Shown here in pieces: positions 1 through 64,000 of a stretch of DNA of 64,000 nt. Below the pieces are notes generated by a model, which did no database searches, had not been told where the DNA came from, and was given only the letters and a program-made list of their open reading frames with translations. The translations under genes and the position numbers were made by a program. This DNA comes from Rosellinia necatrix. Lineage: Eukaryota > Ascomycota > Sordariomycetes > Xylariales > Xylariaceae. Positions within the stretch are counted from its first letter, which is position 1; the number at the start of each line of letters is the position of its first letter. The stretch spans positions 2,790,001 to 2,854,000 of the forward strand of contig JAGYVD010000010.1 of assembly GCA_021209875.1 (NCBI GenBank), written 5' to 3'.

Positions 1-1
1 G

Positions 2-1402
2 CCGTCCGACCTCAAGACCATCAAATGCACGTATCCCAACTGCCACAAGACCTTCAACCGGCCCGCCCGCCTTGCCGCGCATCTGCGATCTCACAATAAC
101 GAGCGCCCGTTCGTCTGTCCGTACCCCGACTGTGACAAGAACTACATCGAAGAGAAGCATCTCAAGCAGCACATCAAGGGCTCTCACACGGAAGAGAGAA
201 ATCATGTCTGCCCCTACGAAGGCTGTGGAAAGCAGTTCATGACCGCCACGCGCCTCCGGAGGCACCAGTTGGTCCACGAGGGTGAGGAGCGATTCAGATG
301 TCGGGATTTCCCGCCCTGCAACCAGAGCTTCCGCAAGCACCAGACGCTGCAGCGCCACATCCGAACCGAGCACCACCGCCAGTCGGCATTCCCATGCAAC
401 TACCGGGACGACGAATCGAGCCCTATCTGTGGACAGGGATTCAATACCGCCGCCACTTTGCGACGGCATCAGGAACGTGACCACGGGGAAAACCGTTTTT
501 GGTGCGATGAATGTGCCGCCCAGAAGAACGACCAGGGCGACGACAAGAAGGTGGGGTTCCCGACGCTGGGGCTTCTGCAAGCTCATATGAAACGTTGCCA
601 TGTCAACTGTATGTTTTGCAACAAGTCTTGCGATGGACGGGAAGAACTGGAGAGGCACATTGAATCCGACCATCACAAGCCCCTCGAGGAGCGTAAGATG
701 GTCACCTGTACGTGGCCAGGATGTACCAAATCCTTCACGCGGACATCAAACTTAAATGTGCACATTCGGAGCGCCCATAAGCGTGTCCGTTTTGTCTGTG
801 GCGAGTTTGACTTGAGCAAAACGGAAGACTTGGCGACCTGGTCAAATTCGCAAGGGTGTGGGCAGGCCTTCGGTCTTAAACTCGCCCTGGAAAACCATGT
901 GCGCTATGTACATCTGAGGCGCGACAGGCCAGAGCCCCGGGTTTTGGCGGCTCGGCCGCCCAGATCCACCGCAACGGCCGCTGCGGCCGATCCTACCATG
1001 CTAGAGCAGCTGGTGGGTGTTGGCGAAAAATCCAGGAGAACGATACCGTGCAGTTTCTCAGGCTGCCATCTGAAGTTCACGTATAGTGGCGAATTGGAGG
1101 CTCATATCCAAGAGGAACACCAAATAGAGAAGGCTCTTCTCGATAGTATTGGCGAGCCCGGCACGCTGTCAGGGCCCACGACGGCCTTCCAAGACGCTGT
1201 GCAGGGGATGACGGAATGGGAAATGGACTACGGTGGGGAGACCTTCTGGGTTGGGGCCGGCCCGAGTATGGAAGCGATGAACACCGGCACAGGTGGGATG
1301 GATGATGAATGGCTCCGGGATGAGGCCGAGATGAAGAGGCTGATTGGCCCCGATGAACTTACTGGCCTGATTGACCCATCACTGGGGTCGTCGTCCCTAT
1401 GA
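2..1402 (+). CDS. TFIIIA-like C2H2 zinc-finger protein (5' partial)
   Basis: The reading frame is open from base 2 to a TGA at 1400-1402, giving 466 visible residues; the start lies outside the window. It holds about ten C2H2 fingers in a row, beginning CTYPNC..H..H, CPYPDC..H..H and CPYEGC..H..H. Several fingers are degenerate, with long Cys-to-His loops, and an isolated last finger (CSFSGC) follows a spacer of about 45 residues. An array of nine to ten fingers with a detached last finger fits fungal transcription factor IIIA, the nuclear protein that binds the 5S rRNA gene promoter and 5S RNA for RNA polymerase III. The tail after the last finger is acidic and Gly/Met-rich. No intron is visible in this part. 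Another multi-finger C2H2 regulator is possible but less likely. Confidence 0.8.
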   Translation, partial: PSDLKTIKCTYPNCHKTFNRPARLAAHLRSHNNERPFVCPYPDCDKNYIEEKHLKQHIKGSHTEERNHVCPYEGCGKQFMTATRLRRHQLVHEGEERFRCRDFPPCNQSFRKHQTLQRHIRTEHHRQSAFPCNYRDDESSPICGQGFNTAATLRRHQERDHGENRFWCDECAAQKNDQGDDKKVGFPTLGLLQAHMKRCHVNCMFCNKSCDGREELERHIESDHHKPLEERKMVTCTWPGCTKSFTRTSNLNVHIRSAHKRVRFVCGEFDLSKTEDLATWSNSQGCGQAFGLKLALENHVRYVHLRRDRPEPRVLAARPPRSTATAAAADPTMLEQLVGVGEKSRRTIPCSFSGCHLKFTYSGELEAHIQEEHQIEKALLDSIGEPGTLSGPTTAFQDAVQGMTEWEMDYGGETFWVGAGPSMEAMNTGTGGMDDEWLRDEAEMKRLIGPDELTGLIDPSLGSSSL

Positions 1403-2426
1403 AATGTACAACTACACTCAAAAGTTTATGATGATACCCTTTGACTTTGAGACGGCGGATATGAGATTACGGTAGCCCAGATACATGACCGGACCAACTG
1501 ATGCGCAAATCGAAGTGTATAACAAGTATGGGCCGGGTTCAAACAGTCCTAGATTCCTACGGCCCGTGAGGTTCGCGAAGTCGCCGCTTGATTGGATAGC
1601 AGCTGAAACTGTTCTGGTTGGATCGAGTCTGTGTTTGGTTTCATCCCATGCAGTCGGTCAGCATACGCATCCTATATTGAGCACTAACGGGGAAATGCTG
1701 CCCTACCAGCATCGCACTTAGTGTACATACCTCGCTTAGCTATTCAATCCCACTCTACGGACTCACTCAATGACACTCGTCGGTACCTTAACAAGCCCCT
1801 GTGTAAACGTGCCGCGCTGGCAACAGGCGCGTTGGTCTTTCTATCACCCGTTCTATTCTAGTACCGCGGAGTCAGCCTCATGTTGGTTGGGCCCAAAACA
1901 CATAATTATCCTTCATACTCGGTGTCTAGCTTTGTTTAGATTGCAACTATGGCCTGATTGCCATTGCATCTTTTTTTTTTTTTTTTTAAGAGCTTAGTGC
2001 ATTTGTCACTAGCAAGGCGCAATAGGAGAGGTTGTTTCATTCCAGGCATCGTGGGTGGTAACCCGTGCTTGAATGTGTGACTCCTGCACATGAATCCTTC
2101 GCGATAGCTCGCGGCAACCAGACTGCTGGTCTGCCTGGTAGCTCGCTTCACATTATGAACCACTCCTATACCCTTGATGATATGATATATGGTGCAAAAT
2201 ACTAGGTATCTTCAGTAGAATGTATTATTTTAGGTTTGTCACCCATCTAGTCTTTCTGGACTTTGGTTTCTCAATCTGAACTTTCTTTTTTGTCCTTGGT
2301 CTTCTCGGCGTTCTCATTAATCTATTTTTCAGTCTTGCTCTGAGGTGTTTCCCTCCGGGGGTTTTCTTATTTACTTTCATTAAACTCCGATTGCCTCTGT
2401 TCATTGTAATCCCCTCGGGACCTATC
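1403..2426. other. intergenic, no gene seen
   Basis: Only short open frames without family resemblance are present. A T18 run lies at about 1971-1987. The stretch should contain the TFIIIA-like gene's 3' UTR and the promoter of the membrane-protein gene. Confidence 0.6.
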
Positions 2427-4893
2427 ATGGAGGAACGATTTAACCCTAAACGAGCCGGCTCGTGGTCTAGCGATACGACATATCACCCCCTAACCGAGGA
2501 TGACGATACAAGGAAGACCTTCATAAACTCAGACAACGCTGATGACGTAGGCGACTCGCGGGAACAACCTAAGATCGCGTTGACTAAACGATTCAGTTGG
2601 CTACACCCAATTGTTCATCTTTTGCCCGTCGGCGTAACTGTCGGTATCCTGCAGCTGAGCTTCCGAGAAATATACTGGGACGATGACACTCGTTACGACA
2701 CAAGATGGCAGGCTGTCCTGCAGTTCCCTGCAAAACTACACGAGATTCTCGTCGTTGGCTCACTTTCTGCTATGGTGTTACAGTAAGTGTCACCTTCGTT
2801 GAGGTCCCATTTACCGGAGATGGCTGCCTGACGAAAGGTTTACAACGGGGTAGACCTTACTCCTACCTCCCCATCACATAATTCACACATAGGGGGAACT
2901 TACTGACACATCATGTGATAGTATCTTCCGTCGTATGCTAGTGGGCTCACATGGCATACCTTTGGGTCTCATGGTGGGAGCTTTCCAGATCGGGTCGGCC
3001 GAGTATCTCATTAGCAAGAGTTACGTGAAGCCGTTCAGACATAGTCTGACGCACCGTCAAATCAAAACATTTTCAGTTGCACTGGCTCTCGGCCTAGCCA
3101 TCCTCTACAGTTTCCTTGTCGGCCCTGCTTCCGCCGGGGCCCTCATCCCCGTCCTTACCTGGTGGGACATGCGCACACCTTTCAACGACAGCCTCCCACT
3201 GACGAGCTATATTGGCCGATCCGCAGCTCATCTTTACCCTATGTCCTTACAGGAGTCCAACGTCGGCGTGGACTGCCTAGGCGGCGACTGGTATTATCAA
3301 GGCTGCCCCGCGCAAGGGTTTAATACTCTCGACGACTGGGCCTGGACGCGAGTACAGGAAAGAGCCCGCTATAACGTCACCGAGGGCCATCACTACAATC
3401 CGACCATGCCGAGCATATTCTCTGGTCGAGCGCAGAGGGAGATTGTGACTGCATTGGTAACCTCGCAAAACTCCTCGACTGCTGCGGCCCTGGCGGGAAC
3501 GCTACACTCGAGCGTGCTGACGTTAACTGACGCCTTTTGGCATTATATTAGCAGCAATATCGTGGGCAAGGTGAACGATGCTAAGCGCCCGAAATTAACC
3601 ATCTCCAAGGATACCCCGGTGTCAATCCCTTTCGTGCAGGTCCAATGCGCTACTTACAACTTCGAGGAAATAAGCCACGGCTACTTCACCCGAGACCCGT
3701 ATATCACGTTTGAAACCGGTGCCATGGTATATAATTTCTCACAGCGATCATCGAACGAATATTCGTGGAAGAAATGGATTGTTCCGGATGAGGCGTGGAA
3801 TTTCACCCGCCCTTTGAATGAAACCAGCGTCGTATGGGTTGACACTGCAGATATTAAGGGAACCCAAGATGAGCTGTTGGGCTCTTCGCTGGCCGCTGTC
3901 GTCACCGTACCAGCCCGTTATAGAAACAGTTGGGATGATCAGAGTAGTTTTACGTCTCCTTGTATCATCGACGCACGGTGGGCTACCACAGACGTGACAT
4001 TCGACACGGCCGATGACCTCGTCCGGACGAGTCTTACAGACTGGCTTGATTCCGGAAACCTGCTCACGGGCGACATCGATATGAAGGCGGCATTGTCCAA
4101 GTGGCGAATCAGCGATCCCATTTCCCTATCGCGTGGCTGGGCCGCAACGCTCAACTCGCTGGACCTCAAGACATCAGAGGACAGCATCTACTACGGACTG
4201 GGCTTCGTCGAGTACCTCATACAGCGATTCGTGCGGATAGGGACCGGGGAAGACGGCCGAAAACTGCTGAACTTCTTCCCGAGCAGCGGGGAGCCGACCC
4301 CTCGGGACATATCCAACGACGTCGCCATCGTCCTCGGCACCGTCGTGGCGGACTGGCTCTCGCGGTCGACGCTCCGAGACACGAGGTTCACGACCGTGCT
4401 GTCGGGCGAGGATGAGGGGAACGTGACGGCCGTCAACCTGCTGGCGCAGCGGTCCGTCGACGCCTTCGGCCCGACGCCGCTGGCGGCCTTCGACGGCCAG
4501 ACGGCCGTCGCGTTCCGGGTGCAGCGGTACGGCTGGGGCTACGGCCTCAACACGGACACGATCTGGTTCTCGGTCGTGATCCTCCTGGCGCACGCCGTGC
4601 TCGTGGCCCTCTACTTCGGCTACTCCTTCGTCTTCTGGTGCCGCGCCAAGGGCTGGACGAGCAACGCCTGGGGCAGCATCGGCGAGCTCGTCGCGCTCGC
4701 CGCCCTCTCGCCGCCAGCCGACGAGCTGCGGAACTCGGGCGCCGGCATCAACCGCTCCAAGACCTGGATGACGAGGCTGCGCCTTCGCGAAGTCGGCTCG
4801 GACCCTGCGCGTCTGGAACTGCTTGTCGGGACCCGCGGAGGTGCCGTTATACCGACTGCAAATCGGGTGCAGATAGATAAAGAGTATTCTTGA
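2427..4893 (+). CDS. Fungal multi-pass membrane protein of unknown function
   Basis: Two exons, 2427-2782 and 2922-4893, join across a 139-nt intron (GTAAGT donor, GATAG acceptor) to give 775 residues. The join restores a continuous stretch (VLHIFRRML) and the phase closes. The ATG at 2427 is the first in frame. The N-terminus is polar and acidic. Hydrophobic segments follow at about residues 57-78, 105-122 and 165-195 (FSVALALGLAILYSFLVG), and another lies near the C-terminus (WFSVVILLAHAVLVALYFG). The large middle part has many N-glycosylation sequons (NVT, NSS, NFS, NFT, NET), suggesting a lumenal or extracellular domain. The architecture matches a lineage-expanded group of uncharacterised ascomycete membrane proteins; no catalytic motif is visible, so I assign no function. 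It precedes the cyclase gene but nothing ties it to the pathway. Confidence 0.75.
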
Positions 4894-5507
4894 AAAATAA
4901 TTTTTTTTTTTAGGAATGATGTTAGGATGGATGTATATTATCATGGCATAGGGGACGTACCAAATTTGTCTCGCCATATATTTAGCAAACCCGTTAGTTG
5001 ACAACCATTTTCAATCTACCTGAGCAGAAGCGTCTTAGCCATATGAGCATTCGTATCAACATAGAGTGGTACGGAAAGATATGTACAAGACCCGGAATAC
5101 AATCTAGAAAGCCCATTATAACCCTGACCAAATCGCTATTCGCTCTTACTTCGAACGTAAACACGACTCTATTCCTCTTAGGATTAACACATCTTACTTT
5201 CAAGATCTCTCTGGTTCTTTACCGTGTGGTCTACTATCGTGATATGACTTTTTTAAGGAGATTTAGATCGTAATGAATGATTTGGGTACATGATCCCCTA
5301 CCTAAGTATCCAAGATAAACTACCTACCTACCCAAGGGAAATACACAAACACCTAAAAATAAGAAAATCCAACTCTGTCCTACCTAACCCGGATTTATCT
5401 CCTCCATCGGAGCCGGAGCGATATTCGAAGATATCGTGACATAAAAGTGCGACCATTTTCCCCTGCGACAATAATCCATACTAGTCAAGAATATAGCACA
5501 CATCATA
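4894..5507. other. intergenic, no gene seen
   Basis: A region between the tail-to-tail ends of the membrane-protein and cyclase genes. It is AT-rich with TACCTACC-type simple sequence near 5310-5335. No coding potential is seen. Confidence 0.6.
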
Positions 5508-7035
5508 TCAAACAGTCATTTCCGTCCTCGCCATATCCATGACCCTGAAATCCTTCTCCGGTTGGGGGAGCGGCTCGTCTGGCAGCGTCACGCTAGAAAT
5601 GGGAGCCTTGGGGGCTGCTACAGTAGGAGCAGCCGGCACGGTAGGAGTAACTTCTACTATAGGAGTAGCCTCTACCATAGGAGCAGTCTCTACAATAGGA
5701 GCAGCTATTGCGACAGGAGCGGCTTCGACGATGGGAGCGGCTTCTACGGGAGGAGCAATCTCTACCGGGGGAGTAGTCTCTTCGACGGGAGCAGCCGCGA
5801 CGGCAACAGCAACATCGTCGATGGTCGCGGTAACAGTAGAATCTACAACAGGAGTAGCCTCTTCTGTAAGAGCGGTCTCTACGGTAGGAGCAGCCTCTTC
5901 TATAGGGGTAGCCGCTACGATAGGAGCAGCATCGACGGTAACAGGAGCAGCGCCAACGGCAGCAGCAGCAGCTGGAGTAGCAGGAGTAGCAGGAGTAGCA
6001 GGAGTAGCAGGAGTAGCAGGAGTAGCAGGAGTAGCAGGAGCAGGAGCTTCAATAGTGGAAGCGGCGGCAACACCACCGGTAGCCCCGGCCGAAGCCGAGG
6101 CGGCCACGGCGGCGTTCGCGGCCACGGCCATGCGGCTGCCGATGTCGCGGACCATGTAGATCTGGCCGTACAGGTCTGTGACGTCGCAGAACATGCGCCA
6201 GATGGCCATCTGGCGGGGCTTGGCGCGGTCGAGGGCGGCGTCGCCGGTGCGGCGGGCGGCGTCGTCGAGGCGGCCGAGGGCGTCGTGGAGGCGGCCGCGC
6301 TCGTACTCGGCGAGGTCGAGCAGCGCGCGCCTCTGCAGGTCGGCGCCGCCGCCGGGCCGACGGCCGCCGGGCGCGGGCACGGGCACGGGCACGGGCACGA
6401 CCGGCGCGTACTCGGGGAAGTTGACCGAGTTGAGGTTCCCCTCGGCCGCGTCGCGCGCCACCGAGCCGCAGTCGTTGTACATGCGGCACATGGTCGCCAG
6501 GTGCCGGCACGCCGCCGCCGCCAGGTACTTCTCGTGCACGGTCGGGAAACAGTCGCGCCCCGAGAGCAGCGACGCGCTCATCGTGCACCCCACGAACGCG
6601 AACGAGTACGGGCACGACGTGTGGTCCGCCGACGTCGTCCGCACCCAGTGGAAGAAGCTGTCCGGGCTCGTCGTGTACGCCGTCGCGCAACCGCCCCCTT
6701 TCTGTTCTTCTTGCTCCTGCTTCTCCTGCTGTTCCTGCTGCTGCTGCTGTTGTTGTTGTTGTTGTTGTTGCCGCTGCAGCTGGAAGCGGTTGTTGTCCTC
6801 GAGCTGCGTGACGTGCGCGTGCAGGAACGTCCGCAGCTCGCGCCGCATCGAGAGGCGGTCGTAGTGGCTCGCCGTCGCGATGTACGGGTGGTTCGTCACA
6901 TACGTCACGAATTTGATCAGCGGGATCAGCACCTCGGCATAGCTCGCGTGGTCGATATCGCCGAGGTCGAGGCCGCCGCCGCTGCCGCCGCTGCAGGCGA
7001 GCTCCTGACAGGTGATGGTGCCGGCGTCCCCTTCC

Positions 7036-7067
<32 letters not shown>

Positions 7068-9323
7068 GAACGCCCGGTCGACGAGCTGGCGGAGCGCGTC
7101 CGTCCGGCTCTGGAATACCGTGCCGGCGCAGGACTCCATGAACTCGTCGGCCTGGAAGTTGAGGAACGAGATGACCATCATCTCGTACAGGAAGGACGCG
7201 GACGCGAAGGCGCCCCGCCGGTTGTTGCAGCTCGTCCACGTGAAGGGGATGATGTCGAAGTACTTGTTGTCGTCTTCCATGTTCTTGCGCGGGAAGATCT
7301 CGAGCCGCCGGGTGTGCAGCATCGGCTGGAACAGCACCGACTCCGTCATGGACGCCTGGATCTGCCACTCCGGCGTTTGGGAGAACAGGGGCGTCATCTT
7401 AAGGAGCTTGACGTGTTTGCGCCCGCGGACGGCTCGGGCGCGGTTGAAGATGGTGGCCGCGACCTTCTCCTCGGGCGACGGCGCTGCCGCTCTCCTGAGC
7501 GCCGCTAGGACGTAGCTGTCCCTGATGATTGTGGAGGAAGATGTGACTTTGTCGACCCAGAGAGGGGCCGGGCTGGAAACGTGAAAGGAGCGAAGATAAC
7601 CCGTTCCACGACCCAGTGCTGAGTTCACGGGCGATTCCAAGTCGGCGAACATCGAAAGCCGACGGGCCTCGGCCAGGATAAGGACCCCGTAGGCCGTTTC
7701 CTCAACTGAGGAGTTCCATGACCCGTTATCGTCTTGCCTGAGCATTGTCCATAGACAAGCTTGGAAAACGGTAACGAGTATCCTCGATTCTAAATCTTGA
7801 CCAAGAAGACCGGCTAGGCTCCCGCTGTCAACCAACACTAATAAGTCAACCAGCACCTCGACTAGGAGAAGCGCCGAGTATAGATGACTCGAGTTCTGCA
7901 TATCGCCGTAAGCCATCTGCCTTGGTTCGCATGGGGGAAGAAGGGGGGTTCTAGTTGCTTACCCATTTATCTTTTACTATTCCCTCATCCGCGTTCCACC
8001 AAAAGTCACATACGAATCTGCTAGTTGTTTGTATTTTAGAAGTGTATTGTGAAATATCGGGTTGGCGTAGAAGCACTTTGAGCGCATGGCAATTTGCGCT
8101 TAGACTGGGCTCTCGCTCCATTGCCGAAGTGCGGAAGTGACTTTGGGCGTTAAATTCTTTTATCATGTTATCTATCGGCAGAGGTTGTCCAAGGGACGTT
8201 GTTGACAAAATGCATTGGGCTGTGGTATCAAGATCGGCCTGAAGGCTTGGAGCTGTGTTATACTGTTAGAGGCGAACTCTTCCATGTCGCATGGCAATAG
8301 GAAGCAGACATACCGAAGCCAATTGCCCCATCACCACTTTCAAAGGCACTAAGCAACACCCGTGAGACATTTTGAAGCTCGGGGCACTCCATGTCCGACG
8401 CCGAAAACCCGGCCCGTGATAGGGTCGATAAAACCTGCGAAGTAATTATTTAGTAGCTGTATATCCAAACGGAAAATTCGATCACAAACCCATGCATACT
8501 CGAACTGTGTCGAGGGGTAGATGCTGGGTATGCCACCGCTTCCTTGGCCAGTCCCCTTCAGCATCGTGTGTTTTAGATATTGCTCTGCCTCGTCATCCCA
8601 CTGTGACACGTTCATCAGGTATGCAGCTGTTGACGAAGGTGAGGCCATCATGGAGCCCATGGATTTGTGGTGCGCCACATTGTCGAAATCGATGAATCCT
8701 ATTAACGCCTCAAGCGAGCGTAATAGCGGTGACCTTGCTGGGCCATATAAATATTCGAGCTGGAAACTCGGTAATTCAACAACACTAAGTAGATCTAAGC
8801 TCTTTCGTCCTTCGAATTCAAACGCCGCTGTGTCGGTCTCTTGTTCAAGATATCGTATAAGTGCGGGAAGGATAATCTCGTGGCCGACATGGTTGGTAGT
8901 CAGGGGCTCCCATGCTGTGAGTTGCGCGCGGAGTGATGTGGTTGCCTTCTCAATACGACTCTCTAGGTCGTGGTGAAAGGGGATGTTGAGAGGTTCTGCG
9001 AGATGTCGTTTGAGCGATAGGAGCGCGGCAGCGGTATTGAGAATGCCGTCAATCCGAGATCCTACACTGTGGCCCCAACTGCCATCTTCCGATTGGGCAG
9101 CCAGTATGTAGGCAAAACACTGAGGGAAAAGCCACTTTTCCCCAGAGCCATTATTGAGTGGCTTTCTAACGAGAGACACCCAAGCAGTATCGTAGATGGT
9201 ACAGCTCATAAAGCCGGCGCCGTATCGTTCGTCATATCCTTCAGCAGCCCGCTGAATAAGCGAGATCGCTGCGGCATTATAACTAGCGTGCCCGCTAGCC
9301 GCTGGTCGTTGTTTTGACTCCAT
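5508..9323 (-). CDS. Bifunctional class II/class I diterpene cyclase (CPS/KS-like)
   Basis: Four exons on the minus strand, 9323-8490, 8434-8314, 8252-7963 and 7895-5508, join with closed phases (introns 55, 61 and 67 nt) to 1210 residues. The family converts GGPP to copalyl diphosphate in the N-terminal class II half and then to an ent-kaurene-type hydrocarbon in the class I half. Seen here: a DGSWG motif, the PSSTAAYLMN..WDDEAE signature, a class II acid motif at residues 325-328 that reads DLDT (followed by TA) instead of DxDD, class I DEFME at about 665-669, and a second metal-binding motif in MYNDCGSVARDAAE. Two polyQ runs interrupt the class I half. After the usual family end (DVTDLYGQIYMVRDIGSRM) about 206 extra residues rich in Ala, Pro, Val and Thr continue to the stop. 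An in-frame ATG at 9392 would add 23 residues; 9323 gives the usual family N-terminus. The aldo/keto reductase gene is divergent. Confidence 0.92.
5973..6041. repeat. 9-bp tandem repeat inside the cyclase tail
   Basis: About seven copies of a 9-bp unit (GGAGTAGCA on the plus strand) encode Ala-Thr-Pro repeats in the C-terminal tail of the cyclase. Confidence 0.9.
6735..6770. repeat. polyQ-coding CTG/TTG tract in the cyclase
   Basis: A run of CTG and TTG triplets on the plus strand encodes about twelve glutamines plus a Q/E-rich flank, inserted in the class I half between DEFME and the second metal-binding motif. Confidence 0.9.
7034..7067. repeat. polyQ-coding CTG tract in the cyclase
   Basis: A second glutamine run of about eleven residues lies shortly after the DEFME motif. 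Both tracts sit where family members have variable loops. Confidence 0.9.
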
Positions 9324-9990
9324 CACGGACCTAATCCGAGCGGTCTCGATTAACGTAGGGTGGGAGGAAGGGCAATATTGGCATGGGCACATGCCATGAT
9401 AGCTACAAGGCCAAGATAGAGATCGAGGCTACGGTTATAAAGACAAAAAACTAACAGAGCATCGTGATCGGCCTTGCATCCATAGCCTCTCTATGGCATG
9501 TGACGTACCTCAGAGCGTTTTGTCGCAACAGTGGCCCCCCCGACCGGGCCGCCTCAGTTGCCCACGGGGCATATCCCGTATAGTTACATTACCGCTTCCG
9601 TAATACTTAGTCCAGTCCTAGAGTATAGATATGTATGATGCCATGCTTTAGCGCCTATGCCGGAAGGTGATTGGCCTGTTGGTCTGTATGTATTAACGGC
9701 CTCTCGGTCCCCGACTTGTTTGAGCGATGCCGAACACTGCCTTCTTCCAGCGTGCCCCCTCCTTTCCTCCATACCCCCTCCTCCCCCCTCACCCGTCAAG
9801 GGGCGAAGGTCTAACTTTTTCTCGACTTAGTAGATAACCCCGCAGCCTGATCCGCCTTCTACCCAGCCGGTTCATCCATCGCAAGCTGGGTATTTCTTTC
9901 ATCGCAACTGTCCAAATCCCTCTATTCCATCTCCTCGAGCACTTCGGAATACCGCCGTCCATTACCGTCAAGCTTTACCATTTGCCTATC
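9324..9990. promoter_or_regulatory. Divergent promoter of cyclase and aldo/keto reductase genes
   Basis: This 667-bp region separates the two start codons and must serve both directions. It contains long C/T runs close to the reductase start (about 9740-9800 and 9920-9960), typical of fungal core promoters, and one TCG-N5-CGA element at 9704-9714. No further gene is seen. Confidence 0.7.
9704..9714. promoter_or_regulatory. TCG-N5-CGA element (AflR-type consensus)
   Basis: The bases read TCG GTCCC CGA, matching the palindromic consensus described for AflR-type Zn2Cys6 regulators. It lies in the shared cyclase/reductase promoter. Binding is inferred from the consensus only, and the motif is short enough to occur by chance. 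Confidence 0.35.
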
Positions 9991-11087
9991 ATGTCTTTCC
10001 AACACCCCCGGCTCATGTTTGGTGGCTCCGTTCTTGGAGAGGACTACATTTCGGTAGAGTCCGTCGAAGAACTTCTCATCCTGCTCCAGTCGCTCGGAAT
10101 CAATGAGATTGACACGGCCGCCCTGTACCCCGTTCCCAATATGGGAGAGTCTGAAAGACTTCTCGGCCAGTTGGGCGCCGTCGCAAAAGGATTCGTCATC
10201 GGCACCAAGATCCTAGTCTTGAGTAAGGACGCCAACGGCACTCTGGAGCCCGCCAAGATCCGGGCGTCGCTGGACTCCAGCCGAGAGCGTCTTCGGCTCG
10301 ACAGCACCCAGAAGGTCGGCGTGCTCCATTGCCACGCCCCAGATTTCACCACCCCGATAAAGGACCAGGCCGCCGCCCTGGACGCCCTGCACCGGGAGGG
10401 GCTTTTCGACAAGGTACAGTTCCCGCCCCATTCCGTATCCACAGAAATAGTCGCGTAACTAACACTGCGGTCCGTTTTTAGCTCGGTGTTTCCAACTTCC
10501 CCCTGGACATGTTGACCGAATTCATCGAGGTCTGTGAGCGTGAGGGCTACGTTAAGCCTACTGTGTACCAGGGTAACTACAATCTGCTTAGCCGTGGCCA
10601 CGAGAAGCTGTTCCCGGCTCTACGAAAACATGGCATCAGATTTGATGCCCACAGGTAAGCAACCCCTTCCCCCCCCACAGAACTGACTGAAATTTTCGTA
10701 GTGTCGCGCTAACCCCTGTACTTTGGTAGTCCTATCGCGAGTGGAGTGCTCTCGGGCAAGTTGACCTCCGGCAATATCGAAGGCACGCGATTTGCCAAGG
10801 AAAACATGATCGGAACTTTCTCTAAGATGCAGTATGATAAGAAGGAGTTGCATGATGCCGTTAGATACCTTGACTCGGTGCTGGAGCCGACCGGCGTGTC
10901 TAAAATCGAGGCCGGCCTACGATGGATCTGCTACCATTCACAGCTTAGCCCGGAGGATGGTATCATTCTTGGCGCGAGCAAGCCGCACTATCTGAACGAG
11001 AACGTTGCGTCAATCCGCAAAGGGCCGCTTCCCGTTGAGATCGTCACGGCTATTGAGAAGGCCTGGGAGACCCTGTCAGCGCAGTAA
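9991..11087 (+). CDS. Aldo/keto reductase (AKR7/aflatoxin-aldehyde-reductase-like)
   Basis: Three exons, 9991-10413, 10482-10654 and 10730-11087, join with closed phases to 317 residues, a normal length for the family. These cytosolic NADPH-dependent enzymes reduce aldehydes and ketones on a TIM barrel. The catalytic tetrad is visible: Asp and Tyr in IDTAALYP, Lys in IGTKIL and His in VLHCHAPD. Further family segments are QGNYNLLSRG, HSPIASGVLSGK and the cofactor-binding GIILGASKP near the C-terminus. It is divergent from the cyclase, which suggests co-expression and reduction of a carbonyl made during diterpenoid decoration, or detoxification of an aldehyde intermediate. That role is inference; the family assignment is secure. 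Confidence 0.88.
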
Positions 11088-12223
11088 CGGGATTCGGAAA
11101 GTTTGGACAGACTAAGGACCAGGTTAGAGGGTGATATAGTCAGATAATGCCACAGGCTGCTACTTTATCAACTACTTAGTCATGATATGGAAATTCCCTA
11201 ATTACCAAACACTACGTTTTATTCTATAACCTGACATGTAGAGATAGAAATCCATTTTCGAGCTAGTCTATATGATGCTACAATCACATCATCGACTATA
11301 TGTTGCCCCGGTTTGTGTCCCAGTTTGTGTCCCAGTTTGTGTCCCAGTTTGTGTTCTACTTTGTTCAATGATATACCAAATACTGACAAGTTCATCTATC
11401 AATAGCAACGAAGCTAATTGCATAATTCGAGTTGTCATGATTATTTCCCTCGCTGATTTTGAACATATTGCATGTTGTTGTATCTCGACGAAAAATAACT
11501 AGTCGTCAAGGGGTTCCCGCAATTCAGTTCACCAGAATCTACCTAGTATGCGTGACAAAGGAAATCAAAATTGATCGCACTAGTAGACAAATTGTTGATG
11601 TCACATCGCCTTAGGGTCTTACAAGGCGAATATTTTCGGCCCCGTATAGTATGGCGGTTCCGTCTGTATTGGGCACCATCGCTAACCGTAGAGTTTGAAA
11701 CCTCTTGGATGCATGCCTTTGAGGCATTTTCATCTGGCTTGTGACAAGGCAGCGTCTTTAGCGACGGATGCCTGCCCTAAGCTAATGCTACCGAACATTT
11801 CTAACATTTCTGTCCCTCCCGAAGGGTACGTAGGTACTTTGATGCCCTTTACCACCCGTACTAGGTAGGCAAATCGCCCAAACAGGAAGTCCGGGCTGTA
11901 GATAACACTTCTTGATTGGGTGGCCTCAATTAATACTAAGCTACATAAGGGTAGCTGCCGAGCCAAATTGAATTGGCATTATGGGGCAAAGTCTAGGATC
12001 ACTTTGTCTATCTCCCAAGTTAGAAGCGTCTTCTTGCGATATGGCCGCATGTGTTTTGCAGGGGTCATGAGATGCAGATACGAAGTAGGTAATAGGTAGG
12101 AGATGGTTTATCGTTATATTTCTCCTGAAGACCGCGTAGATATTAACCGGCTCAGTCCTCGACTCTATGGTGTTCTAAGATTCGCATCACTGTCATAACA
12201 CAACGAATCATCCATCGGTCACC
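11088..12223. other. intergenic, no gene seen
   Basis: A region between the reductase and the first P450. It holds a 12-bp tandem repeat at 11311-11355 and otherwise only short unsupported open frames. It includes the P450 promoter. Confidence 0.6.
11311..11355. repeat. 12-bp tandem repeat, about four copies
   Basis: The unit GTTTGTGTCCCA is repeated nearly four times downstream of the reductase gene. Confidence 0.9.
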
Positions 12224-13988
12224 ATGGAGAACATCACACAGACAGCGTCCTCCTTGGACCTGGGGGACTTGGGAGCCTCAAGGGGCACCCTGATAGCGAT
12301 AGTGGGAGGCATACTCGCGGTTTACATCTTCAACTCCGCCATCTCATATCCCTTCCAAGTCGAGGCCCCAGTGGCTGGCAAGGGTGGCCTACTCAGCTTC
12401 GAGTGGCTTGCTAGACTGACCTACTCGTTCAACGCGAGAGAGGTTCTATACCAGGGCTACAACAAAGTAAGTGAATGATTCTTTCAAGGATATGCGGCGC
12501 AATATTTGAAGTACCGAACACTAACGCCCTATCGCATCACTAGTACAAAAATAGCATGTTCAACATCGTCCGCAATGATTCCAACGTCATCGTTATGAAC
12601 CCCAAATACCTAGCTGAGATCGGAAACCTCCCCGACTCGCATAGCAGCTCCAGCGTTGGCCAAATCCGAAATATGGCGGGTGCTTACTCCACTGCCGATA
12701 TTATCATGAAGAGCGACTTGCATTTCCGCCAGATTCAGCACAAGCTGACCCCTAACCTCGTCGCGACTATTCCCATGGTTAAGCATGAGTTGGATGACGC
12801 TCTCAAGGTCGAGACGCCCGACTGCAAGGGTAGGTTCTTCACTCGCAAATCTAAATTTAGCGACCCACCACTAACACGAAGCTCTGTTTAGGAAAATGGA
12901 CTCCTGTACCCATGTTTGAATACCTCTCGCTTGTTGTTGCTCGTGTGACGGGCCGCGTTTTCGTGGGCCCAGAGTTGTGCCGCGACCCGGATTGGATCAA
13001 GGTCAGTCTCGAGTATGACATCAACGTTGGAACGGCTGTTGTTACGCTACGGATGTTCCCCCCGTTCCTGCACCCGATCATTGCGCGCCTGCTTCCATCT
13101 TGGTGGCGAGCTCACAGAGACATCAAGACCGCGGAGCGCATCATCGGCCCTGAGGTGCGAGCCAGGCGTGAGAAGGAGGCCAACGATTTGGATTACGTGA
13201 AGCCGCATGATCTACTTCAATGGATGATGGATGATGCGGTAGATTGGGAAACGGTTCCGGAAAACCTGGCATTACGACAGCTCGTTGTTAACCTTGCCGC
13301 TCTTCACACCACAAGCATGGCTACAACTCACGCCGTGTATGATCTTTGTGCATACCCCGAGTATATCCAGCCGCTACGAGAGGAAATTATTGAGGTCTTG
13401 AGAGCTGATGGCGGATGGCAACGAAACACTCTGAGCAAGTTGCGCAAGCTTGACAGCTTCATCAAGGAGACACAGCGATGGAGCCCGGCCAGTCTAATGT
13501 CATTCAACCGTTACCTACGACAACCCTATACGCTCGAAGATGGTACACATCTGCCCCAGGGAACTCATCTCTGCTTCGCGGCTGAGCCGATCCTGATGGA
13601 CGAGAGCATCGTTCCGGGTGGACGCGCCCAGGCATTCCAACCTTTCCGATTCTCAGAGGCACCCGATGACTCGGAGCACAAGAACCGCAACGACCTAGCC
13701 ACCATCAGCACGACCTCTCTGCACTTTGGAGCCGGCCGCTACGGCTGTCCCGGCCGATTCTTCGCCGCCATGGTCATCAAACTCATGTTCGCCCACATGC
13801 TACTCCGATATGATTTCAAGTACACAGATGAGCAGAAGGCAAAGGGTCGACCCAAGAACTTTACCGCCGACGAGAACATCTTCCCTGATCCTAGCATTAT
13901 GATCCTCATGCGTGAGAGGACCGACATGGAGCCCGATGTTGAGCGCATGCTCTCTGTAGGCGCCGGCCTCGAGGAGTGGGATCTGTAA
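12224..13988 (+). CDS. Cytochrome P450, ent-kaurene-oxidase-like (CYP503/CYP68-type), copy A
   Basis: Exons 12224-12466, 12544-12829 and 12892-13988 join with closed phases to 541 residues. An N-terminal hydrophobic anchor lies at about residues 22-38 (GTLIAIVGGILAVYIF). The I-helix reads LAALHTTSM, the K-helix ExxR is ETQR at 369-372, and the haem loop is FGAGRYGCPG with Cys462. Tyr stands where many P450s have Arg in the FxxGxRxCxG signature, as is usual in this fungal lineage. Overall the sequence resembles fungal kaurene oxidases and gibberellin-pathway P450s, which are ER-bound mono-oxygenases needing a CPR partner. Introns 1 (phase 0 after GYNK) and 2 (phase 1 before KWTPV) match two introns of the P450 at 24435, so the two are paralogues. 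Its likely job is successive oxidation of the diterpene skeleton; the substrate cannot be read from sequence. Confidence 0.9.
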
Positions 13989-15159
13989 GCTACCACATTA
14001 TCACTTACAAAATTGGATTTTTCCAGTTTCACGTTCATCCCATCGGTGTCCCCCATCTACGATTCACGGCAACGTTAATTAGCTATATACGAGAGTGAGG
14101 AGGGTGAGCTACTATGAAAGTTACGGCATGGCAAAAGAAGATGACCTTGAATTTGGCACAGGAGGAGTAAATTGTACTTACCATTTCTTCTAAATATGAC
14201 CCAACATGACAACCACAAATATTCCCAACATGAATGTACTTAAACCGATCTTCTAGTGCAATTTCTTGTTTCTGGTGAAATATACTATGACGGAATAGTG
14301 GGTTGGCCGCTTATATATACCGTTAATTCCAACTGGGATTAACGGCGTCGTTTTCCCACTATATATACGTTATTATTAACGCCCCATTGGCTTTCGTCGG
14401 CAAGGAAATTCACTGTTATTTAAGTCTCATCTGGGGATGAATTAGCTACTCCCGCTAGATGATGTCAACGATGGGGAAATGCCGTTTTATCTAAATTCTA
14501 TCTACACTTGATACTCGACGATTATAGGCCGTATGCTCATTTTCACTACTAAGCTTACTTGACCTCCTTTTCAAAAATATGGTCACAAAAAGAACGGGAG
14601 ATGAAGTGTCTAGAGTACTGGAACATTTGATACTGGGTCAAAAGATCATCGTGAACTACACGGCCCAATACGTGAGGATCTATCACACATTGCTTCTTGA
14701 GAGGCGATGAGGTGGGTATTACCAAAACAGTAAATGCACAGGCATAAACTGGGAAGACCGAGTACGAATTTGGTAGGTAGACTTAACTGCAGCACCGGTC
14801 TGTATTAAGCTATTGGGTGGCTCTCTCCCAACTTTGCTCGGCCCCGCGACAAAACGGGAAGCCCGTGTAATTCAGGCACAAAGCAGAGGGGCAAAATACC
14901 ACCCTCACATTTCCATAAATGGAAACTATTCAACAAATCAAGAGTTATTTGTCAAGGAGTATATGGTCTTTCTATCACCTCATACCCTTGTTATCCTATC
15001 ATCGGAATATCCAATCGACGAGTGCGCCTGTAACAGCAGCTTAGATGAAGCTACACGATATCTGTTATCCCATCCTCTTACATTTGGGCTTATGCATTGC
15101 CTATTTCTATGTATTTGGACATAGGTCTCTAATATCTGACTTAACATCCCAAACGCAAG
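13989..15159. other. intergenic, no gene seen
   Basis: An AT-rich region between P450 copy A and the GGPP synthase. It contains an imperfect inverted repeat at 14320-14345 with flanking TATATATA tracts, and the synthase promoter. No coding evidence. Confidence 0.6.
14320..14345. repeat. Inverted repeat CCGTTAAT-N10-ATTAACGG
   Basis: Two perfect 8-bp arms flank a 10-bp loop, and two more base pairs match next to the loop after one mismatch. AGTGGG and TATATATA motifs also occur on both sides in inverted order, so this may be the core of a small MITE-like relic or a regulator-binding dyad. Confidence 0.6.
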
Positions 15160-16913
15160 ATGAATATCATAGAAACTGCCTCGGTTCAGCCTCAATTAGG
15201 AGGGATAGGCTGGCCATCGGGAAATGGAGAAGTCAAACAGCTACAGTTCCGTCAAGAGGTGGATGCAGTACTAGGAACGCCACCGGCATCTGTGCCCAGG
15301 AGCCACAATTGGACGCGATCCACGTTGAATAGTCATAACGAGACTGTCAATCCGGGGAAGAACATACCTGGTGACCGAGCTGTGCCAGATATACTCCAGA
15401 GAGACGGGAACTATACTACTATCACAGCATTAGATCTTGCTGGCACCGACAGCAGACCAGGCACTCGTGATGGATGCTTCTACAGCCGAACCGACGGCGT
15501 CAGCGACTCCTATGAGAGCAGCGACTATAATGCACCAAAGTCTGTGGGCCTAGGCGATACCAATCTGTCGCCCGCAGGGACGGAGGTGTGTATACACCGA
15601 AATTTCAACCTGATAACATAATTGTATACCGCTGACTCTAAACTCCTGTCCCCGCCCCCCAGGCAGTGATGGCGCCTTTCCATTACATCAGCTCTTTGCC
15701 CTCGAAAGGCGTAAGGGACATGTTAATCGCGGCACTGAATCTCTGGGTTGGCGCAGCCCCAGAGGCGCTCGCGAATGTGAAGTCAGCTGTCGGCGATGTG
15801 CATAATATCTCGCTAATGTAGGAGGCCTTTCTCCTAGAGGATGGCCCCCCATGTGCCGTTTGCTTTGTGTCAATCGTCCTAAAGCCGGGATCAGATGTAT
15901 AGAAAGGAGTTGGGCTGATATAATCTAGGCTGGATGATGTCCAAGACAACTCGCCTATGCGGCGAGCAAAACCTGCAACCCATTGCGTATTTGGTATGCC
16001 GCAGACCGTTAACTCGGCAACGTACCATATTGTCGATGTTATATCGCGTGCACGACATCAATATGGGACGGAGTCGTTGGATATTGTTATTGGTATGACC
16101 TCCTATTTGTTAGATTCCCCCTACACTAGAAATTTGTCACTGACATTAGGTGTCTAAGATGAGATGAAGAATCTTCTAGTTGGGCAGTCACACGATCTGC
16201 TTTGGACACATCTCTTGTCAGTACCTTCGGTGGAGAGCTATTTACAGATGGTAGATGGAAGTAAGCCCAGGCTCTTCGATCACTCCTCTTATTTCGTTAC
16301 AGCGACGCAGCAATTAACCATCTCACATTAGAAACTGGCGGCCTATTTCGGATGGTTTCGAGGCTCATGATAGCCCAATCCACGTCACCGGATAAGCCCG
16401 AGTCACTCGACCGGCTAATGACACTCTTCGGGCGATATTTTCAGATTCGCGACGACTATGCCAATCTCGTCTCGGGTCAAGTATGTAGCCCCCCCTCCCT
16501 CACCTCCTTCAAATGCCGAGCTGGAAATGCCCCCTCAATTGCAGAACCGCCAAGGCTAACACAAGGTGTTTTTCTCACAGTACGTCAAGACCAAAGGCTT
16601 CGCCGAGGATCTCGACGAAGGTAAATACAGCTTCATCCTAATCCACGCGCTGGAGAACGCGGATGAAAGAACGCGGACGGTGCTGGAGAATCTGCTCATG
16701 CGGCGACGTGTGGCAGGGAGTGCGGACGATTGCCAGAAAGACCTCACCCTCGCGCTTCTCCGCGAGATTGGATCTCTGGCTTTCACTGCACAGGCACTAC
16801 GAAACCTGCGTGACGACATCGAGGTTGAGACTAGCCGGTTGGAGGCCGTCACGGGCAAGCAAAACCCCGCATGGCGCAAAATTCTAGGAGCACTAAATAT
16901 CGAGATGGCTTGA
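15160..16913 (+). CDS. Geranylgeranyl diphosphate synthase
   Basis: Six exons, 15160-15585, 15663-15817, 15929-16092, 16159-16260, 16332-16480 and 16581-16913, join with closed phases to 442 residues. The enzyme adds isopentenyl units to farnesyl diphosphate to give C20 GGPP, the substrate of the neighbouring cyclase. Visible are [12 protein letters not shown], the first Asp-rich motif LDDVQD at 195-200 with the following RR and [21 protein letters not shown] and the second Asp-rich motif RDDYAN with Asp323 and Asp324, then [14 protein letters not shown]. About 145 residues precede the synthase core, a polar, low-complexity N-terminal extension as found in cluster-specific fungal GGPP synthases such as ggs2. 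All catalytic Asp residues are present, so the copy looks functional. A second, housekeeping GGPPS should exist elsewhere in the genome. Confidence 0.93.
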
Positions 16914-17385
16914 AAGGGACATCATGCAGGGTCAGAGGTGCTCCCACTATTGTGTAGAAACCAACCATAGCGGCCAATTAGTGCAAATTTCATTACATGT
17001 CGTTAGATCCCGCGATAGACTGCAATGTAGCACTTTGAATCCATTGACGTAAACGTTCCGTAAATCGTTCGCTATGGATATTCTACTGAAGTCGTAAGTG
17101 TGTCTTTTAGGCGGCATGTATATAAGACTTTCCTAGTCTGGACAGTGCCAGGGGTTGGTGACCAATAACAGGCCCGAATGGCTACATGGTTCCTTGCGCA
17201 TAGTGGTTGTCACGATGGGCTTACATAGTCATTTTTGTTCATTTCAGATCTAAGAGGTAGTCATAAATTTTGTCAATCTAAAATTATACTGTCTTTACGA
17301 GGGCCAGGGCGCTAAAATACCCCAGCGATCGCTCCATCCAGGAATAATTACGCCCCATGCACTTTTATGTAGGCCACGAGAGCGC
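16914..17385. other. intergenic between convergent genes
   Basis: A 3'-to-3' spacer of the GGPP synthase and the minus-strand P450. Nothing coding is seen. Confidence 0.6.
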
Positions 17386-19352
17386 TTACGGTTTCCTAAG
17401 CCTCACATGAACAGGCATTTTGTCCTTGGGGTGCATTGTTCCATTTCCAGCGGGATACAGGCGCTGGCCCTTGACGGTGTACTTGGGGTTGCTCGGGCTA
17501 GAGTGGCATACCATTAGTACTAGCGAACCTAGGTACCCTGGAAAGGGAAAACTTACTGCTTGGCATCCCACTTGTCCCAGGCTTCTGCGATGTCGAATTT
17601 GCGAGCACACATGATTAGAGCCAATCTAACCTCCACGACGGCAAGCTCTTGGCCAATACAGTTCCTTTGACCCAAGCCGAAGGTCCGGAAAGCGTCTTTC
17701 TGAGGATGGAGGGGATGGCCGTTGGGAACGAGCCACCGCTCAGGGAGGAACTCATTCGGCCGTGGCCAGAGAGCTGGGTTTCTTTGTGTCCATCCGATTG
17801 CATCCCAAACACCGAACCCATCGGTCGGGTATTTAGTGGGTGAGCCCGGCACGGTAAGGAAGTAATCTAATTAATCGAACTTGTTAGTCTGATGTCTCCA
17901 ATGGATAAGGGCAGGCTTCCGAGTAGCCAGGTCCATCGCGACTCACCGGGTGTTCCTTGTCTGATAGCGAATGTAAGGGGATACATCCGCAACACCTCCT
18001 TCACCACGGCGTGTGTATAGGGGAGAGAATTCAGGAGCTGCGGTGCCTTTTTGAGAACGAGAGAGGCTTGGTTGGGGTCTGGGCCGAGAATCTGGTCGTG
18101 TTCAGCACGAATTTTCTCCATCCATTCAGGGTTGTCCTGCAGCTCTTTGAAGACCCAGCAAATAAGCCCCGAGGTAGTCTCGAAACCGGCTAACAAGAGA
18201 ATCTTCAGATTGCTCATGATAGACTTGTATGAGGCCTGGTCTAGCGAAGAGACGGTAAGAGCTTTCTGACCTGTCTGCTCCTCGATTTCCTTGAGAGCTT
18301 GGTTCAGAAGCGTAGTCTTCTTTGATGCAGAGCCACCGGCACTCATTGTCTTCTCGACGTCGGGTAAAAGCTCATTCTCCATAATCGCATTATTGCGTTT
18401 AAACGCCCATCCATTCCACGGTAGAAGATCCGTGGTCAAGAATGAGCGAGCTACATCGCCTCTGGCCTCCATCCGCTCAACTTGATCTAACAACGCCCGC
18501 TTAAGCGGACTTCCATTTTCACTAGTCTGTTCGCCAAGTCGTTTGCCGCTGTGGCCATCGTTAGCGTCGTTGCGTGAATGTCGCGGAAGTAGGGGTATAG
18601 ATCTTACACAGATGCGCGAAAGATGACATCGAGCGTCAGGTCTATCGTTTCGCCTTGTAGTTGAAAAACAGGACCCCATGAGCCATTCTTGCCGGCATAC
18701 TTCTCCAGGTTGTCCGCGAAGGCTTGCATTTCCTCCACCAGCTCCGGAATCATTGCTACAACATTGCGCGGACTGAAGCCCGGGTTGAAAGCGGAGCGCC
18801 ACTTCTTCCAGAGTTCGCCATGGGATGAGAGAATGTCGAGGTTTTGGCTTAGAGGTTTTAAGAAATTCCTTGTGATGGAGTGTTTTTGCAGGGTTCGCGC
18901 GGCCATGAATTCAGCCGAGCAGGTAGCGTCAAACACTACCACAACGGGTTCCTGGAGGAATGGCCACATATCGAGATATACTATTGGCGGGACTTCGTCT
19001 AACTGCGGGAAGTATTTTTTTACATTCGCCGCCAGCCAGCCGTGGAATAGGATAAAGCTGATATCGGGAGGCATCTCATTCTTCAGCTGGGCGACGATGG
19101 GGAGGTGGCCAAACAGCCATGAATGCGGGAGCATGGGCTACACAGTCCTATCATTAGCCATACTAACGCGCACAAATTCCGACTTGAAGGAACAAAACTT
19201 ACTATCCCTTGCGCCGCCAACTCCCTGTGTCTCGATCTGATCTTGTACGTTCGATAAACAAACTTGGAGATCGTATACACCACCCAGGCAGCAACAGCAC
19301 GCCAAGCAAGGCCCCATACGGCCAACATCGCGTCGGATGTGAGCCACTGCAT
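17386..19352 (-). CDS. Cytochrome P450, family uncertain (copy C, unrelated to the other two)
   Basis: Five minus-strand exons, 19352-19203, 19137-18608, 18548-17947, 17866-17557 and 17497-17386, join with closed phases to 567 residues. An N-terminal membrane anchor (MLAVWGLAWRAVAAWVVYTI) is followed by a proline hinge region. The I-helix reads LLAGFETTSGL, the ExxR is in KEVLRMYP, and the canonical haem loop FGLGQRNCIGQ has Cys497. Sequence around the C-helix (HGELWKKWRSAFNPGFS) is like CYP52/CYP59/CYP4-clan fungal enzymes that act at terminal or subterminal positions, and differs clearly from the kaurene-oxidase-like pair. It is divergent from the desaturase-like gene with a 637-bp shared promoter, which argues for a joint role in late tailoring. 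The exact CYP family and substrate are not recognisable to me. Confidence 0.88.
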
Positions 19353-19989
19353 CGTTGGTATGGGTTAACGATGATAGACAGCTCTATGATAGCATAGCAA
19401 AGAGGGTGAGTCAAGGCGACAGCAAATGCAACGATAGATTAACGACAGAAGAAGAGAAATCCAACAATAAGACGAGCATAATTCGCGCTGATGACATAAT
19501 TATTGGTGAGGGTCAACCAAGGGCTCACGCCAACGTTTCTAATTGAGAATCAATCAAATCATCATCGGGCCGCTCCCGTTACCGTCGTAGACGCTTGTTC
19601 GCCTTCTCGCAATGAGGGAATTTGCTCCGCACGCACCGAACCGAACCGAACGCTCCCAAACAAGGATGCCTAGATTGCTAGGCACAGCCGGCGACCTTTC
19701 CTATTACAGCGGCCCGGATTTCAGTCACACTGCCTAATTCAGCTGATCCCACCGAATCACAGCTTTCGGCACGGGTGAGTCTGGGAACTACCAGGACAGG
19801 GTCAGAGCGGGTAGGAGCTGTAAGTTAAGACACCACGCAATCTGCATAAGGCGCTGTCAGTGCCAGTCGGGTTTTAAGAGCCCACGTGGAGGCCAGCAAG
19901 TCAAGACCGTCGCCTCCTTATCGCCCCCATCGTTGGTAAACCTATCATTTACTCGCGAAGCAGAGATTACCAGACTCACCACCTGAATC
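19353..19989. promoter_or_regulatory. Divergent promoter of P450 C and desaturase-like gene
   Basis: This 637-bp non-coding region lies between two opposed start codons. It has a short CCGAA tandem at about 19636-19650. I found no TCG-N5-CGA element here. Confidence 0.6.
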
Positions 19990-21093
19990 ATGGCCATCGA
20001 TCAAGTTACGAGGCTCAGGCATATCGTGTGGGATGATGCCTTCCGCAAGTCCAAGCCCACCCACTACAATCTCGAGCCCCCGAAAGGGGTGCCGAACATG
20101 AACTTCTCCCTGGACCTCGCCCCTGAGCAGCGCATTGCTGATATGCGAGGTGTCAGCGAGCCTTTTGAGCTGGATCAGCATGGCTTCACATGGCGCAAGC
20201 ATCCCCTACCCCCGATTAGCTGGGACAAGGAGAGCATCGAGAAGATTTACCTGCCTTTGGCGGAGGAGCTCATCCGCGAAGCGGTACCCGGCGCCACGAA
20301 AGTTGTCTCCTTCGACTATCGTGTGAGCCTCAATTGTATCCCCTGAACACCTTTTAATCATGTTCTGACCGGCGATATAGCTTCGAAGCACCGGAGATTA
20401 TGTCGACCCAGCTGCCGAGCTAGCTTTCAAGAACTTCACGGAGTGGATTGCCCCCTTTGAGAGGGTCCACGTCGGTATGTTTCTGCTTCTTGGAGCTAGA
20501 GTTTTGCTTCGGCTATAGTCTCATTATTGTATACACAGACCAGACACCGGCGCGAGCCAAGGAAAGGGTTATTGAACAGATGGGAGAGGAATCAGAGTAT
20601 CTTCTCACACATCGTTGGAGTTGCATCAAGTACGTAACTCTCCGCCTACTAATTAGCACAACTGGACTGACGTTGAGCGCAGCCTTTGGCGGCCGATCCG
20701 GAATCCCGTCCTTGACTGCCCGTTGGCTATGTGCGATGCCGGCAGTGTCGGTCCCGACGACCTAGTAGCGACGGATAACTACCGTGAGACATTCTCCGGA
20801 GAGTCTTACTACATGGTGCACAAACCCGAGCACAAGTGGTATTACTTGAGCGAGCAGACTCGGGATGAGGCTCTTCTGTTCAAAATCCACGATTCGTCGG
20901 ACGAAGTCAATGCTAAATGTGAGTACCCAAGTTAATGCTAGCGCTTAGCCGGCGGGAGACATACGATACTAATATTGCTGGACTAGGCTGCCCCCATACG
21001 GCCTTTCAGATCCCTGGGGCTGTAGGGACTGTTCCTCCGAGAGAGTCCATTGAAGTGAGGTTCCTTATATTCACCGCGCCGGAGGTAAATTGA
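19990..21093 (+). CDS. GA4-desaturase-like / CmcJ-family oxygenase
   Basis: Exons 19990-20322, 20381-20474, 20539-20629, 20683-20918 and 20987-21093 join with closed phases to 286 residues, near the usual 280-340. The family includes the gibberellin cluster DES (GA4 desaturase) and other fungal enzymes likened to cephamycin CmcJ; they act as non-haem Fe(II)/2-oxoglutarate-type oxygenases. Recognisable family blocks are AREYFLR-free N-terminus ending VVSFDYR, the NLWRPIRNPVLDCPLAMCD block, GESYYMVHKPEHKWYY, a LFKIHDSS block, and CPHTAFQIP followed by RESIEVRFLIF, which ends the domain with a conserved His (about 255) and Arg. The reaction could be a desaturation or hydroxylation of a diterpenoid acid. 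In gibberellin clusters a DES gene next to the P450s makes GA7 from GA4, so its presence here is strong context for a GA-like pathway, but the family is also used in unrelated clusters. Confidence 0.85.
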
Positions 21094-21945
21094 GGTGCAT
21101 CTTTTGGCTTGGCGCGGCTAGAAAGGTCAAGTCTCAATATTATCCAGAATAGGGGGTGTATCACAGTAACACAGCTGTGTTGCCAAGGCTCGACAATATG
21201 CTTATGTCTTTGAACACCCCGCTTCAAGTCGACGGGTTCTACAACATTTGCGTAGAAATGATAGTGGCGAATGATAAATATAGTTCCTTTGTACTCGCAG
21301 CACTAAAATTTGCGCAAAATAATTGGACTGGTCTAATTAAATCAATTTCCGAGTACTTCTGGGTTGATGCTTTCCTACAAGTCTAAGAATTTCTCTATGC
21401 ACTCATGTCAGTTCCTGTAGTGACCTTTCATCTTGACTCTGCCAGTTTCAATATCGGAGGAGTGACCAGCGATAGGACGTCTACAAGTAGGCCGAAATTA
21501 TCATAAGAGAAGAGCGTGTGCGTTACGACAAGGACGCCTACAGAGCTAACAGCAGCTAGATTAGGGGCTACATAGACGGCGATAATAGATAATAGCTAGG
21601 GGAAGACCCCTCTAGTAACCCATTAATCTCCCATGTTGCTCGCTGTTGAATTTGCCCATGTTGAATAGTATGAACTTAATATTTACGAAATAGAAGCCGA
21701 ATGAAACGTACGATGTAGGGACTCCTCTGCATTCAAAACATCTACTCATTTTGTTTTCATAATTTAGGCGACAAGTAGTTCAGGAAATAATTATTGATAT
21801 TGCAGCAAGGCTAATGGATTGCTAGTGTCTGCTCCTGGCGCGAATGACGGCTGACCCCGTAAATCCAGATATAGTGAGGCGGGCTAGCAGATTAGATCCA
21901 CACTGAGTTCCGGGACTGAGTGTCATGGAAATAATAAATAGACGT
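21094..21945. other. intergenic between convergent genes
   Basis: An AT-rich 3'-to-3' spacer between the desaturase-like and FAD-oxidase genes. It contains only short unsupported frames. Confidence 0.6.
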
Positions 21946-23853
21946 CTATGCCTTCTTTAGAAGAAATCCGTTGTTCTGGAGGGTTTGGAAAACTCCGGTT
22001 GGATCATATCGAGAGGCGATGTCTCTCAGCCGCTTGAGATTCTTCGGGCCGAAGCTAGCAAGGACATTCTGATTGTATCCAGAGTCGTTCATGATCTTTG
22101 TCTCGAGATAAAGTCCACGAGCCTTGGTTATAGCTTCGACCTTCTCGGTAAGTTTAGTAATCGCGGCCCTGGCAGCTTCATCATTTACACTGTCCGCCCA
22201 CTCAAGAGAATAAGCCATATCTAAATTAACAATTAGCAAGAGCCTTTGTTCATCATTGTAGCAATGGTTACTTACGATTCTGTAGGCCTTCTTTCAAGCC
22301 AACTGGGTTTCCTCCCGTGGAAGCGGAGTGTTGTACTGCTGCGCTTGTAAATGGCTGGATCACGATGCCTGTAGCTGCACCGAATTTCCGAGCCTCGGAA
22401 TCGAAAATGAGATACTCGGCAAATATGTCTTTCAGGGTTGTCGCATCGAACCTGTGAGAAGTTGACGCTATCATTCTCCTGCATGATATCGTTAGCAACC
22501 TGAGATTTTTTTGGGTTCATTCCACGGAGTATCGAGTCACACCTTTTGTAGGTCTCGGGGTTAATAGCAGAAATTGCATTGTTCATGTCAACCATGTTTC
22601 CGATTGTGGAATTGATTCCGTGACCCGTTGACGGTATGTCGTAAAACATGCTGTACGTGTTGGGACGTTCCACCGGCTTTGCATAGATAAACTCGACAAA
22701 TCCTCTTTTGGGGCTAAGAGTAAATGAGATGGCGGCATTGGGGTCATTCTCCGCTGCATGAGCATATTCAACGATGGCGTCCAAAAGCTTCAAGTTCTGT
22801 TCGGGCGCATAATAGAGCCCCTCGAACCAGTAGGAGCCATTTTCCGTCGTTTTGACGTCATATTTCGTGACAACCCCTACGAAGTACATTAATTCATACT
22901 ATTGTGGAATTGGTGAACCAAGGTGAAGTCATACCAAAGTTTGTGCCAGTGCCTTTCAGAGCCCACCATAGGTCCGAGTTGGTTTGGGCGTTCGCGTTGA
23001 TGATAGATGAGTTCGCAAGGACGACCTATGGGAAACCGGTCAGATGGTCAATTGAAAACTGGCGATAAACAAAAGCTTACTTCGTAGTTCACTATGTTGT
23101 CCGCAGCAAGGCCATATTTGCTATTGAAGTACGTTAATCCACCTCCGAGGAGATACCCACCGACACCGACGTAGTTGATGCGTCCGCCATGCACGGTTTT
23201 ACCCTTGGCGTTGAGAGCCGTGTCGACCGCCCCGAAGCGAATCCCAGGGGCAAGGGAAGCGACGGAGCCATCTTTACTGAGCGCCACATCGGTCATATGT
23301 GACATGTCAAGGAGGACACCCTCTTCACCAATGCCCGCGAAACCGGGATTGGGGTTATGGCCGCCACTACGAATCGCAAACTTCGTACCCAGATATGTCA
23401 CAATGAGCATAGCTTTGGAGACATCTTGTGCGGACGCTGGTTGGATAATGCACTGGGGCTCGAACCAACATGCACTAGACCTAGAAAGACGAAAAAAGTA
23501 GAAGTGTTAGCCATCCATTGCTCAATTCCGGTTGAGGGGAGGGTAGAGCTTCCTCACCAGTTGACCTCCACCAATTCATCATAGTTGGATGTGGATTGGC
23601 CAACAATTTGCGAACCAAAGACCGCATTAGCAACAAGGCATGTGACAGAGCTCCTCTCCGTCGGGCTGAGGCCAGAAACAGCGTCAAGATCAATGCCGCG
23701 AAGGCCCTTTGAAAGCCGCGACTCTTGAGCCTGGGTCAGGCCAAGCTGGGTAAGGAATTGAGCGCTGTCGGTGATATCGCTGTATGAGGACGCTCTCACA
23801 CGGCCGGACCAAGCTAGCAAGGCCAAGCACGTAGATACGACGTTGCCATGCAT
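21946..23853 (-). CDS. Secreted FAD-linked oxidase (berberine-bridge-enzyme-like)
   Basis: Six minus-strand exons, 23853-23558, 23480-23081, 23025-22935, 22876-22543, 22478-22276 and 22220-21946, join with closed phases to 532 residues. A signal peptide is evident ([21 protein letters not shown]). The FAD-binding PCMH fold shows IRSGGHNPN with His140, the residue that carries FAD covalently in this family, then the [10 protein letters not shown] loop and [16 protein letters not shown]. The C-terminal substrate domain follows and ends with the family's [23 protein letters not shown]. No CxxxC-type second FAD attachment is apparent. Members oxidise alcohols, sugars or ring carbons, using O2, in the secretory pathway. 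In this cluster it could dehydrogenate or oxidatively cyclise a late diterpenoid intermediate. It is divergent from P450 copy B. Confidence 0.88.
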
Positions 23854-24434
23854 GATGATGAGGCTCTAAGGTCACGACACCAGGTTGGAGAACAAAACAG
23901 AAGGCAACCGTTCAGAATTCCGGACCAGTTTTTTTTTTTTGCTCCGGATCGTCGCCCGGGATTTGTTGTGCAACTTCTCTCGACGATTTCCAGTCTTTGC
24001 CATTCTTTAAAAGCTCGGGAGCGTCCACAAGCGGTCAGGGACCGAATCTCGGTCGCTTCCCGAAAACGGGCCTAACCGAATACTATACGCATCGAAGGAT
24101 TCAACTGCATGCCAAGGATCATAGACGAAAAGAGATGCGCCTTAATACACAAACAATATGCTCGGCCTCGTCCCGCTTAAGCGTGAGTATAGACAGGCTC
24201 GGTTTGATTTGTGTTTCGGGGCTTCGCAGCAAGACTTGTCGTGATACGCAGCGGAAGCCACCCATCGGGTAACAGATGGCGCGATGAAGAATAGACGAAG
24301 AGATTGATAAAATATTGGGATGAACCCCTCTTGCCGTAGTTCTAGTCTGATAATCAAGTACGCACGCCCTACTCTTGGTTTATCCCGACTTTGTATGACT
24401 AAATAATTCGAGAACCCGACACAGGCCGAGCACC
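23854..24434. promoter_or_regulatory. Divergent promoter of FAD oxidase and P450 B
   Basis: A 581-bp region between opposed start codons. It carries a T12 run at about 23930-23940, a GGTC/GACC dyad at about 24033-24043 and a TCG-N5-CGA element at 24053-24063. Confidence 0.65.
24053..24063. promoter_or_regulatory. TCG-N5-CGA element (AflR-type consensus)
   Basis: The bases read TCG CTTCC CGA, the same consensus as at 9704, in another divergent cluster promoter and next to a GGTC/GACC dyad. Function is inference. Confidence 0.35.
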
Positions 24435-26427
24435 ATGGCGCTCGTCGGCGAGTTGGATGCACTGAAGCAACGTGCAGTCGAGCTGATCGAGACGGCGCAG
24501 GCTTCAGAGCAGTTTGCGATTGCAGTCGAGTTTGTCGAGACAGCGTCAACTTCACAGCTATTTGCAATTGCCATTGCCCTCTATTTCACATTTTCTTTCT
24601 TCCTACGTAAAAAGAGCCCTACCGTGGCTGGCGCCCCTGTATATGGATATCGGTCCTTTTTCGAGCCAACCCTCTTGCTCCAGATTAGGTTCACCACAAG
24701 TGCCTACAACATTATCGATGGCGCATACAACAAGGTACGCTCTACTTACCCCTGGCTATAGACGCTCTAGAATGCCGTTCTAACAAGGCTGCACTTCCGC
24801 AGTTAAAAAATATCCCCTATGTGCTCCGCCGCTATGACACCGACATTACTATCCTGCCGATCAAGTATCTCGAGGAGATGCGTCTTATCCCGAGAAGCAA
24901 GCTGAACGGGAAAAAGGCTCAAGTCAATGCAAGTTCCCTGGCCCGTGAATACTTCCTAAGGGACGTTATTCTAATACCAACCCCGTTTAGAACCTTGTAC
25001 CAAAATGGACCTGGACCCAAGTCATGATGGACTCGGATCTTCACGTCCATGTTCTAAATACCAAGCTTAACCCCGACTTGCCAAAATACATCGACATCGC
25101 TGGACGCGAGCTGGAATATGCTTGGAATATAGACGTCCCTCGGCCAAATGGTTAGTTCCCTCGCTTCAAGATGAACACGCCTGGGCTTCGAACGCGCGCT
25201 GATTTGCCGAATCTTCAGAATGGACCGAGGTTGATATTCAGGAATCCATGCGCATGCTGGTCGCACGTATGTCGGCGAGAATCTTTATGGGCGAACCGGC
25301 CTGCAGAGAAAAGGAGTGGCTGAAGGTGTCAATCGATTTCACCTACGATATGTTCTTAGCAGCTTTCACCCTCCGAATGTTCCCACCTTGGATGCATCCT
25401 TTCGTGGCTCATTTTGTCCCCGCTAGATGGCGAATTCGGAAACAGATGAGGATCGCCAGGAAGTATGTCGGCGCACATACAAGGAAACACACAGAGGCCC
25501 TCAAGAACGGAGAAAAGGGAGAAGACACTCTGCTAGGATGGATGATTGATCACGGCACTGACAAAGAGAAGGAAATCTCGGAGATGGCAGCACGTCAATG
25601 CGTATTGACGCTCGCTAGCATCCATACGACTTCGATGAGTGTGAGTAACCTGCTGTTTGACCTTTGTGCCTACCCAGAGTGGTATCCTGTGCTGCGCAAA
25701 GAGATCGACGATGTCGTGAAAACATACGGCAAGATTGACGAGAGCGAATTGAACCACAAACAATGGCTCGCGAAATTAGAGATTATGGATAGCTTTATCG
25801 TGGAGGACCAGCGGATTAACCCTCCCATTTTGCGTAAGTAACCCCTGACAAGACATTGACGACCCTCGCGTTAATCCTTCGGCACACACAGTCAACCCTC
25901 AGAGAATTGCCCTCGTGCCCCTTACACTAAAGGACGGAACCAAAATCCCCGTTGGAGCGAGAATTGCATGGGCAGGGCACCACCACGCCAATGACCCAGA
26001 CGTTGTTCCCAACCCGGACAAGTTCGACCCGATGCGAAGCTATAGAAAGCGCTACGCCAATAACGGCGAGTTCAAGTCTAAGTTCACTGCCGGGCAGACG
26101 GATAAGAATAGTCTGTCCTTTGGGTACGGCGGCCAGGCATGCCCTGGTCGGTACTTCGCGGTGGCAGAGATCAAGCTAGTGTTGATGCGGTTGCTGCTAG
26201 AGTTTGATTTCAAATTGCGGGAGGGCCAGAAGCGACCAAAGCTCATGCAGTACGTGTACCAATACCATTCACTCACCGATCTCGACCAATTCCCCCCCTC
26301 CCAGATCGGATCTTCCCGTTCTTCGTGGTTCAGGCAATTTCTAACTCTTCATTGCTATAGTGCCGACGAGAACGTGTTCATGGACCCTCATGCCAAACTC
26401 ATGATGAGAACTCGGAAGGATATATAG
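24435..26427 (+). CDS. Cytochrome P450, ent-kaurene-oxidase-like (CYP503/CYP68-type), copy B
   Basis: Six exons, 24435-24734, 24803-24928, 24991-25150, 25219-25833, 25892-26249 and 26361-26427, give 541 residues, the same length as copy A. The anchor is FAIAIALYFTFSFFL followed by a basic stop-transfer and a GYRSFFEPTLLL block typical of gibberellin-cluster P450s. The I-helix is LASIHTTSM, ExxR is EDQR, and the haem loop is FGYGGQACPG with Cys484; Gln sits at the usual Arg/His position. The second intron (24929-24990) uses a GC donor (AAT followed by GCAAGT) if aligned with copy A residue by residue; a GT donor six bases earlier would shorten the loop and fit less well. It should act in the ER on the same diterpene backbone as copy A or on its product. 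Confidence 0.88.
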
Positions 26428-26995
26428 TATTGCGGTCTGGTCATATCTAGCCTAAATGAACTGTCTCGTACAAAATATTCTGTAAATAATTGAGATCACT
26501 TGGGCCAATAATTTCAACATATTATAAGCTAGTGCCCACGCTACTAAAAACAGGGTTAGGACAAATTTGTCCAAGCGAGACGGTAAAATGACCGAAAAAG
26601 CAAATGGCCGTCATATGCTTGAAAAGGTGATAATGCTTTCTCTATGTCATCAAATGTAGAGAATCGTCTGCAGATCTGCAGACTAGTAGGAATGTGATCA
26701 TTGGCGTCCGATATATTGATTCATGTACGTAGCCTTCATACCCAATAGGGAAAAGAGGAAGTCGTGAAAATATACGAACCTCACCCGCGGCGAGACAAGA
26801 AACAGACTACCGATGCATATAGGGAAGAGACGAGACACCGAACGACCCTCAATATCACCCATTTCAAGGCTTCTTGTCTAGTGAAGCTGCCAAACACGTG
26901 GCATAGCCCAAAACATATTACTGCTTCGAATAAAGCAATTGCGTCTATGATATCACCCTCCCTCAGCGTTCATGAGGGGTTCCAGCCGACCTTCT
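26428..26995. other. intergenic between convergent genes
   Basis: A 3'-to-3' spacer between P450 B and the exporter. No gene is seen. Confidence 0.6.
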
Positions 26996-28585
26996 TCAGA
27001 GGTTCCCAACGTCAAATTTCAATCGTAACCTTTCCCCATACCTGAGTAGCACCAAGGTGATAGGTAGTAGAGCCAAGGCTAAGAACCCTAACAAGCTATT
27101 CCCCCACCCATACCCTAGTTTGCCATAGAGACTTTGACCAGCGAGTGGTAACAAAGCACCGACAACGCTACGAACAAGGGCATTAGCGGCGAGCGCGCTG
27201 GCAGCATAGAGTTTGAAGGCGTCCACGGAGTATATGGTGATGCAGAAGAAAACTGAGAGGATTCCGAATCCAACAAAGCCAGTTCCAATAATCGGCACGA
27301 TCCAATGAATACGGTATTCCACTGTCCACCCGTATAGAAAAAGTCCAACAGGGATGAAAAGGGCCGTATAGGCAAGAGGGATCAAGCGAGCCTCGGGTTT
27401 GGGGGAACCTCCAGGCTCTTTGTTAGCAGATTTAACGTTAGGCATGATGAAGCGGTCGGACAGAGGCCCAATAAGTAAGCCGAAGACAGACCCAACCCCC
27501 AGGCCCAAGAAGCTGAGCCCAGAAACACTGGTGCTGAAGTTGTATCGGCTCTCGAAGACATATGTGAATGTGCTAAGCATAAGGTACTGATACCCATATG
27601 CGAGACCGGCATACAGGGCAAGAAAAAGCACTATGGGTGACTTCATGAGCATTTTCGTTGGTCGAAGAATAGAATGAAGAAAATGTTGTGCTGTAGACCT
27701 ATCCCCGGATGGGGCAAGCTTCGATCTCAAGGCCTGGTTGCCGGTTTGCTTCCTTAGACGAGCAGCTTTCTTCTCTAGGATGATAACAGGATAAGTCTCC
27801 TGTACGATGAAGAAAGAGATCACCGTCAAGAAGCCGGCGGCAATTGCGAGTGCCCAGAAGTCCCATCGCCAACCCTTGGCTTCGGCCAAGAAACCACCAG
27901 CAACGGGCCCTATTACGGGGCCCAGGAGGGGCGCGAGAGAGTAGATGGAAAGCGCCACGCCGCGATGTTTTTGCGGGACAACATCCCCAATCTAAAGCAA
28001 ACTAGTCAACAACGGTGAAAAATGACGGAGGTGAGGGTCGAGACATACCGTGCCTCCGCCATTGGCGATAGGGGCCGCTCCGCTGATTCCTTGAAGAAGA
28101 CGGAAAGCAATGAGCATGCCCATATTCGTGCTCACGGCACAGGCAACGGTAAAGACAACGAATCCAATGTTACAGACTTGGTAGACCCATACTCGTCCGT
28201 ACAGCTCGGAGAGTGGAGCGAGGAACAGAGGTCCGAAAGCGAATCCCAGTACAAAGATAGAAACGACGAAGCCGGCCAGCAACTCATTGTCACTGCCGAA
28301 CTCTTCCATTAGCCGGGGGACGCCCGGGGCGAAAATGACGGATCCCAGTGACGTTAGGAGTGTCAGAATACTGACGATGCCCACATTCGCCACCTTCTTC
28401 CAGGTAGGCCAGTTCATAGGGTTAGCAGGATCCTGGTCACCCTCCCAGAAGACAATGTTAGGGTCCTCGTTGGCCACACCCCTGGCAGGCTTGTCTTCGC
28501 GGACAGGCTGCGCTGTGTCGCTCTCGCCAGCAAATGAAGCAACATCTTGCCGTCCGTGGGACGAGCGGCCCGAATGTACAGACAT
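26996..28585 (-). CDS. MFS exporter (DHA1 drug:H+ antiporter type)
   Basis: Two minus-strand exons, 28585-28049 and 27991-26996, join across a 57-nt intron (ANGGGT to IGDVVP) to give 510 residues. After a polar N-terminal tail and the fungal DHA1 signature (DPANPMNWPTWKK) come about twelve hydrophobic segments. Motif A-like LSELYGRVWVY lies after the second segment, and the antiporter motif C-like LLGPVIGPVAGG lies in the fifth. A longer open frame upstream to 28954 is available but lacks family resemblance; the ATG at 28585 gives the normal start. Proteins of this type export toxic or signalling small molecules across the plasma membrane. Lying at the end of the enzyme block, it is the likely exporter of the diterpenoid or a self-protection pump. 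Confidence 0.9.
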
Positions 28586-31318
28586 AGGTAAAATCAGCCT
28601 TGAAAAATGTGATTTTACATAATAGTAATAAACAACAGTGAGGAGAATGAAGAAAAAAACAGAGAAAGAGACGGCCGCCAACAAGATAGCCAATGTGTGG
28701 CATACAACGGGATAGTTGAATACCGACTTGATTTCCCAATGAAGTATAATCATCCAGCCGGACATTTTATCAAGAATCTGCCCATGCTGCCTAGGGGTTG
28801 GTGAGAGCCTACCACTAGTCTTGATCGAGGGCAAGTGCTTAGTTTGCGAGCCAATGATCAGATCATTCAGTGCATAGTCATGTTTACGGAACAGTACGTG
28901 AGCCACTTCGGCTGCGGAATCCGAAATATTTGCCTTCCATAGATATACATGCATTGACTTCCCAACCTACTTACGTATTTACGTATAAACTATCTTTATG
29001 AAAGGGGTTTGAAGCACGTAACACCCGATTCGGGTAGTGGCTCGCCCGGATACTCAAGCCAGGATCGCCTACATATGCGGACATGATGAGTCCTTGCTAT
29101 AAGAGGCAGGTAGCTGGCTATCTTTATCAAGATTATCCACGTACCAGCACACGAGGTAGCAATTCACAAGTTAGTAAAACCAGGCGTTCGTGAGAGCCAA
29201 CCAGCTGCGTTCAACGCGACGTTGCCAACGAGTTCCTGCTAGTCAACACATATTCACTGGTATAGCGCCATTTGTGCCACTTGTGGAAACAAGAACATTG
29301 GCTGTGACCCAACGCCAACAAAGCATCAGGAATACATTAGGAATACATCAGGAACAAGACCCTACTAAGTGAATTGGTAGGATTACAGGCGTGATATAAC
29401 TAGCTGCTCTTCATTGATATTCATCTATAGTTAAGCCTATTTTTAAATTAATGTATAAGTAACTTACGCACGACAGTGGGCCTTGCTGTCGCTATGACCT
29501 ACTCTCACTTACACCTGAACCTCGAAGAGGGCATTTTATACTCGATATACTAGCCTCTATCGCTTTAGACCGCCCTATCACTTACGTATTCATGAGAAGC
29601 ACCGCATATCCCACGCCACTAACCACAATCGAAGCTCCCCATACATTGGTAAAGGCCTCCAAGCGCAGCGCTGCAGAATTCATCGAATTTGCTCAACCGC
29701 AATCTCCTTTGCCCGGTCTTACTCGGCCCGTGTCTCAAAGTCAAGTATGCAAGCGTCGTGTGTCTCTTAATTATAGGCCTAATACTGCATAGGCAGAGAG
29801 GTAAGAGGTAGGTAGTGGTAGTAAGACGGCCGAGGTCCAACGGCGTGGCTTTCGTTGATAAGCGAAGATGCAAGATATCAAATCCATCCCACACCAGTGC
29901 TGCAAGGGAGAGATGCATGGAGTACCTATGTAGGTAGTATGGCCAAGCCGCATTAATCATGGCCTAGTCAGCTCCCTTGGATTAGTATGATTGAGTCGCA
30001 CGAATTATGGCCTAGTCAGCAACACCCTGAAAAGTCGCTCCTCCCTTACATCCAAGCATAGGGCAGGTCTACCCTGGGTTCGGTGCCGTCATACGCACAT
30101 TGGGCCCCATCTGGGCAGTGAACACTGGCATGTCTCGGCTAACCTAACCTCTCGTTCTGCCTGTCGATGTCACTAGCCAAAAAGCTTATCTCAGGCGTCG
30201 AGATGGCGCGCCCCCACCCTCCCAATCCACTTACACTAGGTCGCCAAAGTATCTACCTACTTACTTGAAGTACCCGCCCAGGTACTCACGGATGTGAGGC
30301 ACTTGAAGACGTGCAGATGGTGACAGGTTTCGTGTAGAGCCAACTTAGACTTGTGGGGCGGTATAAACGATCCAATCGCATTGATCTCGTTACTCACCTT
30401 CGTACTTGCTGTAGAAGTAAGTACTTGCTTGGCACCTGGTAAACGGCAACCAGGCAAGTCACAAGAACTGCTAGCTTGAGTGTTGACTTCCTGAGATCAG
30501 GGCGCAGCTGCTCTATGTACATAAAGTACCTAGTCACGTAGTCACTTCCACCCTCCAGTATCTTAGTAGTGAGAGTAGGTATTTAGGACGCTAAGCCTTG
30601 TCCCCGGCTACATGATCCACATGGGTGCGAACCGCCTGTTAGTTTGCGCGCACCTATGCACATTAGGTACCTACTAGTAGGTGTAGATTTATCTTCGTAG
30701 ATGTATCCACCAAGTAAGAAAGTAGGTAACGTACCTACCTACCTAACCTACCTACCTACTTACCTACCTACCTGCTTGCCTATCTACCTAAGTAAGTACC
30801 TACACAAGTCACTTACCGTACTCACATTAAGTACATGCCTACCTACCTAAGTACCTACTTACTTACTTGCTTGCTTAGCCCGATCGTGGAGGTGAGTAGG
30901 CCTACGCTAGCATGGCTCATCTGTATGAGAGAGAGCTCTCTGGCATAGGCACTGGCTGGACTAGGTAACCACAACCCCCCCCTCCTCCTCCCCCCTGCCT
31001 CCCATGTTGCGACAGGGTCACACCATGAACTGAATGAGGAACTGCTTAATCCCTTACCTCGCTATCAATTACTTCCGATTACCTACTTATGCGGGCCGTA
31101 AGCCTCAGATATCACGCAATGGCCTATCCCGTCGTATCCCATCTCGTCTTGCGCCTCTTCCAAGCTCCGGATGTCCAGGTATCACGACTCCAAAAGGGGT
31201 ACAAATCCTACCTCATGTTGCGTTTCTAATCTTATTATACCACTCCCGGAATCCTCGTGCCACAGGTAGCCTCCCGGCCGTCAACCATCCAACGCCCTCT
31301 CTTCTCTCCGTCTTCGGG
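28586..31318. other. intergenic, repeat-rich, no gene seen
   Basis: A 2.7-kb gap between the exporter and the regulator. It is dominated by TACC/TAGG simple sequence, densest at 30661-30876, and contains the promoters of both genes. Confidence 0.6.
30661..30876. repeat. TACC/TTAC microsatellite-like region
   Basis: Imperfect runs of ACCTACCTACC with interspersed AAGTAAGTACC and CTTGCTTGC units extend over about 215 bp. Shorter pieces of the same type recur at about 43000-43100, 43560 and 62730-62810. Confidence 0.85.
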
Positions 31319-32803
31319 ATGTTTCAGGTACTGCGACAGGCGAATCAGCGAGATGGAACCTATGTTTTAGAGTCCACCAGCCCTCCTTTCGAGAAGAGGG
31401 ATCAAGCCCAGTTCGTGAGGCTAGCGTGCCTTCGATGTCGAGAGAAGAAGGTATGTCAGCCGCCACGGGAGACGACATGACGCCGCTGACCTCAACCGCT
31501 CGCGTGCCAGGTGAGATGTACGGGGGACAAGGACGGCTGTCAACGATGCCGTGATAAAGGGGCTCACTGCTCCTACGCAGACTCCTCATCTTCGTCGGCT
31601 TCCTCGTTGTCTTCGTCGGCTGTCTCTTCGGCCGTCGAGAGAGCTTCCGTCCCGCGGTCAGCCGCCGTCATGTTGACTCCCCCGGCCACGGAGCCGCCAT
31701 CCACCATCACCGCCACCACTACCACTACCACTACCACCACCAACACCAACGCCAACACCAACACTAACACCAATACCAATACCAACGCCACCAGCAGTAG
31801 ATCGTCGAGTAACACGCCAGCTACTTCCTTACCAGAGAGCCATTCAACCAGTGGCTCAAGCGTGTTTGACGACAACACAACAAATTACGATTTCACCCAT
31901 GTCGAATCCGACTTCATACATGACTCATCGGGCTCCATGTTGCACGACCCCTTTAATCCTTCGGGGGGCACGTCTATGAGCAATATGCATCCTCCTTTTT
32001 CGTCCTTTAATGATTTCCTTCACGAACCCCTTTTCAATTTCCCCAGCACAGAAGGCACCGAGGCTGTCCCACGCAAGGCGCTGCTGCCACCGCACCGGAC
32101 CAGCAACGAACAGGCCACCGAATCCGACCCAGACCTTACTAATTGCTACTCGTCCCATGACCTTCTCCAAGCCTTTGAGGCCGTCGAAGTCTGTCTCGTC
32201 TGGACACCGCGGGCCCCCACTACTACCAATGCGAGCCCCTTACTGCTCGGGATTGACGAGATGTTGACGTGCCAAAAAGAGGTGCTAGAGAGTTGCCGAG
32301 CGCGGATTCAGTGCAAGAACTGCCGGCTCCGCTCTCATGACGCCGTCATACTAATGAACATCTGCGAGAAGCTACTTAGTAGCATACTAAGGGTGAAGGC
32401 CGTGGTGGACAGCCAACGGAGTCATGACCTGGGGCGGCCACCCAGCTGTCCACGAGTGCCGTCTTTCCTCAACTCGACCACCAGTCCGTATTATTTAGTA
32501 GAGCAGGTAATGTTTCAGAAACAGGACAATAGGCATCCTCAGCGAGGGGACGTGGGTAGAAACCGCATCAACAGCCTCGACACACAAGCCTTGGACTTGG
32601 GATTGGGCGAGTGGCGGGTCGACGATGAAGACAAGTTACATGTATTAGCGAGCTTGTTGAGCATTCGCATGGTGAAACTAAAGCACGTGGTGCAAGAGCT
32701 AGAGGAAGCCGTCATGTCCAATCGCTGGCTAGTTCATGCCACGATGGTCAGAGACCTTTCAGGATACATATCAAAATGCCAAGCCGGGATCTTGGATTCA
32801 TAG
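31319..32803 (+). CDS. Zn(II)2Cys6 transcription factor (AflR-like), likely cluster regulator
   Basis: Exons 31319-31450 and 31511-32803 join across a 60-nt intron inside the zinc cluster and give 474 residues. The binuclear cluster is complete: Cys37, 40, 47, 54, 57 and 64 in a CX2CX6CX6CX2CX6C pattern, with the basic REKKVR between. A Ser/Ala run and Thr/Asn repeats (TTTTTT.. and NTNTNTNTN) form a linker. The C-terminal part has the fungal regulator pattern LLQAFEAVEVCL and RARIQCKNCRLRSHDAVILMNICEKLL seen in AflR-type proteins. An in-frame upstream ATG at 31034 would add 95 residues of unlikely sequence. It acts in the nucleus. It lies 2.7 kb from the exporter at the edge of the block, the usual position of a pathway-specific regulator; two promoters in the cluster have the AflR-type TCG-N5-CGA motif. 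Confidence 0.85.
31712..31795. repeat. ACC/AAC repeat in the regulator gene
   Basis: Tandem ACC then AACACC-type units encode Thr runs and Asn-Thr repeats in the linker of the Zn2Cys6 protein. Confidence 0.9.
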
Positions 32804-35800
32804 CCGACAAGAGGGTACAGGCCCTCTCGGCGGTAGCAGTCGAAACACAGGCCGGCACCGCAAACAACAACACGAGTAATGACTATACCCCTGCGGTAAT
32901 CGCAAATAGAGATGGAAGAATACGGACAAACGACAGGAGAGTTACAGAGGTCAGGGCCGGATTCAATCTATCAATGTACACCATACAACAAATCATACAG
33001 CATATCGTTCGATGACGCAATTTATCCATTCTAATGGCATATGGGCCATGAATCTTGCAATCGCCCCTGAGCTGTTGTACGACCGGTCAAGCCTTCACCG
33101 GCGTCGTTCTAGGACCAGACGTCGCACGTCCATAGCCCCGTGATCGACTTACATAAAACTACCTTCTTAGAGGGGGCGGGGTAAAAATATCAATCGTGTC
33201 CCATCGAGCCTCCGTTTATCTAGCCTAGTGGCTTCTGGTGCAGCAATGCTACCCTAGTAACTGCCCCATGTTCAGCTCCGTGATATCGCTCATATTGTAT
33301 AGATTTCACTGTCGATGTAACGATACGATGCTCCACAAGCCCAGATCTAAGGAGTTCTCATGTCGTTGTCATAGAGAAAACCCCTGAGCCGTGCTGCGCC
33401 GCCCGCCTGCTCTACCAAGGGGTAAAGGGATGGCTGTGCCACATACTCACTTTGCGGCAACTTACCGGCCCCATGCCAACCGAGGCACGAATCCACCCGT
33501 CAATATTGGCTAAGGCTTGTTTACCCGAATTCCGATAGCAACCAACGATATTCTCCGCGTGCACCACTGACATGGGCTCCTATGCCCATCAAGGTAACCA
33601 CATAGCCAGTCTTCAAGCCGGCTTTTTAAATATTCGGCGAGCGAAGTTGGAGCCCGACCCGCTTTAAACGGATTAACGCCGCACTCCCTCCCACCCTTCA
33701 CCCCCCCCCTGCCATGTTTATTGAGAGATCGTCCGCTAGGTATCGCGGGCACCTTGTCAGATCTCTCGGGTACCTCTCCCCCAAGGTCGTCTGCCGACTT
33801 ACATACATACATGACTTACGTGTAAGGATTCCTTTGCAGCTCTTCATCCTTCGTTCAAGTTTCGATGCTAACTAGCTACCGGTTAGACATACCGGCGAGA
33901 TCCGTTTTTTAAGTGGTCGACGGGTTTGCCCGGCCAAACCACATACTTCCAGTTAGACCAATAATAACGGCCTCCCCGCTTAACACAACGCTTATTTAGG
34001 CATTATGCTTTAGTTCACAGTGTTTCCTGTAGTAGTGTATGTAGGCACTTGGCAAGGTCTTTCTCCGCTACTACATATTCAGCTTAGATCACTGATACTA
34101 TCCTCATAGGAGATGCGGCAGTTATAACTCCTGTCACGTGGTTCGTCTCAAGAGTATGTACGCATCCATGCATGGATAGAATTACATACACTCGTTCTGC
34201 CCTGTCCCTGTTCCTCTCCCGTGTAGTCAACACGGGCCGCCGCCCACAACCCTACACACCATAAGCCAGCTATACACCCGGTCCCGAGAAAATTCGGTTT
34301 TTGTCAATCCGCACACACCTCGCCACCCAAATTTTACTTGTACTTGTACTTACGGCAGCATCATGAACCGATGGAGAATGTGTTACCAATTGCAACGGGA
34401 TATTTGGTTAGACGGGCTTTCCCATCACTTATTTATTATTCCTTATCTTTCTCGTCTCTTTCCCATCTTTTCTAAGAAAATCCTGCTCTAACTGTAGCAA
34501 CTTTCAACAACCCTGACGCCCTCGATCCAAGAAACCCTCTGAACAACGATGGAATGGAATGATGTATTCCACGCAGACTGTCTACTTCGTAACGCGGCGA
34601 CCCATAATTCGCCCGCGCATTGCCCCATTCGTGTCCCCGGCCACCTTTGGTCGACGTGCTATGACCGCGAGGCGTTTTGACCTGGTCCTGTAGCACACCA
34701 TCGCCTCCCTCGTCATGGGGGGAGGGAAACGGCTAAGAACGCCACTAGATTCAGGACGAACCAAGATACATGGCGGGAGTGGCGTTGACGGAAGTAGTGC
34801 AACCAAGCCCGGAAGCTTAACTAACCCGCCAAGGGTGTGAATGGCTGGCTCACCCACTCCCCCACCCACAACACCATCTCGACGTATCCACAACAGAACA
34901 GGAACCGAAGAGGAGTTTCTCTAACATACCCCGGTTGACGATCATTCCTGTAGGATGCTCGACTGCAACCTTGGTCATTCCTACCCAAGTCCCCATCAAC
35001 TAGTCAGTTCAGCAAACGCAAACCGAACTCAGCCCAACGGAGACGAGTGAGGTGAGAAGAACAGGTATAGCTAGAGTGAAAAAGAAAGAACCCTTGCAAC
35101 ATGTACGGGGTGGGAAAAAAATTGAAAAAAAAAAATGCAAGGAACTTGCATGATAGAAACTAGTCCAGCGAGTAGAATAAATCACCGAAGACGACTCAGT
35201 CGCGCGCCACGATATGAAATGACCTATTAGATGACAAACGGTATATCACTCAACTCCGCAGCAGCCCTTGTGGAGTCTCTATAGCATGTATCGTGTATCG
35301 ACAAAAGCGTTATCATTTTCTTTTTTCGGGTCGTATATTCTGTCCCATTGTTTGGGGAAACTAGTCTAGCCCGCATCACTACCACCAGCAGCGCAGCACG
35401 TCATCTCTTTATCAGCCAGTCCCGGTCCCGCTCAGGTGAAATACGCATCACAAACTGCTCAGCTCATAGGCCAAACAGATAATCAAACTTCGCGCATCGT
35501 CGTCGTCAGCACTTCCAGCCGATATCGCCAGTATACCACTCCCCATTGTAATTCTCCATGTTCCCGAGTTTTCACGGCTATCTTTTTTCGGATCGAGCGA
35601 TGTTGTCGAGGCCCATTACGGCCAGGCCGTCACGGACCACTGAACCCGTCCCTTAATTGTGACCCCGAACATGTTATTATCTCAGTGAACGTTTCGGGGC
35701 AATTAAATCCGATAGTCCAGCATAGTGGATACGCCGTGTACGGCGTAGGGCATAAAAACGATTGTGAATTTGCTAAGTAGACGTTAGAGAACCAAAAGGG

Positions 35801-38566
35801 GGCCGTTGTTGACAATTAATGTCTCTCCGCTCGAGCCCAATCCCATGTGACTTAACCACCATCACATGCGTCTAGCACGACACTTCCCGTCCTCGCATGA
35901 CTCAAGACAGAGGTTGGTGGTAGCAGTATACGACACAATGTGCTAGGCGAAGGAAATTGGCATGTGTGAAGGGAACAATTACAAATTGCGGCGACTAATT
36001 ATCAGCTGTCGTTACCAGTTAGGCAGTAGTATGCCGAAGTGCATTTTTCTGATATATATTTTTTTGGCCGTCGCTCGGTTTGGAGCCTTCGAGATTCGGG
36101 AAGGTCTAGAAGCATCGCTTTATGCAATGGAACTCTACATCCACGGCGGATTATCCTTCATTGCGACGCTGATGTGATGGCTCTTTCGGGGAGCCCTGTA
36201 ACCGGTTCGACTTTAACGTTAATTAATGGGTAATGTTATGCTACCTTACCATTTCATCCAGTCGCCCGGATTAGCTGCCTCCTCCCACGTTTCCCCCACC
36301 CTCGTGTTCAGGACTATGGAACGAGGGATTCGTATAGTCATTGCGTATAGGCGTGGCATTAATCGCGACCTCTGGGCGTTAGGTTTTAGATAGGTGCCGC
36401 ACAAATAACAAGATCAATTTCATATGTCGTGCAATTGATTGGTCGAGTTGGTTTATTTAGTTGGGCTACATCTGGGACTCTCTTATCTCGAACCATGACA
36501 TTACTTTATGTCAAGCGCTTAAACGATACTATCAGGTAAGATTGAACATGGCCCCGTATATTAATATCCAAACAACTCTTCAAAAATGGACAGGATCGTC
36601 GCGTTATCTGGTCGGGGAATAATAATCCAATTTGCATGCCCGGAGCCTTGAGGTCTCGCCACTATCTAGGAGAGGTAAAGTCCTTTGTACAGCTCTTTCC
36701 TAGCATAGAATTTTCCGGTCCCAAGGAGTTCTTCCGGGGGTTACCAGAAGTAGCTACCAATAGAATTACTAAATAATAATGCGAGTTCATTATGGCTTAA
36801 TATTATGAAAACGTGGGAAATAGAGGACGATTTTTATGCAACGAGCAACAACTACACGGCATTCAAAGATAAAATGGTATACACATTAGAGCAACGACTT
36901 ATTATAGGCTACAAGATCTTAAGAATATATAAACAAAGCATAAATATTGAGTATGAACTATCCTACTAAACACACCAGTCCATAATGCTTCTTCTCCTTC
37001 ATAATCCATTTCCCTTATATATAAAAAAGTGTTATATATAATGACCCCTATTGACAAAATAATTCTCAGGACATTGCCAAATACAAAGAGAACGTGCCTA
37101 TAATATCTTAATATCCAATCTATTATGCGGCTTTCAAGCAGGTGACCCTATAGAATAGCTTCTTATATCTTATTTTCTTGTCTCGGAGTGTTGAGTAGAA
37201 CATGCAATATTGCCCCTGTTAGAGAAACATTATAACTAGTACTAGTTATAATCATACAAGTGATCATGGACAATCAGACACTCGATTACAGAAGGCTTCA
37301 CTTTTTCCATCCCTGGCTCTAATGGCGACTGTATTTCCAAGACCGTCGGTTATTTCCTGTGATTATATCAGACCTAGCAATACATCCCATTTATTGTTCC
37401 TGTAACTATAGATAATGTCTGCATCAGTGTTTAAACCACTGAATGGCAGGCATACAAACAAGGCAAATATAAACCATCAGAATGCGTCTCAATTTAGAGC
37501 TGCTGACTTCCCACCCCTGAAGAATCCGTCAGACGACAAACCGCTGCAGGTACACGGAGCCGCGCTTCTCGCGGCCGGGACGGCAGGAAGGCTCGAAACG
37601 AAATAGCCCGTTTTGCCAACTGCCGTGGGAGCAGAGGATCAGTTAGTCGCATGTACGTGTGCTCGGGATGTCGTCCGGATCGTCGTGGGCAATAAACAAA
37701 GTTGCATGCATGCATATACATCGATCAGGTGTCATCCCGCATTTTTTTACGTACCAAGGAATAGTGCAACCGTGCCCCCTTTTTTTTTTTTTTTTTTTTA
37801 ACCCCTCGGCCCAGACGATTTTCCCACGTGTCTGGACGCAACTGAACACCTTGGTGCCTTATTTACCGTATGAATAGCTCACACATTTCGTAAATAATCA
37901 ACTCGCTTTTCCTAGGGGCGGTGAGGCACCATAACCACCTCCAAACTTCCCATTTGGTCGCGGATATGGGCCACCGTTGAGGTGAACTTTACGTATACGT
38001 TCCCACAAAACAGAAGACGGTAATGATGCCGTGGCACCAATTGTTAAGCATGAAAATCACGTAAAGGGGTAACTGATACCCCAGGGGGGTATGTCTAGCA
38101 GAATATTGGTACGAATCATGACTTTAGCTGTCCTTGGGGATAACCGGGGAGTTCAGTTACTCAATAATATCGACATATTACCCCTGTTATTGCAACATAT
38201 TTTTAACCTGGCTGATAGCAAATGGTGACTTGGTCTTTCTAGCTCCAGATACTTCTTCTTAACATAACTAAAGGTGAAAACAAAGATAAAACATTGTCTA
38301 GAGGGGGACTTGGCCCAACGTCGAATCTAAGCCATCAAATAAACCTCACGATCATCAAGCGTCACAAACTCTAGAAGACGCCCTCAGCAGATCCTCGCTC
38401 GTACATATGTTTGTGATAAATACGTATTGAAACAGGTTCTTTAACAAGGCAGTACTCACCGTAATCTACAATCTAAGACACTCCACTATTCTGTCATCAG
38501 TCTCCCCCATCTTTATCCCTATATATCGATTTATCTCTCTCACATCTCTTCCCCTCTTTTTTTCTT
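32804..38566. other. 5.8-kb gene-poor stretch
   Basis: No convincing coding sequence on either strand. Base composition changes within it: ordinary to about 36.2 kb, then clearly AT-rich at about 36700-37260 with many TATATA and TAAT words, then ordinary. A T19 run lies at 37780-37799. The AT-rich part could be a decayed, RIP-mutated mobile element, but I see no reading frame that would prove it. Confidence 0.5.
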
Positions 38567-39019
38567 TCACTCTTCCTTCCCCCCAGTCTCAGCCTTCTCG
38601 AGCACGACGACCGGCACCCCCTCATCCCCCTCTCCTTCGACGCCCGCCGCGAACGGCGAGGCCCGGAACTCCGCGAGCCGCGGGCTTGGCACGGTCAGCT
38701 TCCCGGCCGTCTGCGGGGCAGGGTGGAGGATCTCCGACGCCGTGGCGGCTGCGGCGGCGGCGGCGGCGGCGTGCTGTCCGTCGTGGAGCGCGATCTTGTC
38801 GAGGTAGAGGATCATGGGCTCTGCGCTGTCGTGCTTCGACTCGCTGTTCGCGGTGGTGGTGGTGGTGGTGGGCAAAGGGGCGGAGATGGACAGGAGCTGG
38901 AAGCGGCGCGTGTCGGGCACGGGGGGGCGCAGGGCGGTGCGGAGTGCCGCGGGAGGGGCAAAGGGGGAAGGGGAGCAGTTGTGGTTTGGGGCCGCGCGGA
39001 CGCCTGCTTCTACTGCTAC

Positions 39020-39051
<32 letters not shown>

Positions 39052-39828
39052 TGACGGGGGTGGGGGGACGCCGACCTACCTTCGCGCGCGTGTCTCGTGT
39101 GCCCCTTGGGGGGGACCGCGAGGAAGCTTGATCTCGGGGTTTGGGGGCGCGCCGGCGCTGCGACCGCGACCGCGACCGCGACCGCGGCCGGGGCCGGGGC
39201 TAGAGCTGAACGGGAGGCGGGCGTCTCAGTGGCCCGGGCTTTTTCTTCCCTCCTCCTTCGCGTCTTGAGCTCCGGGAACGACTCCCCCCGTATCCGACGA
39301 CGTAGGCGATGAGGTGATCTCGCCGTCGGTGATCCAGCTTTCATCGGCCATCTTCGCCGCGACCGCCTCGAGAGCCTCAACCATCGAGCTACTGCTACTA
39401 CTATTGCTACTATTTCCCAGACTTTGGTTGGGGTTGGGGAACTCACCGCACTTAGCGCCTTGCTTTCGTCCTTCTCCGATAGTCTTCCCGCCTTTCTCCT
39501 CGGTCGCCTCGATGGGTGATTGTTCAACAGCGTATGCGTCGTAATCGATGAGCCCGCGAGCGTGGCTTATGACCCAACTGTTGGTCGCGTTGATGGGGGC
39601 TTTCTCTGGTAAGCTAGACATGTTTGTCGGGAGCATGGTGCTGGTTTTGAGAAGAGGTCTCCGATTCAAAAGGGGGGTTCTAGAAGGGTTTAATTTGAGC
39701 AAGGGGCGGCACGAGGACAGTGGGATTGGGTTCTCGTGGCGGTTTGGTTCTCTCAGGATATTCACGTAGAACTGAAATGGCAGGGAGGTTTTATACTCTT
39801 CTCCAGTCTCGAGCGAACTTGTTGACAT
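38567..39828 (-). CDS. Hypothetical low-complexity protein (exon joins unresolved)
   Basis: I do not recognise this gene. A minus-strand frame at 39828-39226 is open for 200 residues, with plausible starts at 39636 or 39621 (MSSLPEKAPINATNSW), then HARGLIDYDAYAVEQSP, a serine run and an acidic helix-like segment (MVEALEAVAAKMADESW). A second minus-strand frame at about 39054-38567 encodes alanine runs, RFQLLSISAPL, EPMILYLDKIALHDGQ and a Gly/Glu-rich end with a stop at 38567. The DNA between is a GC-rich hexamer repeat near 39165-39190, so the true join cannot be fixed by eye. The opposite strand is also open here because of the repeats, but has no better protein-like sequence. One low-complexity gene is the simplest reading; two genes are possible. 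Confidence 0.4.
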
Positions 39829-40412
39829 AACTGACCATTAAGAAGTCGCTTTGATAATGCCCATAAAGAATGGGGTTATAAATAAACGGCATTGTTATAA
39901 AGCATGAACAAGGTAGACAATCCCTTTAGACCAGATATAAAGCCCTTTGTGATTACAGTTGCCATACTTAGCCGAAAGGACAAGATAAATGAATGGTCAG
40001 GTCATACAGAGAGGGTGCCTGCGTCATGAATGAATGGCATGAGAGATGGCAGGGCGGGACAGGAATCAGCAATGACAACAGGCAGACTGAGATCTCCACC
40101 GGTACAGCATCGATGAAAATGGTTACCGTAAAGCACCCCAAGTCCAGTCAAAGCAACTAATCATTTTACGCACCGGTGCTCGGATATGAAACTATAAAAC
40201 TTTTTTGTGATTCGGAAAAGTGCTACTCGAGATAAATGTGTTTTCCCGAGCTTATAGCCAGAATACTCTGGGCTGACGGTCTAAATCACTACATGCCTTG
40301 ACCGCCGACGAAAACGAGGATTGGGAGCATCGTGTTCAATGAACACAAACCCATGGCCGTGTATTGCACGGTCCAGGTCCAATAGAGCCCCTTATCGATC
40401 ATAGGCTGACGT
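39829..40412. other. intergenic, no gene seen
   Basis: A spacer downstream of the Stm1-like gene and upstream of the hypothetical gene. AT-rich, no coding potential. Confidence 0.6.
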
Positions 40413-42106
40413 TCAAGCGCCTAGGCTGGGGAACGCGTTCTCATCGCTGGTGTTGATGGATGCCGCGTCACGGCCCGCCGGGCGACCACCGCCACGGGAA
40501 GAGTCGCCACGGAAGTCGCCACGGAAGTCACCACGGCCACCACGGCCGCGGCCTTCGCCACGTCCGCGGCCTTCACCGCGTCCGCGGCCCTCACCCCGAC
40601 CACCACGTGCACCACCACCGCGTCCACCACGAGGACGGTCGGGCTCGACAAAGCGGTTATCGATCTCGACGATTTGCTTGGCCTTGCGCTCGCGCTCGCG
40701 CTTGGTCTTGATACCGGTGGCGGCAATGAAGTCCTCACCTTCATCCTTGGTGAGGGCCTTGGCGTTAGCCCACTTCTTGTCGGCCTTGGTGCCTTCGTTA
40801 GCCTGACGGATCTCGAGGTTGTCACCAAGCGCGAGCTTCTTCTCAGCCTGCTGAGCAAGGTAGTCGACGTAGGAGACATGCTTGTCCTCGGGTTCGGCGG
40901 GGCTGGTGACGTCTTCGGCATCCTCGGCATTGGCCTCCTTCAGCTCCGTCTGGGCAATTTCCTCGCCGACCTGCTCGTCCTTGGCCTCAGCACCGCCTTC
41001 GGTGGCGCCCCAAGACTGTGCAGCCTGTTTCTCCGATCCACCACTGGCGGCAAGTTAATACGCATGTCGTGAGCATCAGAAGAGAGGGCATATCTTACGT
41101 GGTAAGACCCTTAGTATGCCTGTCATCACGATCTCGGGGAAATCTACCGCCACGACCTAACCCCATTGTGTTAGACGGCCTGTGTAAGACAGTGCTCTCA
41201 CACACGTGTTGCTCACCTCCTCGTTCACGGGCGCCACGACCACCACGTTGGCTACCTCGAGAAGCCTCATCAGTAGGTTTGCGCTGGTTGGCGCCAGAGC
41301 CAGCATTGCGATCGCGGAAAGCTAAACGGAAGTCCAAAGTTCGTCAGCGCATGCCACGGATAACGACAGCTTGGCGGGGCTCGGGAGTCACTTACCACCC
41401 TCGTTACCACCAGGGCCAGGACGGCGAGTGCCAGTGGCACCAGCGGGCTTGATAGGGGCCTGGGGCTCGACGTTGCGCTTGGTGGTGCGCGGGAGGGTCT
41501 TGTCGACCGTCTTCACAGGGCCAGACGGTTGCTCATCCTCCTCGTCATTGCCTAATTGGGAGAGGATATCGAGGTTAGTGGCGTTGGTATTGGTGTTGCG
41601 TAAGCGGGGGGGGTCATAGTGGTGGTAATAGCAGTAGTAATAGCAGTGGTAATAGCAGTGGTAATAGCACTGGATAGCCAGCTTCCCAGGTAGCAGCTAG
41701 CTAGCTATTTGGATAAATATTGGGACAGGGTGGTAAACGAGGGTTTGCACCCGATCGCAATTGCTTGGGATCGACATACCGAGGAGGGCGAAGAGGTTCT
41801 GCAGGACATTGTGTTAGCTCGAGACCCCGCACAGGCATACGCGCAGGCAATTGAAGTATGCGAGTGAGCCTCCACCACCATCAATTCGTCCATGCGATCG
41901 GAGCTTGGTGGCGGTGCTCGGTTGAGGTTCCCCCGCGCGCGCTTGTCAATGCCAAACGAGAGATGAGAGAGAGAGAGAGACAGAAACAGAGGTAGAGATA
42001 GAGATAGAGATAAGCGACGAGAGATCAGCGAACACAGCAGAAGGGAGCATGGCGTAGACATGGAGATCTGGGATATAGGTAGGTAGGCCAAGAGACAGAT
42101 AGACAG

Positions 42107-42142
<36 letters not shown>

Positions 42143-42319
42143 TAGATAGGCGGGCAAGCAGACGGGTAGGAGGGTAGGAGCAGCGAGAAAGAATTCACGG
42201 AAAATAGAAGATAATATAAAATATAAAATCAAACCTAAAACCAAAATCACGAAGAGAGGGAGAGAGAGAGAGAGAGAAAAAAAAAAAAAGGGCAAACGAA
42301 CCTTGGAGGCGACCGACAT
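40413..42319 (-). CDS. Stm1/SERBP1-like ribosome-associated protein
   Basis: Six minus-strand exons, 42319-42302, 41798-41780, 41551-41396, 41321-41217, 41156-41099 and 41043-40413, join with closed phases to 328 residues. The start MSVASKNLFALLGNDEEDE is the conserved fungal Stm1 N-terminus and is assembled from an 18-nt and a 19-nt exon plus the third. Gly/Arg-rich stretches (GSQRGGRGARERGG), a conserved block VSYVDYLAQQAEKKL, a second Arg/Lys-rich block and a C-terminal RGG-box array ending ENAFPSLGA follow; this is the hyaluronan/mRNA-binding (HABP4/PAI-RBP1) domain layout. The yeast homologue binds 80S ribosomes, clamps them in a dormant state during starvation and aids recovery. The first intron is 503 nt and full of microsatellites. 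Likely a housekeeping gene unrelated to the cluster. Confidence 0.9.
41941..42285. repeat. Microsatellites in the first Stm1-like intron
   Basis: GA runs, GATA runs, a GACA run near 42105-42140 and a final GA/A tract stand within intron 1 of the Stm1-like gene. On the sense strand they are a long pyrimidine tract right after the donor. Confidence 0.9.
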
Positions 42320-44476
42320 GATGTCGCCAACTTATTCGCCTTTCAGCAAGGCGTAGCTTTGTGAACCTCAGTAGAGCTGGATTGGGCGATGCGAGGATGA
42401 GGAGAGGATACGGCCTACAAGGTCATATCCCACGGGAAAAGAAGATGAGTAGACGACGACGTTAGGGCAGTCGGTTGACGGAGGTTGCCTCGGGTGGGTG
42501 GTGGTGGAGGACGACGGAGGGCTGGAAGACCGGTTGAGGGTTGTTGTTCAAAGGCAGCCAAGTGGTGGTGGTGTGTGCTCTGTGGCCCACCCCTCTCTCT
42601 CCCCGGTGCTAGGGGATGTCTTAATGTTCTAAGTTTGTGTGTGATTTACCTTGAGCTTCCCACTTTTGTGGCCTAGTTTTGCGCACGAACCTTCTGCTTG
42701 CCTCCCCAGTGGTCGCAGACCCGCGCCCGCAGCGTCGCTTAGAGGTCGCCAGAGGCGCTTTTGGCAGTGGCGGACGGGTGATGCCTTGGGAATGAGCAGC
42801 TGCACAAGTTGCCTGAGCTAGTTGTTCTGGTGGGGTCTTCAGAGTTTTGGTGTGCTCGTGGCATTTTCGGAGCTTTGAGAGCTCGTTAGTGCGCAGCTGA
42901 CTCATCAAGCTCTGGTGGGGTACCGGCCGATAGGCTTGAGAGATAAGGTCTGATAGGGCTTTGGCACCTGAGCATTTGGTGCATATACTTGAGTAGGTGT
43001 CGACCTACCTATGTAGGTAGTTAACTACCTGCTGCTTACCTACCTAGGTAAGGTAATAGGTACCGTACTTATACAGTGCCTAGGTAGTTATAACTATTAT
43101 GAATAACTACCTACCTCAGAATGAGTGGCTTACGGACCAATGCTTCCTACTGCCTACTCCCATTAAAGGTCGCCACAGTTCATCAGCCTATGTAAAATAT
43201 CTATATTGACTATGAATCCTTTCGATGTTGTCTGCAATGAAGAGAATAACGAGAGAAACAAGCACCATAAAAGTGATTAGGTGGGAAATGGTTCCCCGCT
43301 TCAGCTCATCGTCAGCACCTTATCAGCACCTTCACTCCATCCCTATTACACCTCTGATACATCTCTCGTTCGCATAGCGCATAGCTCATAGAACGCGTTG
43401 ACAGTCTTGACGAGAACGTAGAAACCCTGATGCGAGACCTATTTATCACGCTCACTCTTGGATTACACGTTTAAATCATGTGCGCGTTGTGGGGAGAACG
43501 AGTTGTATTTTCAACAGCTATCTCAATACTGTGATGTCATTTTCGCATACCTTGGCCTAGGTAAGTAGGTAGATAAGCGGCTAGCTACCTAAGGCATAGG
43601 TGGGCGGACAGCCGTAGCCGGCACTTCAAGTCAGATATGTACATGGTGTATTAGAAGTCGCTCTTAGAGAACAGACATCGCTGGATCAAGAAGATGCGGT
43701 AACTGGGTAACTGGCGTGGACAAGATCTTTGCACCGAAGTCTAGCATTCTATATGGAGAGAGTTTTTAGTTATTGTGCACTTATTGCCAGGGTATTGTCA
43801 AGCATTCAGATCAACCACGGAATAAACTGTAGTAGATATTCCTCAAGTAAATTCCTACAATGGCGGGGAGGAAGGGGGAGGAGGGGGGGGCATGTTTATC
43901 ACGTGTATAAAGCCCTGTGTAATCGTTGAACATTCGGATGAGTCCTTATCTTGCTTTAGTCGTCCCATCGAATACCCTTTGCAGCCCCTGCACTCCATCG
44001 ACACTGCATGAGAAGCTCTCGGATGTCGGCTGCTATTTTTATAACCACCCAAATTCCCTGTGTAAATGATCGATTCACATCGAAAAACGGCCGTGGGGGG
44101 CACGTTCTTTCCCCCCCCCAAAGTGAACCACCTGACATGCAGGAACGATTGATGACCTGCATAGTATCCATGTAAAGTGCTTAGCAGATTTGTTGCGCCC
44201 GCGCCAGGGATCACACGAGGGAGGACCCCCCCGTTGTTGTGTGTCGTTGACGTTACCTAGGTAGTAGGCGCGGGCCCGTATGAGGGTATATACATACATA
44301 CATACATATATACAATATATACATACATATCGCAGGTATGTTAACGTAACTTCTCTGCCCTTGCTGAACCAATCCGAGCGTAGGTTCGCCTGCCGACCAC
44401 CGCGTCAGGTGCCTCTTCCGCATGTCCCCAGAATGTATATACATACCTAACCTACATACATACACTACCTCAGATT

Positions 44477-44530
44477 ACACTGGGGGAGATGGTGAGGACG
44501 AGGGTGAGGACGAGGGTGAGGACGAGGGCA
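44477..44530. repeat. 12-bp tandem repeat GGTGAGGACGAG
   Basis: About four to five imperfect copies of a GGTGAGGACGAG unit, followed by GGGCGAGAAAA repeats. Confidence 0.85.
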
Positions 44531-47500
44531 AGGGCGAGAAAAGGGCGAGAAAAGGGAAGGGGGATTAGAACCCGAGGAACAACGGATGATATCACATAAT
44601 CGATACCTAACACCGTGGGGTGATGTGACGTGTTGGCTCGCGCGCGAAGCGCATTTCAATTTGATTTCTGTTGATAATGAGTATTTGCTTATCTCTGATC
44701 ACATAATGATATCAAATGGTATTTAATCATAGCCATGTCGGCGGTCCGGGGGGTAAGAGGGACCGCGGAACCAAGAGATAAGCGACCACCTATCTAGGAT
44801 ACAAATACTCGCTAGCCTTCTCTCGCCTCTCTCATTTTCCTCTCCTTCTCCTTTCTTCTCTTTCTCCGACTCCCTCGCTTTTTTCCTACTAGCAAAAGAT
44901 GATGGTGCTGAACGTTTCCTCTATCCAGGTCCATCACCGTCCACCTATCTATATGTGTATATAATACATACATATATAGGAGCCCAACCCGCCTACACCT
45001 CTTTTTTTCCTTCTCGGCCCCGGTTTTCCTCTCCGTAGGCGGTATAAGTCAACTATTGACCACAGTCACAGGTTTGCTTGCTCCGCCGCCCCGTCCCCGT
45101 CTTCCCATTCCGAAGCTAGTGCTTGGGAACAGAAGTGCCTGTTTCATTTTTCCCGATCTATGAATATACCTGTCAAACCCCGATACGGTCTACGATTATT
45201 CCTAGGCTGAAACCTTGCCTGATCCCGAGTGAGATTATCGTGAGGCTCGATTTTACCGCCTTGCATCCCCCCATATGAAAGCCTACTTACTACCCTTACC
45301 TGCGCACGCGCTGCTGGAACAGTAGGTGTAGGTGGTTGGTATAACTAGATACTAAACAGCTATGCACCAACGGTCAGAGGCTTGGCATGTTTCGCTGTCC
45401 CGATCGGAGGGGCGGTGAAGGGTACCTCGAAGTGCAAAGGACAAGATCGTCATCAACCCAGTCCTCCCCGAGAAACGGTGACGGATCTGGATGGACAACT
45501 CAGTGACAGCGTGTGTGTGCGCGCGCGCTTATTATCGTGAGAGTGGCCCATGTGACCGGGATGGCCAGGTCGGCACATTGACACACGGTGTGGGGAGAAA
45601 AAAACCAAACAAACGGACCGGACGATGGATGCCAGACCGACGGTCTAGAATCTCTCTAGAACACACCCCTTTCGCCAAGCCGAATGGGGGGATATCCAAG
45701 CCTATCCCAAGCTGTCGCCCAAGTTTCGTCCCAAACCCCTTTCGGGGCGAGCGCAACATGCCGTACATGAACCCCGCCTGTCACAGTTGGAGATAGACGG
45801 TACCTTGGCATGGTCGGGGTTTGGTGCACCGTACAGTACTGGATAATGCTGCTCCAACTCGCAGCCCACGGTCACGGCTCTCGGCACCTGCCTTGGCAGG
45901 TATCATGCAGCTTCATGATGGGCGTTGGAGATTTGCTTACTAGTTAAGTGCGATTGACACGGCAAACAGCTCGAGGAGTTCGAAATCATGGAGTATACAG
46001 AGATACGACAACGACTATCTAAGTACACTACCGTGGGATTGGCTCTCAACACCGCAATCCTCCAACTTGAGAACATACATGGATCTACCGTATATCATTC
46101 CTTAATTGGTCTGGTTCGATCTGGTTTTGGTGTTCGGGGCCTTGAGTTGGGGTGTCAATAGGATCCCGCATGTACCCATATTCTCCTTCTTCCTCCACAC
46201 CCGACCGCTTTGTTTTTCCTCAATCCTCTCGCCAGATGCGGATCACCTCAATTAAGGAGGTAATTGACTACAACCAACAGCGCGCGGCCTGCAGGATCGA
46301 GGATGGATGGAACCGTACTAGGGACGAACAGTTTTTGGGGAAAGAAAAAAAAAATTTAAAAACTTGGGCGAGGATGTGGGGACCGATGGGGTACGCGGGA
46401 AACGGTTTACGCGAAAACGGTTTTATACATGCCCAAGGAAAGGTACAAGGAGATACATCCCAAGGCAACCCCACTGGGCGCTAAGTTCTGTGCTGAGGGA
46501 GGAGTGCTAGAAGGGGTAGGAGAGGGGAGAGGAATTCGATAGGGCTTGCGTATGCCGCTTACTTTTTTTTTTTTTTTATCCCTCCCTCCCCTAAAGGCAA
46601 ACTGAGAGCCCACTTGTTGTTTCGCGTGTCTGCTGACCTATTTTTTTCATCCTCGGTGCGCTTGGCTGGTACACGACATGCATTTTTCAATGCGCCGAGC
46701 GAGCCTAGTCGAGACCCGGATCGGCCCTCCGGTTTCTCTCTCGACGCCTGCGCTTATCCAATTGGACCCGAGGGAGGACCATCGCCAATGAGGAATGCCG
46801 TTAAATCAGCAAAAGGATGCAAAAAAACAAAAAGAAAAACAAAAGAAAAGAAGGGGACGAAAGAACAGGGCGGTTGAAGTAAATGGAAAACGACAGGCAG
46901 TGATACGCCAACAGCCAGCAAGCACAAGCAAGACACGACCACATCGACTCGACGAGAAGCGTGGACCAGCACTGTCGACGACATCATGAGACGTCGCGCA
47001 TCGCAAATCGCGAATCACAAATCGCGAATGGCATATCGGGAATGGGCGCGTGACCACTCTCCCTCCCTTCCTTTCACCTTCGTATCGCTTGCAACTCGCT
47101 ACTAGTGTGCACTACCCTACACTACTCTAGTATGGATCTGGCTGCCGGTCGGGACTATATTAGTAGGTAGTTAAGTAGGGTGTGCTTGTATTTAAATAGT
47201 GACTCGGAGGGTCGTACAGCGTTGCGCTGCCTATGTGCAGCTTAGGAACAGGGCGGGAAGAAGGCACCCGACAAACGAGCGAACGAACAGGCCCGAGTGA
47301 TACATGGCCGAAATGCCGGGAAGCCCTATTGCATACAGGAGGTAGGTAGGTAGTAGCTAGGCAGCACTTCAACGGCCGTGCTTGTCCCATGGCAAGAAAA
47401 GACGACCAGTAAGCATCATTGCTCCCGCCTGTATGGTAACCCCCCCGGCGCGCGGAAGCAGCCGGGAGGACGGTAGGCGAGCCAAAGCGAGATCAGCTGC

Positions 47501-47597
47501 GTAGTTTTTATTGTGTGGCGGTCGATGACGAGGAGCGAGCCATGTTCTGATCCACGTAGTAGTGTGTACATGGTTAGTTTAGCTAATCCGTGAATAT

Positions 47598-47683
47598 ATA
47601 TACATACATACACACATACATACGCACATACATACATCCATACATACATCCATACATACATCCATACATACATCCATCCATAT
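47598..47683. repeat. CATA/CATC microsatellite
   Basis: Tandem ACATACAT and CCATACATACAT units of about 85 bp. Confidence 0.9.
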
Positions 47684-49519
47684 TCTCCCAACTACTGCAT
47701 GCACTTCGTTTCGGATAACACAAGGGGGGAGACGCTCTGCCATGTGCAGTTTGAACCGATGAAATCCCACCATCCCGAACCCGAACCTACGGCGGAAATG
47801 GTCACCATGATACATCCTTGACCCTGGTCCGAGGTGAGATATGTAATGTACATACATACATATGTGTGTATGTAATCGGCATCTTAACAGGGTCGGGAGG
47901 AGAGGGGAAAGAAGGGCAAGAGCAATAGATTAAAAGAGGCCGGCATTTGGGATACGATCCATCTACAGAACGTTATCCGCGAGGCTACATAAATATGTAC
48001 ATATTTACTTGTTCATCTCTAGCGAGTCCGCCCTCGTCGGCTAGTAAGTGCTAGCTTACAAATATATAACTGCACTTTCCTAGAGTCCTGGAGTACTTGC
48101 AGCTATTCGATCTCTAGTGGGATGTAGCCTGTTACCTAGGCCCAGCTGCCTAGCTGTCGCAGTCGGTACACCAAGGTAAACCGCACAATACGCTTCTAAC
48201 CCAAGTGGCAATCAAATTAAATCCACATGAAGAAGGGAGATGATCACACTATTGGTGGCTATATCCTTCTGCACTATTTCAAGCTACTACTATCTACTAC
48301 CTACTACTACCTGCTACTACTACTACTATTTCATAAGAAGTATCTAAAGCCAGTAAGCCACGCAGGGTATAGTTATAACAAGGCCATGCAGTAACCAGCG
48401 CCATCCACATATCTCACAAGAACCGGACCCTTATGTACGGACCAAACAGTGTGGCATCCAAATACGGAGCCTGCTCCTTCCTTGGAAGCGAATCGCCTCT
48501 TTCCCTCATGAGTCCTAGCGTCCTGTCCTAGTGACTGGGAAACGTATCAACTAAAAGAAACCAATGGGGGATTGAAAAAATAAAAATAAAAATAAAAATA
48601 AAAAAAGGCAAGGGATGGTATGGGGAGATAATCCACCAGCGCAAAAATAGAGTAAATGAGAACACGGAGAGAATAAAAACCAGAAATCGTAACAGTGAAA
48701 AATGATGATAAAATCGGCCACCAAACAGGTCCATCCAGATTCTCTCTCGCTAATAGTTAAATACGTACAACAAATAGAGCAATTGCGATAAAAAAAAAAG
48801 AAACAAATTATTTTCGTTCCATCCTCACAATGCTAGGTTTTTTGTTTTTTTGTTTTTTCTTAGAACACGTATAGACAGTAAATAAACAAGCTCCACCTCT
48901 GGTCGAACAAGAAAAATAAGCCGAGAGAAAAAAAGGAAGGCAGATAGATGTGTATTTGCTCTCGCTGGCGCTTATTGGTGGCCTGGGGGGGAAAAAAAGG
49001 GAATAAACAAAAACTTTTTGATTTTCTCCTCCCAACTCCTTTTATATATTTTTTCCTCTGCCAACCGCTGGGTCTGGGATCCGCCTCGGTGCCGTTCGGA
49101 TTCGTCCGGGAATCAATCGTAGGAGGCTACGACTCGCGAAGGAAATGTCGGTCTCGTCGTGTCATCATATCGAATAGTAGAACAACCCCGCGGTATGCCC
49201 TATCCGGAACGCCCCGATGCTGCCGCCGAAGCTGAAAATATAGATTGATAATCTAGCCGCCATCGTAGCTTAACCGCGAACCGTGGGTATCATCAGTGTA
49301 TCACCACCTCCCCCTGGATGGTGATTGTTTTAAATAATTGGCATTGCGCTTTACCCTGCGTCAATGGACGTCCGCCAGTCGCTCGAATCATTCCCGCTCG
49401 CCGCTTGATATGCATCGTTGACGCTTCGTTTCTTCGCGTCCGATCCCGAATTAAACTCAGACATCCCGCCATGAACATTGACAATAAATTCATGTTTTCT
49501 GCTGCAGTCATACTCTGGA

Positions 49520-51040
49520 TCACCGCATGTTGCTCGTATCAAAGGAAAATTGGGTCGGAAAAGCCATCGATGCGCTCAGACCAAATGGGTCCCAGTCTAA
49601 CGCGGGATCCAGTAATTGGGTCATGCTCGGGTAATTCTGAGCTTGGGTCTGCCCTCCGTGCTCCGCGGAGCTCGTCGGCGGCTGTCCGGGTGGGGCACTC
49701 GTTGGTGGCTGCATCGGGATGCTGGGTGGAGGCGGAACCGGATAACCGGACGTATATTGGTGCTGAGCAGGGCCCTCCGTTTCGCCTTCTTCCATGATAT
49801 CATTTGGAGCATCATACTCCTGGTCTGTACTCACGAGTTAACCCTAGGACGACGGAGTTCTATACAAATAAAAAAAAATGGGCTAACTTGCCGAGCTGTT
49901 GGTAATGGTTCTGGAACGATGTTGTAGGATACAGCGATGGCGGTCGCGGTCCGGAAGTAGCCTGATGCTGTTGTGATTGCTGCTGTTGTTGCTGTTGCTG
50001 TTGGATCAGTTGTTGGCGGGGGCCGGGTAGTATGCCTGACATTGGTGGCATAGGTTGCTTCATCGGCGGGGGCATTACTGCCCGGATATTTCCGTGGTCT
50101 GGGGCCACAGTCGTAGGTGAGGCTGCCGTAATATGGCCACTATACGGAGGCGTTGGGTTGGTCGGTGAAGCGGCATGAGAGGGAGGCGTCGGCCGAGCCT
50201 TTGGTGAAGTTACTGACGGCTGTATGTTGACCTGAGCTGGGACTGAGGTGACTCCAGGTTCGAGCTTTGGCGCAATGCTCGACCCTGACCTTCGTGAGTT
50301 GTGATGCCTGTTGAGGATGGCCCGCTGAATGGGTGGCGGTTGCATCATGTTCTGAGGCATGTGTGTCGGGCCAAGATTGGGGCTACCGGTTTTGGCCTGT
50401 AGTTCGGATTGAACGTCGATGCCTGCCGGAGTTGTTAGTAATTAGCTCGAGGGTTAGATGAGTGGGCATGTGACCCTACCCTTCTCGAGGAGTATACGCT
50501 CCAGGAGAGAGTTCTTATATCGCAACATTAAGCACTCCTCGGCAGCGCTGCGATGGGCCGCTTGCAAGTTTGTCAAATTTGATTCATGAACCCGAATAGT
50601 ATCCTCGAGCTGCTTGATGTATTCAGTGCGCCTCTCCCTAAAGGCAGCCTGTGCTTGGCGGTTCCTCTGCTTGCGCTCTTCAGAGGTTGCATATATCTTT
50701 TCTAAAATGTTAGCATCGTCACTAATTACTGCCACACACTTATTTCAAGAGAGACAGGCATAAATGTATACGTGTGCGTGTGCTGGTGTGTGTTTCTGTA
50801 TCGTTGCTGCTCGGTCGCCCGCGCAGTCATACTAAAACACTTGCGAGGGTCTGAGTGTTCTCCTTCCCCGGCACATGATAAGAATTCACATACAGGTTTT
50901 CGACCTCCCTTCCGCTTCACTGGCTGATTGTCCTGCGGAGCCGGTGTGGGCTCTGCGCCATTGTCTGGTGTAGAAGCAACGGACTCTTCCGAATGCTCGT
51001 GACATTGTTCTTCCTTATCAATGGACATCTTGTCTGACAT
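49520..51040 (-). CDS. bZIP transcription factor, YAP-type, MeaB-like
   Basis: Four minus-strand exons, 51040-50894, 50696-50480, 50422-49892 and 49824-49520, give 399 residues. The basic region reads NRQAQAAFRERR at residues 61-72, the fungal YAP/Pap1-type signature, followed by a leucine zipper (IKQLEDTIRVHESNL..LQAAHR..LMLRYKNSLLERILLEKG). Upstream is a basic KRKGGRKP stretch; downstream are long Pro/Gln-rich regions with a Q run and an acidic, aromatic C-terminus. This resembles ascomycete MeaB-type regulators, nuclear proteins that tune nitrogen-repressed genes and, in Fusarium fujikuroi, affect secondary metabolism. The second acceptor (GAAAAG) is weak but gives the conserved KPIYATSEERK. 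The last intron is best read as GC-AG (G then GCAAGT, acceptor ACAG); a GT donor four bases on with a GTGAG acceptor also closes. It lies 17 kb from the cluster, so a direct link is not implied. Confidence 0.85.
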
Positions 51041-51227
51041 GACAATACCGACAGGAGACGATTGCCGGTCAAGCGGCAAACGCCTCTCGATAAGGGAGGA
51101 GATGTACAACTGCGTCGACACGGAAGTCGATACAGCAGTCAACACAGCCGGTTTGGGCGGGTACCCGCTGCTGTGGCCTCTAGTGGAACGGGTAACAGAT
51201 GGTGATGGTGCCCCTATCCCTGGTGTA

Positions 51228-51266
51228 GTGTAGTGTGGTGTGGTGTGGTGTGGTGTGGTGTGGTGA
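51228..51266. repeat. GTGGT pentamer repeat
   Basis: Tandem GTGTGGT/GTGGT units just upstream of the bZIP start codon, probably in its 5' UTR or promoter. Confidence 0.9.
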
Positions 51267-52908
51267 ACAGGTTCCGGTTGGGTTATCCTGAGTTGCGGAT
51301 GCGCAACGGCTTTGTATGTGGATTTGGTTGGGTGTATGTGCGTATGCAGGTGTCTGGGCTGTCTACCCAGGTAGGTGTGACGACGACACGTGCAATAATA
51401 ACAAGAGATGGGGCAGCAGGCAATAGTGGGCTTCAATAAGGAGCCTGAGGGAGATGGGTACGGCGGTAAGGAGGTGGTGACAAGGCCACAGAGTGACAGC
51501 GGCAGCGGCAGGAAAGCGTAGCAGCACCGGTGGCAACAGCAAGGCCAGCGCAGGTGTGTCGTTCCCGTTCGGTCAGTGAAGCGCGCGGATGCAGCAGCAA
51601 GCAGCAGCAACAAGCTCGAAGAACGACGCTAACACACTACATAATCCGGGGAGCTGGGATCCAGTAGCGTGGATGATGTTATGTAAGAGGCTCAAGAGCG
51701 CGGGCGCGGAGGAGGCACTGATACCGGCGGCGGCGGCGGCGGCGGCGGGCAGAGATAAGGGCGATCCAGAGTTCTCTCCAAACTTCAATGGGCAAGACTG
51801 TGTTGAGGACAAATGATAAGAGGGGGGGGACTGGCAACGTCAGGTTTGGGTGAAGGAGGTCAGAGCAGAGGAAATGCGCGGCAAGGTTTTATGTAATTGA
51901 AATCAAACCAGTCCAGCCAGGTACAAGGGAGCCAACTGCTGGCCAGCTACTAGCCAGCTAGCCAGCCAGGCCAGGCCGCCAGCCGGTGGATGCGGCGGAT
52001 GTGTGTGTGGAAGTGGGAGTGGATTGGGGATGGGGATGGGGATGGGAAGGCGACCTTTGCCCGTTGTGTCGTCGCTGGCTAGCTCGTTGGCTCGTTAGGG
52101 AATCCGTAGCTCGTCCTTCGCTGGTCAGCCAGTCTCGGTGCCCAAGTTAGGTGGTGGCCATGCCTTCCATTTGCGAGTATGTAAGTAGTGTAGGTAGATA
52201 GGTAAGTATGTATGTAGTATGTGTGTGTATGCGTATGTGTACTATGTAACTATGTAGGCCGCCACCGTATGGCCATGACGGGCAGTACGGGCGGGCAGTA
52301 CGGACGGGCAGCACGAACAGCACGCACCACGCACCACGCTGCTGCAGTCGACCCCTACACAACAGCGATGAAACGCTGTAGTAAAAGAGGTACAGTTCAG
52401 TACCTACAGTTCGGTACTGTTGACCCGCCCCTTGCTCCGCTTCGACCGTAGCACACCTGTCCGGTCAAAGTAGGTACTGTACTGTACTTACATAGATACC
52501 GTACATACTTGACCTGGCCTTCATGCATACCTAAGTAGCTAGCAAGCTCGCTCGGCATTGCCCCTCATTGGCTAGAGAGCTAGGCACCTAATTCGCCGGT
52601 AACAAACACCCGTTGAGCGACGATGCCAGCCAGATCTTTGTTGGATCGTGCTGCTCGTGCTGCTCGTGCTGCTCCTGCTGCTACTGCTGCTGCTGCTCCG
52701 CTCGGTCGTGGCCTCACACACCGTTTATTACCCTACTGCTCTGTCTTGGCAAAGTCAAGCCAACCGCCCCTGCACAACCATCATAATAACCATATAGAGG
52801 TACCTACAGACCGACCAAACCCGGGAGTTTAGGATAAGAGTGAGAGTGTGTATGTCGAGCCGATGCATTTCAGATACCACCCCCAAGCTGCGTCTCGATG
52901 TACCTACC

Positions 52909-52910
<2 letters not shown>

Positions 52911-52940
<30 letters not shown>
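52911..52940. repeat. GTA trinucleotide repeat
   Basis: Ten copies of GTA in a row. Confidence 0.95.
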
Positions 52941-55659
52941 TTAACGTCTAATCTAGGTGTCTGACAGTGCTAGTTACATTTTAACTGAGGCAGGGTTCCA
53001 GGTAGTAAGATACAGTGTCGCACATACTGTACCTCTACCTCTCGTCTTACACGTAGACGTGCGGGGAAGGAAGGACCTGAGATGCTCCCATTTCAAGCCC
53101 CACCCATCAAGGCAGCGGAAAGCGGAAAGCGGGCGTGCCAAGCCCCAGAAATCTAGCCTGCTGTAATACCTAGTGCACATACGCAGGTGTAAGGAAGGAC
53201 CAGGACATTGGTGAGCCCGACACAGTAAAACACAAACAACACACACATTGGTCACGAGTTCCCCATTGCATTGCGGGCGTGGCTCCTTAGGTAGCCAGTC
53301 GGGACGCCGGGGGGGATTCACTGACAAACCATCGTCCTCAATGGCCACCGCAGGTACGGATCGTACATGGAGCCCGCAATCGCGACAGGAGCTTTTAACC
53401 ACGGATCTGTCCCGGAACATTGAATGTGGTGTCGCGTTGGAGAAACGCACTTCGGCCAGGCACGGCCACGGACCATAGATGGCGAAGATAAGTTCCCATG
53501 TTACTGTGCTCGGTATGCTTAAAGCATATGCATCTCCCCTCTCAATACCTACTCCCCAGTTACGCTCACGGCACGAGGATTTCTGAGAGACAAATGATCA
53601 CGGGATGGTTCGGCGATCTCTCCTGTAAGATACCATACCTATTCTTGGCTGGTGTTGTGTCGTATATTAGATACTGATCTCAGCCGAATAAAGAGGGCGT
53701 CGAGATGGTGCTGGGCCCTGAAGCCTCCCCCAAGCTCTTCTCAGCAAGCCTCCGTAGCTTGTCGGTCAGCTCAACGCACATTTTCTGAGAGACTACTAGT
53801 CGACGGAATCCTTGGCAGCACTATGCATCACCCTAGCAAGTGTGACATCCTTTCACGGTCGTCGTCTCGCTCTCTTAGCCTCCGTCGTCCTCTCAAGGCG
53901 TCCGGTCACGACACCAGCTAGGCAGCCAACCAGATTCATGCAAGGCATCGATCGCATCTGGATTTTTGTTGAGTTTTTGAGTATATTGCTGAAAGACCGT
54001 AATGGACAAGCAATTAGTCTTTTGGATGGGTGGTGTGCAGTTTAAGCATGTGCCGCCCGTCGCATCCGGAATGAGAAACCACTACTAAGCCAGCGTTCGG
54101 TATAAGGGACCTAGAAGCGAGCCAGGTAATGTGACGAGGCTGATATGCAAGCCGATGACCAAACTAGGATGGGATGAAATGCCCTTTACCAGCACCTCAC
54201 GGGGCGTTTGTCTTCACAGGCTCTGTCTGGGAAGGTGGCTAACAGCTAGATTTGCCACAGCCAGGGCTTACGGCCTAATCCGGGTCAACCACATTTGAAA
54301 GCGACTATGTTCTTTATATGACGATAAGTAGCGAGACCAACTGCAACACGCTGCTTGAGAAATGAGGACTAGAATGCGATTCTGGGCTGGTAAGCATTGT
54401 GTAGATGCAGGGCAGAGAAAGATCATTTTGCTATAATACAGTTATGTGTTGTTTGGGTCGTCACACCATGTTCTGTAGTTAACTAGAAAGAATAGCACCA
54501 ATGGTATTGCGCGCCGCAGATGGATCCTCCGCCTGTAGACAGAGGGCGCCGAAAACGGACCTGCCCTCGGATATCTGTGCCTTCGGGTGCCATACGCTAT
54601 GCCCACTCAGACCTTGGGGGTTTTTTTTGCGAGGTCATCTGCCCTAACAATAATCCATGAGGAAGACGACAAGGGGCTAGCAAAACAGCCTAAGGTTAGG
54701 CTCCGGTAGGTTTACCACAGGTAACTAGTCGTTTTTTACATATTAACCGTGTATTGTCTTGGTAGTTGAATGAATATGTACCCTACAATTACGCGCATAT
54801 AGCTCACTCGGACGCTCGATGCATAGCGGAGGGCTCAGCGATGAGATGAAAATGATGATGACAAGCAGCCTCAGCAGTTTCCGGCCAACCCACCAATAAC
54901 CAACGTAGAACACTCGGTTTGAAGTGGTGGGATGATCGAAAACTCCACCTAGCTTCGATGCCTACAAGTACACTATGCCGAGGTGAGTTGAGCTCCACGA
55001 GGCGTAGCAGGGATGCGAGGGGAGACAGATCATACATCTCCGAGGAGGCGTACAGTGCGTGGCAATGTCTTCTGTGCCATATTACGAGAGGTTGGAGCCC
55101 AGGTACAGCCATGTATTCCTCGCCGTGGCAGAAGACAGACGACGGTTTTGGCCTGTCTGTAGCTTTGCTGATCAAAGCTCTCTGATCAAGGGGGAAGCCA
55201 AGGAAAACGAACGAGCCTGAACATATTACAGCAGTTATGTTTGTCCGTTCTTCGCTTCTGTTCGTCCTTTACGCCTTGTCGTGTGTACATCGCATGAGCC
55301 GGTTACATCGTCCTGCATGCGTGTACTACTATTGGTCGGTTGGGATAATTGAACGTCCCAAAGGGGAATGCGGGGCCATTTCGACTGCTAGGTAGACGGT
55401 GGTACCACAATGGTGTTACCTGTAGACTGCAGTGTATGTAGGTACCGTAGGCACTGTACCAGTAGAGCGTGCTGGGCAGATGCTAGAGGCGCATGTCAGC
55501 TTCCCTTCGATGCACCTACAAGCTGGGTAGGCTACCCGGCTGCTAGGCTAGTGTAGCCCAGGACGTATGCCCGACTTATACCTGTACATAACCACGGAGG
55601 ATTGGCCATCGTCCTGCAAAGAGCACGTCATCCCGGCTTCATCACCACCTGCGGATGTA

Positions 55660-55722
55660 TATATGTATGTACGTGTGTGCGTATGTGCGTATGTGCGTAT
55701 GTATGTATGTATGTATGTATAA
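55660..55722. repeat. TGTA/TGCG microsatellite
   Basis: Runs of GTATGTGC and GTAT units. Confidence 0.9.
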
Positions 55723-58483
55723 AATGTATGTACTAATAGTTATATCTTCCAACTTCTTTCCCCTTTGAGCAACAACCACGGCAGACCATGGTCATACATG
55801 GTAGAAACACACGACCTTTTGCTTTTGCCGATGTCGCCTCCACGCCACGCATCATGCATGGACGTCTGTTCTCTTCCTCCCTCCACTTTGCATGCGCTGG
55901 TGTCCGGGGTAAAATACATTTGATGACATGCCATTACCTTCTAGAAAGCTTCTAGCGTGTCCCTGGAATTCCTTTCCCATTGCTGACCCGGTCTCAGCCA
56001 CCGACATGCGTGCCAAGCTCGGCGAATGAGTTGCGTTTCGAGCTGAGAAGGGCGTTTCAACGAGGCGAGCCCTATGGTGCGTGATGCGACGTCTTGTTAA
56101 TTTCGCGATACAGACCCCTTTTTCGGCACTGCGGAGCGGTTTTCGGTAATCTACTGTAAATGCCTCGTCGGCCTTACACGCAGCCAACAGATCGCGCTAC
56201 GGGGCCCGGCATCATCTTGCTTCGTCATAACTCCCCAGTCCCGGGAGCCATCACCCTCGGGCCTGAGGTAATACATGCCATCATCGCCAATAGGTGCCCA
56301 GAAAACCAAACTGAATCCAAATACCTACCTCAAGGGCAGCAGGGCAAAGCACATGACCCTGCTCATACTGCGCCTATAGCCCAATATCTACCAATTGGCT
56401 TGCGAGACTCTGGTTTCAGCGACTATAATAGGACTTCCCGATGATTCTCGGCATCGCCGTTATGGCCGTATTGCTATGATAGGGGCGAGGGCGCGACATA
56501 CTCGTGATATCCAGGCCACGTAACTCATCATCTGCCCAAATGACTTATATCGTATCGACATTACCATACTAGGCATGCACACCCCGCCCTCATAGTTGCC
56601 CCCTCTGAGCCGTCAGCTCGGGTTTCTGCCATGCCGATCCTGGACTAGTACCATAATGTCTCGCTCCAGGCGGGCGATCCGCGAGACCCCGCGAAATCCT
56701 CCGATACTATCTTGTTCATAGGGCCATCCGCAAACGTACGTAAATTCCTCCTTTACAACAAGGCAACGCTCCTGTGCTTCGGCGTGCGGCTATTGTAGGA
56801 TATAGGACACCCCGTTGAAGCGTCCAGCAGACACGCAGAAAGTATCAGGTGTCAGCCAACATAGAGCCAAATAGATAAGCCGGCTTCAACTATGACTCTT
56901 CCATCTGACTTCGGCGATCCCATAAGCCCACCTATACTATAACTCCGCTACCTAACCCTCTCGGGTATTGGTGTGTCGCACCCACTACCGCCTCCTAAGA
57001 CAATTCAACCACCTCGGGAAAAAATTGTCTGACTATTGTCATAGTGTAGGTTGAGAGACTGCCAAGTAGCAAAACGCATAAGCGGTATACGAGCATCAAA
57101 TAACTCACGTGCGGCGAAGAAAATAGTCACCGGGTGTTGACTATAGTTAAACCCCACCAATGTCATCGCCATACAGAAGCGGGTTCATGACACGATATCG
57201 TTCGGATTAACTTGTCTTCCCCTCTCTCCCTACGATTTGTATACTAGCAAGGAAAATATTGGAACAGGAGAGAGCAGCTATACACTCCACAGGTCTTCAG
57301 TGTCATATGCTCTCTATTATTTCTAACTGCATTAGCGAACCCTCTCGAGACAGGAAGTGGGAAAACCTCTAGTATTTAGTCTAGTTATTTCCCGAAATTC
57401 AGACTTGATATAACGACTATAGGTACTGCCTCACGACTGCTGATTGACTGAAATATTGCGTCGCCAGCTTGATCGAGCACGAAGATGAAATCTGCTTGGA
57501 TGCGACGGCCGTTCCCTACGAATCGGGCCAGAATACTGGATATCTGCGCACTGCTTGGCCTATTCGAATTAGAGTACCTCCAGGCTATATTATTTCAGAA
57601 AATATTCTAGCATAGCATGCACAACGATTGTATGTATGATGTTTCCTGCTTTACAATACCTTATAACATCTCGAATATGATTCTGACTATAGTTCCAATA
57701 CCGCAATTCGAACACATACTAAATTTGCGAGTACCCTGTGATTCTGTGAAGAAATGAAATGCTTATGAACGCTAACTACCGCTATTAGGCCATAATTCAT
57801 AGAATACATATTAATCTTCGCCATTATATTCACTAGTAATCAATTGATTGTCCCATTTATGACCGGCAAGCGTTACTTTGTCCGTTATTCAGCAGATCAC
57901 TACATGTGCCTCCGGAGCTCTGAGCACATATTAGTGTGCGCAGGATCCACCGCCGTGGCGCCCCGGGACTCCGTGCGCCCCTGGTCCGGCCCCATATCAC
58001 CCGTTATGCTTATCAGTTTTCGTCATGCCCAGACGTGAAGCACCACTGGCGCCCGGACTCCACGGCATTCCACTGGCCGATGTCCGCGGACAGACGATAT
58101 GTGCTGCGGCACGCCGTTATGGAAGACCGCGGCTGCACTAATTACGAGCGTGATGAAGACGCCATGATCGCATTTGTCATCGGGGGCCTTCATGGCATAA
58201 CTGCCAATACAACACGATATGGACGATTTGTCCGGTATTGTCATGGACGTATATAAAGGGGATGCTCTCGTCGGGCCGGACTCGAGGGAAGCGTGCAGAG
58301 TCACAGACAAGTCTCAACGCAGCGAGCATACCAAACTCACCAGAAAGCGAAACGAACAGACTACCGGAGTGAACCTACTTTTGCCCTTACCTTTTTTTTT
58401 TCCTTTTTGCATCCAAGGTAATTCCTGACATAGGAAAGAAAAACACACACGAGACTCCAAGACATCGCAATCACGAGAAAAAC

Positions 58484-59793
58484 ATGTCCACAGCCACAGC
58501 ACTAGCATTACCGCCGCCGCCGCCGCCGTCGCAGCAGCAGCCCCAGGGCACGCGCCGGGCGATCTACGTGCCGGCGTCAGGGGCGTACGAGACGCTGACG
58601 CAGAGCGCGGCGTACACGCCCGCGGGCCCGCAGGTGCTGGTGCGCGCGCGGTACTCGGGGGTGAACCCGGGGGACCGGCGGCACTTCCACATGGGCTGGC
58701 ACTCGTACGTGGCGGGGTACGAGTGGGCGGGGGTCGCGGAGGCGGTCGGCCCGGACGTGCCGACCGGCGGCGGCGGCGGCGTAGGTGGCGGCGAAGGTGG
58801 CGGCATCGCGCCCGGCGGCCTCGTCTTCGGCCTCACGCCCTTCGGCGACCGCCGCCCCGTCGAGCTCGGCGCGCACCAGGACCTCCTGCTCGCCGACGCC
58901 CGCCCCGGGAGCGGCACCTACCGCGTCCCGCGGCACCTCCTCTCCGGCGCCGGCGATGGCGATGGCGATGGCGATGGCGAGGACGAGATCCTGAGACTCC
59001 TCGCCGCGTGGCCTGCTGCTATGCGCACTGCGGGCGACGCCCTGTTCAATGCCCTCGGCTTCGCGTTTCCAGCTGCTGAGGGACTCGGTGAGGGGGTTGA
59101 TCCTAGGGGGAGGGCGATTCTCATCGTATGTTTTGCTGTCTTTTTTTTTTTTTTCTGCGGTCGATTTCTTATTATAACTAATATCTGTGTGCGCATGTAC
59201 AGTGGGGTGGCTCTTCATCCGTCGGGCTCGCGGCCATCTACCTCGCGGCGAGCGCGGGCTTCGGCCCGATCTACACGACCGCGTCGCCGCGGAACCACGC
59301 GGACCTGCTGGCGCGCGGGGTCACGCGGTGCTTCGACTATCGGTCCGCCACCGTCGCGGACGAGATCCGTGCCGCCGCCGCCGCCGACGGCGGAGAGCTC
59401 AGCGTGGTTTTCGACGCCGTCACCGCCGGCACCGGATTTGCCGAGCCGGAGCGCGGGGGCGGGCTCGACCTGGCGCAGAGCTCGCCCGCGATCGCGGCCC
59501 GCTGCGTCTCGGAGGGCGTCGACGATGCCGATCTCCGCCTTTGCGCTACCCTGCCGCTGCCGCACGACCCGCGCTGGGAGTTCTGCATCGCGCGCCGGGA
59601 CGAGGCCGGGCGGGACGCGCGCATCGAGGCTTCGATGGTGTGGGCTCTGGGCCAGCTTACGCTGTCCGGCGGCGGGTTTCGGTTCCCGAAGCTTAGGGTC
59701 GTGAAGGGGGCTGAAGCCGGCATTCAGGCTATTTATGATGTGTTCGAGGGGAAGGTCAGCATGGAGAAATATGTTATCGAGCACCCCCTATGA
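58484..59793 (+). CDS. MDR-superfamily oxidoreductase (quinone reductase / enoyl reductase-like)
   Basis: Exons 58484-59125 and 59203-59793 join across a 77-nt intron to 410 residues. The N-terminal GroES-like domain shows VLVRARYSGVNPGDRRHF and AGYEWAGVAEAVG; the Rossmann domain shows WGGSSSVGLAAIYLA, the NADPH-binding glycine motif, then DLLARGVTRCFDYR. The zinc-site residues of true alcohol dehydrogenases are not seen, so it resembles the zinc-independent fungal reductases often found as trans-acting enoyl reductases or as toxin-related oxidoreductases. Oddities are proline and glutamine runs at the N-terminus, a poly-Gly loop and a GDGDGDGD insertion, all from GC-rich triplet or hexamer repeats. 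It has no neighbouring synthase gene and lies 26 kb from the cluster, so I see no pathway link. Confidence 0.82.
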
Positions 59794-60091
59794 GTATGAG
59801 GTCGGGCGTGAGCGAATAGGGGCAATCCTAGGTTGAGTTGTTTGAATTGTGATTGGGTTTAACTAGGCAGAATGTACATTAAAGAGATTAGATTGGGGCA
59901 AGCTAGTGGAAATTCGCATCATGTTTGTTAATGCTTATATCGCACGGCTAGAGGATACATTCATGGCACAACACTACGAGTCAATTGATACATATAACAA
60001 AATCTCTTAGGCAAGTTTTTGTATTGAGAATTCCAGATTTAGTAAGTAGGCGATGCATACAACCAGCACCAAAGATGATCACCAAAAAGTA

Positions 60092-61380
60092 TCATTGCGC
60101 GTAGCCTGTCGCGCCCTTGACACAGCCAAAGGCGCCACCACCCTTCCCAAACATGTCCCTCAGGTCCTGAACAATCTCATTAGGCCGCTCCCACGCGGCG
60201 AAGTGGCCACCGTCCTTATGCTCGCGCTCGAACACCATCTCGCCCAGCGTGCGGACGTACGCCTTGGGCAGCACGGACAGGTCCATCGGGAAGTGGCTGT
60301 ACCCGAGCTTGACGCCGGGGGAGTAGCTCCGCAGCTGCTTCTGCTGCATCCGGTTCGGCCGCGCCGGGTCGGCGCTGTGCTTGTTCTCGTAGTAGATGCG
60401 GGCGCTGGCGGCGGGGCCGGCGGCGGAGAACCAGTAGATGCCGACCCAGGTGCAGACCTCGTCGTCGGTCCAGGGGTAGGCGTCGGCCCAGTCGTGCAGC
60501 TTCTCGTAGATCCACGCGAGCAGCGCCACGGGGCTGTCGGCGAGCGCGTAGCCCAGCGTCTGCGGCTTCGTCGACTGCTCGAGGTTGTACCCCCGCCCCT
60601 CCTCGTTGAACCACCGCGTCCGCGCCTGCCCCTCGCGCTCGCGCTGGCTGTAGGGCGTCACGGCGTGCTGGATCGTCAGCACCGGGTTCTGGAAGAACGA
60701 GGGCGGGTCCGCCGAGTCCATGTTCAGGTGCGTGGCTTTGCAGTGCTGCGGGAACAGGTGTCCCAGTGCGCGGCTGATATGGGTGCCCCAATCACCTGCG
60801 ATGGCATGTCAGCTTGCGTGAGCACGCGTGGGTTTTACATACCTCCCTGCGTCACATATTCGTTATACCCTAACTTCAGCATCAGCTTATTCAACGTCTC
60901 GGCATATTGCGCCAGTGCGAACCCGCGCTGTCGTGTGCCGGCGGAGAAGCCGAAATTGGGCAGCGACGGGACGACCAGGTCGAAGGCCGGATGCTGGACG
61001 CCGTCACCACCCTCGGTCAGGGGCTTCATGATCTTGATTCCTTCGTAAAAATGACCGGGCCAGCCGTGGATGAAGAGCAGCGGGATCGCGCCCTTGACCT
61101 TGCTGCGAATATGGACGAAGTGGATGGCGAGCGGTTCGAAGCCATCGCACTGAATATCGGTGACGAAGTTGGGCAGGCTGTTCAGCTCGTTCTCGGCCTT
61201 CTTCCAGTCGTGGGACTGCTCCCAGTGCTTCGTCAGTCGTTTGACATCGGCGAGGGGCGCCCCCATGTCCCACCCCGCACCGTCGAGTTCATCGGGGAAC
61301 TTGGCCAGTGATAGCCGCGTCTTGAGGTCCTTGAGTTGTGACTCGCTGACGTCGATTTTATAGGGCTTTATATCGGCCAT
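60092..61380 (-). CDS. Epoxide hydrolase (EHN domain, alpha/beta-hydrolase)
   Basis: Two minus-strand exons, 61380-60843 and 60795-60092, join across a short 47-nt intron to 413 residues. The N-terminal EHN domain begins IKPYKIDVSESQLKDLKTRL. The alpha/beta-hydrolase core has the oxyanion-hole HGWPG at 105-109 and the nucleophile elbow TQGGDWGTH with Asp181; the join lies exactly within this motif. The catalytic His is in GGHFAAWERP, at about residue 377. Tyr residues that activate the epoxide probably lie in the lid region YSHFP or RIYYENK. This is the microsomal-type epoxide hydrolase family, opening epoxides to diols. No transmembrane anchor is seen, so a soluble enzyme is likely. It faces the convergent oxidoreductase gene 298 bp away. 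Confidence 0.9.
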
Positions 61381-63124
61381 ACTGGAGGGATGTCCGAACT
61401 CGTGAGGCGTATCGAAGGATTGAGATGCCAGATATGATACAGGAATGAAGAAGAGACCTCGGGAGTTGAGGGGACAATCTCTCCAAACTGAACGGTTTAT
61501 GTATGTCGCGCAAGATGGGCAAACAATTCGGGTGCATCAAACAGCCAGCCGCCGGTTGCCTGGATAGTAGCCGTGTCGGCTCCGAAGTGTTGAAGATGTA
61601 GATAGGTACTAATTTAGGAGAGGGGGAGAGAGGGGTGACACTGGCTGTTCATGGCCTGTTCATGGTCTGTTCATAATGTAGGCATTCGAAAAGAATTGGG
61701 TTTATATAAGACACATTCCTATCTTCTTATATAACTACTTAATATTCTTCCACCTTCCCAGGGTCTGCATCTGCACGACGAAGGGATAAAGACGATGTTT
61801 AGAGTGCGATAAGGTGGAAAAATGACGACTTTGACCTGGGTATGCATCCTCTACGCCTGGATGACGTCTGAAGGGCGCGGACGCCTGAGAAGACTGGACC
61901 ATGGTACTATATGCTCATTGGTTACCATCGTCCCTCGACTGTTTTCTCTGTACTTAAAGGTGCCGAATAGGGTAAAGCGGAGGGTTACCGACAGCTTCGG
62001 TCATACATGTAGCCGTCCGTATCTTGCTCAACACTGCTGATTAATACAAACATTACTAAAAAAAAAAAAAAAAAATGAGGGTTGTTCGCTTTTTTGTTTG
62101 TTTCTGTCTCTGCTGCCTGGGTTACTGCCTACTTACCTACCTACTCATCTACCTACGTACCTACTGTAATTGGCATAACTACACATTCTAGTGTGACTAT
62201 GCAAATGTGACATGATATTTAACATTTCATGCCACTTAACCACTTATACATCTACGCAGTCTAGGGATAGAGTGCCAATTGTACTAGAAATATGCGGGTC
62301 AAGTTATTTAAATATACGCGATGCCATTATGTATGTAAGCAATTGACTAAGTCTGGGCAATTGGTATGTACAATAACTAACACGGCCTAGAGAGTTACGA
62401 AGTACCTATCTAGTGTTGAGCGCAGCTTGATTGTGCACAGAGAGACCAAGGGGCGCTATAAATTTCCGGTACCATGGTTGGTATGGTAGTGCACTTCGCC
62501 GTGTGCAAGTGGCAAGTGCAACGCCATCTAAATCTAGTGTAAATTCAGGGTTTTCATCACTAGAGTGGGGTGGTGCCCCTAAGACGGACCACTGATAGGG
62601 GGAGTGTACTTGGGTACACGTCGTGCAGATGACGATCGGGGCCAGATCAAGGGCAGATCAGAGGTGACGCATAGGCCACGTACCGTTGTTTTGATGTTCT
62701 ACGGGGCCGGTCTCCGGAGCAACGACGCAGGGTCCACCTACTTTGTGCCTACCTAGGTACTTTGTGCCTGCCTACCCACCTAGGTAGGCAAGGTACCTTA
62801 CCTACTTTTGTTGACTAAAATCACAAACAAGCCCTAATCTGACGGGACGTCGCGTGTTAGCCGCTATCCGTGACATCACATTCCACCTTCCACCGCCCTC
62901 CCGGACTTCTTTCGCAGTTCGCTCTATAACAGCTCTTTTAATCCTACCCACCTACGCCACACCGAATTGCACTTTGACAACACATCGCCGAATTGGCCCA
63001 TTGATTGCACAGATAGCAGCGTCAACACCGGCCTGCTGCCCTCCCACGGCTTCCATCCGTCCTCTGCTCGTCAACATCAACACCCTTCGACACCAGCAGA
63101 ATTCGACACACAACGACCATCAAG
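61381..63124. other. intergenic, no gene seen
   Basis: A divergent spacer between the epoxide hydrolase and the last gene. It contains an A17 run at about 62058-62075 and TACC-type repeats at 62130-62165 and 62740-62810. The start of the last gene is preceded by a C/T-rich stretch. Confidence 0.6.
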
Positions 63125-64000
63125 ATGACGCCTCGTTGCCGCCGCTCGGCGCGCATTGCTTCGGCTTCTCAGGTAAGCTCAGCATGATAGAAGAAAACGC
63201 GATATGCCCCTCATTCGTTCACCCGCCCGGCCATGTTCGCCCATCTGTTCATCTGTCCATCTGTCCATCTGTCCATCTTGCCCTTTGTTTACCTCGTGGA
63301 CCCACACAACAACAACAACAACAACAACACACGGTCGGTCGGACTGCGGGTGATGATGGCTCGAACATGAACATGAATATAAACATGAATATGGACATGA
63401 ATATGAACATGAACATGGCCATGTCGACGTCGACACATGCTTTATTTTGCTTTATTTTTGCTTTGCTGGTCATCATCCGCGCTGACACGCTCGATCGTCA
63501 CAAATAGAAATCCCGAGACGCCCCCGCGCCGCAGCAATTGACGTCTGTCATGGAGGCAAACGAGAGCCCTGACCGCCCTGACCGCCCCGACCCCGCACGA
63601 CTGGCTCGTGCTGTCAACAACAAGACCATGTCTTCGCCCGTGCCCGCCCCGACCACGCCCTCGGCCACCGTGCCGCCGAAGCTGGCCATGACCGAGATGC
63701 ATCCCAGCAAGGCCCACCAGTCCATGGCGCCGCCCTCGTCCGGGCTTCGAAACGGCTTCGTCGACATCGACTACAACAAGACGCCCATGCAGTCCTTGAT
63801 CCACAACACTCCTTCCAAGACGCCTGCCCCCTCTTCCGACTTCACCTTCCGGTATGTTCGATCCGGCCTCGACGACACGCTTGGGCCTGCTGCCCGGAAG
63901 ATGATGGAGCAGGTCCGCGAGCAGGCGGCGGCCTTGAAACCGCAGGTCATGGAAGAGCGTACCCGCGAGTTGGCCGAGCAGGCCAAGTCTGGAGAGGGCC
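63125..64000 (+). CDS. Uncharacterised fungal protein (3' partial)
   Basis: Exons 63125-63172 and 63508-64000 join across a 335-nt intron; 180 residues are visible and the gene runs off the window. It begins MTPRCRRSARIASAS, continues with an acidic and Pro/Asp-rich stretch, then conserved-looking SDFTFRYVRSGLDDTLGPAARKMM and the start of a charged coiled coil (MEQVREQAAALKPQVMEERTRELAEQ). The pattern of a basic N-terminus, disordered region, short SDFTFR block and coiled coil is found in uncharacterised ascomycete proteins, which I cannot assign. The intron carries CATCTGTC, CAACAA and ATGAACATGAAT repeats and remains open in another frame, but the 16-residue first exon with a perfect GTAAGC donor makes the spliced form preferable. 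Confidence 0.65.
63240..63425. repeat. Cluster of short tandem repeats in an intron
   Basis: CATCTGTC units (63243-63280), CAACAA units (63305-63330) and ATGAACATGAATAT units (63361-63425) lie one after another in the intron of the last gene. Confidence 0.9.

What the first reader, a model, noticed from the sequence alone, without database searches (positions are those of the whole stretch)
5508..32803. Gibberellin-like but non-standard diterpenoid gene cluster
Seen: bifunctional cyclase, GGPP synthase, three P450s (two kaurene-oxidase-like), DES/CmcJ-like oxygenase, secreted BBE-type oxidase, AKR, MFS exporter and Zn2Cys6 regulator within 27 kb. Known: the Fusarium fujikuroi GA cluster has GGPPS, CPS/KS, four P450s and DES, without oxidase, AKR, exporter or regulator. 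Inference: this is a new relative of the GA pathway, or a different ent-kaurane/labdane-type pathway built from the same parts.
Basis: partly seen in the sequence, partly recalled or inferred. Interest (0 to 1): 0.88.

Follow-up and report, generated by a model that had tools for sequence, protein, structure and literature searches.

The report
Fungal diterpene cluster with half-dead cyclase
A fungal gene cluster for making a diterpene natural product is built around a cyclase that looks two-in-one but whose first catalytic site appears to have decayed, so it probably depends on a partner enzyme encoded elsewhere or makes a different skeleton.

Summary
The cluster is real: ten intact spliced genes at 5508-32803. 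The host is Rosellinia necatrix (P450-1 100% identical). It is not a gibberellin cluster: the cyclase is 39-40% identical to Fusarium GA synthases, and no Fusarium protein is among the 87 hits to P450-1. The unexpected point: the 'bifunctional' cyclase has probably lost one function. Its DxDD motif reads DLDT, and its three nearest relatives covering the motif read DLDN, NPNN and NLDN; 113 of 121 rows keep DxDD. Five near-invariant positions, all in the beta/gamma half, are changed in all four proteins, including the last Asp of DxDD and the His of the LHS motif; 0 of 29 invariant alpha-domain positions are changed in the query. Beta/gamma diverges 1.37-2.00 times as much as alpha (1202 control pairs: median 0.88, 95% 1.13, max 1.70). 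Against: the proton-donating middle Asp is kept in three of the four. Best reading: a class I-only synthase fed with copalyl diphosphate in trans, perhaps giving an isopimarane. Closest precedent: AsPS/AsCPS of Arthrinium sacchari (PMC10999977). Activity is untested.

The parts
5508..9323 (-). Diterpene synthase (gamma-beta-alpha, 1217 aa, 4 exons: 8490-9323, 8314-8434, 7963-8252, 5508-7916); class I motifs intact, class II motif degenerate
   Evidence: spliced model; homologs; motif and constraint tests
8224..8235 (-). Degenerate class II motif DLDT (residues 325-328) in place of DxDD
   Evidence: coordinates; comparison
7134..7148 (-). Class I metal-binding motif DEFME (residues 672-676), intact
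6435..6476 (-). Class I NSE-type motif NDCGSVARDAAEGN (residues 896-909), intact
9991..11087 (+). Aldo-keto reductase, 324 aa, 3 exons
   Evidence: PF00248 1.6e-42
12224..13988 (+). Cytochrome P450 'P450-1', 541 aa, 3 exons; heme motif FGAGRYGCPG
   Evidence: PF00067; 100% identical to an annotated Rosellinia necatrix protein P0121
15160..16913 (+). GGPP synthase-type prenyltransferase, 442 aa, 6 exons, about 140-aa N-terminal extension; DDVQD and DDYAN motifs (by eye)
   Evidence: PF00348 4.5e-52; PDB comparison; model
17386..19352 (-). Cytochrome P450 'P450-2', 567 aa, 5 exons; heme motif FGLGQRNCIG
   Evidence: PF00067 4e-49
19990..21093 (+). CmcJ/NvfI-family oxygenase ('DES-like'), 286 aa, 5 exons; HVD and a distal H present (by eye)
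   Evidence: NF041278 224.9 bits; NvfI structures 7emz/7de2; model
21946..23853 (-). BBE-type FAD-linked oxidase, 523 aa, 6 exons, signal-peptide-like N terminus (by eye)
   Evidence: PF01565 3.8e-25, PF08031 0.00043; EncM and carbohydrate oxidases in PDB
24435..26427 (+). Cytochrome P450 'P450-3', 541 aa, 6 exons (one GC-AG intron); heme motif FGYGGQACPG
   Evidence: PF00067; relatives on contigs of the same length as the clade's cyclases
26996..28585 (-). MFS transporter, 510 aa, 2 exons
   Evidence: PF07690 8.8e-49
31319..32803 (+). Zn2Cys6 regulator, 474 aa, 2 exons
   Evidence: PF00172 4.9e-8

Best explanation
A labdane-related diterpenoid cluster of Rosellinia necatrix whose cyclase works only as a class I synthase. 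SHOWN: the class II (beta/gamma) half carries a degenerate active site and has diverged under relaxed constraint in a four-member clade (three of four labelled Xylariaceae), while the class I (alpha) half of the query keeps every near-invariant residue tested. INFERRED: the cluster's own prenyltransferase makes GGPP; a class II cyclase encoded elsewhere turns it into copalyl diphosphate (CPP), the C9 and C2 loci being the only full-length cyclases found elsewhere in this genome; the alpha domain of the window's enzyme ionises CPP to a tricyclic olefin, perhaps of the isopimara/sandaracopimaradiene type; P450-1 and P450-3, then P450-2, the CmcJ/NvfI oxygenase, the BBE-type oxidase and the AKR oxidise it; the MFS protein exports it and the Zn2Cys6 protein switches the cluster on. 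My confidence that class II activity is lost is about 0.8; the figure below is for the whole statement including CPP in trans. It was lowered from 0.5 to 0.45 on re-checking, because the hint for C9 as the CPP source proved weaker than first noted (see evidence against).
For: DxDD is DLDT here and DLDN, NPNN, NLDN in the three nearest relatives that cover the motif; 113 of 121 rows keep D-x-D-D, the other exceptions being two rows with a gap there and two singletons, DVGD and DVDG. Clade support 1.0. Columns at least 97% conserved in the 113 rows outside the clade: alpha half 0 of 29 changed in the query, P0001 and P0002 (0 of 8 in truncated P0004); beta/gamma half 6, 9, 13 and 12 of 74 changed in query, P0001, P0002, P0004. 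Five are changed in all four, all in beta/gamma: conserved K183, H202, D328, R471, Y541 in query numbering. H202 aligns with the LHS histidine of AtCPS 3pya, part of the base dyad in PMC11795633 (passages). Divergence ratio beta-gamma/alpha 1.37-2.00 in 6 of 6 clade pairs versus 1202 control pairs, median 0.88, 95% 1.13, max 1.70. For CPP and product type: P450-3 is 88, 82 and 80% identical on contigs of the same length as the cyclases of the three other clade members, and 78% in VMCG_03255 next to the DVDD-bearing Cytospora cyclase VMCG_03254, so the tailoring enzymes probably see the same kind of substrate. P450-1 and P450-3 relatives share one 3.9 Mb Apiospora contig; that Arthrinium and Apiospora are close or the same genus is recalled. 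AsPS uses CPP (PMC10999977, whole text).
Against: The middle Asp, which delivers the proton (PMC11795633), is kept in the query, P0001 and P0004 and lost only in P0002, so residual or altered class II activity cannot be excluded. Two control pairs (P0117/P0119 with 6, P0033/P0059 with 5) also share 5-6 changed beta/gamma columns and yet keep DxDD, so that count alone is not unique. The query alone has 4 changed N-part columns; controls have 95% at 3 and a maximum of 6. 2, 8, 9, 0, 2 and 9 of 1202 control pairs reach the ratios of the six clade pairs. No class II partner lies in the cluster. The C9 enzyme is not shown to be a CPP synthase: DVDD and DEFME present, 0 of 29 alpha columns changed; the low ratio 0.55 belongs to a 14-tip group that includes SonA-type proteins with a damaged alpha half, while the 11 Xylariaceae-type tips give 0.65 and its own 4-tip group 0.91, within the range of other clades. 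X. telfairii, N. abortiva and 'L. mahajangana' show no P450-1 among 87 hits. No product is known.
Confidence: 0.45

Rival explanations
1. Class I-only synthase that uses GGPP directly, like plant synthases with vestigial class II domains (taxadiene synthase; recalled), giving a non-labdane diterpene.
For: Same degeneration of the class II half; the cluster has its own GGPP synthase but no second cyclase; its prenyltransferase resembles prenyltransferase domains of chimeric synthases (stellatatriene synthase 252.6 bits, fusicoccadiene synthase 234.8, versus stand-alone GGPPS 2dh4 156.4).
Against: The alpha domain of the query keeps all 29 tested invariant positions of its DxDD-bearing relatives, and P450-3 is strongly conserved with a cluster whose cyclase has DVDD. 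The related split pathway in Arthrinium uses CPP (PMC10999977).
Confidence: 0.25
2. Still a working bifunctional cyclase with an unusual class II motif (DLDT keeps the proton-donating middle Asp), perhaps with altered product.
For: Middle Asp kept in 3 of 4 clade members; the gene keeps a full-length open frame over all three domains; the middle Asp is the one also conserved in oxidosqualene cyclases (PMC11795633, passages).
Against: Change of the last Asp, of the LHS His and of three further near-invariant beta/gamma positions in all four; NPNN in N. abortiva; faster divergence of the whole half.
Confidence: 0.22
3. Relative of the gibberellin pathway.
For: Same kinds of parts: GGPPS, CPS/KS-type cyclase, P450s, a DES-like oxygenase; some P450 relatives are named ent-kaurene oxidase.
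Against: Cyclase 39-40% to Fusarium GA synthases and grouped with other fungi; no Fusarium protein among 87 P450-1 hits; extra BBE, AKR, MFS, regulator.
Confidence: 0.03

Closest known systems
AsPS + AsCPS, Arthrinium sacchari two-enzyme route to (-)-sandaracopimaradiene (PMC10999977, whole text read)
   Same: A class I synthase with a mutated beta domain works on CPP made by a second enzyme; GGPPS and P450s clustered; relatives of P450-1 and P450-3 occur on one (3.9 Mb) Apiospora contig.
   Different: AsPS lacks the gamma domain and its partner AsCPS sits in the same cluster; the window's enzyme keeps gamma-beta-alpha at full length and no partner is in the cluster.
Fungal bifunctional CPS/KS-type cyclases (GfCPS/KS, AN1594/PbcA, PaDC1, CiCPS-PS)
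   Same: Domain order, length, alpha motifs DEFME and NDxxS..E.
   Different: DxDD and other class II positions degenerate in the clade.
Gibberellin cluster of Fusarium fujikuroi
   Same: GGPPS, CPS/KS-type cyclase, P450s, a 2-oxoglutarate-type oxygenase.
   Different: 39% cyclase identity (P0086), no Fusarium hit to P450-1, additional BBE, AKR, MFS and regulator.
son genes of Paraconiothyrium archidendri (SonA, SonI; names from database only)
   Same: SonI is 63% identical to P450-3.
   Different: SonA (43%) groups with the C9-type cyclases; its alpha half has 2 of 29 invariant columns changed, 9 of 29 in its close relative P0055. No paper on them was found.

Membership tests
Bifunctional fungal labdane-type diterpene synthase | DxDD class II motif | tested here: not met
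   DLDT; 113 of 121 rows have D-x-D-D
Bifunctional fungal labdane-type diterpene synthase | DExxE and NSE class I motifs | tested here: met
   DEFME and NDCGSVARDAAEGN
Bifunctional fungal labdane-type diterpene synthase | makes CPP and then an olefin from GGPP | not testable with these tools
   needs enzyme assay
Class I-only synthase with vestigial class II half (AsPS-like) | mutated class II catalytic residues with intact alpha domain | tested here: met
   6 of 74 beta/gamma versus 0 of 29 alpha invariant columns changed in the query; the proton-donating middle Asp is kept, so partly a judgement
Class I-only synthase with vestigial class II half (AsPS-like) | partner CPP synthase in the same cluster | tested here: not met
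   only one cyclase locus on contig C5 in three own-genome searches
Class I-only synthase with vestigial class II half (AsPS-like) | activity on CPP but not GGPP | not testable with these tools
   needs enzyme assay
Gibberellin cluster | cyclase in the group of GA ent-kaurene synthases | tested here: not met
   nested groups around the query, up to 13 tips, hold no Fusarium GA synthase; 39-40% identity
Gibberellin cluster | orthologs of the four GA P450s | tested here: inconclusive
   no Fusarium protein among 87 hits to P450-1 and one (F. oxysporum) among 120 listed hits to P450-3; some hits are named ent-kaurene oxidase; P450-2 not searched; GA P450 sequences not at hand
CmcJ/NvfI oxygenase family | NCBIfam NF041278 over its cut-off | tested here: met
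   224.9 bits, cut-off 80

The most novel reading that the evidence does not exclude
A fungal gamma-beta-alpha synthase, derived from a bifunctional CPS/KS by decay of its class II site, acts directly on GGPP (or a longer chain made by its chimera-type prenyltransferase) and founds a non-labdane pathway: a fungal counterpart of plant synthases such as taxadiene synthase, conserved in Xylariaceae.
Probability: 0.2. Interest if true: 0.8.

Novelty: new variant of a known kind. Interest (0 to 1): 0.6.

Why it matters
PMC10999977 (2024) states that in fungi only bifunctional tri-domain enzymes had been identified for labdane-related diterpenes before AsPS/AsCPS. A mostly Xylariaceae clade in which the class II half decays while full length and the class I half are kept would be a second, differently built departure, caught at an intermediate stage. 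It makes a question directly testable: how do fungal pathways tolerate loss of the CPP-making step, by sharing CPP between loci or by switching substrate? It also warns that the label 'copalyl diphosphate synthase' carried by two of these proteins (P0001, P0002) is probably wrong.

Tried and rejected
Gibberellin reading: rejected on identity, tree and P450 hits. C9 paralog as a reciprocally degenerated partner: first suspected from a stop in a search row, rejected after its exons were read: the spliced frame is open and both halves look intact. Its low class II/class I divergence ratio was first taken as support; on re-checking, 0.55 belongs to a 14-tip group with SonA-type proteins, and the 11-tip and 4-tip groups give 0.65 and 0.91. 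Structure prediction of P0002 without an alignment was useless (mean pLDDT 35) and not used. A first domain split that counted part of beta with class I gave 1.32-1.83 versus 1525 control pairs, max 1.27; replaced by the finer split. Pfam PF01397 in the own genome rang nowhere, controls included. Paper searches for the son genes and for Rosellinia diterpenes gave nothing on this cluster; the sdn-like (sordaricin) cluster reported for R. necatrix in PMC9095873 (passages) is built on a different synthase, SdnA. 'Not in print' is claimed only for these searches.

Full report
OBSERVATION. The window is C5:2790001-2854000 of a 49.1 Mb, 12-contig genome. A home-made gene finder and hand splicing gave ten intact genes between 5508 and 32803, with the families listed under parts. 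P450-1 is 100% identical to a protein named Rosellinia necatrix, and the C9 paralog is 99% identical to another, so the host is R. necatrix or very close to it (Xylariaceae).

NOT GIBBERELLIN. The nearest cyclases are from Xylaria telfairii (64%), Nemania abortiva (66%), a record named Lasiodiplodia mahajangana (69%), Cytospora schulzeri (55%) and Diaporthe helianthi (53%); Fusarium GA synthases P0085 and P0086 are at 40 and 39% (120 of 243 hits listed, and only candidates sharing most words were scored). No Fusarium protein is among the 87 hits to P450-1; one F. oxysporum protein (49%) is among the 120 listed hits to P450-3. Several hits bear the database name ent-kaurene oxidase, which is not evidence of function. 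P450-3 relatives are 88, 82, 80 and 78% identical in the first four of these species and 74% in D. helianthi, on contigs of the same length as the cyclase contigs (48577, 232351, 25188, 1174438, 19675), with neighbouring locus tags in Cytospora (VMCG_03254/03255) and close ones in the Lasiodiplodia record (g1527/g1523). In a table typed from selected rows of those lists, 25 contigs (14 of them under 250 kb) carry a cyclase together with a P450-1 or P450-3 relative, 4 of them all three, and 3 further contigs, one of Apiospora, carry both P450s without a cyclase in the table. So P450-1 and P450-3 look like part of a labdane-type core. The other cluster genes were not tested for conservation in relatives, and the cluster borders are inferred.

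THE CYCLASE. In the query the DxDD motif reads DLDT. In 121 aligned rows 113 keep D-x-D-D; the exceptions are the query (DLDT), P0001 (DLDN), P0002 (NPNN), P0004 (NLDN), two rows with a gap (P0005, P0010) and two singletons (P0040 DVGD, P0060 DVDG). The four form one clade with support 1.0; its sister is Cytospora plus D. helianthi (0.90), then Lecanicillium (0.99). The D. helianthi model lacks the motif stretch, which may be an annotation error; I had no DNA to check.

CONSTRAINT TEST. Columns conserved in at least 97% of the 113 rows outside the clade (117 rows in this alignment) were counted. Alpha half: 0 of 29 changed in the query, P0001 and P0002, 0 of 8 in truncated P0004. Beta/gamma half (62 + 12 columns): 6, 9, 13 and 12 of 74 changed in query, P0001, P0002 and P0004. 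Five are changed in all four: query residues 183 (conserved K, now E/Q/A/A), 202 (H, now R/C/R/R), 328 (last D of DxDD, now T/N/N/N), 471 (R, now W) and 541 (Y, now S). A HMMER alignment to AtCPS 3pya places position 202 on the LHS motif, described as half of the catalytic base dyad in PMC11795633 (passages); counting along that alignment places position 183 on AtCPS K245, whose number and role I only recall. Pairwise divergence of beta/gamma relative to alpha is 1.37-2.00 in the six clade pairs; 1202 control pairs have median 0.88, 5-95% 0.62-1.13, maximum 1.70; 2, 8, 9, 0, 2 and 9 controls reach the six values. By the first, coarser split the clade and its inner triple had the highest medians of the clades listed, 1.49 and 1.51. 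Against uniqueness: two two-member control clades share 6 and 5 changed beta/gamma columns, and a single control reaches 6 changed class II columns. The proton-donating middle Asp is lost only in P0002.

WHAT IT PROBABLY DOES. With the class II half degenerate and alpha intact, the enzyme is most likely class I-only. Two substrates are possible. CPP in trans is favoured because alpha keeps the invariant positions of its DxDD-bearing relatives and because P450-3 is shared with a cluster whose cyclase has DVDD. Three own-genome searches (only best candidates are scored) found cyclase-like loci at C5, C9 (1446206-1449260, 957 aa, DVDD, DEFME), C2 (1002 aa, DADD, DEYME) and an alpha-only stretch at C11. 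C9 has a prenyltransferase and a P450 beside it; apart from its 99% R. necatrix match its nearest hits are 86-88% identical, four named Xylariaceae records (Ustulina by recall) and one unnamed. It is a possible CPP source, not a demonstrated one: alpha invariants intact, and its ratio is not unusual once SonA-type proteins are set aside (0.65 for 11 tips, 0.91 for 4). P0018, named copalyl diphosphate synthase of Diaporthe amygdali, is 71% identical to the first exon stretch of C9; that PaDC2 of this species yields only CPP is recalled, and that P0018 is PaDC2 was not checked.

PRECEDENT. PMC10999977 (whole text) describes AsPS (active alpha, inactive beta) plus AsCPS (beta-gamma with truncated alpha) making (-)-sandaracopimaradiene in Arthrinium sacchari, and states that only bifunctional tri-domain enzymes had been identified in fungi to that date. 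Fischer et al. 2015 (PMC4617483, passages) report DxDD not conserved in 3 of 47 fungal cases. The window's enzyme differs from AsPS in keeping full length and in having no partner in its cluster. Xylaria species make many isopimaranes (PMC9609704, passages), which fits the product guess but does not test it.

REGULATION LEAD. CGG-N7-CCG, a plausible Zn2Cys6 site, occurs 6 times in the three divergent promoters (CPS/AKR 2, P450-2/DES 1, BBE/P450-3 3) and 0 times in the four other promoters, the regulator's own included; 1.09 per kb over all seven versus 0.20 per kb in 198 kb of other stretches of the genome; 0 of 2000 random sets reach 6. The window as a whole has 26 (about 0.4 per kb), 14 of them outside the cluster. 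It was the best of 40 patterns tried, so it is a lead only.

VERDICT. A real, intact cluster; not gibberellin; a new variant of the labdane-related kind, built on a cyclase whose first catalytic site has probably been lost.

Noticed in passing
window 15160-16913 and L032:5139-6194: The cluster's prenyltransferase is closest among solved structures to prenyltransferase domains of chimeric synthases (stellatatriene synthase 252.6 bits; stand-alone GGPPS 156.4) and has a 140-aa N-terminal extension; the C9 prenyltransferase scores highest with a copalyl diphosphate synthase-type domain (382.9) and stand-alone GGPPS (314). Chain length (C20 or C25) is open.
   Followed up: partly
window 5508-6128, 6712-6782, 7026-7067: The R. 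necatrix synthase carries poly-Q loops in the alpha half and a 206-aa Pro/Ala/Thr/Val-rich repeat tail that is much shorter in P0001 and P0002.
   Followed up: partly
window 9326, 9945, 19566, 24032, 24050, 24163: CGG-N7-CCG palindromes concentrated in the three divergent promoters of the cluster.
   Followed up: partly
P0062 (SonA), P0055: Opposite loss: these cyclases keep DVDD but have 2 and 9 of 29 alpha invariants changed, as if the class I half were decaying.
   Followed up: partly
L021:1399-4407 (C2:6262830-6265838): A third cyclase, about 36-39% identical to its best listed matches, single exon, with poly-D and poly-G tracts, and a P450 just upstream.
   Followed up: no
L031 (C11:2261955-2263039): An alpha-domain-like stretch with DEYME and YGSLARDAEE; no class II half found; gene or relic not decided.
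   Followed up: no
P0004, P0210: A record named Lasiodiplodia mahajangana (Botryosphaeriales) encodes a cyclase and a P450 grouped with Xylariaceae ones (69 and 80% to the query); mislabelled genome or transfer.
   Followed up: no
window 58484-61380: Divergent dehydrogenase-like (below Pfam cut-off) and epoxide hydrolase (EHN + Abhydrolase_1) genes, outside the cluster.
   Followed up: no
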